64,000 bases of DNA from Macrocystis pyrifera. Lineage: Eukaryota > Sar > Phaeophyceae > Laminariales > Laminariaceae. Shown piece after piece: positions 1 to 64,000 of the stretch. Where the stretch lies: contig JASSKH010000010.1 in the NCBI GenBank assembly GCA_031763025.1, forward strand, positions 12,045,427 through 12,109,426. Direction: 5' to 3'. Each line of letters opens with the position of its first letter. Position 1 is the stretch's first letter. Below the pieces are notes generated by a model. That model did no database searches, had not been told where the DNA came from, and saw nothing but the letters and a program-made list of their open reading frames with translations. The position numbers and the translations under genes were made by a program.

Positions 1-120
1 TAAGCCCAAGTTTTTCACGATGGACGATAGACGATAGACGATAGCCCGTCATAGCCTGCCCTCTGCATCTCTATCTCTTACTATTAATAGCTGTTGTCGT
101 CATCAATCTACCCCAAGAAG

Positions 121-264
121 ATGAGCTTCTCCATGAAAGCCTTGATGGTGGCGATGGTCGCGATGGCGGGATCGGTGTCGGCGTTCATCGTTCCGCCGCC
201 AGCGTCCGTGGTCGCGGCAGCATCCCGAGCTCCCCACGCATCAACGCCAGTGTCCTCGCGAACG
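121..264 (+). CDS. GRXS14: Glutaredoxin exon 1: start codon, signal peptide and transit region
   Basis: The ATG at 121 (context AAGATGAG) opens 48 codons ending at a consensus GTAAGA donor at 265, phase 0. The peptide has a Met/Ala/Val-rich hydrophobic core and the SVSAF cleavage motif. A second in-frame ATG lies at codon 5, so either could start without losing the signal peptide. No TATA box is evident in the 120 bases upstream. Confidence 0.85.
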
Positions 265-3200
265 GTAAGAGGCACAGAGAGAGAAAAATAGAGAGTTTTT
301 GTGGGAGAGAGAGAGGGACAGACAGAGACAAGGATAAATGGAGAGGGGGAACGAAGCGGACAAATCGATTCCTGCTGTGTGAAACTTATCAACTCTGCTG
401 GTGCCCAGCTCTGCCTGAAGCTATGTAGGTGTGTGCTGTTGCAGCTTGATCGAGCAGGTGGTGGTTTTGCAACATGTACATACCAGCACTCGCACAGCCG
501 GAGCCTGGTGGTTGAACCCAGAACTACTGCTCAAGCAGGACGCTGCTCTTGCAATTTTGCTATTTTGACGGTACGCCGAGGTTGCTGCGTCGGTTGGGTT
601 CCCTGTATGAGGCTGGACGGGGGGGGGGGGGCGGGGTAGGGGGCTCTGCAGTGTAAACACGGAATGGACCCTGTATCGCCATTCTGATCAGTTGATGTCA
701 CATGAAGCAATGATGAAGCGAAGCATGCACGATATGCATCAAGATCAACCAATGCCACGAGCACTATTTCTACAAACAGCATATTAATATATTAATAGTA
801 GTGTTATTAGTTTTGCCGGTACCTGTCTGTACCTTGAGCAACACTGACCGAGCACCATGCGCGTGTCTGACTGAGCTGGATCTGCTGGCCTGCAACCTGT
901 AATACACAGCAGTACACAGACAGGGAGATTAGAGATCAGCGAAACCATTGACATGTGTATGATATCATTCGCGGAGACGTCCATATCGTTCGAGCCAAGC
1001 GATGCCACACAGGCACTATTTTTATGGTGGGCAGTCGGCATTCCATCCGCGCTATAGAGGGACTACCACTACTGCCACTACGAGTACTACTCGCTGTGTA
1101 CTATTCGTACCTGGCACCAGATATCAAGTTGATTAAGAAACTACAACAGAAGACCTGTAGTCTAGGCCTATCAATCAGCGGCGGGCAGTGTAGTGCCGTC
1201 TGCTCTTGTACCTCTCCTCTACACGCGCAGCTATGCACATCAAGCGAGAGGTACTTGAGACAGACCCCCTCTTTCGGTCCTCCTTGCCTTCTATCAGGAT
1301 AAATCCCTTACCTGGTACGTCGGTAGAGTCGATGACTTACCAAAAGGTGAATTCGGTTGGTTGCCAACAAAACTAATATTTCTTTCTGTACGCTTCACTT
1401 GAAAAAAAAATTACGCGTTCCTCCTCCTGCTGCAGTACGTACTTCTCGCCTGTCAAACGACCACGGAGCATGATCTGCAAGTAGTCGCCGCTCTGCGATG
1501 AAAACGCCCTGCGATCAAGACAAACACTATGAGTAGAAGGGCAGCCGGCACTCTAAAGAGGAGCCAGTACTGCTGTATACCTGGTGTTGTAGTACGGATC
1601 TGCTCCTGCTCCCCCGAACATGGTGTGCAGATAGTTGTCGCCCTGCGATGAACCTGTACTGTCTGTCGGTGTGCTTGCTTGGCCGACCTTTTGGCATAGA
1701 CCGACCCTAACGATGGCCACATTTGGACTGCGCGCTATAAAGCGTGTGGCTTACGGCCCTTTGGATGTCACCGAAGTGTTGCCAAAGCGTTCTCACCCCG
1801 TGTTTTGGCCGTTTCACAAGAAAACGGTTACGAGAAAAACGCCATCATGACGGGCAGCAGAGCAGCAGCCCAAGACACACGCACCAACCATCGCGGCTGT
1901 GCGCACACGGATTTGTCGTGAACGAGGACCACCCGAACTTGCGTTTTGCCGCTCCCTGCTCTTTTCTGCTGCCTTGGTGTGCCGTTCAGCGGTCCGATAT
2001 CTGTGCCAATGCCGAGGGAGCTGGTATGTTTGGTTGCGTCGAAACCGTTTTGTTTGCACCGAAAATCACAAAAAAAATCATCACATGTCACAAACCAAAA
2101 CAGAAGACAAACAGCAGCGTACGCAGCACCAGCTGAATATCACGAAAATAGCCCAATTGCACGCCTTAGAATATTGAAGGCTACGAGTAGGGGCTATCAT
2201 GTATTTTGCGCATGCGTTCGTCTGTCACGCATGTTGGGATCGTTTCTTGAGGTGGCTTGCGTAAGCGGCAGAAACCTTGTACGGCTGTGAAATAAATACG
2301 TACTGGTGCCTGGTACCTGGTAGTAGATATTTTTATACGGTTACCGGTAGTCGAGATGCCTCCCATACCCACCCGACCAAACTGTTTTGTAGTCCGGTTT
2401 TTCCGCTCGGATAGGTTTTCCAATGTTACTATTTATGTAAGAATACCAGTTGGTCTATAGTCTACTGTATTGTTGAAAGTGGTCTTGGAGCCACTGCTGT
2501 ACTTGCTCGATCGACAGCTGACGCTGGGAGCGTGGTGAGCTTAACCCTCGCACCACTGCAGAAACGATTCCGCACTATTTTCAAGTAATTTGACCCCAAA
2601 TCATGGGGTGCAGCAACCAACCGGGTCAAAAGCTTTCATGTTTGCCCATCCGCCCGAGGATACTTGAAATAATGATTAAAATGAAACGAGACCAAAACAA
2701 AAACGTTCCATCTACTGCAGCTGCTGTGGGTTGTTGCTCATCGCCAAGCAAGTACCAAGTATTAATACCAGGGTTCTTTACGGTGAGGTGCGGTGCGGTG
2801 TGGTTAGGTTTTTTCGAAATAGGAAAACCGCACTGAACCGCACCGTAGTATTTCGAATATCCGAACCGCACCGTAGGGTTCCCGACATCTGAAAACCCCA
2901 CCGAACCGCACCGTAGCATTGACGATATTTTAAAACCGCACCGAACCGCACCGTAGGATATATCACAGCTCCGAACCGCGCCCTAGGATTCACAATATCT
3001 GAAAACCGCACCGAACGGCACCATAAGATTCCTCATTTCTTAAAACCGTACCGTACCGCACCGTAGGAATGCCATCGAAATCGCACCGCACCGTGTGCGT
3101 CAAGATACGGTCCCAAAAACCGTTAGATCGGTTATTTAACGGTGCGGTTAACTTGAAACCGTAGAAAACCGTCGTTCCATCGGCCGCGGAACGGTGCAAT

Positions 3201-6200
3201 GGGGTCACGGTTTCGCACGGCTCATGACGGTTTCTGCACGGTTTCGTGTCAAAAGTGTTCCGGCTGGCTTGGTTCATCTCATAGTATTTCATATTTTGAA
3301 TATTTTTGAGGTTGAAAAACGAAAAAAGGTTATATTTATATATTTCTGATGTATTATATACTCCGAGCCTCCCGAAGTACATCCGCCGGAAAATGTGAAA
3401 ATCGCAAATATGAAAATATCAGAAAAAATAGGACACCTGTAAAAACTGAAACATACAAAAATACCAGTATATTGTATATTGTGCCGGCACGCATCGTGCA
3501 ATATGTTTTATTTTATTTACTCTTTTATGTTTTTATTTTTATCTATTTATTTAGTGTTTATTGAATCTGTTTTTTTTTTAATGTGTTCGTGCTGTTGCTC
3601 TTTTGACTTTGCGTTATAAAGTAGAAAGTAAACAAAATGTAACCGGCACGCAAACCGTACGAATCCGAGGGCTTGTATGGTTTATTCATACGCTGCCGGT
3701 AGCGGTTTCGTTGGTGCGTTAGTGCCCCGAGAAAAAAGCGTCAGAAACCGTACGAAACCGCGGTTTTGTACGGTTTATTCATACGGTGCACCGTAGAGAA
3801 ACATCGGTTTTATTAGTGCCCCGATAAAAAGCCTGAGAACCATACGAAACCGCGGTTTTGTACGGTTTATGCATACGCACCGTAGAGAATAGCGTGTGTT
3901 GTACGGTTTTCCCTACGGTGATTGGAACCGCACCGTAGAAAAACCGATTCAACGGGGAACCGAACCGAACCGGACCATATGATATATCCCAAAACCGAAC
4001 CGCACCGTAGGATTCACAGTATCTGAAAATCGCACCGAAAAGCACCGTAGGATTTCCGATTTTTGAAATCCGCACCGAACCACACCGTAGGATTTATCAC
4101 AAAACCGAACCGCACCGTAGGATTCACAATATCTGAAAACCGCACCGAACCGCACCGTAGGATATGTCACAAAACCGAACGGCACCGTAGGATTTACAAT
4201 ACCTGAAAGCCGCACCGAACCGCACGATAAGATTTCCGATTTTCTAAAACCGCACCGAACCGGACCGTAGGATTTTCGATTCGAAAAACCGCACCGTGCA
4301 CGGACGGATAACCGTAAAGATCCCTGATTAATAGCCCGTTGTCACAGGACAGGCTCCTAAAAACTCTAGAGTGGAAGAATACCGCTCAGGGGGAGAAATA
4401 TGTACCAGGTATATACAATACATATTGTATACTTGTTATACAAAACGGTACGGTAGACATCATAACTGAAGCATATCGCACACCTCAAACGAACAAAGAA
4501 CAAGGAGTAGTCAGCGTTATAGGCGTACACGGTCTGATGCGATCGTTTTCTCGATGCCCCCTCCTTCGCGACGGCTCTGATATGACACATGGGTCAGGTT
4601 CTCCGGGCGCAGTCGATGGAGGGCGAGAATCTTCGGCCGGACGTCGCCGAAGCGCTGGAGGAGATGGCGGGGGAGGCTAAGTGAGTCCCTCGAATGTACG
4701 GTACCGTCTCTGCCATGGCGTAGGGTACTTTCTTGCCGCTTGTTTGTCTTGCTCTGGCCGGGATGTACCATCCATACAACACCATGCCATGCCTTACCGT
4801 ACCAATCCATGCCGTAATACCATACCATATACCCACTGAGAACACATGGGTTGTGTTTTGTTTCACAATATTTTTGTAAAAAAAAAAAAGTCAAAAGCTG
4901 TGGGATCGAAAAAATCATCGAAAGTCATATTTTGCAAGTTTGCGTGTGATGTAATCCGAGGTGTGTGTTAACGGTTTTCATCGTGGTTTCCTAAATGCGA
5001 CGGTTTTTGTGCTCAACATATTCGGTATTACCTACTGTATATATTCGGAGGGCGCACGGAAAACAGAAGAAAAAAACGGGCACCATAGTCCTACCAAGAA
5101 GAAATCGTACCATGGTGTGATACAGTAATGAAAAAAGATAAGGGGGTGGATTTCTGGAGGAATTTTACGAAAAGCGACTTTTGTTTTTTTTCATTTTTTG
5201 GTTAGTATACCCCCCCCCCCCCCCCCCCCCCCCCCCCACGTAGTGTTTATGGTAAGGCACCCAAGAGGCAGTTTCATAGTATTCCCATTGCTGTCTCTTG
5301 GAAGTGGCTACACCTGTCATCCATATGCAAGTCCGCCTCACAAGCGGTTCTTACTAGAATGCAGCTCACCCTTCATGCGACTCGCCGGACACCTCACAAC
5401 GCTTCGCGCTCGGTGCGAGCAATGTCTGCCTGGTCGTTGAAAACCCGCCACGCTCCGTCCCGACATTATAGGGGTGCGAGGGTCTATGGTCATACGACTT
5501 CGACCATGCATGAGATCGAGTACATCCCTCCATTCGAGTACACCCCCCCACTCCCCCCGCACCCCCGCTTGGTGGAAGCAATGTCTGCCTGGTCGGTGAA
5601 AACCCGATGTGCTCCGTGCAGGCATTGTGGGGATGCAAGGGTCTATGGTTATACCATTACGGCCGTGCATGCTAATGAGTACCCCCCCCCCGCGCCGCCA
5701 TGCCTCGGTCTTGAAAAGAGGTATATACGTACGTAGTCTTGGGCTACACATATAGCAAAAGTAATAGGAAAGGGTAAGGCACAAGTAGGCAAGATGGATG
5801 CGATCCTAACAGGCCCGAACCTTGACACTAGGATTAAGAGATGTATCTTGATGAATGTGATAGTACCAAAGCTAGAATATGCAGGAGAAGTATGGGAAGG
5901 GAACGCGAAACTCGTAAAACAGTTGGAAACAGTACAAATGACAGCAGCTAAAAAAAATCCTAAGATGCTCAAATACGACTAGTAATACAGTATTAAGAGC
6001 AGAACTGGGAATGCGCCCACTCAAGACAAATAGAGACATGATAAAGTTGAACTGGCAATATAAAGTAAGGAACATGCCCAAAAAGAGGTTGCCAGCCATA
6101 GTTGTTAGAGCTGTATGGGAGAAAGTAACATAAGGGCGAGCTGGAATAAGGTGGGATGGCGTAGTTGAGAAAGTATGGAAGGATCTACGGGGAAACCAGG

Positions 6201-9200
6201 TAGAGATGATGTCCGCCGGGAAGTTTGGGAGGTACAAGGCAGAAGTAGAAGAAAGAATAGAAAGAAGGGAAAGGCTAGCGCTAAGAAACAAGGTGGAATC
6301 GGAAAAACACTTAAGAGATATACGGGGGATTGAGGGAAGGAATAGGAATGAAAACGTATTTGCATGGCCCAATGGACTTCGCGAAAACGCTGAAACTGCG
6401 CTTTCGTGTAGGGGACCTGGACCTGCCAGAAAGAAGAAAGAGGTACACCAGTAGCCGGGAAGAGGAGGAAGTAGACGCACAGATGTGCCCGTGTGGCAAA
6501 GCAATAGAGAGTAGAACTCACATAGTAGAAGAATGTGAAATATACAAGGAGGAACGGGATGTGTTGGAAGAGATGAGGAAAATAGACGAATGTGATATGG
6601 AGGAGTTTGATACAATGAATAGCAGCGAGAAAACGATCGCTATCCTAGGAGATAGATGGTGGCCACAGGAGGCCAAACAGGAAGGGGATAAGATTAGCAA
6701 AAAGTTTCTATGTAATTTATGGAAACAACGTAATGAGCGCCCAATTGTTGGAGGTGTCTCTATTAGGAGTAGGAACGGTGCTCCGTCTCGAAAGGGATGC
6801 GTGGTCAATGGTCAAATGCCTAAGGCAAGCAACAAATGAGGACGTCCCCCCCCCCCCCCCCCCCCCCCCCCACGCACGCGCTCCACTTTGCGACCTTGCC
6901 GTCGCTGCCGTCGCCGACACCAGCGGCGTTATCGAGGGCCTGGTGAAGGGAAACAAAGTGATGCTCTTCATGAAGGGCAACAAGATGTTCCCGCAATGCG
7001 GCTTTTCGAACAGCGCCATCCAGGTATGATTTTAGTTGACCCACCTGTAGTGCCCGAAGGGAGGCGGGTCACTGGGTTGTGTGATTAGCCGACTCTCCCG
7101 ACCCTGCTCCCATTTTTTTTGCAAACTTGCTCGCAAAATTGTAGTTTGGGACAAGTTTTTTTTTTTTTTTTTTTTGTCCACATGCGGAGAGATCACGACG
7201 TTGCATCATCTAGGTCCTTGATGATACTAATGTACCTGTCGTTGATGATGATCTGTTTCAGTACAGATCCATACATACCAAAAAATGTGTGCTTAACCCT
7301 TGCTGAACTGCAGTCCCATTTTGTGGACAAACCGGTCTAATTCTATGTAGTTTGTCCCCAAAACGGGCCTGCAGCCTTAATGAAAGGGTCAACTGTTTGG
7401 GGTGATAATGGAATCGTTTTGGTACCTAAAAGAAACAAAGAATGTCGCATAGTCGATGTCTGGGGGGGAAAAAAAGTTTAGGAAATTCACCACTCCGTGA
7501 TCGTCTGAGAAAAAAAAAAAAAAACTTTGCCACCAAAAAATCCGTTCGATGATGCTGCCTCTAAAAAATAAAATAAAAGGCCGTGCCGGCATCGACGTTG
7601 CGGCGTTGAGCTCTATGCGAGCTGAAAAAATAGTCAGCTTTGCTTTTTGCACGAAAGGTGCTGCAGGATAGCGCACAACCAAGCCCATAGCGTAGAGCAG
7701 CAGCGTAGACACGGACGCGCGAGCGTGAACAAATCGAACGTTCGTGGTGGCCCCTTGGGATCGGCGGCCGGCAGCACGAGGTTGCTGCCCCCCCTGTGAA
7801 ACACATACATCTTGTACAGATCAAGTCGCAGTATGTGGTCCTGGTTTACTGCTGCTGTTGGGCATGTGTAAACAACAAGAACGTACCCACACACAGCACT
7901 GACAATCGGCTGCGTGTTGCTATACTGCACTTCGCCGAAACCGGGATTTCGACGGCGCTGCCTGCACCTCTGTGGAAGCGCGCCCCACCTCTAGCTCACG
8001 GGCAAGTTGTTGTCGTGCGTGCGTGCAGCTAGGCTTGCGCCTTGCGGCCAAGGCGGCAGCGCCTGAAATCTGCACGGTGATACTGCTGTATGTAGTCGTA
8101 CATATTCTGTCCGGAAATGTATGTATGGAAGTGTTTATTTTCGTATTTATTCGTAAAACCATTCCTATATTTTCGGACAGAGTGGTGTACGGTAGCGTAT
8201 TTTTACTCGATGGTTTCCTCGCGTGAGACAACAACAGTGAGGCGTTCGCATCTGAACGATAGGGACGGACTCGCTTCCCGCTGCATCAAGGCCCGATCAC
8301 GGATGGTCTTTGCTGCGGCGATGACAACGGGTGTGATGGCAGTCGCTCGGCGTGCGGTCGCGTTCATGTCTACAGTAGCAAGCACCGTTTGCCCGATACA
8401 ATGAAGACTGAACGTCCGTTTTTTTTTTTTCTCGTGTCGGGATATATTCGAATTTCTCATCAACAGTCGACTCATCACGAGAGGGTCAACTCCTGGAGCA
8501 GATTTCTTGTCGGCTACTTGTCGGATTCAATCGCGGATTGCATTGCTGTTTGCGCAAAGTCCTGGCGCGGGCGCTTATTGGTATATAGATTTTCTATGAA
8601 TAGTGGTGTCAAAAAGTTCTTCCCTAGACAGAAATATACGAATACGAGTACAACCTCATTATTAGATATATATAAAACTCAAGAATATCGCAATATTTGA
8701 CATTTAGAGCCAAATTATGTGCCTCACGAGTTTTATACGGACGTCGAGTATAGCGATATTTTCGCCATACGTGGTCCGCAACACACAAATATATGCTTGG
8801 GGTATTTTTACCCCAAACATCTTTTTTGTTGGTAGAGCCGAATTTGGCAGACAAAATTGGAAACAGCCTGTCCCCTCTACTCGGTCATCCGATCATTACC
8901 CTGCCAGCAAGCACCACAACAGCAGCAGCAGCAGTGGTGGCCGCCACGACTTGGTTGAATGAGTACGGCAGACGTGTGCTCCCTTGGTCGGGGAGAGGCG
9001 GATGCTCGGGATGCCCCGGTTCAGCGGCACCAGCACAGCACCCAGTGCTCTGGCTGGGCGTCTTTCTGCCGGAGTTGCCACACCGCACGCCCCACCTCAT
9101 CCGGGAACAAGCGGGTAGCGCCAACCCGACCTTTAGTTTTTGGCGGACACGTCTCAGCACGAGCACGAGACGCGCCATCGTCTATGCCAAGAGCCAAATC

Positions 9201-11610
9201 CATGGTGTACGCGGGCGCTGTAGCCTGCCGAGCTACGTAGAGAAGCAGCTGCAGCAGCAGCAGCAGCGACGTCCTCCAGCCCACGCGATGTTCTACGTGT
9301 TTGTGCACTTGCCGCCTATTTTTATTTCACCCAGATGTTTTATCTCACGCTGTTCTGGCAAGAAACCCGATATTGAGTTTTATATCGAGGGATTTGCGTG
9401 TACGAGAATCGCGATATAGAATTCGGCGCAAAGAGTCGAAATATCACCCTCTGTTGAGTTTTTATATATGTCTATTAGTCGAGTTTTCCCGCATATTTCC
9501 ACGAAAATAGACGGGAAAAAAAAAAATCTGCGGATAAAAACACAACCAATCACCGGCTCATTCTGCATCGATGGGATGTGCCTGTGGACCGCCATCATCC
9601 AATTCGTTTCCTGTGTGGAGAAACCAGGTATTCGGTGCTTCACGTGAATGTAGTCTAAAACCAAGTAAATAGAGTGGTGGCAGACTACTTTCAAAATATT
9701 AGTTGTTTCGATTTTTTTGGAACAGATTCGCGAGTAAGACTGGACATTTTTTTTGCGTCTAAAACGAATCAATTCCCATGCCCTAACTGTAAACTGCAGG
9801 CCGTAAGGCTCCCACCCTATACATACCACGCGAGCATTTTTTTTTTTTCTAAGATATTCGATAGTTCGTGAGATATTCGTAAAATTTGTTTGCCGCAACG
9901 TGACGTGGGCCCAGAGGAACCTACATACTAAAAATAGTATGTACGATACACTACATACTATAAAAGGCGTTTACGATACACTCACTACATACTAAAAATC
10001 GTACGTGTTGCTTGGGTGAGGCTTGCCCCTGGTGTACACCATGACCGACAGGTCAACCGCATGCAATAATGTATGTACCTGGTATGTATGTATCGTATCG
10101 TATGTTCAATGTGCGTACGTACGATCGTCTGTTAGTTGCCATTGCGCTGCACAGCAGTACGGCTTGATCGGTGAGCACGCTGTGTGATGGTATTGAAGAT
10201 GATGGTGATCTCACATTAGCTCGTTTCCCTGAAATCCTGCCTGTGGTCACAAAACAGGCTGTAACAAAATGCATCTCGATGGCAGAAAACACAAACAAGT
10301 ACGAAATAGTGCTGCACGGCAGCAGCATCACACCAGTCCGTAAGGGAAAAGGTAGTATTATAGCGAGCTGTGGTATACCATCCCGTATCACTTGCGACCA
10401 AATCACACCAGGAACATATCCATGGTATTATATGTACACTCGAAAAAAAGAAAAGGAAAAAGAAAAACATGAAGAGGGAACGGAAAGAAGAAAAGGGGGG
10501 GAAAAAAATGTATGCGTGTGCTATGAGCGCCCACTTCGGGGTATTTCGGGGTAATTCCGGGCAAATTCGGGTAATTTTGGTCGAAAATGTTGCATTTAAA
10601 AAAAGAAAAACTCCGCGGCTATCGACGTAGCTCGCGACGGCGGTCACGGCCATTATTGTTTCACGTTCCAATTATTTTTTTTATTCAACCCATATGGAGT
10701 CTGAAAAGTGAATGTACTAATTGTCCCGCATGGACCATACGCTAGCTCAAGTGCTGCGGGGTGGAAGGGTGGAAGAAACCCTATACTCTGCACGATCTGC
10801 GCGGACATCTGTGCCTGTATGTGTAAAAGTGCTGCACAACATTTCGTAGAAGGCAGGTTAGGATCTACTGTAGTTGATCTACAGATATAGATCAGATAGA
10901 TCGTCATCTGAATATGTGTCCGGTAGCGCGCAAGGTTTGCGGTTTTTGCAGAGGCGTGCGGCCTAGGCGCGCGTGCCGGGGAGACGGGTATCTGCTGCGG
11001 GCCGGCTGTTCCGGGGGGGGGGGGGTGGGGAGGGGGGGGGGGGGGGGGGGCTCTTCCAACTGATCTATTCTGAATTATCAGCCGTTGCACTCATCGGCTG
11101 TCCTATTGCTATATGTATGGCTAGGCTGTTAATCGGATCGAAAGTTGGATGAAGGTCGATTCCGGCAATCTCGATTACGATCCATTTTTTTTGTTTTCCA
11201 TGATGAAGCGACTCGCTTGAACTTTTGAATGAAACGAACGGACGAGCGAAACAAGCCATCATGACACCCCCCTCCCCTTGCCCGCGCCTGCCTGCGCCTG
11301 GGTAAGGTAGGGGGGGGCAATACAGCCGGTCAAAGACGTCGTGAATACATACTACAGTAGTGTACAGTAGTGGTCAATACCGACACTACATAGCGGCAAT
11401 CGGCACTAATCCGCACACTGCCTGCCGCACTGGCTAATTCCACCTTTGCCAAGCGATTCCACATTGCATTGCATACGTGGCAACGTACGTAGTATCTCTG
11501 TGGCGTAGCTTTGTGACCACAGAACTTGGATCTCTCTAGGATTGAAGAATCGGCACAGACACTGGTCGTGGTGGATGTCGACGGGTAGAAAGAACGGTTT
11601 GATGTGAAGA

Positions 11611-11642
<32 letters not shown>

Positions 11643-13094
11643 GGCGCTTTGAGCGGGCAACCGGCACTGCAGAGAGACAACTACTACTGCTGTATCGGCA
11701 GAAGAAGCCACTCCGCACAGTACCACGCTCATGAAACCATCTGCGCCAAGCGACTCCACCGGCACTATAGAGGGACCACTTCTACTGATGTAGATATCGG
11801 CAACAATACGCGCCTCCGTTTTGCGATTGCGATGTCGATTTGTGCTTTTCGTGATCAGGTGCTTCGGGCGTGTGACGTGGAGTTCGAGACGTACGACGTG
11901 CTCAGCAACCCGGCGGTGCGCGAGGCAATCAAGGTGAGCGAGGTTTCGACGAGGGGGGGGGGTGTACTCGATAAGAAAGATGTACTCGATCTCATGCATG
12001 GCCGTAGTCGTATGACCATAGACCCTCGCATCCCTACAATGCCGGGACGGAGCATGTCGGGTTTTCACCGACCTGGCAGACATTGCTTGCACCAAGCGCG
12101 AAGCGCCGTGAGGTGTCCGGCGAGTCGCATGAAGGGTGAGCTGCATCCTACTAAGAACCGCTTGTGAGGCGGACTTGCATATGGATGACAGCCTCAATTA
12201 GTTAGTTTAATTTCCGGTGTAGCCACTTCCAGAGACAGCAATGGGAGTACTATGCAACTGCCTCTTGGATGCCTTACCTTGAAACACTACGTGATACGAT
12301 CAACTCCCTTGTGCAGAGTAAAGGTTCTTTACTTCGCACAAATGATCTCACTCGACAACCAGCTGTGGGCGACCGCCAAAAAAAAAAAAAAAAAAAAACG
12401 GTACCCTGGATGTCTAGCTCACGTAGTTTGCGGCATGTTTTACATTGTCGTTGCCAACCGACGCCAACCCAACCCATATATAATATATATACTGGGGGGG
12501 GGGGGGGGGGGGGGGGATGGTCTTTCCTTGTGCGCATGTGTTTTATGTCGTGTACGTTTACGCCAAGTGTAACGGTTCTCGACTACATTTTCACAGCTCG
12601 GATAGGTCGTCGATTCCCGCTTCCATGATTTAGATGTTTCAAGGCAAATATATATAGATTATATTCCCGATTTTGTATTATCTATATTTATGATCCAAAT
12701 TAGCTCATGTCCTCCGGATGGGACCCGCACATGTTCTTCGTGGTCTTGCACACTTTTCTTGGTGTCGGATGTGATGCACCGTTGTCTGCAGATCCTCCAC
12801 AACCTCCGCAGATGAGGAACTAGATGATCTATCTGTAGATATATAGATCATGGTCTGTCCGAAGTGCGTTAATTTTTTTATATTGAAGAAGCGTAACATC
12901 AGCCACCCGACGTGAGGTCAGCTTTTATTGCTGAAGCGTCTCCAGCCGGCTGTAAAACTCCACCGGGCCCCGATCTGGCAGAAGCAATTCCAATTGAGAC
13001 TTGCGAGTCCTTATATTAATGTTTTGTGTGCGTGAGGACTGCACACAGCCCTTGTGATTTTTTTTTATTTTTATTTTTTGGCAGTTGCTCTTGG

Positions 13095-13129
<35 letters not shown>

Positions 13130-13775
13130 GAAGATGGTTGTGCAGTTCAAAGACTACACACAGCTATTGAGGATTTCCAAACGATGGTTGCGGTGGTTGG
13201 TGCTTTTGTTGCTGCTGCTGCTGTTGCTGCTGTTTGTTGTTGCTGTTGTTTTCGTTTTTGGTCTTGTTGTCGTTGCTGTTTGATCACTCGCCGCTGAGGA
13301 TGGCGTTTTTTTGTTGCTGCTGCTGCCCCCCAACAGTGGTGCTCGAGCTTGCCGACGATATCGCACCTAAAACCAAACCCAAACCAACCGAACCAAACCA
13401 AACCAAACCAAACCAAACCAAATCAAACCAAACCGAACCAAACCAAGCCAAACCAACTCAGACCAAGCAAACCAAACCGAACCGAACCGAACCGAACCGA
13501 ACCGAACCAAACCAAACCAAGCCAAGTCAAGCCCAATCCGACGAAACCAAACGGAACCAAACCAAGCCTAATCAAATCAAACCAAACCAAACGGAACCAA
13601 ACCAAACCGAACCAACCAAACCGAACAGGAGTACTCGAGCTGGCCGACGATCCCGCAGCTATACGTGGACGGAGAGTTCACAGGGGGCGCCGACATCATG
13701 ATCGAGTCGTTCCAGTCAGGAGAGCTTAAGAAGACGCTGGAGGATGCTGGCTGCAAATTCGTCTCCTCGGAGTAG
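121..13775 (+). CDS. GRXS14: Plastid-targeted monothiol (CGFS) glutaredoxin, five exons
   Basis: Join of 121-264, 4598-4680, 6924-7023, 11859-11933 and 13629-13775, giving 182 aa and a TAG stop. All junctions are GT-AG and the phases agree (0, 2, 0, 0). The single glutaredoxin domain (about residues 77-176) shows FMKG (91-94), the CGFS active site (101-104), WPTIPQLY with the cis-proline (139-146) and GGADI (153-157). CGFS glutaredoxins bind a glutathione-ligated [2Fe-2S] cluster and act in iron-sulfur cluster transfer rather than classical disulfide reduction. Residues 1-21 form a signal peptide ending SVSA before F22, the ASAF-like signature of secondary red plastids, followed by an Ala/Pro/Ser-rich transit region. 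I infer import into the plastid stroma. The symbol is that of the plant plastid single-domain class. Introns are 4333, 2243, 4835 and 1695 bp. The domain is certain; exon 2 and the exon 3 start rest on phase and splice sites. Confidence 0.9.
265..2760 (+). other. Intron 1, left part
   Basis: No coding exon recognised. It holds a G-rich run near 619-631, a TATTAA-rich patch at 780-800, and stretches around 1000-1100 and 1540-1660 that resemble intron 3 sequence near 11640-11800 (a CTATAGAGGGAC word and surroundings), so these are pieces of a dispersed repeat. Two copies of the 9-mer TACCTGGTA lie at 1309 and 2314. Confidence 0.5.
2769..4326. mobile_element. hAT-like element with CCGCACCGAAC subterminal arrays
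   Basis: The 1558-bp element begins CAGGGTTCTTTACGG and ends in the inverted repeat of CAGGGATCTTTACGG (14 of 15 match). It is flanked by ATTAATAC (2761-2768) and ATTAATAG (4327-4334), a 7/8 match to an 8-bp target duplication. CAGGG ends plus 8-bp duplications point to the hAT superfamily. Both subterminal zones (about 2785-3080 and 3900-4300) are tandem arrays of a roughly 40-bp unit built on AACCGCACCGAACCGCACCG. The middle is AT-rich and shows no transposase, so the element is non-autonomous. Confidence 0.8.
4598..4680 (+). CDS. GRXS14: Glutaredoxin exon 2: acidic helical linker
   Basis: An 83-nt exon between an acceptor ending GGGTCAG and a perfect GTGAGT donor at 4681. It enters in phase 0 and leaves in phase 2, exactly what exon 1 and exon 3 require. 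It encodes 27 residues including [15 protein letters not shown], an amphipathic helix just before the glutaredoxin core. Without it the exon 3 acceptor would be out of phase with exon 1. Confidence 0.75.
4681..5209 (+). other. Intron 2, start
   Basis: Non-coding sequence after the exon 2 donor. It has A/T homopolymers and a string of ACCATACCATGCC-like words near 4770-4830. No gene or element end is seen. Confidence 0.4.
5210..5700 (+). repeat. Dispersed SINE-like repeat with poly-C tracts (family R1), two tandem modules
   Basis: Starts at 28 C residues (5210-5237). The module containing GGTGAAAACCCG, a GTCTATGGTCATAC-type stretch and a GAGTAC plus C-run end occurs twice (about 5430-5550 and 5580-5690). 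Other copies are at 11945-12300 (minus strand), 38135-38278 and 59583-59709. All end in, or lie next to, long C tracts. No pol III boxes were recognised, so SINE is only a working label. Confidence 0.6.
5755..6839 (+). mobile_element. LINE fragment: reverse-transcriptase C-terminal region with zinc knuckle
   Basis: The translation resembles the tail of non-LTR retrotransposon ORF2. The first part (5794-5982) carries a thumb-like stretch ([12 protein letters not shown]). The last frame (6330-6839) is open for 169 codons, with [17 protein letters not shown] (a CxC...HxxxxC knuckle) and a conserved-looking WKQRNERP near the end. The copy lacks palm motifs and the endonuclease, and frame changes interrupt it between about 5980 and 6330. 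It lies in glutaredoxin intron 2 in the sense orientation and ends just before the poly-C run and exon 3. Confidence 0.75.
6846..6871 (+). repeat. Poly-C tract upstream of exon 3
   Basis: 26 consecutive C residues, 52 bp before the exon 3 acceptor. It probably adds to the pyrimidine tract of intron 2. Runs of this length are prone to slippage and sequencing error. Confidence 0.9.
6924..7023 (+). CDS. GRXS14: Glutaredoxin exon 3: CGFS active site
   Basis: A 100-nt exon after acceptor GACACCAG, ending at donor GTATGA. It encodes the helix [10 protein letters not shown], strand KVMLFMKG and the FPQCGFSN active-site loop. A pyrimidine-rich stretch with 26 C residues (6846-6871) lies upstream of the acceptor. 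An alternative phase-0 acceptor at 6838-6840 would add a Pro-rich stretch and skip exon 2; I think it less likely. Confidence 0.85.
8105..8182. repeat. Short foldback (inverted repeat)
   Basis: Arms of about 24 nt (8105-8128 and 8159-8182) pair around CTGTCCG...CGGACAG with a 30-nt loop. It may be a tiny MITE or the remnant of one; no target duplication was identified. Confidence 0.5.
9918..10010. repeat. Tandem CTACATACTAAAA repeats
   Basis: Three units of about 30-36 bp, each with CTACATACTA and a nearby GTACGATACAC. The first contains a small palindrome around ATACTAAAAATAGTAT. Confidence 0.65.
11490..11613 (+). repeat. Dispersed repeat family R2
   Basis: A 120-bp stretch (TGTGGCGTAG, GACCACAGAACTTG, GTCGACGGGTAGAA) recurs at 33846-33980 and 55199-55337, all on the plus strand. 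No coding potential or pol III boxes seen. Confidence 0.7.
11859..11933 (+). CDS. GRXS14: Glutaredoxin exon 4
   Basis: A 75-nt phase 0/0 exon between acceptor GTGATCAG and donor GTGAGC. Its 25 residues ([18 protein letters not shown] and on) match the segment between the active site and the WPT motif of CGFS glutaredoxins. Confidence 0.9.
11945..12300 (-). repeat. Dispersed SINE-like repeat R1, minus strand
   Basis: The reverse complement matches 5230-5550, including the CACGTAGTGTTT border next to the poly-C at 5237, with a 25-bp extra segment near 12195. It starts 11 bp after the exon 4 donor. Confidence 0.7.
12301..13330 (+). other. Intron 4, left part
   Basis: No exon recognised. It holds an A-run (12379-12398), a G-run of 23 (12494-12516), (GTT)n at 13095-13130 and CTG/TTG repeats at 13207-13245. 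Confidence 0.5.
13331..13370 (+). pseudogene. Degenerate duplicate of glutaredoxin exon 5 start
   Basis: 31 of 40 bases match 13623-13663, including the acceptor AACAG and the first 11 codons. Translated after the AG it reads [11 protein letters not shown] against [11 protein letters not shown]. It has a better pyrimidine tract than the true acceptor but runs into satellite and would not give a glutaredoxin. Confidence 0.75.
13371..13623 (+). repeat. AACCA pentamer satellite
   Basis: About 250 bp of degenerate AACCAAACCGAACC-type pentamers, lying exactly between the two copies of the exon 5 start. Confidence 0.95.
13629..13775 (+). CDS. GRXS14: Glutaredoxin exon 5 and stop codon
   Basis: 48 codons plus TAG. 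It encodes [27 protein letters not shown] and a C-terminal helix with one Cys (residue 176). The acceptor AACAG is preceded by about 250 bp of AACCA satellite, so it lacks a normal pyrimidine tract. A degenerate duplicate of the exon start lies 292 bp upstream. Confidence 0.92.
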
Positions 13776-16259
13776 AATAGGCGTCCGTATCAATACTTCG
13801 TGGGCTGCTGCTGTTGCTTGCTTGCTCGCTGGCTGGCTGGGTTGCTTGAACAATGACTCACTGACTTGCTTGCGAGTTGGCTCGCTCACTCTGGCCGTCT
13901 GCTCTGCTTGCGCTTGCTTGCTCCGCTCGCTTGCTTTTTTGCTTGTTGATTCGGTTCTTCGGTTTGGTTGCTTGCTGTGCTAAGGTTGCTTGGTCTGGTG
14001 TGGTAGCGGGCTTGTTTGCTTTTCTCGCTTGACCCTGGATCGGGATCTGACTGTATGCGCTTGATCACTCCTGCTTCCGTTGTTGCTTAAAACGGTGAGG
14101 GGGGTGGACGGAGAGGGGGGGGGGATTGATAAGTCTTTTGGGGGGGGGGGGAGACACTTCGTCAGCTCCTGCTGAGAAAAGGAAACGTGAGCGTATGGCA
14201 CCTACGATTACGTTTGCCGCGAGCGTGAGGTGCACGTGGTACACTCGTCAGAAGCAGACGCACCGCGGTTGTGGTTGGTGGGTGCGAGCTGTTGGGAGGG
14301 GGGGGGGGGGGCGTAGGCGCTTTTCGCGGAAAAAAATTGCCCCCTAATGCTACTTGCGCCAGCCCCTACTCCAACCATTTCCCTCCCTTGATCAGATAAT
14401 AGAAGGAGCCTTGCAAGTGTCCCATTCAAACACCACTTCGGCCTCGAAGTAATAATATTTTCACCCGTTGTGTTTTAGAACAGAACTTGATTCAATTAAT
14501 TTGGCGGACAGAACGGTCGGCGGCCAGGAGATTTTACTCGATGCGTTCGAGCAAACGAGACGTACGTACGTGCTTGTTGTTGTTGTCGTCGTCGTTGTTG
14601 TTTTTACAGTCGTCGTGGATTTTTTTTTTTGCCTCGGTAGATTGCTGCTCTCGCCTGCTGTCTGCACATACGCAGCGGTAAGAAACGGAGGCTTAAGAGC
14701 CGCTTTTTTTGTCGACACCAACACAAACAAATAGCAAAAAGGGCTATATTTTGGCAACATAATCACATGGCACGTCTTGCCAAAATTGCATGAATACTCT
14801 TCCACAAGCGCAATGAAATAGCCATAGAAAAACTTGCTATTTTAGTCACGTAACGCCATCAGATTTCCATCAATCGCCGTGCAGCAGAGATTGGACAGAT
14901 ATGTACGCGGCACCCTCGTCGAGGAAGAGGGGTGGCCTGGAGAAGGATTCTGGCACATCTCGTAGACTCCAGATGTCGACAGCCCTTCTAGCCCTAGCAT
15001 AGTCACGAGTAGGTTGTCTCGGGAAAGCTGGAGCGGCTGTTTGGTTGGCATTGACTTCGAGCACCAGCCCCAGACAGCACCCGTGTCCCACCCACACGAG
15101 GTTCGTCACCCGCGCCATCAACCCCTTCATTAGTGCCGTCGGCCACCACCCTCTGCTGTCAGCACCATCTGACCCTCGACAATTTCGTGTATTGCTTGCA
15201 GTTCGTGTGGTCTAGAGCGCCGGCGTGTGGTTTGTATGGCCTTGCGCTGGCGTGACTGGTTGCAAATGGCATCTTAAATTCCCTCGTAGGTTTTCCCACG
15301 GTTTCGAGGAGCAGAATTAAAAACCTGTCCGAATCGAAAAATGACAAAAGAATGGTACAGCAGTGGATTCTTGCCAGTTTACGGTACGATAAATTAAAAC
15401 CAGGTAATGAGGGCACACCAAACCCAAGTTATATGACGTTTTCTGTCATGGTATACTTTTTTCTGGTAAAATCTCAATGTCCGTCCGTCCGTCCAAATCA
15501 AAAAAATGGCAAAAAACGGTACACCAGTGTAGTTTTGCCAGTTTACGATACAAAAAAACAACGAGGTGATCAGGGCACACCAAAAATTTCAAGAACTTTT
15601 GCCAACGAAAAGATTCGGAAATATAGTGAAAAATAAAAGCTTTAGTAAGTTTTTTTTGCTATTTTGGCCAAATAACACTCGCCAAAACATGGAATTTAAA
15701 CAAGTCGTTTGTCTACAAATATGCCATTTGTTCAAGCGAAGAGCTGCCATTTTTTTTTTTTTTTTTCATACAAAATAGTGAGGGAGTGCTTCGAGGAAAA
15801 CCCTCCAGGGCTTCCCGTCGCGTGCAAGATGGCGAACGTTTTATTACTCACTGCTGTTTATCAGAACGGTGCTTCTCACCTCTTTCTTGTTTTCTTGTTA
15901 TTTTTTATCCTCCGGCGGATTGGGTAAAAATAAAGCTTGAAGCTCACCACACTTCGACCTTTAGAACACTTGTCGTGTGCCAATTTAACCCGTAGCTCCC
16001 GTTGCAACTGAATCCCTTCAGAACTGCACCCACCTTGTTTTGGGGGACAAGCTGCTTGGAAGTGGTGTAGGATAATTCTTACAGTGGCGTAAGGGTTTAA
16101 AAAACGCTGCGGACGACAGGCGGCATGCGCTATACGTAAAACATTTATTTTTTGTTCACAGCCTGATTTTGTGACCACAAGGCAGGATTTCAGTACTGAA
16201 CTCATGTGAGAACATCATCATGATCACCATCATCACAGCACTGCCATCTTGTTCCGGAT
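13776..16259. other. Intergenic stretch after the glutaredoxin gene
   Basis: No gene supported. A CTTG/CTCG-rich microsatellite covers 13810-14030. G-runs lie near 14116, 14142 and 14298. (GTT/GTC)n is at 14571-14610. Two diverged direct repeats of about 100 bp (15335-15430 and 15500-15600) share GCCAGTTTACG and AGGGCACACCAAA. Confidence 0.5.
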
Positions 16260-16934
16260 ACGACGTGTAGAACAACTCATGGTCGAGGGGTAGATATGAC
16301 TGGGTGCTAATTACTGTAGTGCATACCACCCCGGACGGGGAATGTAAGAACCGTTTGATATTGATATTGATGCCCAGACGTTCCTTAGATTCCTGTCCAA
16401 ACGGTCCTTAGATTCCTGTCCAAACGGTCCTTAGATTCCTGTCCAAACGGTCCTTAGATTCCTGTCCAAACGGTCCTTAGATTCCTGTCCAAACGGTCCT
16501 TATATTCCTGTCCAAACGGTCCTTATATTCCTGTCCAAACGGTCCTTATATTCCTGTCCAAACGATCCTTAGATTCCTGTCCAAACGTCCTTGTATTCCT
16601 ATCCAAACGGTCCTTATATTCCTGTCCAAACGGTCCTTACACACCTGTCCAAACGGTCCTTACATTCCTGTCCAAACGGTCCTTATATTCCTGTCCAGAT
16701 GGTCCTTATATTCCTGTCCAAACGGTCCTTATATTCCTGTCAAAATGGTCTTTATATTCGTGTCCAAACGGTCCTTATATTCCTGTCCAAACGGTCCTTA
16801 TATTCTTGTCCATGGTGAGGAATATACCCGTAGAGTCTTTCGTGGACGTGTAACATTGCCGGCGGAGAAAAATCGAAACTAAGGACTGAAAATATGGAAA
16901 AATGGTGTGGTACAGCCCGGGCTTGCGTAATTCT
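16260..16934 (+). repeat. Diverged left edge of the tandem array
   Basis: Matches the unit ends at 41850-42092 and 63170-63426 (for example TAGAGTCTTTCGTGGACGTG at 16832 and again at 41988) but with much divergence. A minisatellite expanded only here accounts for the extra length. Confidence 0.7.
16380..16815 (+). repeat. 23-bp minisatellite, about 19 copies
   Basis: Unit CGGTCCTTAGATTCCTGTCC plus AAA, head to tail. Early copies carry TTAGATT and later ones TTATATT. Only a single degenerate unit exists at the matching place in the other copies (near 41950 and 63285). Confidence 0.95.
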
Positions 16935-17950
16935 CGGGGCTGTTCACGGGTCAGGACCCGACCTGCGGGTGGGGTGAGGAAATGTTCTAAATTTCACAGA
17001 TCGCATCGGGTCGGGTCAGAAGATCTTCACAGACCACGGGTTGGATCGGGTCGGGTTGGGTCAAGAAGTTTTCAGATTTCACGGGTAGGGTCGGGTTCGG
17101 CCGGGTTGGGTCGGGTTGGGTCAAGAGTTTTTCAAATTTCACGACTCGGGTCGGGTGGTGTCAGGAGGTGATAAAAGCTCACAGGTCGGGTCGGGTCACG
17201 AGCCGCGAGAAGCTGGCCACTTGCGGATTTCGGCACGACCCGCGACTGTTTTCTGCTGACCCGCGGATCCAATACTTCAAAACACTGTCCGCTTTCTGCC
17301 CAAGAAATTATCTCGTACCAATACTCATTGATCGTACTCCTTTGGAGTCATATTCAAAAACAATAAAACACTGCCAAGTCTATTTACGAATGTCCGTATG
17401 TATCCATACCCACTAAAGCCAGGCCACATATCACTGCGGGTTACATAAACTATGACTAAGTTGTGTTTGAGATGCCGACCCACGGGCCGGATCCGCGAGT
17501 CGAGATAAATGTTCTCGCGGGTTGAGGGGACCGGATCCGCGACATGACTCGTATCTGACGGGTCAATCGGAATCTGGCGGATCGGGTCGAGTCAGGAGGT
17601 GTTCAAAACCTCACGGGTCAGGTGGGGTCGGGTCAAGAGTTTTTCAAATCTCACGGGTCGGGTCGGATCAGGAGATTTTCAAATCTAACGACTCGGGTTG
17701 GGTTGGGTCAGGAGGTTTTCGAACATCACGGGTTGGGGCGGGTCGGGTCAAGAGATTTTCAACCTATCGCGGGTCGGGTCAGGTCAGGCCAAGACATATA
17801 ATTTTTTTCGCGTGTCGAGTCGGGTCAGGGGTCAGGTCAAGACATCTCAAACTGTTCGCGGGTCGAGTCGGGTCAGCTGGCTCGTCCTATCCCGATATGA
17901 CCCGACCCAACCTGACGCGTGACGTTCGACCTGCCCCGCGAATAACCTTG
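16935..17950. mobile_element. hAT-like element with GGGTCGGGT arrays, copy 1
   Basis: Ends are CGGGGCTGTTCACGGGTC and the inverse of CAAGGTTATTCGCGGG. Flanks GTAATTCT (16927-16934) and GGAATACT (17951-17958) agree at 6 of 8 positions. The body is tandem GGGTCGGGTCAGG-type words with short TTTTCAAATCTCACGGG spacers. No transposase. It is longer and more diverged than copies at 42093-42650 and 63427-63971. Confidence 0.65.
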
Positions 17951-19545
17951 GGAATACTCGCCTACAGTAGCTTGAATCTCGCCCGAAACAACACGCGAGC
18001 GGGAAGGTACGCCACGCCGACAGTGGAACACCGCTGGTATCGAGCAGAGCGGTGACAAGCGCCTCCTCCCGCATATCGTCGTGACAACGGTCTAGTTGCG
18101 GCGGAATATCTATATCAGTTGAGGATGCAGCACCGCGCTTTTGCCGCAAGGTACTACCGTAAGCAAGTTGTTGTTGATTGTGTCGTGCATCAAATCTCTT
18201 GCGTGTTCATATTCTAAAAATCGAGCATACGCCATGCAGCTGGTCTCTTCTACCCCTTCCCCATGACCCTTCACCGTCTCTCCACCTTCGTATATCGACC
18301 CCTCATGCACCCCTCAGCCTTGCATTTGTTTGCCCCTCTCCCTCCCCGCCCATTGGCCTTGGCTTGCCGACCTCCACCCCCCCGCGCGCATAACTCCCTC
18401 TGCCTTGCAGTTTTTGACCCCCTCCCCCGCTTGCTTTCTCATCCCGCGCGTCCTGCCGATGCGCTCGACCACTTCGCAACATCACCAGCAAGTAAGCCGT
18501 GTTGCGATCAATAACGGCAGCTGCAGAATGTGTATCAAGCCAAACTTCTGTCCCACTATGAGTACTCCGCAAAGTACTGTGATCCTCTTCCAAGTACGTC
18601 ACAAAGTGGCGCTGTGTAAAGTCACATAGCACCAGAAACTGATTGTTCGACATGGCTTGGGCCCAAAGGTACAGATCATACATTAGTTTGGCGCTCTTGT
18701 CAACTCCCGAACTGCAACGCGTGCTGTTGAAATGGGTTTATACCTTCTCTCCTCATCGTCAAAAACCAACGCCTCAAACCAACGCCAGAAGCTGACATCC
18801 CGCCACGTGCCAGGCCAATTGTCTCTACTCTAATAGAAGCCGACACATGGCACGCAACAGTAAAAAAACACGGTCCAACATCTGCCTCGAAGTCGCTGAC
18901 AGAAAACGCCTACTGCGATGCTATATGCCCCCGTGCCATCACTATCACGTCCCTGGTCATTAACCTCTAGCCGGGGCCAATGATGTAGACACACGGGATA
19001 CAACCAGATAGGACAAACACGTAACGATTTCGCAGCGCCATCTGCTAGGTAGCCCGGCCTTGTCGGCTTGAAAATCGTCTACGCTCGAAAACCACCTTCT
19101 TCAAGAACCACCCTCTCCCAGAAATAAAATCAATAACCATCAGAGGTAGATGTTGGGGGCGACCCAACCGTACTGCCCCGGTCGCGCATCCAAGCTCTCT
19201 CGCTGCGCCCTGTACGGTCAGAGGTCGGGGACGTTGCGGGCGCGTCGGGGAGACGAGGAGAGAGCGAGGGGGGGAGGGTCAGGCTTGTTCACGATATACG
19301 AAGTATACTGTGCTCCGTTGGTGCTTCTGTTGAGGAATATTTCACGACGTACTGCTCCCACGTACGGCGCGGTGAACGCTTCAGGGCAACCGTTCTCAGG
19401 AGGGCACCGCACGCAAAGCGACGGCGAGGAAAGGAGAAGGAACAATGCTGACGCCGAGGGAAAAAGGCACGGGTTGCCGCTTTCTCTCGCGCATCGCACC
19501 TCACCAAGCATCGGTACGATGAGGTAACTTTAAACAACACTGAAC
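17951..19545. other. Head of unit 1, no recognised gene
   Basis: A 42-codon ATG frame on the minus strand (near 18110-18235; MAYARFLEYEHARDLMHD) and a longer minus frame at 18303-18683 (AMSNNQFLVLCDFTQRHF, VWLDTHSAAAVID) persist in unit 2 with few changes. I recognise neither. The second has a faint retroelement flavour but no diagnostic motif. Confidence 0.35.
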
Positions 19546-20742
19546 TCACTGGGTGGGCGCCGCACCGATGCCGAAACCGCTACCGGTAAGTGGCGGCGCT
19601 ACAGGAAGCGAGGCCAAAAACGCGGGCACCGCTGCCGCCTGCATTCCCGCCGCCGCCCCTTGCGCCACCACCACTGCTGCTGGTGTACTGGCCGCCTCCC
19701 CGTTCTGCGCCCTCTGCGGCACCGCCGGGGGTGTGGCCGGTTCGCCGGGCCCGTGTAACGAGTCCGCTGGGGGGGTGGTCGCCACTTCCGCCTTCCTTGC
19801 CGCGGTCCCTTCCGCCTGCCTTGCCGCCGCCGCCGCCCTCCTCGCTTTCGCCTTCGCCCTTGCCCCCGCCGCGGCCTCCCACAACTCCATCGCGTGCGAC
19901 ATGCGCTTCGCCTTCCACATTGCCACGTCCTCGTCCCGTTCCTCCGTCGTTCGGAAATTGGTCCTGCACCTATAAGGCGACGGTTTCGGGAACGCCGCCT
20001 CCGTCTTCCGCATCGCCGCCTTTCTCGCAGACACCCTTTCCTTGTCTGGGGTCGGTGCTAACCCCGGCCTCGGTCCCGATACAGCCGACTCTTGCCGCGC
20101 GTGCGTGGCGGCGGCGAGTGGAGCTGGTCCCAGATTCGGCGAGTACCTCTTCCTGGGCTGAACGGAAGGATAGTGTCGAGCAGCTACGCTCGGGAACGCC
20201 GCATCCGCCTTTCTTGCCGCCGCCTTTCTCGCCACCGCCCCTTCCTTGTCTGGGGTCGGTGCTAACCCCGGCCTCGGTCCCGATACAGCCGACTCTTGCC
20301 GCGCGTGCGAGGCGGCGGCGAGTGGAGCTGGTCCCAGCTTCGGCGAGTACCTCTTCCTGGGCTGAACGGAAGGATAGTGTCGAGCAGCTACGTTCGGGAA
20401 CGCCGCATCCGCCTTTCTTGCCGCCGCCTTTCTCGGCACCGCCCCTTCCTTGTGTGCGGTCGGTGACAACCCCGGCCTCGGTCCCGATACCGGCGACTCC
20501 TGCCACACGTGCGCGGCGGCGGTGGTCGGAGCTGATCCCGGATTCGGCGAATACTTCTTCCTGGGCTGAACAGAAGAAAAGTGTCGAGCAGCTACGCTCG
20601 GGAGCGGGCGCGGTTCTGGTAGAGCGTGTGGCCTGTCCATAGCAAAATCGGAGGGAGAAATATGTACATGTAGGGCGAGTAGGGACGCGGAATTAAAGCC
20701 GGTAAGGTCGTAACAAAGGGGCAAGGGGGGAGGGGAAGGCAT
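19546..20742 (-). CDS. Unknown 398-aa ORF with three 68-aa tandem repeats
   Basis: Open from ATG at 20742 to TGA at 19546. Residues encoded by 19986-20597 are three head-to-tail repeats of 204 nt, each with VAARHYPSVQPRKRYSP, SAVSGPRPGLAPT and RKAAARKADAAFP. After them come CRTNFRTTEERDEDVAMW, an Ala/Arg/Lys-rich helix that could form a coiled coil, and a low-complexity Ala/Pro tail. No signal peptide, membrane segment or known domain is seen. The protein is basic, suggesting nucleic-acid binding, which is inference only. It lies divergently beside a Copia fossil, so it may be transposon cargo or an unrelated gene. The matching region in unit 2 is not open along its full length. Very high GC makes long frames likelier by chance. 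Confidence 0.4.
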   Translation of the reverse strand: MPSPPPLPLCYDLTGFNSASLLALHVHISPSDFAMDRPHALPEPRPLPSVAARHFSSVQPRKKYSPNPGSAPTTAAAHVWQESPVSGPRPGLSPTAHKEGAVPRKAAARKADAAFPNVAARHYPSVQPRKRYSPKLGPAPLAAASHARQESAVSGPRPGLAPTPDKEGAVARKAAARKADAAFPSVAARHYPSVQPRKRYSPNLGPAPLAAATHARQESAVSGPRPGLAPTPDKERVSARKAAMRKTEAAFPKPSPYRCRTNFRTTEERDEDVAMWKAKRMSHAMELWEAAAGARAKAKARRAAAAARQAEGTAARKAEVATTPPADSLHGPGEPATPPAVPQRAQNGEAASTPAAVVVAQGAAAGMQAAAVPAFLASLPVAPPLTGSGFGIGAAPTQ

Positions 20743-20839
20743 CCTTCGTGGCCAAAAGCGGCTCGAGCGTACGCTGGAACTGAAACAGACATCGACTCTC
20801 TCCCCCGCTTGCACTCCGCGAGCGGGGCTTGTTCTCGGC

Positions 20840-21310
20840 CTATGAACCGCCCCTCTTTAGCGTACGAGACAAGCACCTTCAGCTTGATTGGCGAGTGGGT
20901 CGGTATGGCATGCGAATTCTCCTTTCGTGCTCATCGCGCTACATATCTCACATCGTGGGATCGGTACTTTTCCTTGCACAGGTCACGCTTCAAGACATAT
21001 GCTATTCGGTCAACCAACTAACCAGAAGATACAGCACGCCAGCGATGGTACACATTGCCGCTGCCAAACACCTACTTCGATACCTCAAAGGCTCGCCGGA
21101 TCCGGCCATTATCTACGAGAAGGGACAGTTCGCCATGTACGGGCACTCCAATGCTTCGTTCGCAGCAAACCCGATTAACAGGAGGCCGACTACAGGCTAC
21201 TTACTTCTCCTCGATGATGGGCGTTTGCCACGTTTCCAGTTGTCAACCTGCCAGTTTCAAATCCCATACACAGCGGCACAACCGCTAGATCCTCGCACCG
21301 TAAACTTCGT
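20840..21310 (+). mobile_element. Ty1/Copia retrotransposon fossil (RT end and RNase H)
   Basis: Translated sequence has the Copia hallmarks ICYSVNQLTRRYSTP, AAKHLLRYLKGSPDPAI and RRPTTGYLLLLDDG. Broken element: gag, protease and integrase are not recognised nearby and no LTR pair is assigned. The unit 2 copy is at 45620-46100. It predates the unit duplication. Confidence 0.85.
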
Positions 21311-22654
21311 TATCACGATCTGAACTTTCATGGGGGGTCGCGTTCAGGGCGAGAAATGGCTCACATGAGCGGCGGGAAATCCTCACCTATACTGATTGTT
21401 TCTCCCGCACTTGGTGCAAACGTTCTTTGCGGTTTGTGGTTCGACGCTCTTCATCGTACAAGACAGACGCTACTTTTGTTATGAACGACACATCATGGGA
21501 TTGTAGAACGCCCCGTTTCTGTGCGTGTGTCTCATCCACTCACCCGACCAGGTGACTGCTGCCGCGGCTGCTCGCTCTCGCGCTGCTCAGTCAAGCCCAA
21601 GCAGCGCTCGAAGACGATCGTGCGGCGTATTTGACCCCGGGACCGAACTATTACCGTGTCTGTCGGTTGAGGGTAAACCATCTGCGGACATATGCAAACG
21701 TGCGGACGGCGGCAAACGTAGGGAGACGGGGTGGGGTGGAATGGACCTGTAAAATGTCTATTGCTCAATCCGTAGCGTGTTTCTTCCCATACGATATATA
21801 GGGTTGTACTGTAGTGCTTTCTGAAGCATTTGGGGTGCCGGACAAGTGAGACCGATCAGTAGCCCAGAAATATAGCAACCTGTTGCAGTAGAGTGATGGG
21901 TCGGCCGTTTAGAGACGGCTATTGTTGTTGAATGCTTCCTCACCACCAGAGACAGTGCGCCGTTGTGCTACGGGGCCCGCGATGTGCGTTTCTCTGGCGT
22001 TTCGCGTCAGCCAAGCGGTACTCGATGACAGCACCACGCCAGCAATACAATGGACCAGAACAGTGGCTGACTCGACATGGCATGGAACGCCTCCGTTGGT
22101 CTCTGTCGCGCTGTCGGATTGCTACGCTCTGTACCCCTCTGCTCTACACCACAAGTGCACGGCCAAAGCTTGTCGCCATCAGTATGGAGTGTAGTATTAA
22201 TTTAATAGAGGTAACTATATCACAAGCGCTAAACGCTGCGGCCCGTCTATAGCATGTAGGGCTCCTGGGTGAAGACGGGTGGGTTCAACTACCAGTATGG
22301 CGAGGGGGTATCGCAACGTTATGATACTACTGACAGACCTCCAACCAAGCGCAACGCATGCTGTAGGTTTTTCTGCCCGAAGCCTCCCACCGCACCTCAA
22401 CGTGAAGCACCTTTCGCAATCGGTACTCTCCAAAACGGTGTGACGGTGATTCCCTAGCAAGCGGTCTGTCGGTTGGCGTGCCCGTGGCTGCTTCGCCACC
22501 GCGCGAAACTCCCCTCGGACAAGCTGAACGTAGAGGCCCCACCGATGGCTAGAGTATGATACAATGTATGATTAAGGGCACGGACGGTCGCCAATGATGG
22601 AGGGAACTAGTTCAAGTGTCGCAGGCGCTCGGACGTTTCGAGATATTTTGCGCC
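21311..22654. other. Unit 1 stretch after the Copia fossil
   Basis: No gene recognised. A plus frame at 21540-21752 after an acceptor-like CGACCAG is identical in unit 2, which is expected from recent duplication. The region may include more retroelement remains. Confidence 0.35.
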
Positions 22655-24505
22655 GTCGGGACCATGCTGCTGTTGTTACTGGTGTAGATAGCTACGTACG
22701 GCATCACGGTTGGCTCAAGGAGTTTTTTGCAGAGCCAATATCATAATAATCTCACGACCGATGTAATGTACTGCAGGACTCGCTCGCAGAGTGGGGTATT
22801 TTGATCCACGGCTTCGCGACACTGACGGGAGTCATCTGCGGTCGTTCTGCCCCGGGACCAGACAGCGTGTAATCTCCAACAAAGTATGCATTGCGTGCAA
22901 TCCTGCACAGAACATCTAGGCCCGGTGCCGCACACTCCAAGCCTGCTCCTCAACCTCTTACTGTAATAGCTGGAGCTGGATTATTTCTCGCTGCGATTAT
23001 GTTCAAAGCTGCATGCACTAAGTACCAAGGATGCTGCACCGCTATTATATACCAGGTATGCCGCAAGCTCGCAAAGCAAAAGAAACAAAAATAACGGGCA
23101 GCATGACTCACGTGCTCTTCACGCAGTCAACACACAGCAGTACGTTTCTGGGGGCGGCAGAAGTAGGTGAAGTGGTGTGGCCTTCTGCACGCGCTACTTG
23201 CAGCGATTGCAGAGGATAAGAAAGATAATCATGCATCGGTAGCCGTGAGGCGGTCAAAAATGCCGCGGCGAGGGGGTGCAAAAAAACACAAAAATCTCGG
23301 GAGGAAGAGATTTCTCTCCCCATATTTCTCCCTGTCACGTGCACTATTACTGTAGGACGTACGGATGGAACTTGAAACGCTGCGGTCCGACCATTGTACG
23401 AGCATGGTACATGTCGTTTCTACTGTAGGACAAAATAGGTAAATTGAGGCACTGTTGTACAGCGCGTAGGTGTCGCAACACCACGGACCTCAGCCAACAG
23501 CAAACACGATATATAATTGTACAACGTCGAAAAAAAAAAGCGTCTGCACTGCATCCACCGCACCTCATTGAGAGCCATCCTGCCCGTATCTATCCCACTC
23601 CGTGCGGCGGACAGGGTCGGTGCCGTCCAATCACACAGAGCGGGCGCTTGCCTGCGTGCTTCCCCCCGCGTTGCAGCCCCCGCTGCCGTACCGACCGTCC
23701 CCACCGTCGCTGTCCCTTGGTTGGCCGTCGCCCTCTCGGCGTTGTCGAGGCGCATCTGCTCCAAAAGCCGGTCAGACGGTAAACCCGTCCCCTCTCCCGG
23801 AGGTGGGCGTGGCTGGTTGCACAGGTTGGACCAGGCCAGCGTTTGGCACCGCCTCGTACGCGGGCGGATTGCACCCACCGGAGCCGCGGGCGCTGATGGT
23901 GCTGCTGCACGCGAGGTCGGCGTGGCCGTCGTTGGGTCGTCCCCGCTCCTCAATAGCGGACCATACTGTTGGGTGGGATGGAGGGCATCGTTTGTCGGCG
24001 AACGATGGAGGAAGAAAGCGCTTCAAGTGAGGCACTCGTGTGCACACGTTGGGACAGAGATGTTTCGTTGGAAACTGTCATCATGAACGATCATAGTATG
24101 CAACTGCTGTGGCATCGCGGTTGACTCAATCAAGGAGTTTTCTGGCAGCGGCAAAACCAGAATATCATACTTACCAGTACAGTTTATGTAATGCTGCACT
24201 TAGGCTTTGCAATGATCCACGGCATTTGGGACACCGGTACTATGCTGCGGTTGTTCTGCTCTGGTAAAGGGCAGCGTGAAGCAACAATCGCCAAGAATAT
24301 TTTTCTGTTGAATGCAATTCTGCAGAGGTCCTCTAGATGTGGTGCCGCCATGGTCAAAGATTTACTTGAAAGTAACCATGCTTGCTATACTACTGCACAT
24401 CATGGGCAGAGCTGAATTACTCTCGCTACGACTACATTCGAAGCTACACTACAAGTACGGACCAACGGATGCGTATTACTGGTCGCGGTAATTACCGGTA
24501 AAAAA
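22655..24505 (-). mobile_element. LTR-like fossil: diverged direct repeats around a GC-rich core
   Basis: About 22655-23080 and 24085-24505 are direct repeats, diverged by roughly a third by eye (shared words include GATCCACGGC and CAAGGAGTTTT). The 1-kb core between them is GC-rich. No reverse transcriptase is present. Size and structure suggest a non-autonomous LTR element, old and broken. The unit 2 copy is 47424-49260. Confidence 0.4.
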
Positions 24506-25017
24506 TACCAGGTACGGTACGTAGAGCTTGAGGATTGTTTTTTGGAGGAAATTCGGTATGTCCCCCCCCCGACGGCCACGTATAGCATGAGTACACCCCC
24601 TCCCTTCCCCATTCCCAATACACATACAACGCTTGCCGAGCATGGATCTCCCCCAAAAAAGCTTCGTATACCGCCTGCCAGTCTTTGCCGTGTTTTCGAA
24701 CCACCAGTCAGTAAACATACCAGATAAAGTACTAAAAGTGGTACGAGTGAAGGGGGTCCGCACTGCTGTGTTGCAAGCAAGTCAACAAGAGCAACCAAGT
24801 CAACGAGGGCATGCAAACGTCATGGAATAATCGTCTGAAGTCAAATACTGCTTGAAGCTTCAGATCTTCAGATATTAGCACGGTTTCATGTGCGGTGGAA
24901 CCCCGAAAAGGTGATTTGTGATTTGGCGAGGAATATCTGTGTGTGTGCGTTTTTCTGGTGTAGTTCCAGTTTTGTTTTCACTTGTACGGCATCTCATAGG
25001 ACATGGTCGTACCGCGT
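24506..25017. other. Unit 1 spacer
   Basis: Contains a GAGTACACCCCC stretch (about 24560-24610) resembling the tail of the R1 repeat, and no gene. The TACCAGGTA word is at 24506. Confidence 0.4.
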
Positions 25018-26563
25018 GTACTTAAACATACACATATTTACGTTTATCCTTTTTTTTACTTGAATACAAGCACCTACCTCGCGCTCAGCGAGTCGACCAC
25101 GATTTTTTGTCGCTTCTATGATCTTCGCTTTCTTCGCGCTCTTTTTTTGGTTTCTTTGCGTGCTTGCTTATCGTGCCACACTTTTTTTCCCGGAAAACGA
25201 AAAACAAATATCTCGGAAAAAGAAAAAGTCGATTTTGTTTTTTCAACGGTTTGGCAGGCTCTCTTTCGCTTTTTTTCACCGGCTCGTTGATTTTTTTTTT
25301 GCAATTTCAGTTATTTTTTCCTTTTTTCTTCATTCGTTTCGTGTGCGTGCGTATACTCGGAGCACGGCACCGCGGGCGAGCCCGGCGCCGTCGCGGGTGT
25401 CAGCGGATGCTGGCGAGTAGAGGGAGGGTTGCAAGGAGCGCGGTCGCCGTTTTCGTGGCTAGGTGTCGCGTGTGCTTGGAGACACGAGGGAAGCATGAAT
25501 GGGCTCTCTCTGGCCTCCATCTGAAGGATTAGATTGAGTACGTACGGATCTATAAGAGTCGTTCGGGATTGCAACATAAGATTCACGCGTTGCTTGTTTT
25601 TTTGCGACCTATCACAGAGAGAGCTACGCAGTATGAGCACCGACATTGTCGAGCTGGCGAACGAGGGTCACGGTGAGCACCGGGCTTCACGCGGGGCGGG
25701 CGACGGGGCTCACTGTGACAGAGGCGGAGGAAAGCTTTACCCGGACCGGATCGGTGGCGAGGTGGTCGCGAGAGGGGCGGGCGGCGCACGAGGCTGAGAG
25801 AGAAGCTCTGCTGCTGTTTTTTTTTTCTTTTTTGACCGGTGCAAGGTGTTCCAATCAGGCAGAAAAGTTTTACATGAGAGGGGACGGTGGGGGTTTTTCT
25901 TTCCGGAATTTAGCTATACCCGGACCTGATCGGTGGTGAGGTGATCGCGAGAGGGGCAGGCGGTGCACGAGGCTGAGAGAGAAGCCCTGCTGTTCGATTA
26001 TGTTTCTTTTTTGACCGGTGCAAGGTGTTCCAATCAGGCAGAAAACTATTACATGAGAGGGGACGGGGGATTTTTTCTTTCCGGAAATTAGGTTTCATTT
26101 TTATTGTTTTGCGGTGCTGTTGCTGTGCCGTGCCGTGCTTTCTCTTTCGTACATATATACCACGTACATACAGTATATCAAAAGAAGAAAATAAAATCCC
26201 CTAACTGGGGTATGTACGTACGTACGGCATGCGGCATTCGGGTTGTTTTCCTGGGTGGAGAATGGAGCTCTTGGCGTTTGCAAATCGCCTGTTCGCACCT
26301 AATTGTTTGGGCCGTCTGTTCTGTTCCCTTTTTCTTCCTAGTGAGCGTAGCGAGCGGACGACGCGAAGCGTATGAATGTGGCGTCCGAGCTGTTTTTTCC
26401 TGAAGCATGGCGGCGGGACTCTTGGCATTGTCAAGTCGCCAGTTTGCAACTACTGAGTAGTATATTCAATCACGAACCTCTGTCCGCTTCGCATGCTTTG
26501 ATGTATTTTTCCTTCCTGACCGAGCGCAGCAGATGCCGCCCGCGGAGCGAAGCGCCTTGTATC
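25018..26563. mobile_element. Block present only in unit 1 (about 1.55 kb)
   Basis: Unit 2 runs straight from GTGTAC to ATCATACG near 49777-49790 where unit 1 has this block. It is T-rich on the left, then holds two 178-bp tandem repeats (25733-25911 and 25912-26089) with GACCGGTGCAAGGTGTTCC, then a second pair around GGAGCTCTTGGCGTTTG (26265) and GGGACTCTTGGCATTG (26417). Terminal repeats were not found, so an insertion in unit 1 or a deletion in unit 2 are both possible. An exon-like start (ATG at 25634, MSTDIVELANEGH before a GTGAGC) lies inside. Confidence 0.6.
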
Positions 26564-27676
26564 ATACGTACGTGTATACTTTGGGGAATGCTATTTGCCA
26601 GGGCGTTCCTCGGGATTTTCCCGCGGGATTTTTCTCGCGGTTGTGTGCGGCATTTCGGGATAATCCCTTGGCCTCGTGATAAATGTTAAATCCTGTGCCC
26701 TCACCAACAGCGCGTCCCGTGCCAATTCTAAGATCCCGCTCCCGCGTCATGAAAAAGTATAGATCCCGTTCCCGTACAAACACGTCGCGCACAAATAGCA
26801 ATATCCCGTTCCCGCACAAACAGGTCCCGCACTAAAAATGACACGGGGCCTTTCTCGGGTATGATTTTGGAAAAAAAAATCCTGCGGGATTTAGCCACCT
26901 CGGGAATTCACCGTTTTTTTTTTTGCCGGAACTGGCCTCCACGGGAACCGTTCCCGCGGGAACTCGCCACCACGGGAAATCACAGGGTTTTCTGTACGGG
27001 AACCGGCCGCAACGGTAAAAATTCCCGCGGGAAACGGCCACCACGGGAAATCGCTCTCTGTCTTCGGGGTTGTGTCGTTGGGGCGTTGAAGCCACACACC
27101 GAACACAGAACAGGGACCCCTCTGGTCTCCATCATCTGAAATGGTATTCCGCTGAGGGGATGTTCACAATGTTGTCATTCTGTACCTTTTCAATATCAAA
27201 TAATTGAAACGTGCACAAAACCGTACTTTTAATTTTAAATTTTGGTGTTTTATTTCATTTGGATATTTTTGTTATTTTGTTTATTTTAGCAATATTTATA
27301 TTGGGACCTGGGTGCCAGAGTAATATACCTGGTATTGTATAAGGAAAATTCTTATGCCGTTGGATTTGCAGTCAGTTGAGAAAAAACTTTCAGCACGTTC
27401 GCATGAGCCTTTGCCCCGGAAATGTTGGAAATTGGTTTTTCTCGCCTCAGAATGTGCCTAAGAATTCTCTCCAAGATCTATCTGGCGGTGTTTCCCGCTT
27501 CTCCAGGCACCAAGAAACAGGAAATAGCCGTCCGCGCTTGTTTCTATCCAACGGGGGTCAAACGCGATCCAAACCCCCGATCGCAATCAATCATAGTTAC
27601 TTCATTTGGATCGAAAAAGTGTCGACGGTAATTTCTTCCAACTGGGCTATGTTAAGGTCCTATTAATAGTCCGTCG

Positions 27677-28798
27677 GTCTCTCCCGCCTCTCTCGTAGCT
27701 TACACCGCGTGTAGCCACGACGGGTCGCATCGGGCCCTCAGTTGCCGCCCCCCCCCCCCCTTGGTATTCCTAGTTACGTATTGTACCAGGACGAACATCC
27801 CGTTGTGCCTTCACTACCGCGTTTCCTTGACGTTCTCCATCTCTGGCACGACTGCTGCCCCTACCAGAGGTGTCTTAGCCTCATTTACGAGGTGTGGGTT
27901 GGTCTATGATCTCGTTAGTCTGTCGTTTGTTTTGAATAGCAGTATCTTCGACCCCCCTCTTTCGATTTTTCTGATGTCTTAAATAGCCATCTCTATATCG
28001 TCGTGGGATCTGCATCTACGGCTATTCAGGGTGGGCTAATGTGATAGAGTACCTTGGTTGGTAGTCAATAGACCAACCATCAGTAGGGGCCGTTAAATAT
28101 TATTGTTCCAGTCGGGTCGTACCCCGTTTACCATTTTGATATCTGTAGATACCCAGGCTATTATTGTTCCAGTCGGGTCGTACCCTGTTTACCATTTGAT
28201 ATCTGTCGATACGCAGGTTAGTATATCTGTAGACACGCAGACTGGTATACCTGTAGAATCTGATATGCAGGTTAGCAGGTTGTACTATTGAAGCTGAGAA
28301 TAACACATGCACCCTTACGGGGTGTTGTACTATTGAAGTTTAGAGTATCGTATGTTCCCTTATGGGTTATTGTACTATTGAAGCTTAGAGTAACGCATGC
28401 ACCCTTACGGGGTGTTGTACTATTGGAGTTGAGGGCAACGAATGCACCCTTACGGGGCGTTGTACTATTGAAGTTGAGGGCAACGCATGCACTTTTACGG
28501 GACGTTGCACTATTGAAGTGAGGGTGACGCATGCACCCTTGCCAGTAGAATATAGCCGGTTGAAGCTAGAGGATTCTCCTGGCTTCAAAAAGCATGTGCT
28601 CCCCCCCCCCCCTCTCTCCTCACTCTTCTCACTTGCCCCTTTTGAGCAAGCCTTGCACCAATCAAACAAGAAAACTCCAAAAAGAACTAGGTCTGAGTTT
28701 GACCAAGCACAGACACCTGTGTCACACTTCTTCTGTGGATCATCATCCCGTGGAACCCTTACTGCTCTCCCACTCTCACGCACCACACATCACATACT
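27677..28798. other. Nested block in hAT-like element, unit 1 only, with minisatellites
   Basis: About 1.1 kb missing from unit 2 (junction near 50890). It contains two 61-bp repeats with TTCCAGTCGGGTCGTACC (28107 and 28165) and a 42-bp minisatellite of about six units (28270-28545) with GTACTATTGAAG and CGCATGCACCCTTACGGG. Confidence 0.7.
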
Positions 28799-29107
28799 GG
28801 TAAAAGGTTAACCGATCGTCTACCCAATCTATGCCTTGTAACACTCTCCCCCCTGGAACGGACCGGATATTATACGGGTCCACGTGCCACCAACACGCGG
28901 TTCCAAGTTTTGGGGGATCCACCAGTATTTTTTCAGATCGTTGACATGAGGAAATTCACTTGTCTTTTAAAAATCGATTTCATGGTGCACGTGAGATTCG
29001 AACCCTCGACGAACGACCCAATTTTTGCCGATGATGCCATATGTTAAGGTATTGGTCCGTTGGACTACGGGTAAAAGGTTAACCAATCGCCTACCCAATC
29101 TTAGCCA
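28799..29107 (-). repeat. tRNA-derived SINE-like sequence, unit 1
   Basis: On the minus strand an A-box-like TAGTCCAACGG and a B-box GGTTCGAATCT lie 52 nt apart, as in class II (Leu/Ser-type) tRNAs. The T-arm is nearly intact but the acceptor halves do not pair, so it is not a working tRNA. Direct repeats of about 38 bp (AAAGGTTAACC, CCTACCCAATC) flank it at 28799 and 29069. Confidence 0.55.
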
Positions 29108-29112
29108 TATAA

Positions 29113-29878
29113 CAGCTCCTCGAGAAGCGGGAAAAAAAAACACCCCCAGATGAATCTTGGGGGGAACTCCGACACATTCTGAGGCGAGAAAGTGTCAAGC
29201 AAGATCAAGAACGGGACATCTTGTACCCCTTGTTATTTAGGTTTGCCTATTGAGCAGGTATTCGTCGGGACTCACGTGTGTTGTTTACTTAAGAGGTGGA
29301 AGAAGAGCAGCTGCACTCTTTTCGTGCACGATGAGAGACTGAGAGCAAGGCTCGTGCCTCGCCCCATCTAAGACACGCCTCCCAAGTACCACAAATGCGA
29401 TCCCAATACCTGCACCCAGAAAAGTTATTACTGACCGTTCAGCCTCATTCAAAGCAGTACCATAACAAAAGACCATTTCCTACATTTCCGGGGCACAAGC
29501 TCACGCGCACGTGGTGAAAGGGACTTTTTCAACTGACTGCGAATCCGACGGCATAAGAAGCGGCCCAACTCCATAACTTGTAGATTTACAAAAATACAAA
29601 TTGTAATTTAATGTTGTGCCAGACCTCGAACTGCTGTATGTACGTGTATTTTATTAACATTAATAGATGAATACGAACATTACATCTTATCAACTAAATA
29701 ATACCATATCATACGTACCTGGTAGGTACGTACGAGTACTCGTAGCGTCCCCGGGTGTATGTGCTGATACCGTTTAATGATCCCTTGCACGCTGAAGACA
29801 CGGGAATGATTCCCGCGGGAACGATTTTTTCCAGCAGTTTTGGTTTGTTCGGGATTGGGGAAATAGATATTTCCACGG
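29113..29878. other. Second nested block in hAT-like element, unit 1 only
   Basis: Absent from unit 2 (junction near 51212). About 85 bp (near 29475-29560) is an inverted, diverged copy of 27352-27437. A 63-codon minus frame from ATG (29476 to 29285) includes a membrane-like stretch ITFLGAGIGIAFVVLG; I do not recognise it. Confidence 0.55.
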
Positions 29879-30475
29879 GATTTTACGGCACGTAATCGGA
29901 AAACCACGGGAAATCAGACAATTCCGCGGGAACTGCTGTTTGGATGGGAACGGAATATCAAAATGTCTTCGGGAACTGTTTAGATGGGATCACGGGAACG
30001 ATACATGCACAGGAATGGAAAAAGTAAAGTTTTCCGGTGAAATCCTGCGGGATTTTTCCCGAGGAAGGCCCTGCGCAAAACAACCCCCGAGTGAACGTTT
30101 GCACTTCACTCGCGGGGACAGTTACGAACAGCTCCCCACAAAAGCCCACAACGAACGAAATTGGGTCACGTTTCTCATGATGAGGTGCGTGAAGGTGTAG
30201 GATGACCCACACAGCGGTCGAAGCCAGCTAGAAATCCCGTGGTCCCGTGATAAACGGGATATTTAAAATCCCGTTCCCACACAAACGCGTCCCGCACACA
30301 TTATAATATCCCGTTCCCGCGCCACGGAAAAGTGTAAATCCCGTTCCCGCACAACACGCCCCGAGGTGGCCGCATCCCATACAAATAGTGCCGTTTAGTC
30401 CCGGGGTGACTGAGTCCGGTGGGATATCGTCCCGGAGTCGAGAAGGCGTTCCGAGTGATGAATGCTGCGATTTAC

Positions 30476-32105
30476 GATACCCGTGTAGGTGTCGTAAATG
30501 GGCTCTCATTCACGACATTCACGACACCGCGCCACGTTTGCGGTACATGCCCTGAATCGGCCCGGGACTGCCACGGCTATGTTGGCGTGATGTAAAGCTG
30601 TCCACTATCCACTATCCACTATCCACTACCAGGTATCTAGTATTGTTGAAGCTACGTAGCTTGTACCCGAAACGGTCCAGTGTCCGAGGATATACGTGGT
30701 AACCGACTCAACCCTCAGAATATTCAGACCAGTGTCTGTGGTAAGTAGAAATAAGCGTTAATCACGACAGACACCAGTATCGTAATTATTAGAGCTGTGA
30801 GCACTGGCACAGTATCTACTGGCAGTACAGTTTAGTAGTAGTAATCTACTGATTGACCCGAACCAACCAGTACATTCGCCAACAGTTTCATTTTACGTAT
30901 GTATGTATGTTCAAGAAACATGCCACATATAATTTTTCAAGGTACTGAAACCCACCAAATGCGTTTCTGGAGGAGGGAGGGAGAGAGAAAAGAGGAACTC
31001 CGGCTGTTGGCCCTTTTGACGCGTTCCCTTCGTTTTTTCATGTTTGGTCTCTTTCTTTGCGTTGAGTGCCTCTCATACCTGATACCGGTTACATTTACGT
31101 AGCGTTCCTTCGTTGTTTGGGATTGTTTTTTCGTTTTGCTTTTACTTTTGTTCATCATCTGCACTTTTTCTCGTTTCCTTCTGTTTGCAGGTGATAGCCT
31201 AATACATCTATTCTGTGCCCCAAGGGTAAGAGCGATGGAGCAACATTAAATGTCAGAGCGCCTTGTTATGCACTTGCACGAAAACCAATGGCATGATGAA
31301 GATCGCCACGCATTACGATATTTGTCCTGTTGTTTTTTTTTCTTGGTTTTTCCTACGTAGTACCATGATGATGACCTCATCAACCCCCGGCCAAAAAGCA
31401 GTTTAGGGCCCGATGGGGAATGATTGAATGAAGCGAAAACGCCTGTTTTTTTTCCCTCCGATGACGCCTCCAGCGGGCCCCCCTCACCAGTCGGGGGAGA
31501 ATTGGACGAGCTACGCTCGGCGTTAGTCGCTTCGCTCGGCCAGTATACTGCTGTAATTCAGTACATACACTACCAGGTACTGATTTTTTTTTACGACAGC
31601 CAGTTCAATCGCTACTACTATTACTGTGCTGACTAAGTCAGTCTGTCTGTGCTCAGCCTTTATCGTAAATGTATGTGCTATTAATACGAACATGACGCCC
31701 GTGTCGCAAGCATACGCATGTTAATAGTTTGTTTCCGTATCGTGCGACACCACTGCACGTTCTTGGCAGTTGGCACACACACCACGGGTCGGCCACACGC
31801 GGCCTGCCTGCCTCGGTTTGCTTGCGCTGGCATGGTGCAGGGCTATACCATCAATGTCTTGGTGTAGGGCTATACCATCAATGTTAGTATTATAGCACCG
31901 AAGCTACAAGAAAGCGTCGTCTGCCCAAAAATGACAAATCAAGCGTTCGTCGACGAGATAATAATGATGAAAGCAGTGCATATCTACAGCATAAAATAGT
32001 AGAAGCATACCGGTACCTATGGCACATACTACAAAAAGAAGGACCGAACTGATTGCAACAACTAGAGAGAGATTTCGCTTGTTGTCCACGCAGGCAAAGT
32101 CACTT
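30476..32105. other. Unit 1 stretch between hAT-like element and LINE
   Basis: No gene supported. TCCACTA tandem copies sit at 30600-30625. A typical intron 3-prime end (pyrimidine run, TTTGCAG at 31187-31193) is followed by a 20-codon frame that stays open in unit 2 despite a 6-bp insertion; without an upstream exon I do not call it. Confidence 0.35.
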
Positions 32106-33550
32106 GTTGAAAATCGTCGCGTGCTGCCTTAGCAAGTACTGCGACACCGAGGGATTACCCAGGGAGGAACAGTGCGGCTTCCCCCTCGCACTATCAACGA
32201 GTGATATGTTGTTCGTCGAGCGCCGGTCGCCAGAGCTCGGACCACAGAGGAAAATCCCCCCTGTACGTGTGCTTCGTCGATCTGCAGAAAGCGTACGACT
32301 CTGTCAACCGAGAGCTGCTGTCGGAGGTACTCACACGCTCTCTGGCGTACCAATCAAGCTTACAATTATCTGCATTTTCACGTCGGCATGCGGGCTCGCG
32401 TGCGTGCGTACGGATGACGGCGAGCACTCGGAATGGTTTGAAGTCACGCAGGGGCTGCGGCGAGGCTGCAGGCTATCACCGTTACTGTTCAATGTGTTCT
32501 TCGCTGCTGCGTTACACGTGGTACTGGTAAGCTTCAGCAAAGACGAAGCCATCGTCAGGGATTTGGTTCAACTCAATGATGCTGGAGTAGTCGCAACAGA
32601 AGGGAGGAGCCGTTGGCATGCGTGCGAAGGACTTTGATGGGCATGTAGTACGCCGATGACGCAGGAATTAATTGTCTCGAAGTCGGCTAAAGGGCTCGCG
32701 GAAAATTATGGCAGTCATCGTGACTGTCTTCGAAGCAGCAGGCCTCGCGGTATCGGCAAAGAAGACGGAGATAACCCTTCTACGAACGCCAGACCAGACA
32801 ACCCTCGCCCCACCGCTCGTCATCGAAGCAGCAGGTCAGAGGTATAAACAGACGGCCCAGTTTTTATACCTACAGGCCGCATCGTCCACGAAAATGCTGA
32901 CCTCTCGCGCGAAATCGATCGGCCGATCCGTCTCATGCGGGCATGCCTCAAACGATTAGGCCCAGAGTTGCTTGATAGGACGACCGCCCCGATTAGCCTG
33001 AAAGTTCGAATGCTGCAGGCCGAGGTGATTTAGACCCTGTTGTACGGTTGTGTAACGTGGACCCTCAGAGCGGAACACTTTGCCAAGCTTCGAACGGCTC
33101 ACCACCAAGTAAGTCCTCTTGTGAGTCATTGGCTTCCAGCGCCGACTCTGTACTGACCACGCCACACCCTCTCCTACGCGAAGGCCCTCAGGATGACACG
33201 TTGCGAGAGCATCGAAACGATCATCCGGAAACCGCCGCTCTTTTTTGCGGGGGTCGTGGCACGGCAAAGCGAAGAGCGATTACCCAGTCGGGTAATGTTC
33301 GGGACGATGGCTGGCGGGGAGAACCCGAGACCTGGCGGACGGTTTAAGACTTGGCACAGATGCATAGTCGAAGACCTTACGTAGGGAGTTCGGAGCCACC
33401 ACAAGGTCAACGGAACTTGCCCCCTTTGTGTTTGGAGTTGAGACCGCACTGTCTGTGGTCCATTGCGGTAAAAAAGTCAGGGAAGCGGTACCGGGGGGTC
33501 CTTGAAGCAGCCGAACGGTTCGTGGTGAGGTGGCACAAGCAGTCGTACTC
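32106..33550 (+). mobile_element. LINE reverse-transcriptase fragment, unit 1
   Basis: Shows EEQCGF (fingers), motif A as a degraded YVCFVDLQKAYDSVN, motif B region GLRRGCRLSPLLFNVFFAAA, motif C context YADDAG and a thumb region (LVIEAAGQRYKQTAQFLYL, LKVRMLQAEV). Several frame changes and a stop just before the YADD box show that it is dead. The 3-prime flank has TTTTA repeats (33640-33660). Endonuclease not seen. The unit 2 copy at 53480-54920 is slightly better preserved. Confidence 0.85.
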
Positions 33551-34415
33551 TGTTTATATGTATAGTATGAAGTGGTGCTGTGTCTTCAGCTCGTTCTTTT
33601 TAAGCGTCTGTCACATCTCCTGAAGGGAGACACGACATATTTTATTTTATTTTATTTGTTCTCTATTATTTATTTCTCTGCTCTCTGTTTTTGCTTTGTT
33701 GTTTGTTTGTTTGTTTGTTTCTTTCTTTCTTTTGTTTCTCTCTTTCATAGAATGTGTAAGTCGTGCATGCCGTATCCATTATTAATACTCGTACATGGCA
33801 TTGCGTTGTCTACTCTTCTTACTGCATAACAATGTACTACTGGCTGTAGTATCCCTGTGTCGTAGGTTTGTGACCCACAGAACTTGTATCTCGCTATTAA
33901 TAGGACTGAAGAATCGGCACGGACACCGGTTGTGCTGGATGTCGACGGGTAGAACAGAACGGTTTAATGTGAAGAATACGCTATTATTAAATGATAGGAA
34001 CGTGTACGTATTATTATTAATATTCGTTAATACTGATATACATGGAACGTACTATACTGCTTGTATCATACGTGTACGTATCATACCCTGGTACTGATGT
34101 ACCTATATTACACAACAGACAGGTAGGGTTGCGCCGTTGTGTGCCTTGTCATACGTATACGTACATACGTGGTACCTGGTGCCAGGTGTAGAGTTCTTCG
34201 ATCTGGGATGGATCCTCAAGAAGAACCGTTGCAACTTTTTACTTTTGCAACATCTGATGGAAGTCTGAAATCTGATCCGCGTTGTTGTTATTGATACTAT
34301 AGATGCTCTCTCTCGCACAGCATGCAGTACTAACTGCTGTAGTCTAATGCAGAATGTACGTGTAATAAAAGATTAAATGGTGACTAAAAAAGAGTCAATC
34401 TGTGTGGCTCTAGAT
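33551..34415. other. Unit 1 spacer with R2 repeat and TA-palindrome indels
   Basis: TTTG/TTTC simple repeats (33700-33735), the R2 repeat at 33846-33980, then TACGTA- and ATTAAT-rich sequence where the two units differ by several small insertions. No gene. Confidence 0.5.
33846..33980 (+). repeat. Dispersed repeat family R2, unit 1
   Basis: Same 120-bp core as at 11490-11613, with the GTCGACGGGTAGAA end. It carries an extra ATTAATA near 33896 that the intron copy lacks. Confidence 0.75.
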
Positions 34416-36969
34416 CTAAAATGATGATACGAGCCCCCTCCAAAAAGCGTCGGGAGCAAGCAGAAAAACATCCAGCGCCCCGGCAACCATACCCACGGCC
34501 CTCACACAACCCTGACCGATCTGCGATGAAAAAGGGATACCGTGCGATCACCACCATCACCACCATCACCACCATCACCACCATCTGATTCACCACAGCC
34601 AGCCGCCGATCGTGCTCACCTTCGCTTTCAAAAGCTCAAATTCCGCTTCGGCCGCCTCTGCCTCTCTCTCCAATGCGGCCATCTCCTCTTTGAATGCTCG
34701 GTCCGTCCTCCTGCGAGAAGAAGACGGGAGGGATGCAGGACAACAAACAGGCGACGTGTATCTATTAATATCAATCATGCATGCATGGCGTGATTGTGAC
34801 CCATTTCGTATGGCCTTGGCAAAGGCCGTGCGCCATTCTGCCTGTGCCCCTCTGGCCTCAGCTACGTAGGGTCGGTCTGCGTCCTCCCTGGCGGCGCAGG
34901 ACGGGGTTGGTCTGTGTCGTCCCTCGCGGCGCAGGACGGGGCGGCAGTACACTGCAACAAGCAATCATACTACAGCACAACAGCAGTACACCTGGTGGTA
35001 CAGTAATAGCACTATGAATACTAATACTACAAGTTTGTACTGCTGCTGTACGAGTATAACGGACTTTTTCGAGGTAAGATCTGCAGCAGCAGCAGAAACT
35101 CCGCACTGCTCGCTCGCACCCCTCTTTTTTTTTTTCGTTTTCTTCTTGAGTCAATTGAGTTACGAACACCAGGCGCGTGCAGCTACAGCAGTCGCGGCGC
35201 TCATCGCGAAGCCAATCATCGACACTTAGTAAGCAACTAACTGTAGTAGTAGCAGTGGTGCGTTGCATCGTCCTTTTTCGCTCTGGGTTCTCTTGTGTTT
35301 CCCCCTCTGCCAACATCAATATCCCCGAGAGCATGATGAAGACTGCTGCATGCAGCAGAAAGGCTTATCACAGTACATGTATCTGATATAAATAGCAAGC
35401 AGACAGTGATGGCTCACCTCTGCCACTCCTTGATATCGGGCTCCAGCTCAACGAGTAGTTCAAAGACGAACCAAACGCAGAGGTAAACCAGAACAATCAC
35501 TCGTGGCTCAGCAGCCTGATCCAGGTAGCTGAGACATTCCATCGGCGCGAATACGCATCCCAGAACACCCATTGCAAAGTTCAGCGCTTTCGAGCTCCTT
35601 CCTTCCTTCCCGCGTCGCAAAACGTACGGTAGCAAGTAAAAGTGGCAAGCGATTGGCACAAAATATTTGGCAACAACAGCACCTGTGTGGAAATTTCAAT
35701 TTTGTATTTTTGGGGGGAAGCATCGCGGATTTGTAGGAACTCCACAATTTGAAACGCTTGCTTGAACGAACGAACAGAAAAAAAAAACACGACAACATGC
35801 AACCGACGACAGCAAGGCCGAGGGTTTTCTGTTCTGTGGAAAGATGACAGATAGATGGTAGATACTTCGGTTTCGCGAACCTCGGGTTACCTCGCACAAG
35901 CAGCAGCAGCACGCCGTAAATATTTAATAATGTAGTATTAATACTAGTAGTAGTGCGTCGTATTAGCAGCAGTAGTAGTAGCGGTGCTGCTGTACTGCTG
36001 CTGCTGTACTGCAGCAGCTAGCTGCTGCTGAATACGCGGAGTTGTACGGTGCTTGCTTACAGTGCACAGTGTGTGTACCCCGCAATAAGGCGGTCGTCAT
36101 TGATAAGTAAGGCGATATAGGTCAAAAATAGAGGTAAGGAAGGCCGAATCGGCTTGCCCCGATTTCAAACTCAATACGGCGCCCAAAAGCGATGTATCCT
36201 CCTTCTTCATGGGCGGCTTCGGCCTTATTTATCCCGAGCGAATTCTCCGGTTTCGGCCTTGTCATCCCGAGTTGTTCACAGTTTCACTTTTTTCCAAATT
36301 TTCCAAATTTCCCGCCGAGGGCTGTTGATAAAGAGGGGAAAAGGTCTTGAACCCCTTCAGAACTGTACCCCCATTGAGGAGGTTAAACACTTACTTGAAG
36401 TATAATCAAATTTCGGTACGTACACAGTTGGTGCAGTACTATTAATAACATGAAATTTAGAAATTTGGATAATTTGGATAATTTGGAAATTTGGGAAAAA
36501 AAAAAACAGTGGACAAGAATTCATGACGCAACCACCGTAGCAGTAAGGCAGGCTCAAGTGCCTTGTCCCATACCGGTATACCCACTGCTGTTGTATTCGA
36601 TCATATGATACCATGCCCGCTGCTGTAGCTGGTGGGATAGTTGTTCGTCGGGCTACGCGCATACGTTTTCTCCAAATATGTTTTGCGGTGAGCTCCGTAG
36701 AGCTCTACAGCAGTCAGTAGAGATCACGTTACTGTGTGGTATATCGCTGTTGCGCTTGCTGTGAAGTCCGCATCATCATCAGTAGGAACCTGAGAAAGAT
36801 AGGGGTCTCCTCTGACGTGGCTTGTCTCGAGAGGGAGGGGCTTGAGGGTCGCTTGCATCTATCCATCCGCACCACAGCCTGGTGTTCGATAAGCCCTCTG
36901 CCGGATGTTTTGTGACGATCGTGCTGAGCGATAAGCAACACGCCACCACCACACGCCTACATTGAGAAC
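34416..36969 (-). CDS. Unknown multi-pass membrane protein with C-terminal coiled coil, partial gene (unit 1)
   Basis: Exons in transcript order: 36790-36969, 35804-35833, 35418-35682, 34801-34851, 34620-34710 and 34416-34520 with a TAG stop. All have AG acceptors and GT donors and the phases chain (1,1,2,2,0). The 265-nt exon encodes hydrophobic stretches (AVVAKYFVPIACHFYLLPYV; VIVLVYLCVWFVFELLVELE). The next-to-last exon is a charged helix (FKEEMAALEREAEAAEAEFE), and the C-terminus is hydrophobic (GMVAGALDVFLLA). The first coding exon was not found. I recognise no family. The 51-nt exon is the weakest link: a longer reading through 34590-34957 without that intron is also open. The protein is probably in an internal or plasma membrane; function unknown. 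Confidence 0.6.
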
Positions 36970-37648
36970 CTGATTCACCCACAGGAATTCAAATCAAGCA
37001 GAAACACGGCGCAGCAGCAGCAGCAGCAGGAGTTTTCTCCAACTGCTAAGGCGATAAAAACAAGGGCAAGGACAGGGATAATACATCATCCTGACTGAAG
37101 GCGTCAAGCCAGCCGGTCTCGCTTGGTCCTGTCTTTCGGTGCGGCATGGCAGACGATTCATTTGGCGTTTTTTTTCTTTTGTATTGTTCACCCCCCATGC
37201 GGCAAAAGGGTTGTAACAAAAAGTCGACATGAGGGCGGAGCGAGGGTGGGACTAATCAAACACAACAATACACTCAGGCTCTGCCCACCGAGGCTCCTTG
37301 AATCACGCCCCACCCACCCCTCCACCCCCCCCACCCACAAACCCACCATCCATCAAAAGAGGGCAGTCGGTAAGTCGGGGGCACTCTGCCCTCCATTTTC
37401 AAAAGCGCGCCTCCCTTTGTTTGTTTTGTTGGAAAAAAACAAAAAAAAAAACAGTAAAAAAAACCGTTTAAAAAAAAAAAAAAAGAGAAAAGCAATACTG
37501 CTGTAGCCGCCACCCACTCCAAAAAATCAAAAGCACACACACCACGCATCGAGCGCAACACCGTGAGGAATTGCCGCCATCCCCCCCCCCGTCCCCGTCC
37601 CCCTTTCTGTCTCTGCCCTCTTCTCGCACGCCGCGTGCGTCACGGCTG
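36970..37648. other. Stretch between the two minus-strand gene pieces, unit 1
   Basis: Holds a (CAG)6-type repeat (37011-37029; one unit longer in unit 2), a C-rich run and A-runs. It should include the promoter and first exon of the membrane-protein gene, but I could not fix a start codon with matching phase. Confidence 0.4.
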
Positions 37649-37893
37649 TTAGTTAATTTTCAGCCAGCCTGGTTTACCGGTGCGCTTGCCAGCACCAGAC
37701 CCACTGCCGGAACTCTTCGCCCCCCCCAATCTACCGCCTCCGCCACTTCTTGCCCCCCCGCCCCCCGTCTTCGACTCCTCCTTCCCTCTCCTGCCGCCAT
37801 CAAGCGCGACCCCGGCAGGGCGGGCTGCTTGACTCGCCGTGCTTGACGAAGCTTGCGTCAATTCTGGCTTGAGGTATCCACCTTCAGCTTCCC
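37649..37893 (-). CDS. Last exon of a Gly/Ser-rich protein, unit 1
   Basis: Acceptor CTTTCCAG, then 245 nt entering in phase 1 and ending TAA. The peptide runs from GYLKPELTQASSSTAS through a Gly/Ser linker to the end KRTGKPGWLKIN. In unit 2 the frame is kept at the same length and the stop is TGA instead of TAA, which favours real coding. Upstream exons were not found. Function unknown. Confidence 0.5.
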
Positions 37894-37948
37894 CTGGAAA
37901 GCATATGCGTAACGGGGGTAGGGGGGGTAAGGGGGGGGGTGCGAAGGC

Positions 37949-38131
37949 ATGTACGTAACTTATCAAGTTCCGTCACAACCTGAGGCGGTATTGAGACAAG
38001 TCATCGCCGATGGTTATACTGCACGCAGCGGTGGAACCGTGGTAAGTCAAGACTTTTCGATTGCACCTTCCGCCGAGGAAACGATTTTCGCTGGTGACGC
38101 GGGGCTTTTGGCGAAGACATGTTTCGGCTAA
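37949..38131 (+). CDS. Possible exon or small ORF, unit 1
   Basis: A 60-codon ATG frame (QPEAVLRQVIADGYTARSGG inside) with a strong GTAAGT donor at 38041. Up to the donor, three of four differences from unit 2 are silent; beyond it they are not. Could be a first exon ending at 38040. No downstream partner found. Confidence 0.25.
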   Translation: MYVTYQVPSQPEAVLRQVIADGYTARSGGTVVSQDFSIAPSAEETIFAGDAGLLAKTCFG

Positions 38132-38134
38132 AGC

Positions 38135-38247
38135 TTCACCCCCTCCCCCTGACTGGCTGGTCGGTGGAAACCCGACGTGCTCCGTCCCGGCATTGTAGGG
38201 ATGCGAGGGTCTATGGTCATATGACTACGGCTAGCATGATAATGAGT

Positions 38248-38278
<31 letters not shown>
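38135..38278 (+). repeat. SINE-like repeat R1 with 30-C tail, unit 1
   Basis: Matches the module at 5561-5690 through the GAGTAC border and ends in 30 C residues (38249-38278). The same site in unit 2 has 21. Confidence 0.75.
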
Positions 38279-38802
38279 TGAGAAGCGCTTTATTCGGCGA
38301 AACGCTCCCACCACCACCACCACCACCACCATCACTGCCGCAAGCACCACCATCACAACAACCAGTATCACCGCTGCCGCTCTCGCCGCCGCGCCACCGC
38401 CACCTCCAGTAGCAAAACCTCCGCTGCAAACGGCTTGCGCTACAGCACCCAGCCGCCCTTTCTCTCGCGCATGCCTACCACTGACAGCGCCATGCACCGA
38501 TTGTACAACCTTGCCGATAACGACGAAACAAACATGCCGACACAGCATCGTAACCGACACATAACCTTGCCGATATGCAAACCCTGCCGACCAACAACCT
38601 TAACCTTGACAACAAACAAACTTCAAGTACCACGAACACCTCCACCCCCGAAGCATCTACACCAGCGAACAGTTTCATCGACGAACACCCCAACGAATGT
38701 ACAGACGAGCACCATTAATGTACCGACAAACGATTTTTCACGGGTGTGCTCAGTAGCGAATAGATCCTACGGTACCCGAATGCTGGCTCTTGTTGCTTTG
38801 GT

Positions 38803-38935
38803 CATACTCGGGTATACCCTTGGGGTACCCGGATACCGGCTCTTGTCGTTTAGATCATACTCGGGTGTATACCCGGGTACCCTCAAGACTTTTTTGTTGT
38901 CATACTCGGGTATATACCCGGGTACCCCTAGAACG
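38803..38935. repeat. Palindrome-rich minisatellite, unit 1
   Basis: Three units starting CATACTCGGGT (38803, 38856, 38901), spaced 53 and 45 bp. Each contains GGGTATACCC or TACCCGGGTACCC palindromes. In unit 2 the units start at 60221, 60270 and 60315. Confidence 0.8.
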
Positions 38936-39274
38936 TAAAAACCTATATATAGCACACCCTTGCAACTAGAAAATTACCAGCAACATTTACCGACGAACCG
39001 CGTCTCCCGACGGAACAACCTCTGTATTACCCAGAGCCGCCTTTACCACACTGATGAATTAATGTCTACAGTACGTAGGATAAGGTATACCAGTAGAAAC
39101 CGGGGAGTTTAGTGTGGCCCACGTGTGGCTCTAGACATAAGAGAAGGGACACTCCAAAGCTGCCCTAAACGCTACCTTAGGCCCTAATCCTAATCCTATC
39201 TCCAACCCCAACCTTGCCCCTACTTCTCTGATATTTGTCGAAAAAAACTTGCTTTTGTTTTTTAATAAAACAAA

Positions 39275-39481
39275 ATGTTCTCCAATATGGTCGACCACAC
39301 TAAAACTCAGTATAAAACAAACATTTTCTCCGATTTCCATGTTCTTGTACATACTCTTAGACGATCATTCAGTGATGTAGTAAAGGCTACTGAATACCTG
39401 CCGGTGGGACCCTATGCCTTGAGACGTGGACGAGCGCGGCGGGAACAAGCCCTGCATCCGACAACGAAGATGCCTCCTTAA
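39275..39481 (+). CDS. Small ORF of unknown function, 68 aa, unit 1
   Basis: Starts at ATG (MFSNMVDHTKTQYKTNIF), preceded by an AT-rich TTTTTAATAAAAC. Length is unchanged in unit 2 (60690-60896), but most differences change the residue (six replacements, two silent), so selection is not shown. No domain recognised. Confidence 0.2.
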   Translation: MFSNMVDHTKTQYKTNIFSDFHVLVHTLRRSFSDVVKATEYLPVGPYALRRGRARREQALHPTTKMPP

Positions 39482-39829
39482 GAACCGTCCTCGGGGGGCT
39501 AACGTATAGCTCGAACTTGGGGGAGCACAAAAACATAAAAACCGACGGTACCACGGAGGGGAGGGGATGAGGGGGGGGGGGGGGGGGAGGGAGGTGGTGA
39601 GAGGAGGCGAGGGAGGACGGGAGGGTCGGGGGGGGGGCAGGCGGGAGGATGATGAGAGTATGAGAGTATCGAAGTAAGGTTGCGACCATTCTGGTCCAGA
39701 TTCCCACTTCCTAGCTTTTGTATTTATTTGCGTGCGCCTGCTCCGACTGGCGGGTTGCTTGTTGGTGATGTGACACCGTGGTGCTTTGCTGACCGGCCGG
39801 TAGATGGTACGGCTACTACGTGCTGCTGC

Positions 39830-39913
39830 TGCTGCTACTATACCACTACTACTAGTAGTACTACTATACTACTACTACTACTACTACTACTATACCACTG
39901 CTACTACTAGTAG

Positions 39914-39945
<32 letters not shown>

Positions 39946-40010
39946 TACCACTACTACTAGTAGTACTACTATTGCTACTACTGCTACTACTACTACTACG
40001 GAGGACTATA
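39830..40010 (+). repeat. (CTA)n microsatellite, unit 1
   Basis: CTACTACTA runs interrupted by TATACCACTACTACTAGTAG words. Much shorter in unit 2 (about 61225-61336). Confidence 0.9.
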
Positions 40011-40749
40011 GAAAATAGAACCAAATATTGTTAGTAAAAATAGGGAAATATATAGGTTTTTTTGTGTGTACCGTAGGTCCTATTTACTATGGTCCCCCGT
40101 AATAATACTATTAAAACTACGGCTACTGCTACTACCACCACCGCTACTACCTTGACCCCTGCTACTATTAATAGATAGTACGACTACAACTACACCACTA
40201 CCACCACTGCTACCACTGCCACCACGACGGAACCGCCGCAAATATGGTAGTCGAGAATTGTTGTCACAAGGGCGACCTCTTCTGATTCCTTCCCACCCCT
40301 GCCCCAAGCACTGTTGTTGTGATGCCAGCTGGTGGCTGTTCTCATGGTTGTGCTTGCGCTGTGTTGCTGGTGGTTGTGGAGATGGAGGTGGTGGTGGGTG
40401 GTGGAGGTGGTGGCGGCGGCGGTGGTGATGCTAGTGTCGCTGCTGCTGGCACGACCCCGCTCGTTGAGAAGCAAAAAACACCGAAATTTCGGGAAAATAC
40501 TGAAATAACAACTGAAAAACAGTCCTTGTTAAGATCGACCCTTACTTGGTAGTAATTTAGAAACAAAATCGTACTTCGTAGTTTGTACTTTCAGCTAAAT
40601 ATATCAATACATCAACACCAGCACAGCTTCTGCTAAACAAACTATCAAGCAAATATAATTTCTTTGTAGAACTCGAAATTTCGTAATTTCGTCATTTCGT
40701 GGTGGAAATGAACGGAAACAGACGACCACCAGTGTATCTTGGATGGGGA

Positions 40750-41147
40750 GAGGCAAGTTGTGTCGGCGGGTTTGGACAGTACGTTACAACGATGCAGTTT
40801 TTTTTAATGACTGGGCGGAACTGTAAATTTACGGTGTCGCGACGGGACGGGACAGTAGTTTCCAACGAGAAACATTTTATCGGCGGGACGGAACGGTACA
40901 TTTACGGTGTCACGACGGGACGGGACGGTAGTTTCCAACGGGAGAGATTTATCGGTGGGACGGGACGGTAATTTACAACGGCAGAGGTTATTTGGACGGG
41001 GCGGGACGGTAAGTGACGACGGTCAGGAAATTTGTCGGTGGGACGGGACAGGAGGGGACGACGTAACCACATTTTAACGACGGTGTTGCTGTCCCGTCCC
41101 GTCCCGTCTCGCTGTTACCGTCCCGCCAAAATACCGTGATAAGCCTT
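40750..41147. mobile_element. GGGACGGGACGG-array element, unit 1
   Basis: Tandem words such as CGGCGGGACGGGACGG alternate with TTTACGG/CAACG spacers on one side and the complement (CCCGTCCCGTCCCGTC) near 41090-41108. The right end, read inward, is CAAGGCTTATCACGG, similar in style to the GGGTC elements. A matching left end and target duplication are not clear. Probably another non-autonomous hAT-like family. Confidence 0.45.
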
Positions 41148-41192
41148 GACTTTTTTTTTCTCAACCTACACATCTACTTACAGCTTAGTATC

Positions 41193-41589
41193 ATGGTTAC
41201 CGTAGCCCGTAGCCTCTACAGAGTAGCACCGGTCAGGCGTTACTCCCCCAAAGGGCAACCGGCGACGCGTTAGAACCGACGGTACGGCTATGAGCAGGGG
41301 TGTTCTGACACAGACAGAGACAAGTGATCGTCTGCGCCAAACCGCACCCGCCCCCCCTCCTGCCGTGTGTGTGCTTGAATGGCAAGAATTCCGCGAAAAG
41401 GGTGTTTTGATTAAACAAAATCAATAAAAACTGAATGCCCTGCCGCACAACAAGTACCGCAACAACAGCACGTGTTTTTTTTTCGTTTTTTTATCATTAT
41501 TTCCAGCTTTTGGACACACCGTGGTCACAGATGTCGTCCCTTCTCCCCCCGATACGCGCTTCCATTTTTATCGCGCATATAGGGTTTAG
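41193..41589 (+). CDS. Candidate two-exon gene with mitochondrial-style presequence, unit 1
   Basis: ATG at 41193 opens MVTVARSLYRVAPVRRYSPK, an Arg/Ser-rich, acid-free start with an RRYS motif typical of mitochondrial presequences; it stops at 41273 unless spliced. An acceptor (TATTTCCAG, ending 41506) precedes 41507-41589, which in phase 1 reads FGHTVVTDVVPSPPDTRFHF to a TAG. Phase-1 donors at 41239 or 41269 would join them but are not consensus. A 5-prime leader acceptor (CTTACAG) lies at 41177-41183. Unit 2 is identical in both pieces. Speculative; family unknown. Confidence 0.25.
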
Positions 41590-41700
41590 CATTCCACTCA
41601 CTGCTGGTCGATTTTCATCGGTTATGTTTCCTCGCTCACGCTCTCGCGCTATCCGCTAATCAATTCGTAATTGCAAGAAAAATTCCCTACCAGAGTAGTG

Positions 41701-41791
41701 CACTCGGTGAGACTCGAACCGCGAAAACGATTTTAGCACTGTAGGACTGCTGTAAGCACGCGGACCACCCCCTCAAGCCACCGGGGACGCC
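41701..41791 (-). repeat. tRNA-like sequence (pseudo-tRNA or SINE head), unit 1
   Basis: Minus strand shows a D-arm-like GGTGGCTTGAGGGGGTGG and a B-box GGTTCGAGTCT at class II spacing. Acceptor and T-stem pairing fail, so a functional tRNA is unlikely. Confidence 0.4.
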
Positions 41792-42092
41792 GTCGTCACG
41801 TATAGCAGGTATGTGATTATGTTGATGCGGTGAGGTGTCGTAACTCGTAGCGCACAGGCGTGGTCGCCGGTAGATATATCTGGGTGATACTGTAATTAAT
41901 GCATACTGGACGGAAATGTAAGGACCGTTTGGCTTTGATAAGAATGTCTAAACAGTCCTTGTATTGACGTCCAGGGCCGTATACTGGTAGAGTCTTTCGT
42001 GGACGTGTAACACTGCCGACGGGGGGAAATCGAGAGTCAACGCTGAAAATACGAAAAATTGGCGTTGGTGCAGCCCGAGCTTGCAAGATATT

Positions 42093-42650
42093 CAGGGCTG
42101 TTCGCGGGTCATGACCCGATCGTCAGGATGTGTTCGAAATTGAACGAATCGGGTCGGGGTCGGGTCGGATCAGGAGGTGTTCAAAATCTCACGGGTCGGT
42201 TCGGGTCAGGTCAAAAGGTTCGAAATAACGCGGGTTGGGTCGGGTTGGGTGGGGTGGGGTCAAGAGGTTTTCAAAGCTCACGGGTGGGACGGGTCAGGTC
42301 AAAAGATTTTCGAATCTCACGAGTCCGGTCGGGTCGAGGCAAGAGTGTTTTTTATCGTACCGGTCGGGTGGGGCCAGGAGGTGATGAAAAACTCATGGGT
42401 CGGGTCGGATCGGGTCGGGTCAGGAGATTTTCGAACATCACGGGTTGAGTCGGGTCGGGAGGTTTCCAAAGTTTCGCGGCCGGGTCGGGTCAGACTAAGC
42501 CATCTTAAAATGTTCGCGTGTCGGGGCGGCTCAGGGGTCAGGTTAAGACATCTCAAACTGTTCGCGGGTCGAGTCGGGTCAGCCGACCCGTCCCGTCCCG
42601 ACCCGACCTAACCTGAGCGTGACGTTTGACCTGACCCGCGAATAACCTTG
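42093..42650. mobile_element. hAT-like element with GGGTCGGGT arrays, copy 2
   Basis: 558 bp from CAGGGCTGTTCGCGGG to the inverse of CAAGGTTATTCGCGGG. Nearly identical to copy 3. It marks the junction between units 1 and 2. Confidence 0.7.
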
Positions 42651-44326
42651 GGAATACTCGCCTACAGTAGCTTGAATCTCGCCCGAAACAACACGCGGGC
42701 AGGAAGGTACGCCACGCCGACAGCGGAACACCGCTGGTATCGAGCAGAGCGGTGACAAGCGCCTCCTCCCGCATATCGTCTTGACAACGGTCTAGTTGCG
42801 GCGGAATATCTATACAGTATTAGTTGTGGATGCAGCACCGCGCTTTTGTAGCAAGGTACTACCAAGTATAGTTGCGGCGGAATATCTATATCAGTTGAGG
42901 ATGCAGCACCGCGCTTTTGCCGCAAGGTACTACCGTAAACAAGTTGTTGTTGATTGTGTCGTGCATCAAATCTCTTGCGTGTTCATATTCCAAAAATCGA
43001 GCATACGCCATGCAGCTGGTCTCTCTACCCCTTCCCCATGACCCTTCCCCGTCTCTCCACCTTCGTATATCGACCTCTCATGCACCCCTCAGCCTTGCAT
43101 TTGTTTGCCCCTTTCCCTCCCCGCCCATTGGCCTTGGCTTGCCGACCTGCGCCCCCCCGCGCGCATAAATCCCTCTGCTTTGCGGTTTTCGACCCCCCTC
43201 CCTCGCTTGCTCTCTCATCCCGCGCGTCCTGCCGATGCGCTCGACCACTTCGCAACATCACCAGCAAGTAGACCGTGTTGCGATCAATAACGGCAGCTGC
43301 AGAATGTGTATCAAGCCAAACTTCTGTCCCACTATGAGTACTCCGCAAAGTACTGTGATCCTTTTCCAAGTACGTCACAAAGTGGCGCTGTGTAAAGTCA
43401 CATAGCACCAGAAACTGATTGTTCGACATGGCTTGGGCGCAAAGGTACAGATCATACATTAGTTTGGCGCTCTTGTCAACTCCCGAACTGCAACGCGTGC
43501 TGTTGAAATGGGTTTATACCTTCTCTCCTCATCGTCAAAAACCACCGCCTCAAACCAACGCCAGAAGCTGACATCCCGCCACGTGCCAGGCCAATTATCT
43601 CTACTCTACTGTAACAGAAGCCGACACATGGCACGCAACAGTAAAAAAAACACGATCCAACATCTGCCTCGAAGTCGCTGACAGAAAACGCCTACTGTGA
43701 TGCTATATGCCCCCGTGCCATCACTATCACGTCCTTGGTCATTAACCTCTAGCCGGGGCCAACGATGTAGACACACGGGATACAACCAGATAGGACAAAC
43801 ACGTAACGATTTCGCACCGCCATCTGCTAGGTAGCCCGGCCTTGTCGGCTTTAAAATCGTCTACGCTCGAAAACCACCTTCTTCAAGAACCACCCTCTCC
43901 CAGAAATAAAATCAATAACCATCAGAGGTAGATGTTGGGGGCGACCCAACCGTACTGCCCCGGTCGCGCATCCAAGCTCTCTCGCTGCGCCCTGTACGGT
44001 CAGAGGTCGGGGACGTTGCGGGCGCGTCGGGGGGACGAGGAGAGAGCGAGGGGGGAGGGTCAGGCTTGTTCACGATATACGAAGTATACTGTGCTCCGTT
44101 GGTGCTTCTGTTGAGGAATATTTCACGACGTTCTGCTCCCACGTACGGCGCGGTGAACGCTTCAGGGCAACCGTTCTCAGGAGGGCACCGCACGCAAATC
44201 GACGGCGAGGAAAGGAGAAGGAACAATGCTGACGCCGAGGGAAAAAGGCACGGGTTGCCGCTTTCTCTCGCGCATCGCACCTCACCAAGCATCGGTACGA
44301 TGAGGTAACTTTAAACAACACTGAAC
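42651..44326. other. Head of unit 2, no recognised gene
   Basis: Counterpart of 17951-19545. It has an internal 72-bp duplication (about 42796-42868 and 42869-42940, GTTGCGGCGGAATATC) not seen in unit 1. Confidence 0.5.
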
Positions 44327-45526
44327 TCACTGGGTGGGCGCCGCACCGATGCCGAAACCGCTACCGGTAAGTGGCGGCGCTACAGGAAGCGAGGCCAAAA
44401 ACGCGGGCACCGCTGCCGCCTGCATTCCCGCCGCCGCCCCTTGCGCCACCGCCACTGCTGCTGGTGTACTGGCCGCCTCCCCGTTCTGCGCCCTCTGCGG
44501 CACCGCCGGGGGTGTGGCCGGTTCGCCGGGCCCGTGTAACGAGTCCGCTGGGGGGGTGGTCGCCACTTCCGCCTTCCTTGCCGCGGTCCCTTCCGCCTGC
44601 CTTGCCGCCGCCGCCGCCCGCCCTCCTCGCTTTCGCCTTCGCCCTTGCCCCCGCCGCGGCCTCCCACAACTCCATCGCGTGCGACATGCGCTTCGCCTTC
44701 CACATTGCCACGTCCTCGTCCCGTTCCTCCGTCGTTCGGAAATTGGTCCTGCACCTATAAGGCGACGGTTTCGGGAACGCCGCCTCCGTCTTCCGCATCG
44801 CCGCCTTTCTCGCAGACACCCTTTCCTTGTCTGGGGTCGGTGCTAACCCCGGCCTCGGTCCCGATACAACCGACTCTTGCCGCGCGTGCGTGGCGGCGGC
44901 GAGTGGAGCTGGTCCCAGATTCGGCGAGTACCTCTTCCTGGGCTGAACGGAAGGATAGCGTCGAGCAGCTACGCTCGGGAACGCCGCATCCGCCTTTCTT
45001 GCCGCCGCCTTTCTCGCCACCGCCCCTTCCTTGTCTGGGGTCGGTGCTAACCCCGGCCTCGGTCCCGATACAGCCGACTCTTGCCGCGCGTGCGAGGCGG
45101 CGGCGAGTGGAGCTGGTCCCAGCTTCGGCGAGTACCTCTTCCTGGGCTGAACGGAAGGATAGTGTCGAGCAGCTACGTTCGGGAACGCCGCATCCGCCTT
45201 TCTTGCCGCCGCCTTTCTCGGCACCGCCCCTTCGTTGTGTGCGGTCGGCGACAACCCCGGCCTCGGCCCCGATACCCGCGACTCCTGCCACACGTGCGCG
45301 GCGGCGGTGGTCGGAGCTGATCCCGGATTCGGCGAATACTTCTTCCTGGGCTGAACGGAAGAAAAGTGTCGAGCAGCTACGCTCGGGAGCGGCGCGGTTC
45401 TGGTAGAGCGTGTGGCCTGTCCATAGCAAAATCGGAGGGAGAAATATGTACATATAGGGCGAGTAGGGACGCGGAATTAAAGCCGGTAAGGTCGTAACAA
45501 AGGGGCAAGGGGGGAGGGGAAGGCAT
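44327..45526 (-). pseudogene. Counterpart of the unknown 398-aa ORF, unit 2
   Basis: Same three 204-nt repeats and tail-encoding sequence as 19546-20742, but not open along the full length; it looks broken. This suggests either that the reading frame is not under selection here or that only one copy is kept. Confidence 0.5.
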
Positions 45527-45619
45527 CCTTCGTGGCCAAAAGCGGCTCGAGCGTACGCTGGAACTGAAACAGACATCGACTCTCTCCCCCGCTTGCACTC
45601 CGCGAGCGGGGCTTGTTCT

Positions 45620-46100
45620 CGGCCTATGAACCGCCCCTCTTTAGCGTACGAGACAAGCACCTTCAGCTGAATTCGCGAGTGGGTCGGTATGGCATGCGAA
45701 TTCTCCTTTCGTGCTCATCGCGCTACATATCTCACATCGTGGGATCGGTACTTTTCCTTGCACAGGTCACGCTTCGCGACATATGCTATTCGGTCAACCA
45801 ACTAACCAGAAGATACAGCACGCCAGCGATGGTACACATTGCCGCTGCCAAACACCTCCTTCGATACCTCAAAGGCTCGCCGGATCCGGCCATTATCTAC
45901 GAGAAGGGACAGTTCGCCATGTACGGGCACACCAATGCTTCGTTCGCAGCAAACCCGATTAACAGGAGGCCGACTACAGGCTACTTACTTCTCCTCGATG
46001 ATGGGCGTTTGCCACGTTTCCAGTTGTCAACCTGCCAGTTTCAAATCCCATACACAGCGGCACAACCGCTAGATCCTCGCACCGTAAACTTCGTTATCAC
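45620..46100 (+). mobile_element. Ty1/Copia retrotransposon fossil, unit 2
   Basis: RT end and RNase H, with the same hallmarks as 20840-21310. Broken, copied along with the unit. Confidence 0.85.
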
Positions 46101-47423
46101 GATCTGAACTTTCATGGGGGGTCGCGTTCAGGGCGAGAAATGGCTCACATGAGCGGCGGGAAATCCTCACCAATACTGATTGTTTCTCCCGCACTTGGTG
46201 CAAACGTTCTTTGCCGATTTGTGGTTCGACGCTCTTCATCGTACAGGACAGACGCTACTTTTGTTATGAACGACACATCATGGGATTGTAGAACGCCCCG
46301 TTTCTGTGCGTTGGTCTCATCCACTCACCCGACCAGGTGACTGCTGCCGCGGCTGCTCGCTCTCGCGCTGCTCAGTCAAGCCCAAGCAGCGCTCGAAGAC
46401 GATCGTGCGGCGTATTTGACCCCGGGACCGAACTATTACCGTGTCTGTCGGTTGAGGGTAAACCATCTGCGGACATATGCAAACGTGCGGACGGCGGCAA
46501 ACGTAGGGAGACGGGGTGGGGTGGAATGGACCTATAAAATGTCTGTGTTGCTCAATCCGTAGCGTGTTTCATCCCATACGGTATATAGGGCTGTACTGTA
46601 GTGCTTTCTGAAGCACTTGGGTGCCGGACAAGTGAGACCGATCGGTAGCCCAGAAATATAGCAACCTATTGCAGTAGAGTGACGGGTCGGTCGTCTAGAG
46701 ACGGCTATTGTTGTTGAATGCTTCCTCACCACCAGAGACAGTGCGCCGTTGTGCTACGGGGCCCGCGATGTGCGTTTCTCTGGCGTTTCGCGTTAGCCAA
46801 GCGGTACTTGTTGACGGCACCACGCCAGCTATACCACGGACCAGAACAGTGGCTGACTCGACATGGCATGGAACGCCTCCGTTCGTCTCTATCGCGCTGC
46901 CGGATTGCTACGCTCTGTACCCCTCCACTCTACACCACAAGCGCACGGCCAAAGCTGGTCGCCATCAGTATCGAGTGTAGTAGTAATTTAATAGAGGTAA
47001 TTATATCACAAGCGCTAAACGCTGCGGCCCGGCTATGGCATGTAGGGCTCCTGGGTGAAGACGGGTGGGTTCAACTACCAGTATGGCGAGGGGGTATCGC
47101 AACGTTATGATACTACTGACAGACCTCCAACCAAGCGCAACGCATGCTGTACGTTTTTCTGCCCGAAGCCTCCCACCGCACCTCAACGTGAAGCACCTTT
47201 CGCAATCGGTACTCCTCAAAGCGGTGTGACGGTGATTCCCTAGCAAGCGGTCTGTCGGTCGGCGTGCCCGCGGCTGCTTCGCCACCGCTCGAAACTCCCC
47301 TCGGACCAGCTGAACGTAGAGACCCCACCGATGGCTGGAGTGAGATACAATGGATGATTAAGGGCACGGACGGTCGCCAATGATGGAGGGAACTAGTTCA
47401 AGTGTCGCAGGCGCTCGGACGTT
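46101..47423. other. Unit 2 stretch after the Copia fossil
   Basis: Counterpart of 21311-22654. No gene recognised. Confidence 0.4.
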
Positions 47424-49260
47424 TCGGGATATTTTGCGCCGTTGGGACCATGCTGCTGCTGTTATTGGTATAGATAGCTACGTACGGAATCACGGTTGGC
47501 TCAAGGAGTTTTTTGCAGAGCGAATATCATAATCTCACGACCGATGTAATGTACTGCAGGATTCGCTCGCAGAGTGGGGTAAATTGATCCACGGCTTCGC
47601 GAAACTGACGAGAGTCATCTGCGGTCATTCTGCCCGGGACCAGACAGCGTGTAATCTCCAACAAAGTATGCATTGCATGCAATTCTGCACAGAACATCTA
47701 GGCCCGGTGCCGCACACTCCAAGCCTGGTTCCCAACTTCTTACTGTAATAGCTGGAGCTGGATTATTTCCCGCTACGATTATGTTCAAGGCTGCATGCAC
47801 TAAGTACCAAGGATGCTGCACCACTATTTTATACCAGGTATGCCGCAAGCTCGCAAAACAAAAGAAACAAAAATAACGGGCAGCATGACTCACGTGCTCT
47901 TCGCGCAGTTAACACACAGCAGTACGTTTCTGGCGGCGGCAGAAGTAGGTGAGGTGGTATGGCCTTCTGCACGCACTACTTGCAGCGATTGCAGAGGATA
48001 ATATAGATAGGTAGCCGAAAGGCGGTCAAAACTGTCGCGGCGAGGGGGTGCAAAAAACACAAAAATCTCGGGAGGAGGGGATCTCTCTCCCCATATTTCT
48101 CCCTGTCACGTGCACTACTGTAGAGCGTACGGATGGAACTTGAAACGCTGCGATCCGACCATTGTACGAGCATGGTACATGTCGTTTCTACTGTAGGACA
48201 AGATAGGTAAATTGAGGCACTGTTGTACAGCGCGTGAGTGTCGCAACACCACGGACCTCAGCCAACAGCAAACACGATATATAATCGTACAACGTTGAAA
48301 AAGCGTCTGCACTGCATCCACCGCACCTCATTGAGAGCCATCCTGCCCGTCTCTATCCCACTCCGTGCGGCGGACAGGGTCGGTGCCGTCCAATCGCACA
48401 GAGCGGGCGCTTGCCTGCGTGCTTCCCCCCGCGTTGCAGCCCCCGCTGCCGTACCGACCGTCCCCACCGGCGCTGTCCCTTGGTTGGCCGTCGCCCTCTC
48501 GGCGTTGTCGAGGCGCATCCGCTCCAAAAGCCGGTCAGACGGTAAACCTGTCTCCTCTCCCGGAGGTGGGCGTGGCTGGTTGCACAGGTTGGACCAGGCC
48601 AGCGTTTGGCACCGCCTCGTACGCGGGCGGATTGCACCCACCGGAGCCGCGGGCGCTGATGGTGCTGCTGCACGCGAAGTCGGCGTGGCCGTCGTTGGGC
48701 CGTCCCCGCTCCTCAATAGCGGACCATACTGTTGGGTGGGATGGAGGGCATCGTTTGTCGGCGAACGATGGAGGAAGAAAGCGGTTCAAGTGACGCACTC
48801 GTGTGTACACGTTGGCACAGAGATGTTTCGTTGGAAACTGTCATCATGAACGATCATAGTACGCAACTGCTGTGGCATCGCGGTTGACTCAATCAAGGAG
48901 TTTTAGGGCAGCGCCAAAACCAGAATCTCATACTTACAGTTTATGTACTGCTGCACTTAGGCTTTGCAATGATCCACGGCATGTGGGACACCGGTACTAT
49001 GCTGCGGTTGTTCTGCTCTGGTAAAGGGCAGCGTGAAGCAACAACCGCCAAGAATATTTTTCTGTTGGATGCAATTCTGCAGAGGTCCTCTAGGTGTGGT
49101 GCCGCCATGGTCAAAGCTTTACTTGAAAGTCACCATGCTTGCTATACTACTGCGCATCTTGGCCGGAGCTGAATTACTCTCGCTACGACTACATTCGAAG
49201 CTACACTACGAGTACGTACCAAGGATGCGTATTCCGGGTAGCGGTAATTACCGGTAAAAA
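47424..49260 (-). mobile_element. LTR-like fossil, unit 2
   Basis: Counterpart of 22655-24505: diverged direct repeats of about 420 bp around a GC-rich core. Old and broken. Confidence 0.4.
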
Positions 49261-49809
49261 ATACCAGGTACGGTACGTAACGCTCGAGGATTGTTTTTTG
49301 GAGGAAATTCGGTATGTCCCCCCCGACGGCCACGTATAGCATGAGTACACCCCCTCCCTTCCCCATTCCCAATGCACATACAACGCTTGCCAAGCACGGA
49401 TCTCTCCCCAAAAAGCTTCGTATACCGCCTGCAAGCCTTTGCCGTGTTTTCGAACCCCCAGTCAGTAAGCATACCAGATAAAGTACTAGAAGTAGTACGA
49501 GTGAAGGGGGTCCGCACTGCTGTGTTGCAAGCAAGTCAACAAGAGCAACCAAGTCAACGAGGGCATGCAAACGTCCTGGGACAATCGTCTAAAGTCAAAT
49601 ACTGCCGTAAACTTTATTCAGATCTTCAGATCGTAGCACGGTTTCATGTGCGGTGGAACCCCGAAAAGATGATTTGTGATTGGCCTAGAAATATCTGTGT
49701 GTGCGTTTTTCTGGTGTAGTTCCAGTTTTGTTTTCACTTGTACGGCGTCTCATATGACATGGTCGTGCCGCGTGTACATATCATACGTACGTATATACTT
49801 TGGGGGATG
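49261..49809. other. Unit 2 spacer
   Basis: Counterpart of 24506-25017 and 26564-26590; the 1.55-kb block of unit 1 is missing near 49780. No gene. Confidence 0.5.
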
Positions 49810-49817
49810 CTATTTGA

Positions 49818-51802
49818 CAGGGCGTTCCTAGGGATTTTTCTCGCGGTTGTGTGCGACATTTCGGTATAATCCCGTGGCCTCGTGATACATGTTAAATCCC
49901 GTGCCCTCACCAACAACGCGTCCCGTGCCAATTCTAAGATCCCGCTCCCGCGTCACGGAAAAGTATAGATCCCGCTCCCGTACAAACGTGTCGCGCACAA
50001 ATTGTAATATCCCGTTCCCGCACAAACACGTCCCGCACCAAAAATAAAATTAACACAGGGCCTTTCTCGGGTACGATTGTGGAAAAAAAATCCTGCGGGA
50101 TTTAGCCACCTCGGGAAGTCACTGTTTTTTTTTGTACGGGAACTGGCCTCCACGGGAACCGTTCCCGCGGGAACTAGCCACCACGGGAAATCACAGGGTT
50201 TTTTGTACGGGAACCGGCCACAACGGTAAAATTCTCGCGGGAACCGGCCACCACGGGAAATCGCTCTCTGTCTTCGGGGTTGTGTCGTTGGGTCGTTGAA
50301 GCCACACACGGAACACAGAACACGGACCCTTCTGGTCTCCATCATCTGAAATTGTGTTCCGCTGCGGAGATGTTGACAATGTTGTCATTTTGTACCACCT
50401 TTTAATACCAAATAATTGAAACGTACACAAAGTCGTACTTTTAATTTTGAATTTTGGTGTTTTATTTCATTTTGATATTTTTGTTATTTTTGTTATTTTA
50501 GCAATAATTATATTGGGATCTGGGTGCCAGTGCAATATACCTGGTACTATACAAGGACAATTCGAATGCCGTTGGATTTGCATTTAGTTGAGAAAAAACT
50601 TTCAGCACGTTCGCATGAGCTTTTGCCCCGGAAAGGTTGGAAATTGGTTTTTTTTTCTCGCCTCAGAATGTGTCTGAGAATTTTCTCCAAGATCTATCTG
50701 GCGGCGTTTCCCGCTTCTCCAGGCACCAAGAAACAGGAAATTGCCGTCCGCACTTTTTCTATCCAACGGGGGTCAAACACGATCCAAACCCCCGATCGCA
50801 ATCAATCATAGTTACTTCATTTGGATCGAAAAACTGTCGACGGTGATTTCTTGCAACTGGGCTCTGTTAAGGTCTTATAAATAGTCCGTTGGGCTAAAGG
50901 TAAAAGGTTAACCGATCGCCTACCCAATCCAACCTCAGAACACTCTCCCCCCCTGGAACGTACCGGATATACGGGTGCACGTGACATCAACACGCGGTTC
51001 CAAGTTTTGGGGATCCAGAAGTATTTTTTTCAGATTGTTGATATGAGGAAATTCACTTTTCTTTAAAAAGCGATTTCATGGTGGACGTGAGATTCGAACT
51101 CACGACCAACTACCCATGTTTTGCCGTCGTCGCCATTTGTTACGGTCTTGGTCCGTTTTGGGCTAAAGGTGAAAAGTGAACCAATCGCCTACCCAATCTA
51201 AGCCTCATAACATTTCCACTGGATTTTACGGCACGGAATCGGAAAACCACGGAAATCAGACATTTCCACGGGAACTGTTTGGATGGGAACGGAATATCAA
51301 AATGTCTTCGGGAACTGTTTAGATGGGATCACGGGAACGATACATGCACGGGAATAGAAAAAATATGCATTTCCGGTGAAATCCTGCGGGATTTTTCCCG
51401 AGGAAGGCCCTGCGTAAAACAACCCCCGAATGAACGTTTGCACTTCACTCGCGGAGACAGTTACGAACAACTCCCCCAAAAAGCTCACAACGAGCGAAAT
51501 TGGGTCACGTTTCTCATGAGGTGCGCGAAGGTGTCGGATGACCCACACAGCAGTCGAAGCCATCTAGAAATCCCGTGGTCCCGTGATAAATGGGATATTT
51601 AAATCCCGTTCCCGCACAAAACGCGTCCCGCACAAATTACAGTATCCCGCTCCCGCGCCACGGAAAAGTGCAAACACCGTTCCCGCACAAACGCGCCCCG
51701 CGATGGCCGCATCCCATCCAAATAGTACTGCTTAGTCCCGGGGAAAAGGAGTCCGGTGGGATATCGTCCCGGAGTCGAGAAGGCGTTCCGAGGAATGCCC
51801 TG
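49818..51802. mobile_element. hAT-like element with CCCGTTCCCGCAC arrays, unit 2
   Basis: 1985 bp from CAGGGCGTTCCTAGGG to the inverse of CAGGGCATTCCTCGG. Flanks CTATTTGA (49810-49817) and CCATTTAC (51803-51810) agree at 5 of 8. It shows the element without the two nested blocks of unit 1, so it is probably closer to the original form. Non-autonomous. Confidence 0.78.
50899..51204 (-). repeat. tRNA-derived SINE-like sequence, unit 2
   Basis: The minus-strand T-arm GTGAGTTCGAATCTCAC is a perfect 5-bp stem with a 7-nt loop, followed by GTCCACCA. A-box TAGCCCAAAACGG upstream. No complementary 5-prime acceptor, so it is not a tRNA gene. Flanked by direct repeats as in unit 1. Confidence 0.6.
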
Positions 51803-51810
51803 CCATTTAC

Positions 51811-53479
51811 GATACCAGTGTAGGTGTCGTAAATGGGCTCTCACGACACCGCGCCACGCTTCGCGGCACATGCCCTGAGTCGGCCCGGGACTGCCACGGC
51901 TGTGTTGGCGTGATGTAAAGCTGTCCACTATCCACTATCCGCTATCTAGCATTATCGTTGAAGCTATATACGTAGCTTGTACCCGAAACGGTCCAGCGCT
52001 CGAGGAAATACGAGGTAAACGACTCAACCCTCAGAATATTCAGACCAGTGTCTGTGGTAGGTAGAAATAAGCGTTAATCACGACAGACACCGGTATGGTA
52101 ATTATTAGGGGTGTGGGCACTGGCACAGTATCTACTTACTGGCAGTACAGTTTAGTAGTAATCTACTGATTGACCCAGCCGGTACATTCGTCAACAGCTT
52201 TATTTTACTTATTATGTATGTTCAAGAAACACGCCACATATCATTGTTCAAGGTACTGAAACCCACCAAATGCGTTTCTGGAGGAGGGAGGAGAGAGAAA
52301 AGAGGAACTCCGGCTGTTGAGCCTTTTGAAGCGTTCCCTTCGCTTCTTCATGTTTGGTCTCTTTCTTTGCGTTCAGTGCCTCTCATACCTGATACCGGTT
52401 ACATTTACTAAGTAGCGTTCCTTCGTTGTTTGAGATTGTTTTTTTTTTATTTTCCTTCTGCTTTTGTTCATCATCTGCACTTTTTCTCGTTTCCTTCTGT
52501 TTGCAGGTGATAGCCTACTATTAATACATCTATTTTGTGCCCCAAGGGTAAGAGCGATGGAGCAACATTAAATGTCAGAGCGCTTTGTTATGCACTTGCG
52601 CGAAAACCAATGGCATGATGAAGATCGCCACGCTTTACGATATTTGTCCTGTTGTTTTTTTCTTGGTTTTTCCTATATAGTACCATGTTGATGACCCCAA
52701 CAACCCCCGGCCAAAAAAGCAGTTTAGGGCCCCGCCCCGATTGTGATGGGGAATGATTGGATGAAGCGAAAACGCCCTGTTTTTTTTTTCCTCCGATGAC
52801 GCCTCCAGCGGGCCCCCCTCACCAGTCGGGGGGCAATTGGCCGAGCTACGCTCAGCCGCGTCACTCTGCTTGGCGTACCTCGCTCGCTTCGCTCGGCCTT
52901 AGTCGCTTCGCTCGGCCAGTATACTGCTGTAATTCAGTACATACACTACTAGGTACTGATTTTGTTTTTACGACAGCCAGTACAATCGCTACTACTATTA
53001 CTGTGCTGACTGAGTCAGTCTGTCTGTGCTCAGCCTTTATCGTAAATATTTGTGCTATTAACATGAACATGACACCCGTGTCGCAAGCATACGCATGTTA
53101 ATACTTTATTTCCGTATCGTACGACGACACCACTGCACGTTCTTGGCAGTTGGCACACACACCCCGGGTCGGCCACACGCGGCCTGCCTGCCTCGGTTTG
53201 GTTGTGTTGGCATGGTGTAGGGCTATACCATCAATGTCTTGGTGTAGGGCTATACCATCAATGTTAGTATTATAGCACCGAAGCTACAAGAAAGTGTCGT
53301 CTACCCAAAAATGACCTATCAAGCGTTCGTCGACGAGACAATAATTATGATACCAGTAAATATCTACAGCATAAAATAGTACAAGCATACCGGTACCTAT
53401 GGCACATACTATAAAAAGAAGGACCGAACTGATTGCCACAGCCACAGAGAGATTGCGCTTGTTGCCCACGCAGGCAAAG
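51811..53479. other. Unit 2 stretch between hAT-like element and LINE
   Basis: Counterpart of 30476-32105. An extra TTCGCTCGG-rich insertion sits near 52870-52900. No gene supported. Confidence 0.4.
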
Positions 53480-54920
53480 TCACTTGTTGAAAATCGTCGC
53501 GTGCTGCCTTAGCAAGTACTGCGACACCGAGGGATTACCCAGGGAGGAACAGTGCGGCTTCCCCCTCGCACGACCAACGAGTGATATGTTGTTCGTCGAG
53601 CGCCGGTCGCCAGAGCTCGGACGACAGAGGAAAATCCCCCTGTACGTGTGCTTCGTCGATCTGCAGAAAGCGTACGACTCTGTCAACCGAGAGCTGCTGT
53701 GGGAGGTACTCACACGCTCTCTGGCGTACCAATCAAGCTTACAATTATCTGCATTTTCACGTCGGCATGCGGGCTCGCGTGCGTGCGTACGGATGGCGGC
53801 GAGCACTCGGAATGGTTTGAAGTCACGCAGGGGCTGCGGCGAGGCTGCGTGCTATCACCGTTACTGTTCAATGTGTTCTTCGCTGCTGCGTTTCACGTGG
53901 TACTGGTAAGCTTCAGCAAAGACGAAGCCATCGTCAGGGATTTGGTTCAACTCAATGATGCTGGAGTAGTCGCAACAGAAGAGAGGAGCCGTTGGCATGC
54001 GTGCGATCGGCTGTAATGGGCATGTTGTACGCCGATGACGGGGGAATTAATTGTCTCGAAGTCGGCTAAAGGGCTCGCGGAAAATTAGTGACTGTCTTCG
54101 AAGCAGCAGGTCTCTGACGGGGTATCGGAAAAGAAGACAGAGACAATGCTTCTACGAACGCCAGACCAGACAGCCCTCGCCCCACCGCTCGTCATCGAAG
54201 CAGCAGGCCAGAGGTATAAACAGACGGCCCAGTTTTTATACCTACAGGCCGCATTGTCGACGAAAATGCTGACGTCTCGCTCAAAATCGACCGACGGATC
54301 CGTCTCATGCGGGCATGCCTCAGACGATTAGGCCCGGAGTTGTTTGATAGGACGACCGCCCCGATTGGTCTGAAAGTTCGAATGCTGCAGGCCGAGGTGA
54401 TTGAGACCCTGCTGTACGGTTGTGTAACGTGGACTCTCAGAGCGGAACACTTTGCCAAGCTTCGAACGGCTCACCACCAAATAAGTCCTCTTGTGAGTCA
54501 TTGGCTTCCAGCGCCGACTCTGTACTGACCACGCCACACCCTCTCCTACGCGAAGGCCCTCAAGATGACACGTTGCGAGAGCATCGAAACGATCATCCGG
54601 AAACCGCCGCTCTTTTTTGCGGGGGTCATGGCACGGCAAAGCGAAGAGCGATTACCCAGTCGGGTAATGTTGGGACGATGGCTGGCGGGAAGAACCCCAC
54701 ACCTGGCGGGCGGTTTAAGACTTGGCACAGATGCATAGTCGAAGACCTTACGTAGTAGGGAGTTCGGAGCCACCGAAGGGTCAACGGAACAGCCCCCCTT
54801 GGTGTTTGGAGTTGAGACTGCACTGTCTGTGGTCCACAGCAGCAAAAAAGTCGGGGAAGGGGTACCGGGGGGTCCTTAGAGCAGCCGAACGGTTCATGGT
54901 GAGGTGCCACGAGTAGTCTT
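53480..54920 (+). mobile_element. LINE reverse-transcriptase fragment, unit 2
   Basis: EEQCGF, motif A (LYVCFVDLQKAYDSVN, in frame with the former), motif B (GLRRGCVLSPLLFN), motif C (MLYADDGG near 54019) and thumb motifs (LKVRMLQAEVIETLLYGCVT). Frame changes after motif A and downstream show it is inactive. Similar to LINEs I know to be common in brown algal genomes. Confidence 0.87.
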
Positions 54921-55771
54921 ACTCTGTTTATATGTATAGTATGAAGTGGTGCGGTGTCTTTAGCTTGTTCTTTTTAAGCGTCTGTCACATCTCCTGAAGG
55001 GAGACACGACATATTTTGTTTTGTTTTATTTGTTCTCTTTGACTTATTTCTCCGCTCTCTGTTTTTGTTTTGTTGTTTCTTTCTCTCTTCTGTTTCTCTC
55101 TTTCGTAGGATGTGTATCTCGTGCATGCCGTATCCATTATTATGACATGGCATTGCGTTGTCTACTCTCTGCTTACTGCATAACAATGTATTACTGGCTG
55201 TAGAATGTATCCCTGTGGCGTAGGTTTGTGACCCACAGAACTTGTATCTCGCTATTAATAGGACTGAAGAATCGGCACGGACACCGGTTGTGCTGGATGT
55301 CGACGGGTAGAACAGAACGGTTTAATGTGAAGAATACGCTATTATTAAATGATACCAGCAGGAACGTGTATTATTAATATTCGTTAATACTGCTATACCT
55401 GGAACGTACTATACTGCTTGTGTCATACGTGTACGTATCATACCCTGGTACTGATGTACCTATGTTACACAACAGACAAGTAGGGTTGCGCCGTTGTGTG
55501 CCTTGTCATACGTATACGTACATACGTGGTACCTGGTGCCAGGTGTAGAATTCTTCGATCTGGGATGGATCCTCAAGAAGAACCGTTGCAACTTTTTCAA
55601 CATCTGATGGAAGTCTGGAATCTGATCCGCGTTATTATTATACCAGGTACTGTAGATACTCTCTCTCGCACAGCATGCAGTACTAACTGCTGTAGTCTAA
55701 TAATGCAGAATATACGAGTAATAAAAGATTAAATGGCGACTAAAAAAGAGTCAATCTGTGTGGCTCTGGAT
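54921..55771. other. Unit 2 spacer after LINE
   Basis: Counterpart of 33551-34415, including R2 at 55199-55337. Several short TA-bounded insertions relative to unit 1. No gene. Confidence 0.5.
55199..55337 (+). repeat. Dispersed repeat family R2, unit 2
   Basis: Same core as 33846-33980. Confidence 0.75.
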
Positions 55772-58401
55772 CTAAAATGATGATACGAGCCCCCTCCAAA
55801 AAGCTTCGGGAGCAAGCAGAAAAACATCCAGCGCCCCGGCAACCATACCCACGGCCCTCACACAGCCCTGATTGATCTGCGAGGAAAAAGGGATAAGAAA
55901 TCGTATACTGTAGAGATCTGGGACTCACGACCACCCGCCCGCCCGTGAGATCACCACCACCACACCCACCACCACCATCTGATTCACCACAGCCAGCCGC
56001 CGATCGTGCTCACCTTCGCTTTCAAAAGCTCAAATTCCGCTTCGGCCGCCTCTGCCTCTCTCTCCAATGCGGCCATCTCCTCTTTGAATGCTGGGTCCGT
56101 CCTCCTGCGAGAAGAAGACGGCAGGGATGCAGGACAACAAACAGGCGACGTGTATCTATCAACCATGCATGGATGGCTTGATTGCGATCCATTTCGTATG
56201 GCCTTGGCAAAGGCCGTGCGCCATTCTGCCTGTGCCCCTCTGGCCTCAGCTACGTAGGGTCGGTCTGCGTCCTCCCTGGCGGCGCAGGACGGGGTTGGTC
56301 TGTGTCGTCCCTCGCGGCGCAGGACGAGGCGGCAGTACACTACAACAAGCAATCATACTATTAATACAGCACAACAGCAGTATACCTGGTGGTACAGTAA
56401 TACTGTAGTAATAATAGCACTATGAATTTTAATACTACAAGTTTGTACTGCTGCTGTACGAGTATAACGGACTTTTTCGAGGTAAGATCTGCAGCAGCAG
56501 CAGAAACTCCGCACTGCTCGCTCCCACCCCTCTTTTTTTTTTCTTTTTCTTCTTGAGTCAATTGAGTTACGAACACCAGGCGCGTGCAGCTACAGCAGTC
56601 GCGGCGCTCATCGCGAAGCCAATCATCGACACTTAGTAAGCAACGGTACATACAGTAGTATACTGTAGTAGTGGTGCGTTGCATCGTCCTTTTTCGCTCT
56701 GGGTTCTTGTGTTTCCCCCTCTGCCAACATCAATATCCCCGAGAGCATGATGAAGACTGCTGCATGCAGCAGAAAGGCTTATCATTACAGTTCATCTGAT
56801 ATAAATAGCAAGCAGACAGTGATGGCTCACCTCTGCCACTCCTTGATATCGGGCTCCAGCTCAACGAGTAGTTCTAAGGCGAACCAAACGCAGAGGTAAA
56901 CCAGAACAATCACTCGTGGCTCAGCAGCCTGATCCAGGTAGCTGAGACATTCCATCGGCGCGAATACGCATCCCAGAACACCCATTGCAAAGTGCAGCGC
57001 TTTCGAGCTCCTTCCTTCCTTCCCGCGTCGCAAAACGTACGGTAGCAAGTAAAAGTGGCAAGCGATTGGCACAAAATATTTCGCAACAACAGCACCTACC
57101 TACCTGTGTGGAAATTTCAATTTTGTATTTTTGGGGGGAAGCATCGCGGATTTGTAGGAACTCCAAAATTTGAAACGCTTGCCTGATGAATCAGGATGAA
57201 CGAACGAACGACAACATGCAACCGACGACAGCAAGGCCGAGGGTTTTCTGTTCTGTGGGAAGATGACAGTTATAGATGGTAGATACTTCGGTTTCGTGAA
57301 TCTCGGGTTACCTCGCACCAGCAGCAGCAGCACGCCGTAAATATTTAATAATGTAGTATTAATGCTAGTAGTAGTTGTGCGTCGTATTATTAATAGGAGC
57401 AGTAGTAGTAGCAGTGCTGCTGTACTGCTGCTGCTGTACTGCAGCAGCTAGCTGCTGCTGAATACGCGGAGTTGTACGGTGCTTGCTTACAGTGCACAGT
57501 GTGTGTACCCCGCAATAAGGCGGTCGTCATTGATAAGCAAGGCGATATAGGTCAAAAATAGAGGTAAGGAAGGCCGAATCGGCTTGCCCCGATTTCAAAC
57601 TCAATATGGCGCCCAAAAGCGATGTATCCCCCTTCTTCATGGGCGGCTTCGGCCTTATTTATCCCGAACGAATTCTCCGGTTTCGGCCTTGTCATCCCGA
57701 GTTGTTCACAGTTTCACTTTTTTCCAAATTTTCCAAATTTCCCGCCGAGGGCTGTTGATAAAGAGGGGAAAAGGTCTTGAACCCCTTCAGAACTGTACCC
57801 CCATTGAGGGGGCTAAACATTTACTTGGAAGTACAATCAAATTTCGGTACGTACACAGTTGGTGCAGTACTATTAATAACATGAAATTTAGGAATTTGGA
57901 TAATTTGGATAATTTGGAAATTTGGAAAAAAAAAAAAACAGTGGACAAGAATTCGTGACGCAACCACCGTAGCAGTAAGGCAGGCTCAAGTGCCTTGTCC
58001 CATACCGGTGTACCCACTGCTGTTGTATTCGATCATATGATACCATGCCCGCTGCTGTAGCTGGTGGGATAGTTGTTCGTCGGGCTACGCGCATACGTTT
58101 TCTCCAAACATGTTTTTCGGTGAGCTCCTCAGAGCTCTACAGCAGTCAGTAGAGATCACGTTACTGTGTGGTATATCGCCGTTGTGCTTGCTGTGAAGTC
58201 CGCATCATCATCAGTAGGAACCTGAGAAAGATAGGGGTCTCCTCTGACGTGGCTTGTCTCGAGAGGAAGGGGCTTGAGGGTCGCTTGCATCTATCCATCC
58301 GCACCACAGCCTGGTGTTCGATAAGCCCTCTGCCGGATGTTCTGTGACGATCGTGCTGAGCGATAAGCAACACGCCACCACCACACGCCTACATTGAGAA
58401 C
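55772..58401 (-). CDS. Membrane protein gene copy, unit 2 (probably impaired splicing)
   Basis: Exon matches: 58222-58401, 57223-57252, 56831-57095, 56189-56239, 56014-56104 and 55772-55876. Frames are intact and differences are few (for example 4 in the 265-nt exon). Two splice sites differ from unit 1: the donor after the 51-nt exon reads AT instead of GT, and 8 nt (CTACCTAC on the plus strand) are inserted at the acceptor of the 265-nt exon, which may still be usable at a new AG. Reading through the intron with the lost donor gives no stop, so a longer protein could be made. Otherwise as for the unit 1 gene; function unknown. Confidence 0.5.
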
Positions 58402-59083
58402 CTGATTCACCCACAGGAATTCAAATCAAAGCAGAAACACGGCGCAGCAGCAGCAGCAGCAGCAGGAGTTTTCTCCAACTGCTAAGGCGATAAAAACAAG
58501 GGCAAGGACAGGGATAATACATCATCCTGACTGAAGGCGTCAAGCCAACCGGTCGCTTGGTCCTGTCTTTCGGTGCGGCATGGCAGACGATTCATTTGGC
58601 GTTTTTTTCTTCTGTAATTTTTACCCCCCATGCGGCAAAAGGGTAGTATCAAATAAGTCGACATGAGGGCGGAGCAAGGGTGGGACTAATCAAACACAAC
58701 AATACACTCAGGCTCTGCCCACTGAGGCTCCTTCAATCACGCCCCACCCACCCCTCCACCCCCCCACCCACAAACCCACCATCCACCAAAAGAGGGCAGT
58801 CGGTAAGTCGGGGGCACTCTGCCCTCCATTTTCAAAAGCACGCCTCCCTTTGTTTGTTTTGTTGGAAAAAAAAAAAAAAAACAATAAAAAACCGGTTAAA
58901 AAAAACGAAAAAGAGAAAAGCAATACTGCTGTAGCCGCCACCCACTCCAAAAAATCAAAAGCACACACACCACGCATCGAGCGCAACACCGTGAGGAATT
59001 GCCGCCACCCCCCCCCTCCCCTCCCGTCCCCGTCCCTCTTCCTGTCTCTCCCCTCTTGTCGCACGCCGCGTGCGTCGCGGCCG
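58402..59083. other. Stretch between the two minus-strand gene pieces, unit 2
   Basis: Counterpart of 36970-37648, with (CAG)7 at 58444-58464. No start exon fixed. Confidence 0.4.
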
Positions 59084-59328
59084 TCAGTTAATCTTCAGCC
59101 AGCCTGGTTTACCGGTGCGCTTGCCAGCACCAGACCCACTGCCGGAACTCTTCGCCCCCCCCAATCTACCGCCCCCGCCACTTCTTGCCCCCCCGCCCCC
59201 CGTCTTCGACTCCTCGGTCCCTCTCCTGCCGTCATCAAGCGCGACCCCTGCAGGGCGGGCTGCTTGACTCGCTGTGCTTGACGAAGCTTGTGTCAATTCT
59301 GGCTTGAGGTGTCCGCCTTCAGCTTCCC
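59084..59328 (-). CDS. Last exon of the Gly/Ser-rich protein, unit 2
   Basis: Same length (245 nt), phase and C-terminal KPGWLKIN as unit 1; stop is TGA. Replacements are scattered (for example Tyr to His near the start) with some silent changes. Confidence 0.5.
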
Positions 59329-59387
59329 CTGGAAAGCATATGCGTAACGGGGGTAGGGGGGGTAAGGGGAGGGGTGCGAAGGCATGT

Positions 59388-59570
59388 ATGTATGTAACTT
59401 ATCAAGTCCCGCCACAACCTGAGGCGGTATTGAGACAAGTTATCGCCGATGGTTATACCGCACGCAGCGGTGGAACCGTGGTAAGTCAAGACTTTTCGAT
59501 TGCACCTTCCGCCGAGGAAGCGATTTTCGCTGGTGACACGGGGCTTTTGGCGAAGAAATGTTTCGGCTAA
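59388..59570 (+). CDS. Possible exon or small ORF, unit 2
   Basis: Counterpart of 37949-38131; frame and GTAAGT donor kept. Confidence 0.2.
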   Translation: MYVTYQVPPQPEAVLRQVIADGYTARSGGTVVSQDFSIAPSAEEAIFAGDTGLLAKKCFG

Positions 59571-59582
59571 AGCTTCACCCCC

Positions 59583-59709
59583 CTCCCCCTGACTGGCTGG
59601 TCGGTGGAAACCCGACGTGCTCCGTCCCGGCATTGTAGGGATGCGAGGGTCTATGGTCATATGACTACGGCTAGCATGATAATGAGTACCCCCCCCCCCC
59701 CCCCCCCCC
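59583..59709 (+). repeat. SINE-like repeat R1 with 21-C tail, unit 2
   Basis: Same insertion as 38135-38278; tail 59689-59709. Confidence 0.75.
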
Positions 59710-62084
59710 TGAGAAGCGCTTTATTCGGCGAAACGCTCCCACCACCACCACCACCACCACAATCACTGCCGCAAGCACCACCACCACAACAACCACTATC
59801 ACCACTGCCGCGCCACCGCCACCTCCAGTAGCAAAACCTCGCTAAACACGGCTTGCGCTACAGCACCCAGCCGCCCTTTCTCTCGCGCATGCCTACCACT
59901 GACAGCGCCGTGCACCGATTATACAACCTTGCCGATAACGACAAAACAAACTTGCCGACATAGCATCCTAACCGACACATAACCTTGCCGATATGCAAAC
60001 CCTGCCGACCAACAACCTTAACCTTGACAACAAACAAACTTCAAGTACCACGAACACCTCTACCCCCGAAGCATCTACACCAGCGAACAGTTTCGTCGAC
60101 GAACACCCCAACAATTGTACAGATGAACACCATTACTATACCGACAAACGATTTTTCACGGGTGTGCTCAGTAGCGAATAGGTTCTAGGTTACCCGAATA
60201 CTGGCTCTTGTTGCTTTGGTCATACTCGGGTATATAGGGTACCCGGATACCGGCTCTTGTCGTTTAGATCATACTCGGGTATATACCCGGGTACCCTCAA
60301 GACTTTTTTGTTGTCATACTCGGGTATCTGCCCGGGTACCCCTAGAACATAAAAACCTATATATAGCACACCCTTGCAACTAGAAAATTCCAGCAACATT
60401 TACCGACAAACCGCATCTCCCGACGGAACAACCTCTGTATTACCCAGAGCCGCCTTTACCACACTGATGAATTAATGCCTACAGTACGTAGGATAAGGTA
60501 TACCAGTAGAAACCGGGGAGTTTAGTGTGGCCCACTTGTGGCTCCAGATATAAGAGAAGGGCCACTCCACAGCTGCCCTAAACGCTACCTTAGGCCCTAA
60601 TCCTAATCCTATCTCCAACCCCAACCTTGCCCCTACCTCTTTGAAATTTGTCTCGAAAAAAACTTGCTTTTGTTTTTTAATAAAACGAAATGTTCTCCAA
60701 TATGGTCGACCACACTAAAACTCAGTATAAAACAAACATTTTCTCCGATTTCTATATTCTTATACATACTCTTAGACGATCATTCAGTGATGTGGTAAAG
60801 GCTACTGAATACCTGCCGGTGGGACCCCATGCCATGAGACGTAGACGAGCGCGGCGGGAACAAGCCCTGCATCCGACCACGAAGATGCCTCCTTAAGAAC
60901 CGTCCTCGGGGGGCTAACGTATAGCTCGAACTTGGGGGAGCACAAAGACATAAAAACCGACGGTACCAGGGGATGAGGGGGGGGGGGGGGGGGGGAAGGG
61001 AGGTGGTGAGAGGAGGCGAGGGAGGACGGGAGGGTCGGGCGGGGGGGCAGGCGGGAGGATGATGAGAGTATGAGAGTATCGAAGTAAGGTTGCGACCATT
61101 CTGGTCTAAATTCCCACTGCCTAGTTTTTGTATTTATTTGCGTGTGCCTGCTCCGACTGGCGGGTTGCTTGTTGGTGATGTGACACCGTGGTGCTTTGCT
61201 GACCGGCCCATGGATGGTACGGGCTACTACTGCTGCTGCTACTACTATACCACTACTACTAGTAGTACTACTACTGCTACTACTACTATACCTACTACTA
61301 CTACTACTACTACTACTGCTACTACTACTACTACTACGGAGGACTATAGAAAATAGAACCAAATATTGTTAGTAAAAATAGGGAAATATATAGGTTTTTG
61401 TGTGTACCGTAGGTCCTATTTACTATGGTCCCCCGTAATAGTACTATTAATACTACGGCTACTGCTACTACCACCACCGCTACTACCTTGACCCCTGCTA
61501 CTATTAATAGATAGTACGACTACAACTACACCACTACCACCACTGCTACCACTGCCACCACGACGGAACCGCCGCAAATATGGTAGTCGAGAATTGTTGT
61601 CACAAGGGCGACCTCTTCTGATTCCTTCCCACCCCTGCCCCAAGCACTGTTGTTGTGATGCCAGCTGGTGGCTGTTCTCATGGTTGTGCTTGCGCTGTGT
61701 TGCTGGTGGTTGTGGAGATGGAGGTGGTGGGTGGTGGAGGTGGTGGCGGCGGCGGTGGTGATGCTAGTGTCGCTGCTGCTGGCACGACCCCGCCCGTTGA
61801 GAAGCAAAAAACACCGAAATTTCGGGAAAATACTGAAATAACAACTGAAAAACAGTCCTTGTTGAGATCGACCCTTACTTGGTAGTAATTTAGAAACAAA
61901 ATCGTACTTCGTAGTTTGTACTTTCAGCTAAATATATCAATACATCAACACCAGCACAGCTTCTGCTAAACAAACTATCAAGCAAATATAATTTCTTTGT
62001 AGAACTCGAAATTTCGTAATTTCGTCATTTCGTGGTGGAAATGAACGGAAACAGACGACCACCAGTGTATCTTGGATGGGGAGA
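59710..62084. other. Simple-repeat-rich stretch, unit 2
   Basis: Counterpart of 38279-40749, with shorter CTA and C/G runs. Contains the minisatellite at 60221-60350 and the small ORF at 60690-60896. Confidence 0.55.
60690..60896 (+). CDS. Small ORF of unknown function, 68 aa, unit 2
   Basis: Counterpart of 39275-39481, same start and stop. Confidence 0.2.
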   Translation: MFSNMVDHTKTQYKTNIFSDFYILIHTLRRSFSDVVKATEYLPVGPHAMRRRRARREQALHPTTKMPP

Positions 62085-62480
62085 GGCAAGTTCTGTCGGC
62101 GGGAGGGGACTGTACGTTACAACGATGCAGTTTTTTTAATGACTGGGCGGAACTGTAAATTTACGGTGTCGCGACGGGACGGGACAGTAGTTTCCAACGG
62201 GAAACATTTTATCGGCGGGACGGAACGGTACATTTACGGTGTCACGACGGGACGGGACGGTAGTTTCCAACGGGAGAGATTTATCGGCGGGACGGGACGG
62301 TAATTTACAACGGCAGAGGTTATTTGGACGGGGCGGGACGGTAAGTGACGACGGTCAGGAAATTTGTCGGTGGGACGGGACAGGAGGGGACGACGTAACC
62401 ACATTTTAACGACGGTGTTGCTGTCCCGTCCCGTCCCGTCTCGCTGTTACCGTCCCGCCAAAATACCGTGATAAGCCTTG
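62085..62480. mobile_element. GGGACGGGACGG-array element, unit 2
   Basis: Nearly identical to 40750-41147. Confidence 0.45.
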
Positions 62481-62524
62481 ACTTTTTTTTTCTCAACCTA
62501 CACATCTACTTACAGCTTAGTATC

Positions 62525-62927
62525 ATGGTTACCGTAGCCCGTAGCCTCTACAGAGTAGCACCGGTCAGGCGTTACTCCCCCAAAGGGCAACCGGCGACGC
62601 GTTAGAACCGACGGTACGGCTATGAGCAGGGGTGTTCTGACACAGACAGAGACAAGTGATCGTCTGCGCCAAACCGCACCCGCCCCCCCTCCTGCCGTGT
62701 GTGTGTGCTTGAATGGCAAGAATTCCGCGAAAAGGGTGTTTTGATTAAACAAAATCAATAAAAACTGAATGCCCCGCCGCACAACAAGTACCGCAACAAC
62801 AGCACGTTTTTTTTTTTTCGTTTTTTTTTTATCATTATTTCCAGCTTTTGGACACACCGTGGTCACAGATGTCGTCCCTTCTCCCCCCGATACGCGCTTC
62901 CATTTTTATCGCGCATATAGGGTTTAG
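62525..62927 (+). CDS. Candidate two-exon gene with mitochondrial-style presequence, unit 2
   Basis: ATG at 62525 and second piece 62845-62927, identical in sequence to the unit 1 pieces; the spacer differs only in T-run and TG-repeat length. Speculative. Confidence 0.25.
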
Positions 62928-63037
62928 CATTCCACTCACTGCTGGTCGATTTTCATCGGTTATGTTGTTCACTCACGCTCTCGCGCTATCCGCTAATCAA
63001 TTCGTAATTGCAAGAAAAATTCCCTACCAGAGTAGTG

Positions 63038-63125
63038 CACTCGGTGAGACTCGAACCTGCGAAAACGATTATGGCACTGTAGGACTGTAAGCACGCGGAC
63101 CACCCCCCAAGCCACCGGGGACGCC
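63038..63125 (-). repeat. tRNA-like sequence, unit 2
   Basis: Counterpart of 41701-41791, 3 nt shorter, with B-box GGTTCGAGTCT. Confidence 0.4.
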
Positions 63126-63426
63126 GTCGTCACGTATACCAGGTATGTGAGTATGTTGATGCGGTGAGGTGTCGTAACTTGTAGCGCACAGGCGTGGTCG
63201 CCAGTAGATATATCTGGGTGATACTATAATTAATGCATACTGGACGGAAATGTAAGGACCGTTTGGCTTTGATAAGAATGTCTAAACAGTCCTTGTATTG
63301 GCGTCCAGGGCCGTATACTGGTAGAGTCTTTCGTGGACGTGTAACACTGCCGACGGGGGGAAATCGAGAGTCAACGCTGAAAATACGAAAAATTGGCGTT
63401 TGTGCAGCCCGAGCTTGCAAAATATT

Positions 63427-63971
63427 CAGGGCTGTTCGCGGGTCATGACCCGATCGTCAGGATGTGTTCGAAATCGGGGTCGGGTCGGATCAGGAGGTGT
63501 TCAAAATCTCACGGGTCGGTTCGGGTCGGGTCAAAAGGTTCGAAATAACGCGGGTTGGGTCGGGTTGGGTGGGGTGGGGTCAAGAGGTTTTCAAAGCTCA
63601 CGGGTGGGACGGGTCAGGTCAAAAGATTTTCGAATCTCACGAGTCCGGTCGGGTCGAGGCAAGAGTGTTTTTTATCGTACCGGTCGGGTGGGGCCAGGAG
63701 GTGATGAAAAACTCATGGGTCGGGTCGGATCGGGTCGGGTCAGGAGATTTTCGAACATCACGGGTTGAGTCGGGTCGGGAGGTTTCCAAAGTTTCGCGGC
63801 CGGGTCGGGTCAGACTAAGCCATCTTAAAATGTTCGCGTGTCGGGGCGGCTCAGGGGTCAGGTTAAGACATCTCAAACTGTTCGCGGGTCGAGTCGGGTC
63901 AGCCGACCCGTCCCGTCCTGACCCGACCTAACCTGACGCGTGACGTTCGACCTGACCCGCGAATAACCTTG
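63427..63971. mobile_element. hAT-like element with GGGTCGGGT arrays, copy 3
   Basis: 545 bp, same ends as copy 2. Closes unit 2. Confidence 0.7.
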
Positions 63972-64000
63972 GGAATACTCGCCTACAGTAGCTTGAATCT
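63972..64000 (+). repeat. Start of a third tandem unit
   Basis: The last 29 bases repeat the first bases of units 1 and 2, so the array continues beyond the window or at least restarts. Confidence 0.85.

Follow-up and report, generated by a model that had tools for sequence, protein, structure and literature searches.

From position 16280 to its right end, the giant kelp (Macrocystis pyrifera) DNA analysed here, a stretch of 64,000 nucleotides referred to as the window, carries very large sequence units that follow one another head to tail. The locus raises the question of whether these units represent a genuine duplication of the chromosome, and, if so, whether they were multiplied by the hAT-like elements at their junctions, are kept for some function of their core, or have been miscounted or misplaced by the assembler. 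The best explanation, which taken as a whole we consider probable, is a locus-specific segmental duplication of the kelp chromosome, built on a composite ~21-kb unit without a detectable gene. The array looks like a real duplication of an already known kind and not an assembly mistake. No published account of it was found by title in the open-licence literature, although the queries were not locus-specific and the result is weak evidence of absence.

Organization of the array

The original prediction of two full direct units of 21-25 kb and the edges of two more was confirmed, the units being preceded by a diverged left edge and followed by 29 bases that continue as unit 3 (Table 1). Units 1 and 2 are 95.8% identical across 20,995 aligned columns. 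Unit 3 runs on beyond the window to C190:12134.2 kb with no N in between, and is truncated at unit position 39984, upstream of the GGGTC element; its right part is distinct, and it carries an LTR insertion of its own. Tandem segmental duplications are direct copies longer than 1 kb and more than 90% identical in one gap-free stretch, and units 1, 2 and 3 were found to be such copies, without N.

Table 1. Positions of the features in the window
Feature	Position	Strand	Remarks
Left edge	16280-17950	+	remains of a unit tail (unit positions ~41861-42650), diverged; unit 1 directly after
GGGTC hAT-like element, left edge	16935-17950	+	inverted ends; 8-base flanks 6/8 alike
Unit 1	17951-42650	+	24.7 kb
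Stretch of ~1% divergence between units 1 and 2	18497-21748	.
Core shared with array C, first part	18734-20940	.
Core shared with array C, second part	22693-24362	.
Block 1	25022-26558	.	in units 1 and B3; absent from units 2, 3, B1 and B2; partly dispersed repeat
Block 2	27680-28794	.	unit 1 only, one of six units
Block 3	29114-29868	.	in units 1 and B3; absent from units 2, 3, B1 and B2; contains one inverted-repeat arm
Reverse-transcriptase piece, weak	32053-32634	+	RVT_1 E 0.0095, under the curated cut-off
Stretch of ~1% divergence between units 1 and 2	39988-42650	.
Dispersed repeat, ~285 bases, in unit tail	41507-41793	.	of 2326 candidates 40 were scored, and 35 of these match nothing but this part
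GGGTC hAT-like element, end of unit 1	42093-42650	+	inverted ends; 8-base flanks 4/8 alike; dispersed copies stop near its right end
Unit 2	42651-63971	+	21.3 kb
Reverse-transcriptase piece, weak	53433-53906	+	RVT_1 E 0.00029, under the curated cut-off
GGGTC hAT-like element, end of unit 2	63427-63971	+	inverted ends; 8-base flanks 5/8 alike
Start of unit 3	63972-64000	+	29 bases; rest outside the window, to C190:12134.24 kb

Related arrays on the scaffold

The array in the window, array A, comprises units 1, 2 and 3 in direct tandem. A second array, B, with units B1, B2 and B3 in the reverse orientation, was located about 120 kb further along the scaffold, B3 being cut short at unit position 35766; there are thus six units in total, in two differing flanking contexts. 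Of the left flank, the genome contains a single full copy. The left flanks of arrays A and B have only scattered repeats in common, as do the right flanks (megablast, pieces of at least 400 bases). A 100-N scaffold gap (C190:12240575) precedes array B, so that its place and orientation rest on the scaffolding, and array B would lie in reverse on the same chromosome. Older relatives of the unit core were present beyond array B, three copies in array C and one in D; some parts of the core keep 82% identity to array C and others fall to 69%. Four unit probes gave long matches that were found only on this scaffold, C190, at 12.06-12.48 Mb.

Divergence and probable exchange between the copies

The array is direct and has a layered history, as originally proposed. 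The left-edge fragment had been described as far more diverged than the units are from each other, and this is the case to the left of position ~17935, where the element is identical to the copy at the junction of units 1 and 2 at 417/536 positions and its 5' flank at 90/118; to the right, 245 of 250 positions are identical to the junction copy, and identity to the start of unit 2 is ~97%. Within the element, the left edge is 73-86% identical to the other five junction copies, with one pair, the left edge and LB in the 5' part, at 67%. Other edges were also diverged beyond the inner copies (LB, 84.8% over the unit tail; right end of unit 3, 77.8%).

The relationships among the copies change along the unit. 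Site patterns were clustered in all three quartets tested, while none of 2000 shuffles was equally clustered. Over unit positions 20952-32951, just 4 of 8,576 columns distinguish units 2 and 3, versus 3-6% over 34952-38951. Unit 1 is closer to B1 and B2 than to unit 2 at 34300-35766 and 37200-39180, and closer to unit 2 at both ends. Over the whole unit, 164 informative sites pair unit 1 with unit 2 and B1 with B2, compared to 38 and 39 that group the units otherwise, so plain descent within arrays explains much of the pattern.

Several observations correspond to what is known as concerted evolution, 1) copies within an array are more alike, except that unit 1 is nearer B1 and B2 in the two stretches given above, 2) the relationships shift along the unit and 3) the edges are more diverged. 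Runs of changing pairwise relationship are as expected of unequal exchange or gene conversion, and we infer that exchange was the cause. The copies would be maintained by gene conversion and by repeated unequal exchange between homologous sequences, with the inner parts of the arrays homogenised patchwise and the outer edges drifting for want of a full-length partner.

The hAT-like element at the junctions

The original prediction placed a hAT-like GGGTC element at each junction, and elements with inverted ends were indeed found, one at the left edge and one at each junction (Table 1). The inverted ends gave 6 end matches versus a shuffle mean of 0.04. The short terminal inverted repeats expected of hAT elements are present, and an 8-bp target-site duplication was seen in both of the dispersed copies inspected, with 8/8 and 7/8 bases matching; the weaker flank matches of the three window copies are eroded. 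No transposase was seen in six-frame Pfam scans of unit 1.

We regard it as unlikely that these elements caused the duplication, either by NAHR between element-bearing repeats or by reversed-ends transposition, a process described for maize Ac (excerpt of PMC3744419). As originally suggested, the element may have supplied the homology for unequal exchange, although none of the observations shows it to have driven the duplication. It sits in the tail of every complete unit, the jump in divergence at the left edge coincides with its right end, and three copies would fit NAHR under the criterion in the excerpt of PMC3744419. NAHR, however, places a repeat at both outer ends as well as at each junction, and the element is present at the left end and the junctions and absent from the right end of array A; the right-hand copy expected from exchange between two such repeats is missing because unit 3 ends before reaching it. 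Nor were element ends found, with up to three mismatches allowed, in the 30 kb examined of array C, though array C multiplied too. Reversed-ends transposition was rejected, since it needs unrelated DNA flanking the junction element on the target-site side, and the 5' flanks of the left-edge and junction elements are homologous instead (90/118 identical). The shared 5' flank marks the left-edge and junction elements as copies of one insertion, which this mechanism would not yield. In the segmental duplication that we favor, the hAT-like element already belonged to the unit when multiplication began, and at the left edge it may mark where exchange stops.

Coding content and the unit core

The units had been thought to carry host exons, and this was not substantiated by Pfam domains, PDB matches or codon-position signal. 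Six-frame Pfam scans of unit 1 gave no host gene, although such scans are not fully sensitive and missed reverse-transcriptase pieces that short ORFs revealed. PDB searches of the units, with the minus strand of 17980-27999 excluded, likewise gave none. Codon tests were negative (0/334 and 0/343 ORFs after correction; 0/74; p 0.87). Short exons could have escaped all of these searches. In the scanned parts a single host domain exceeded the cut-off, a glutaredoxin (PF00462) that lies at about 13.6 kb and so not within the units. Several transposon classes had also been proposed; the hAT-like element, weak reverse-transcriptase pieces and dispersed repeats were recovered. An ORF at 20784-21320, which we take to resemble a Copia piece, had no Pfam match.

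Weak PDB matches to unrelated chains fell into one set of 45 (best E 0.0012) and another of 8 (best E 0.0043). All except two, one per set, fall in stretches overlapping the ATCACCACC repeat (around 34.5 kb) and the poly-C/CCA tracts (around 38.3 kb); we read them as low-complexity matches resembling tags and rejected them as host exons. A TMEM126 match (E 0.0033, below the cut-off), a TraL match (E 0.043) and two weaker matches were set aside.

The array might be kept for a function of its core as a non-coding RNA, a small-RNA source or an element with a role in chromosome structure. The core would then be a fast-evolving non-coding kelp locus whose copy number is selected and whose arrays were rebuilt here at least three times, in both orientations. 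Its multiplication here into three arrays, with no copy found elsewhere, and the parts that stay most similar to array C are consistent with this idea. However, no codon signal and no Rfam match at the gathering threshold were found, and the uneven identity could also come from local exchange, so we consider a working core quite improbable.

Assembly error versus real array

According to an excerpt of the giant kelp genome paper, which also discusses a candidate sex-determining region on its scaffold 2, the published reference assembly derives from a haploid gametophyte and the mean read length was 15.8 kb. This is below the 21.3-kb period, so near-identical parts could have been miscounted or misordered even if the copies themselves are genuine. 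The near identity of units 2 and 3 across 8.6 kb and the gap ahead of array B point the same way. Against this, the near-identical stretch falls short of the mean read length and is bounded by distinguishing differences, and unit 3 is set apart by its LTR insertion and right part; we give little credence to a wrong number or order.

The original prediction warned that two haplotypes placed in tandem would look the same, and the near-identical neighboring copies, the patchy differences and a likeness of units 1 and 2 within reach of divergent haplotypes do recall such false duplications, but these arise from a diploid or mixed source, and an apparently haploid one (if the assembly is the published one), six units instead of two and the non-corresponding flanks of arrays A and B make this very unlikely, as judged from the assembly.

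Relation to known systems

If the segmental duplication is real, it is a sequence-resolved large duplication with copies exchanging sequence in an apparently haploid brown alga assembly, and it shows that concern over a false duplication can mostly be laid to rest through checks of ploidy and copy context. The two arrays offer six units that can be told apart; together with an LTR insertion datable from its two ends and the older core relatives, they would allow the exchanges to be ordered without allele confusion, and the putative role of the repeated core could be probed with RNA data.

The array resembles the core duplicons of primate segmental duplication clusters in having a core recurrently duplicated around one region within larger composite units in both orientations, but differs in its brown alga host, in its confinement to one locus and in the absence of a detected gene in the core. 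Known duplications with hAT-type elements at their borders have the same placement of the element, whereas in the kelp both flanks are common to the element copies and no element lies at the right border. Compared with rDNA-like tandem arrays under concerted evolution, the unit is very large, each array has three copies, no gene was detected and homogenisation is partial, yet homogenised patches inside the array and diverged edges are common to both.

Organization of the repeat units

Self-comparison of the window showed two direct copies, unit 1 and unit 2, that differ at 877 of 20,995 aligned columns (95.8% identity), with 119 gap events. The divergence was patchy, about 1% at 18497-21748 and at 39988-42650 and mostly about 4-7% in the middle of the unit, with blocks near 2% among it (for example, 35786-37179). 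A model with three rates, the third of which captures only clusters of mismatches, was better than a single rate (log-likelihood -3403 vs -3643). The three largest length differences, 1537, 1115 and 755 bases, were in every case extra sequence in unit 1.

The assembly consists of 537,376,219 bases in 223 sequences, and the window is C190:12045427-12109426 (C190, its scaffold). The direct array, A, extends past the window into unit 3, which carries a 5.8-kb LTR retrotransposon with 242-base ends that are 98.8% identical and pieces matching reverse transcriptase, RNase H and integrase profiles. The retrotransposon also has a 1677-residue open frame with a weak chromo-domain match. In the scaffold the second array, B, is inverted and lies beyond a gap of 100 N at 12240575, the sole N run in C190 12045427-12345000.

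Positions of the units and related features (unit positions are window coordinates on unit 1)
Feature	Position	Strand	Remark
Left edge	window 16280-17950		directly before unit 1
Unit 1	window 17951-42650
Unit 2	window 42651-63971
Unit 3	C190 12109.40-12134.24 kb		ends at unit position 39984
GGGTC element copies	window 16935-17950, 42093-42650, 63427-63971
Blocks 1, 2, 3	window 25022-26558, 27680-28794, 29114-29868		in unit 1
LTR retrotransposon	C190 12122.3-12128.1 kb		in unit 3
Edge LB	C190 12314.58-12313.21 kb	minus	84.8% to unit tail
B1	C190 12313.21-12291.93 kb	minus
B2	C190 12291.93-12270.63 kb	minus
B3	C190 12270.63-12252.94 kb	minus	ends at unit position 35766
D	C190:12366353-12369818	plus	lone old copy, part of unit start, pieces of 73-79%
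Array C, three copies	C190 12443-12448, 12459-12464, 12472-12476 kb (12443366-12476096)	minus	spacings ~16.0 and ~12.3 kb

The genome search passed over very common words and scored only the best candidates, so that counts of repeats are lower bounds. All 19 candidates for unit 36.0-37.2 kb were scored. Five full copies were found (units 1, 2 and 3, B1 and B2), and other scaffolds contributed 17 rows, none covering more than 141 bases. Matches to two other segments, with all candidates scored, were confined to C190: six full or near-full copies of unit 22.2-23.4 kb plus six partial rows (70-75%) from the three places of array C (12 of 12), and the six units plus three partial array C copies (74-75%) and D, in pieces, for unit 17.95-19.2 kb (11 of 11). 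Among the best 40 of 2326 candidates scored for the unit tail, 41.2-42.1 kb, were four full copies and LB, while the remaining 35 matched only a dispersed repeat, 41507-41793.

The array C copies, whose pieces are 92-99% identical among themselves, have only a core in common with the A and B units (18734-20940 and 22693-24362), at 69-82% identity depending on the block. A search of 30 kb of array C, allowing up to 3 mismatches, found no ends of the GGGTC element. A 204-base tandem repeat, in three copies within each window unit (19986-20603 and 44771-45395), has long open frames in several frames and a match in array C too.

Mosaic relationships among the units

Switches in pairing along the unit were counted over sites at which four units group as two pairs, and the counts were compared with 2000 shuffles. 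There were 80 switches vs 117 expected for units 1, 2, B1 and B2, 66 vs 177 for units 1, 2, B2 and B3, and 37 vs 65 for units 2, 3, 1 and B2; none of the shuffles was as low in any quartet, and in all three the favoured pairing shifted in runs along the unit. Descent by array still prevailed overall in the first quartet (164 sites vs 38 and 39). At 34300-35766 and 37200-39180 unit 1 was closer to B1 and B2 (97.7-97.9%) than to unit 2 (95.7-96.3%), at 35766-37200 it was about equidistant, and at 39990-42650 it was closer to unit 2 (98.5-99.0%). Over unit positions 20952-32951, units 2 and 3 differed at 4 of 8,576 columns; the difference was about 1% before and just after this stretch, 3-6% over 34952-38951 and 17% over 38952-39951.

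Blocks 1 and 3 were present in unit 1 and B3 and missing from units 2, 3, B1 and B2; block 2 was found in unit 1 only. Block 3 contains one arm of an inverted repeat, and because the other arm lies in a stretch kept by all six units, a deletion in a common lineage of units 2, 3, B1 and B2 would be the simpler reading.

The best reading of the arrays is that recurrent unequal exchange and gene conversion took place among the units and would have left the edges behind.

The GGGTC element and the left edge

The inverted ends of the hAT-like element gave 6 end matches at the three window sites (shuffle mean, 0.04), and the copies ending units 1 and 2 were identical at 525 of 528 positions. The element is dispersed through the genome. 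Among the best 40 of 1190 candidates scored, 6 were array copies and the other 34 had best matches of 73-77% covering the last part of the element; these stopped at query position 246-264, mostly 251-257, the right end of the element being 251. Two dispersed copies had inverted ends and flanking 8-base duplications (8/8 and 7/8), which fits a non-autonomous hAT element. The 8-base flanks of the window copies were alike at only 6/8, 4/8 and 5/8.

In a three-way alignment the left edge matched the unit tail as a diverged copy. Its element matched the junction copy at 417 of 536 positions and its 5' flank at 90 of 118, but to the right of 17935 the identity rises to 245 of 250, so the edge is an old remnant with a sharp switch in divergence. 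Although a unit boundary in a tandem array is a convention, it was set at the element because the divergence changes there. As the left edge and the junction match on both sides of the element, the two elements are copies of one insertion already present in the unit.

The proposal that the element supplied the homology for exchange is no more than possible: it stands at the end of each complete unit, but is missing at the right end of array A. Duplication by reversed-ends transposition, a mechanism described in PMC3744419, is unlikely because the left-edge and junction elements have their 5' flank in common.

PMC10498591 describes the reference genome of the giant kelp, of 537 Mb, with 223 sequences in its table and 50.37% G+C, from a single haploid female gametophyte, built from PacBio reads (mean 15.8 kb, ~100x) with Hi-C scaffolding. 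The present assembly is presumed to be this reference, given the equal size and sequence number and the similar G+C (50.8% in the window), in which case there would be no second haplotype because the source was haploid. Only scattered repeats were shared between the left flank of array A (16 kb) and the corresponding flank of array B (30 kb), and the same held for the right flanks (megablast pieces of at least 400 bases). Two haplotypes placed in tandem were rejected on the presumed haploid source, the number of units and these non-matching flanks. Errors in the order or number of copies inside the repeat are possible.

Coding potential and the left flank

The original prediction held that the units carry pieces of host genes, and no host exon was found in them within reach of Pfam, PDB and codon tests. 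No family reached E 0.05 (0.01 in one scan) when unit 1 was scanned in six frames against Pfam. Short ORFs yielded weak reverse-transcriptase pieces and other matches below the cut-off, and PDB searches, on the plus strand only over 17980-27999, gave no credible match. Across the six units, no third-position excess was seen after correction in 334 tested ORFs of unit 1 (430 listed) or 343 of unit 2 (381 listed). Comparison with one array C copy likewise gave none in 74 ORFs or in any of 108 windows (p 0.87).

In the left edge, a 23-base motif is repeated in tandem about 19 times (window 16374-16812), with no repeat this long in the aligned junction copies. In the left flank, 14000-16250 had one full copy, the other candidates among the best 40 of 2771 scored covering at most 551 bases. 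Stretches 5738-6872 and 11953-12516 recur at many sites in the 300 kb analysed, the longer matches at 84-96%. At window ~13370-13680, an AAACC repeat of about 52 copies directly precedes a stretch matching the glutaredoxin profile.
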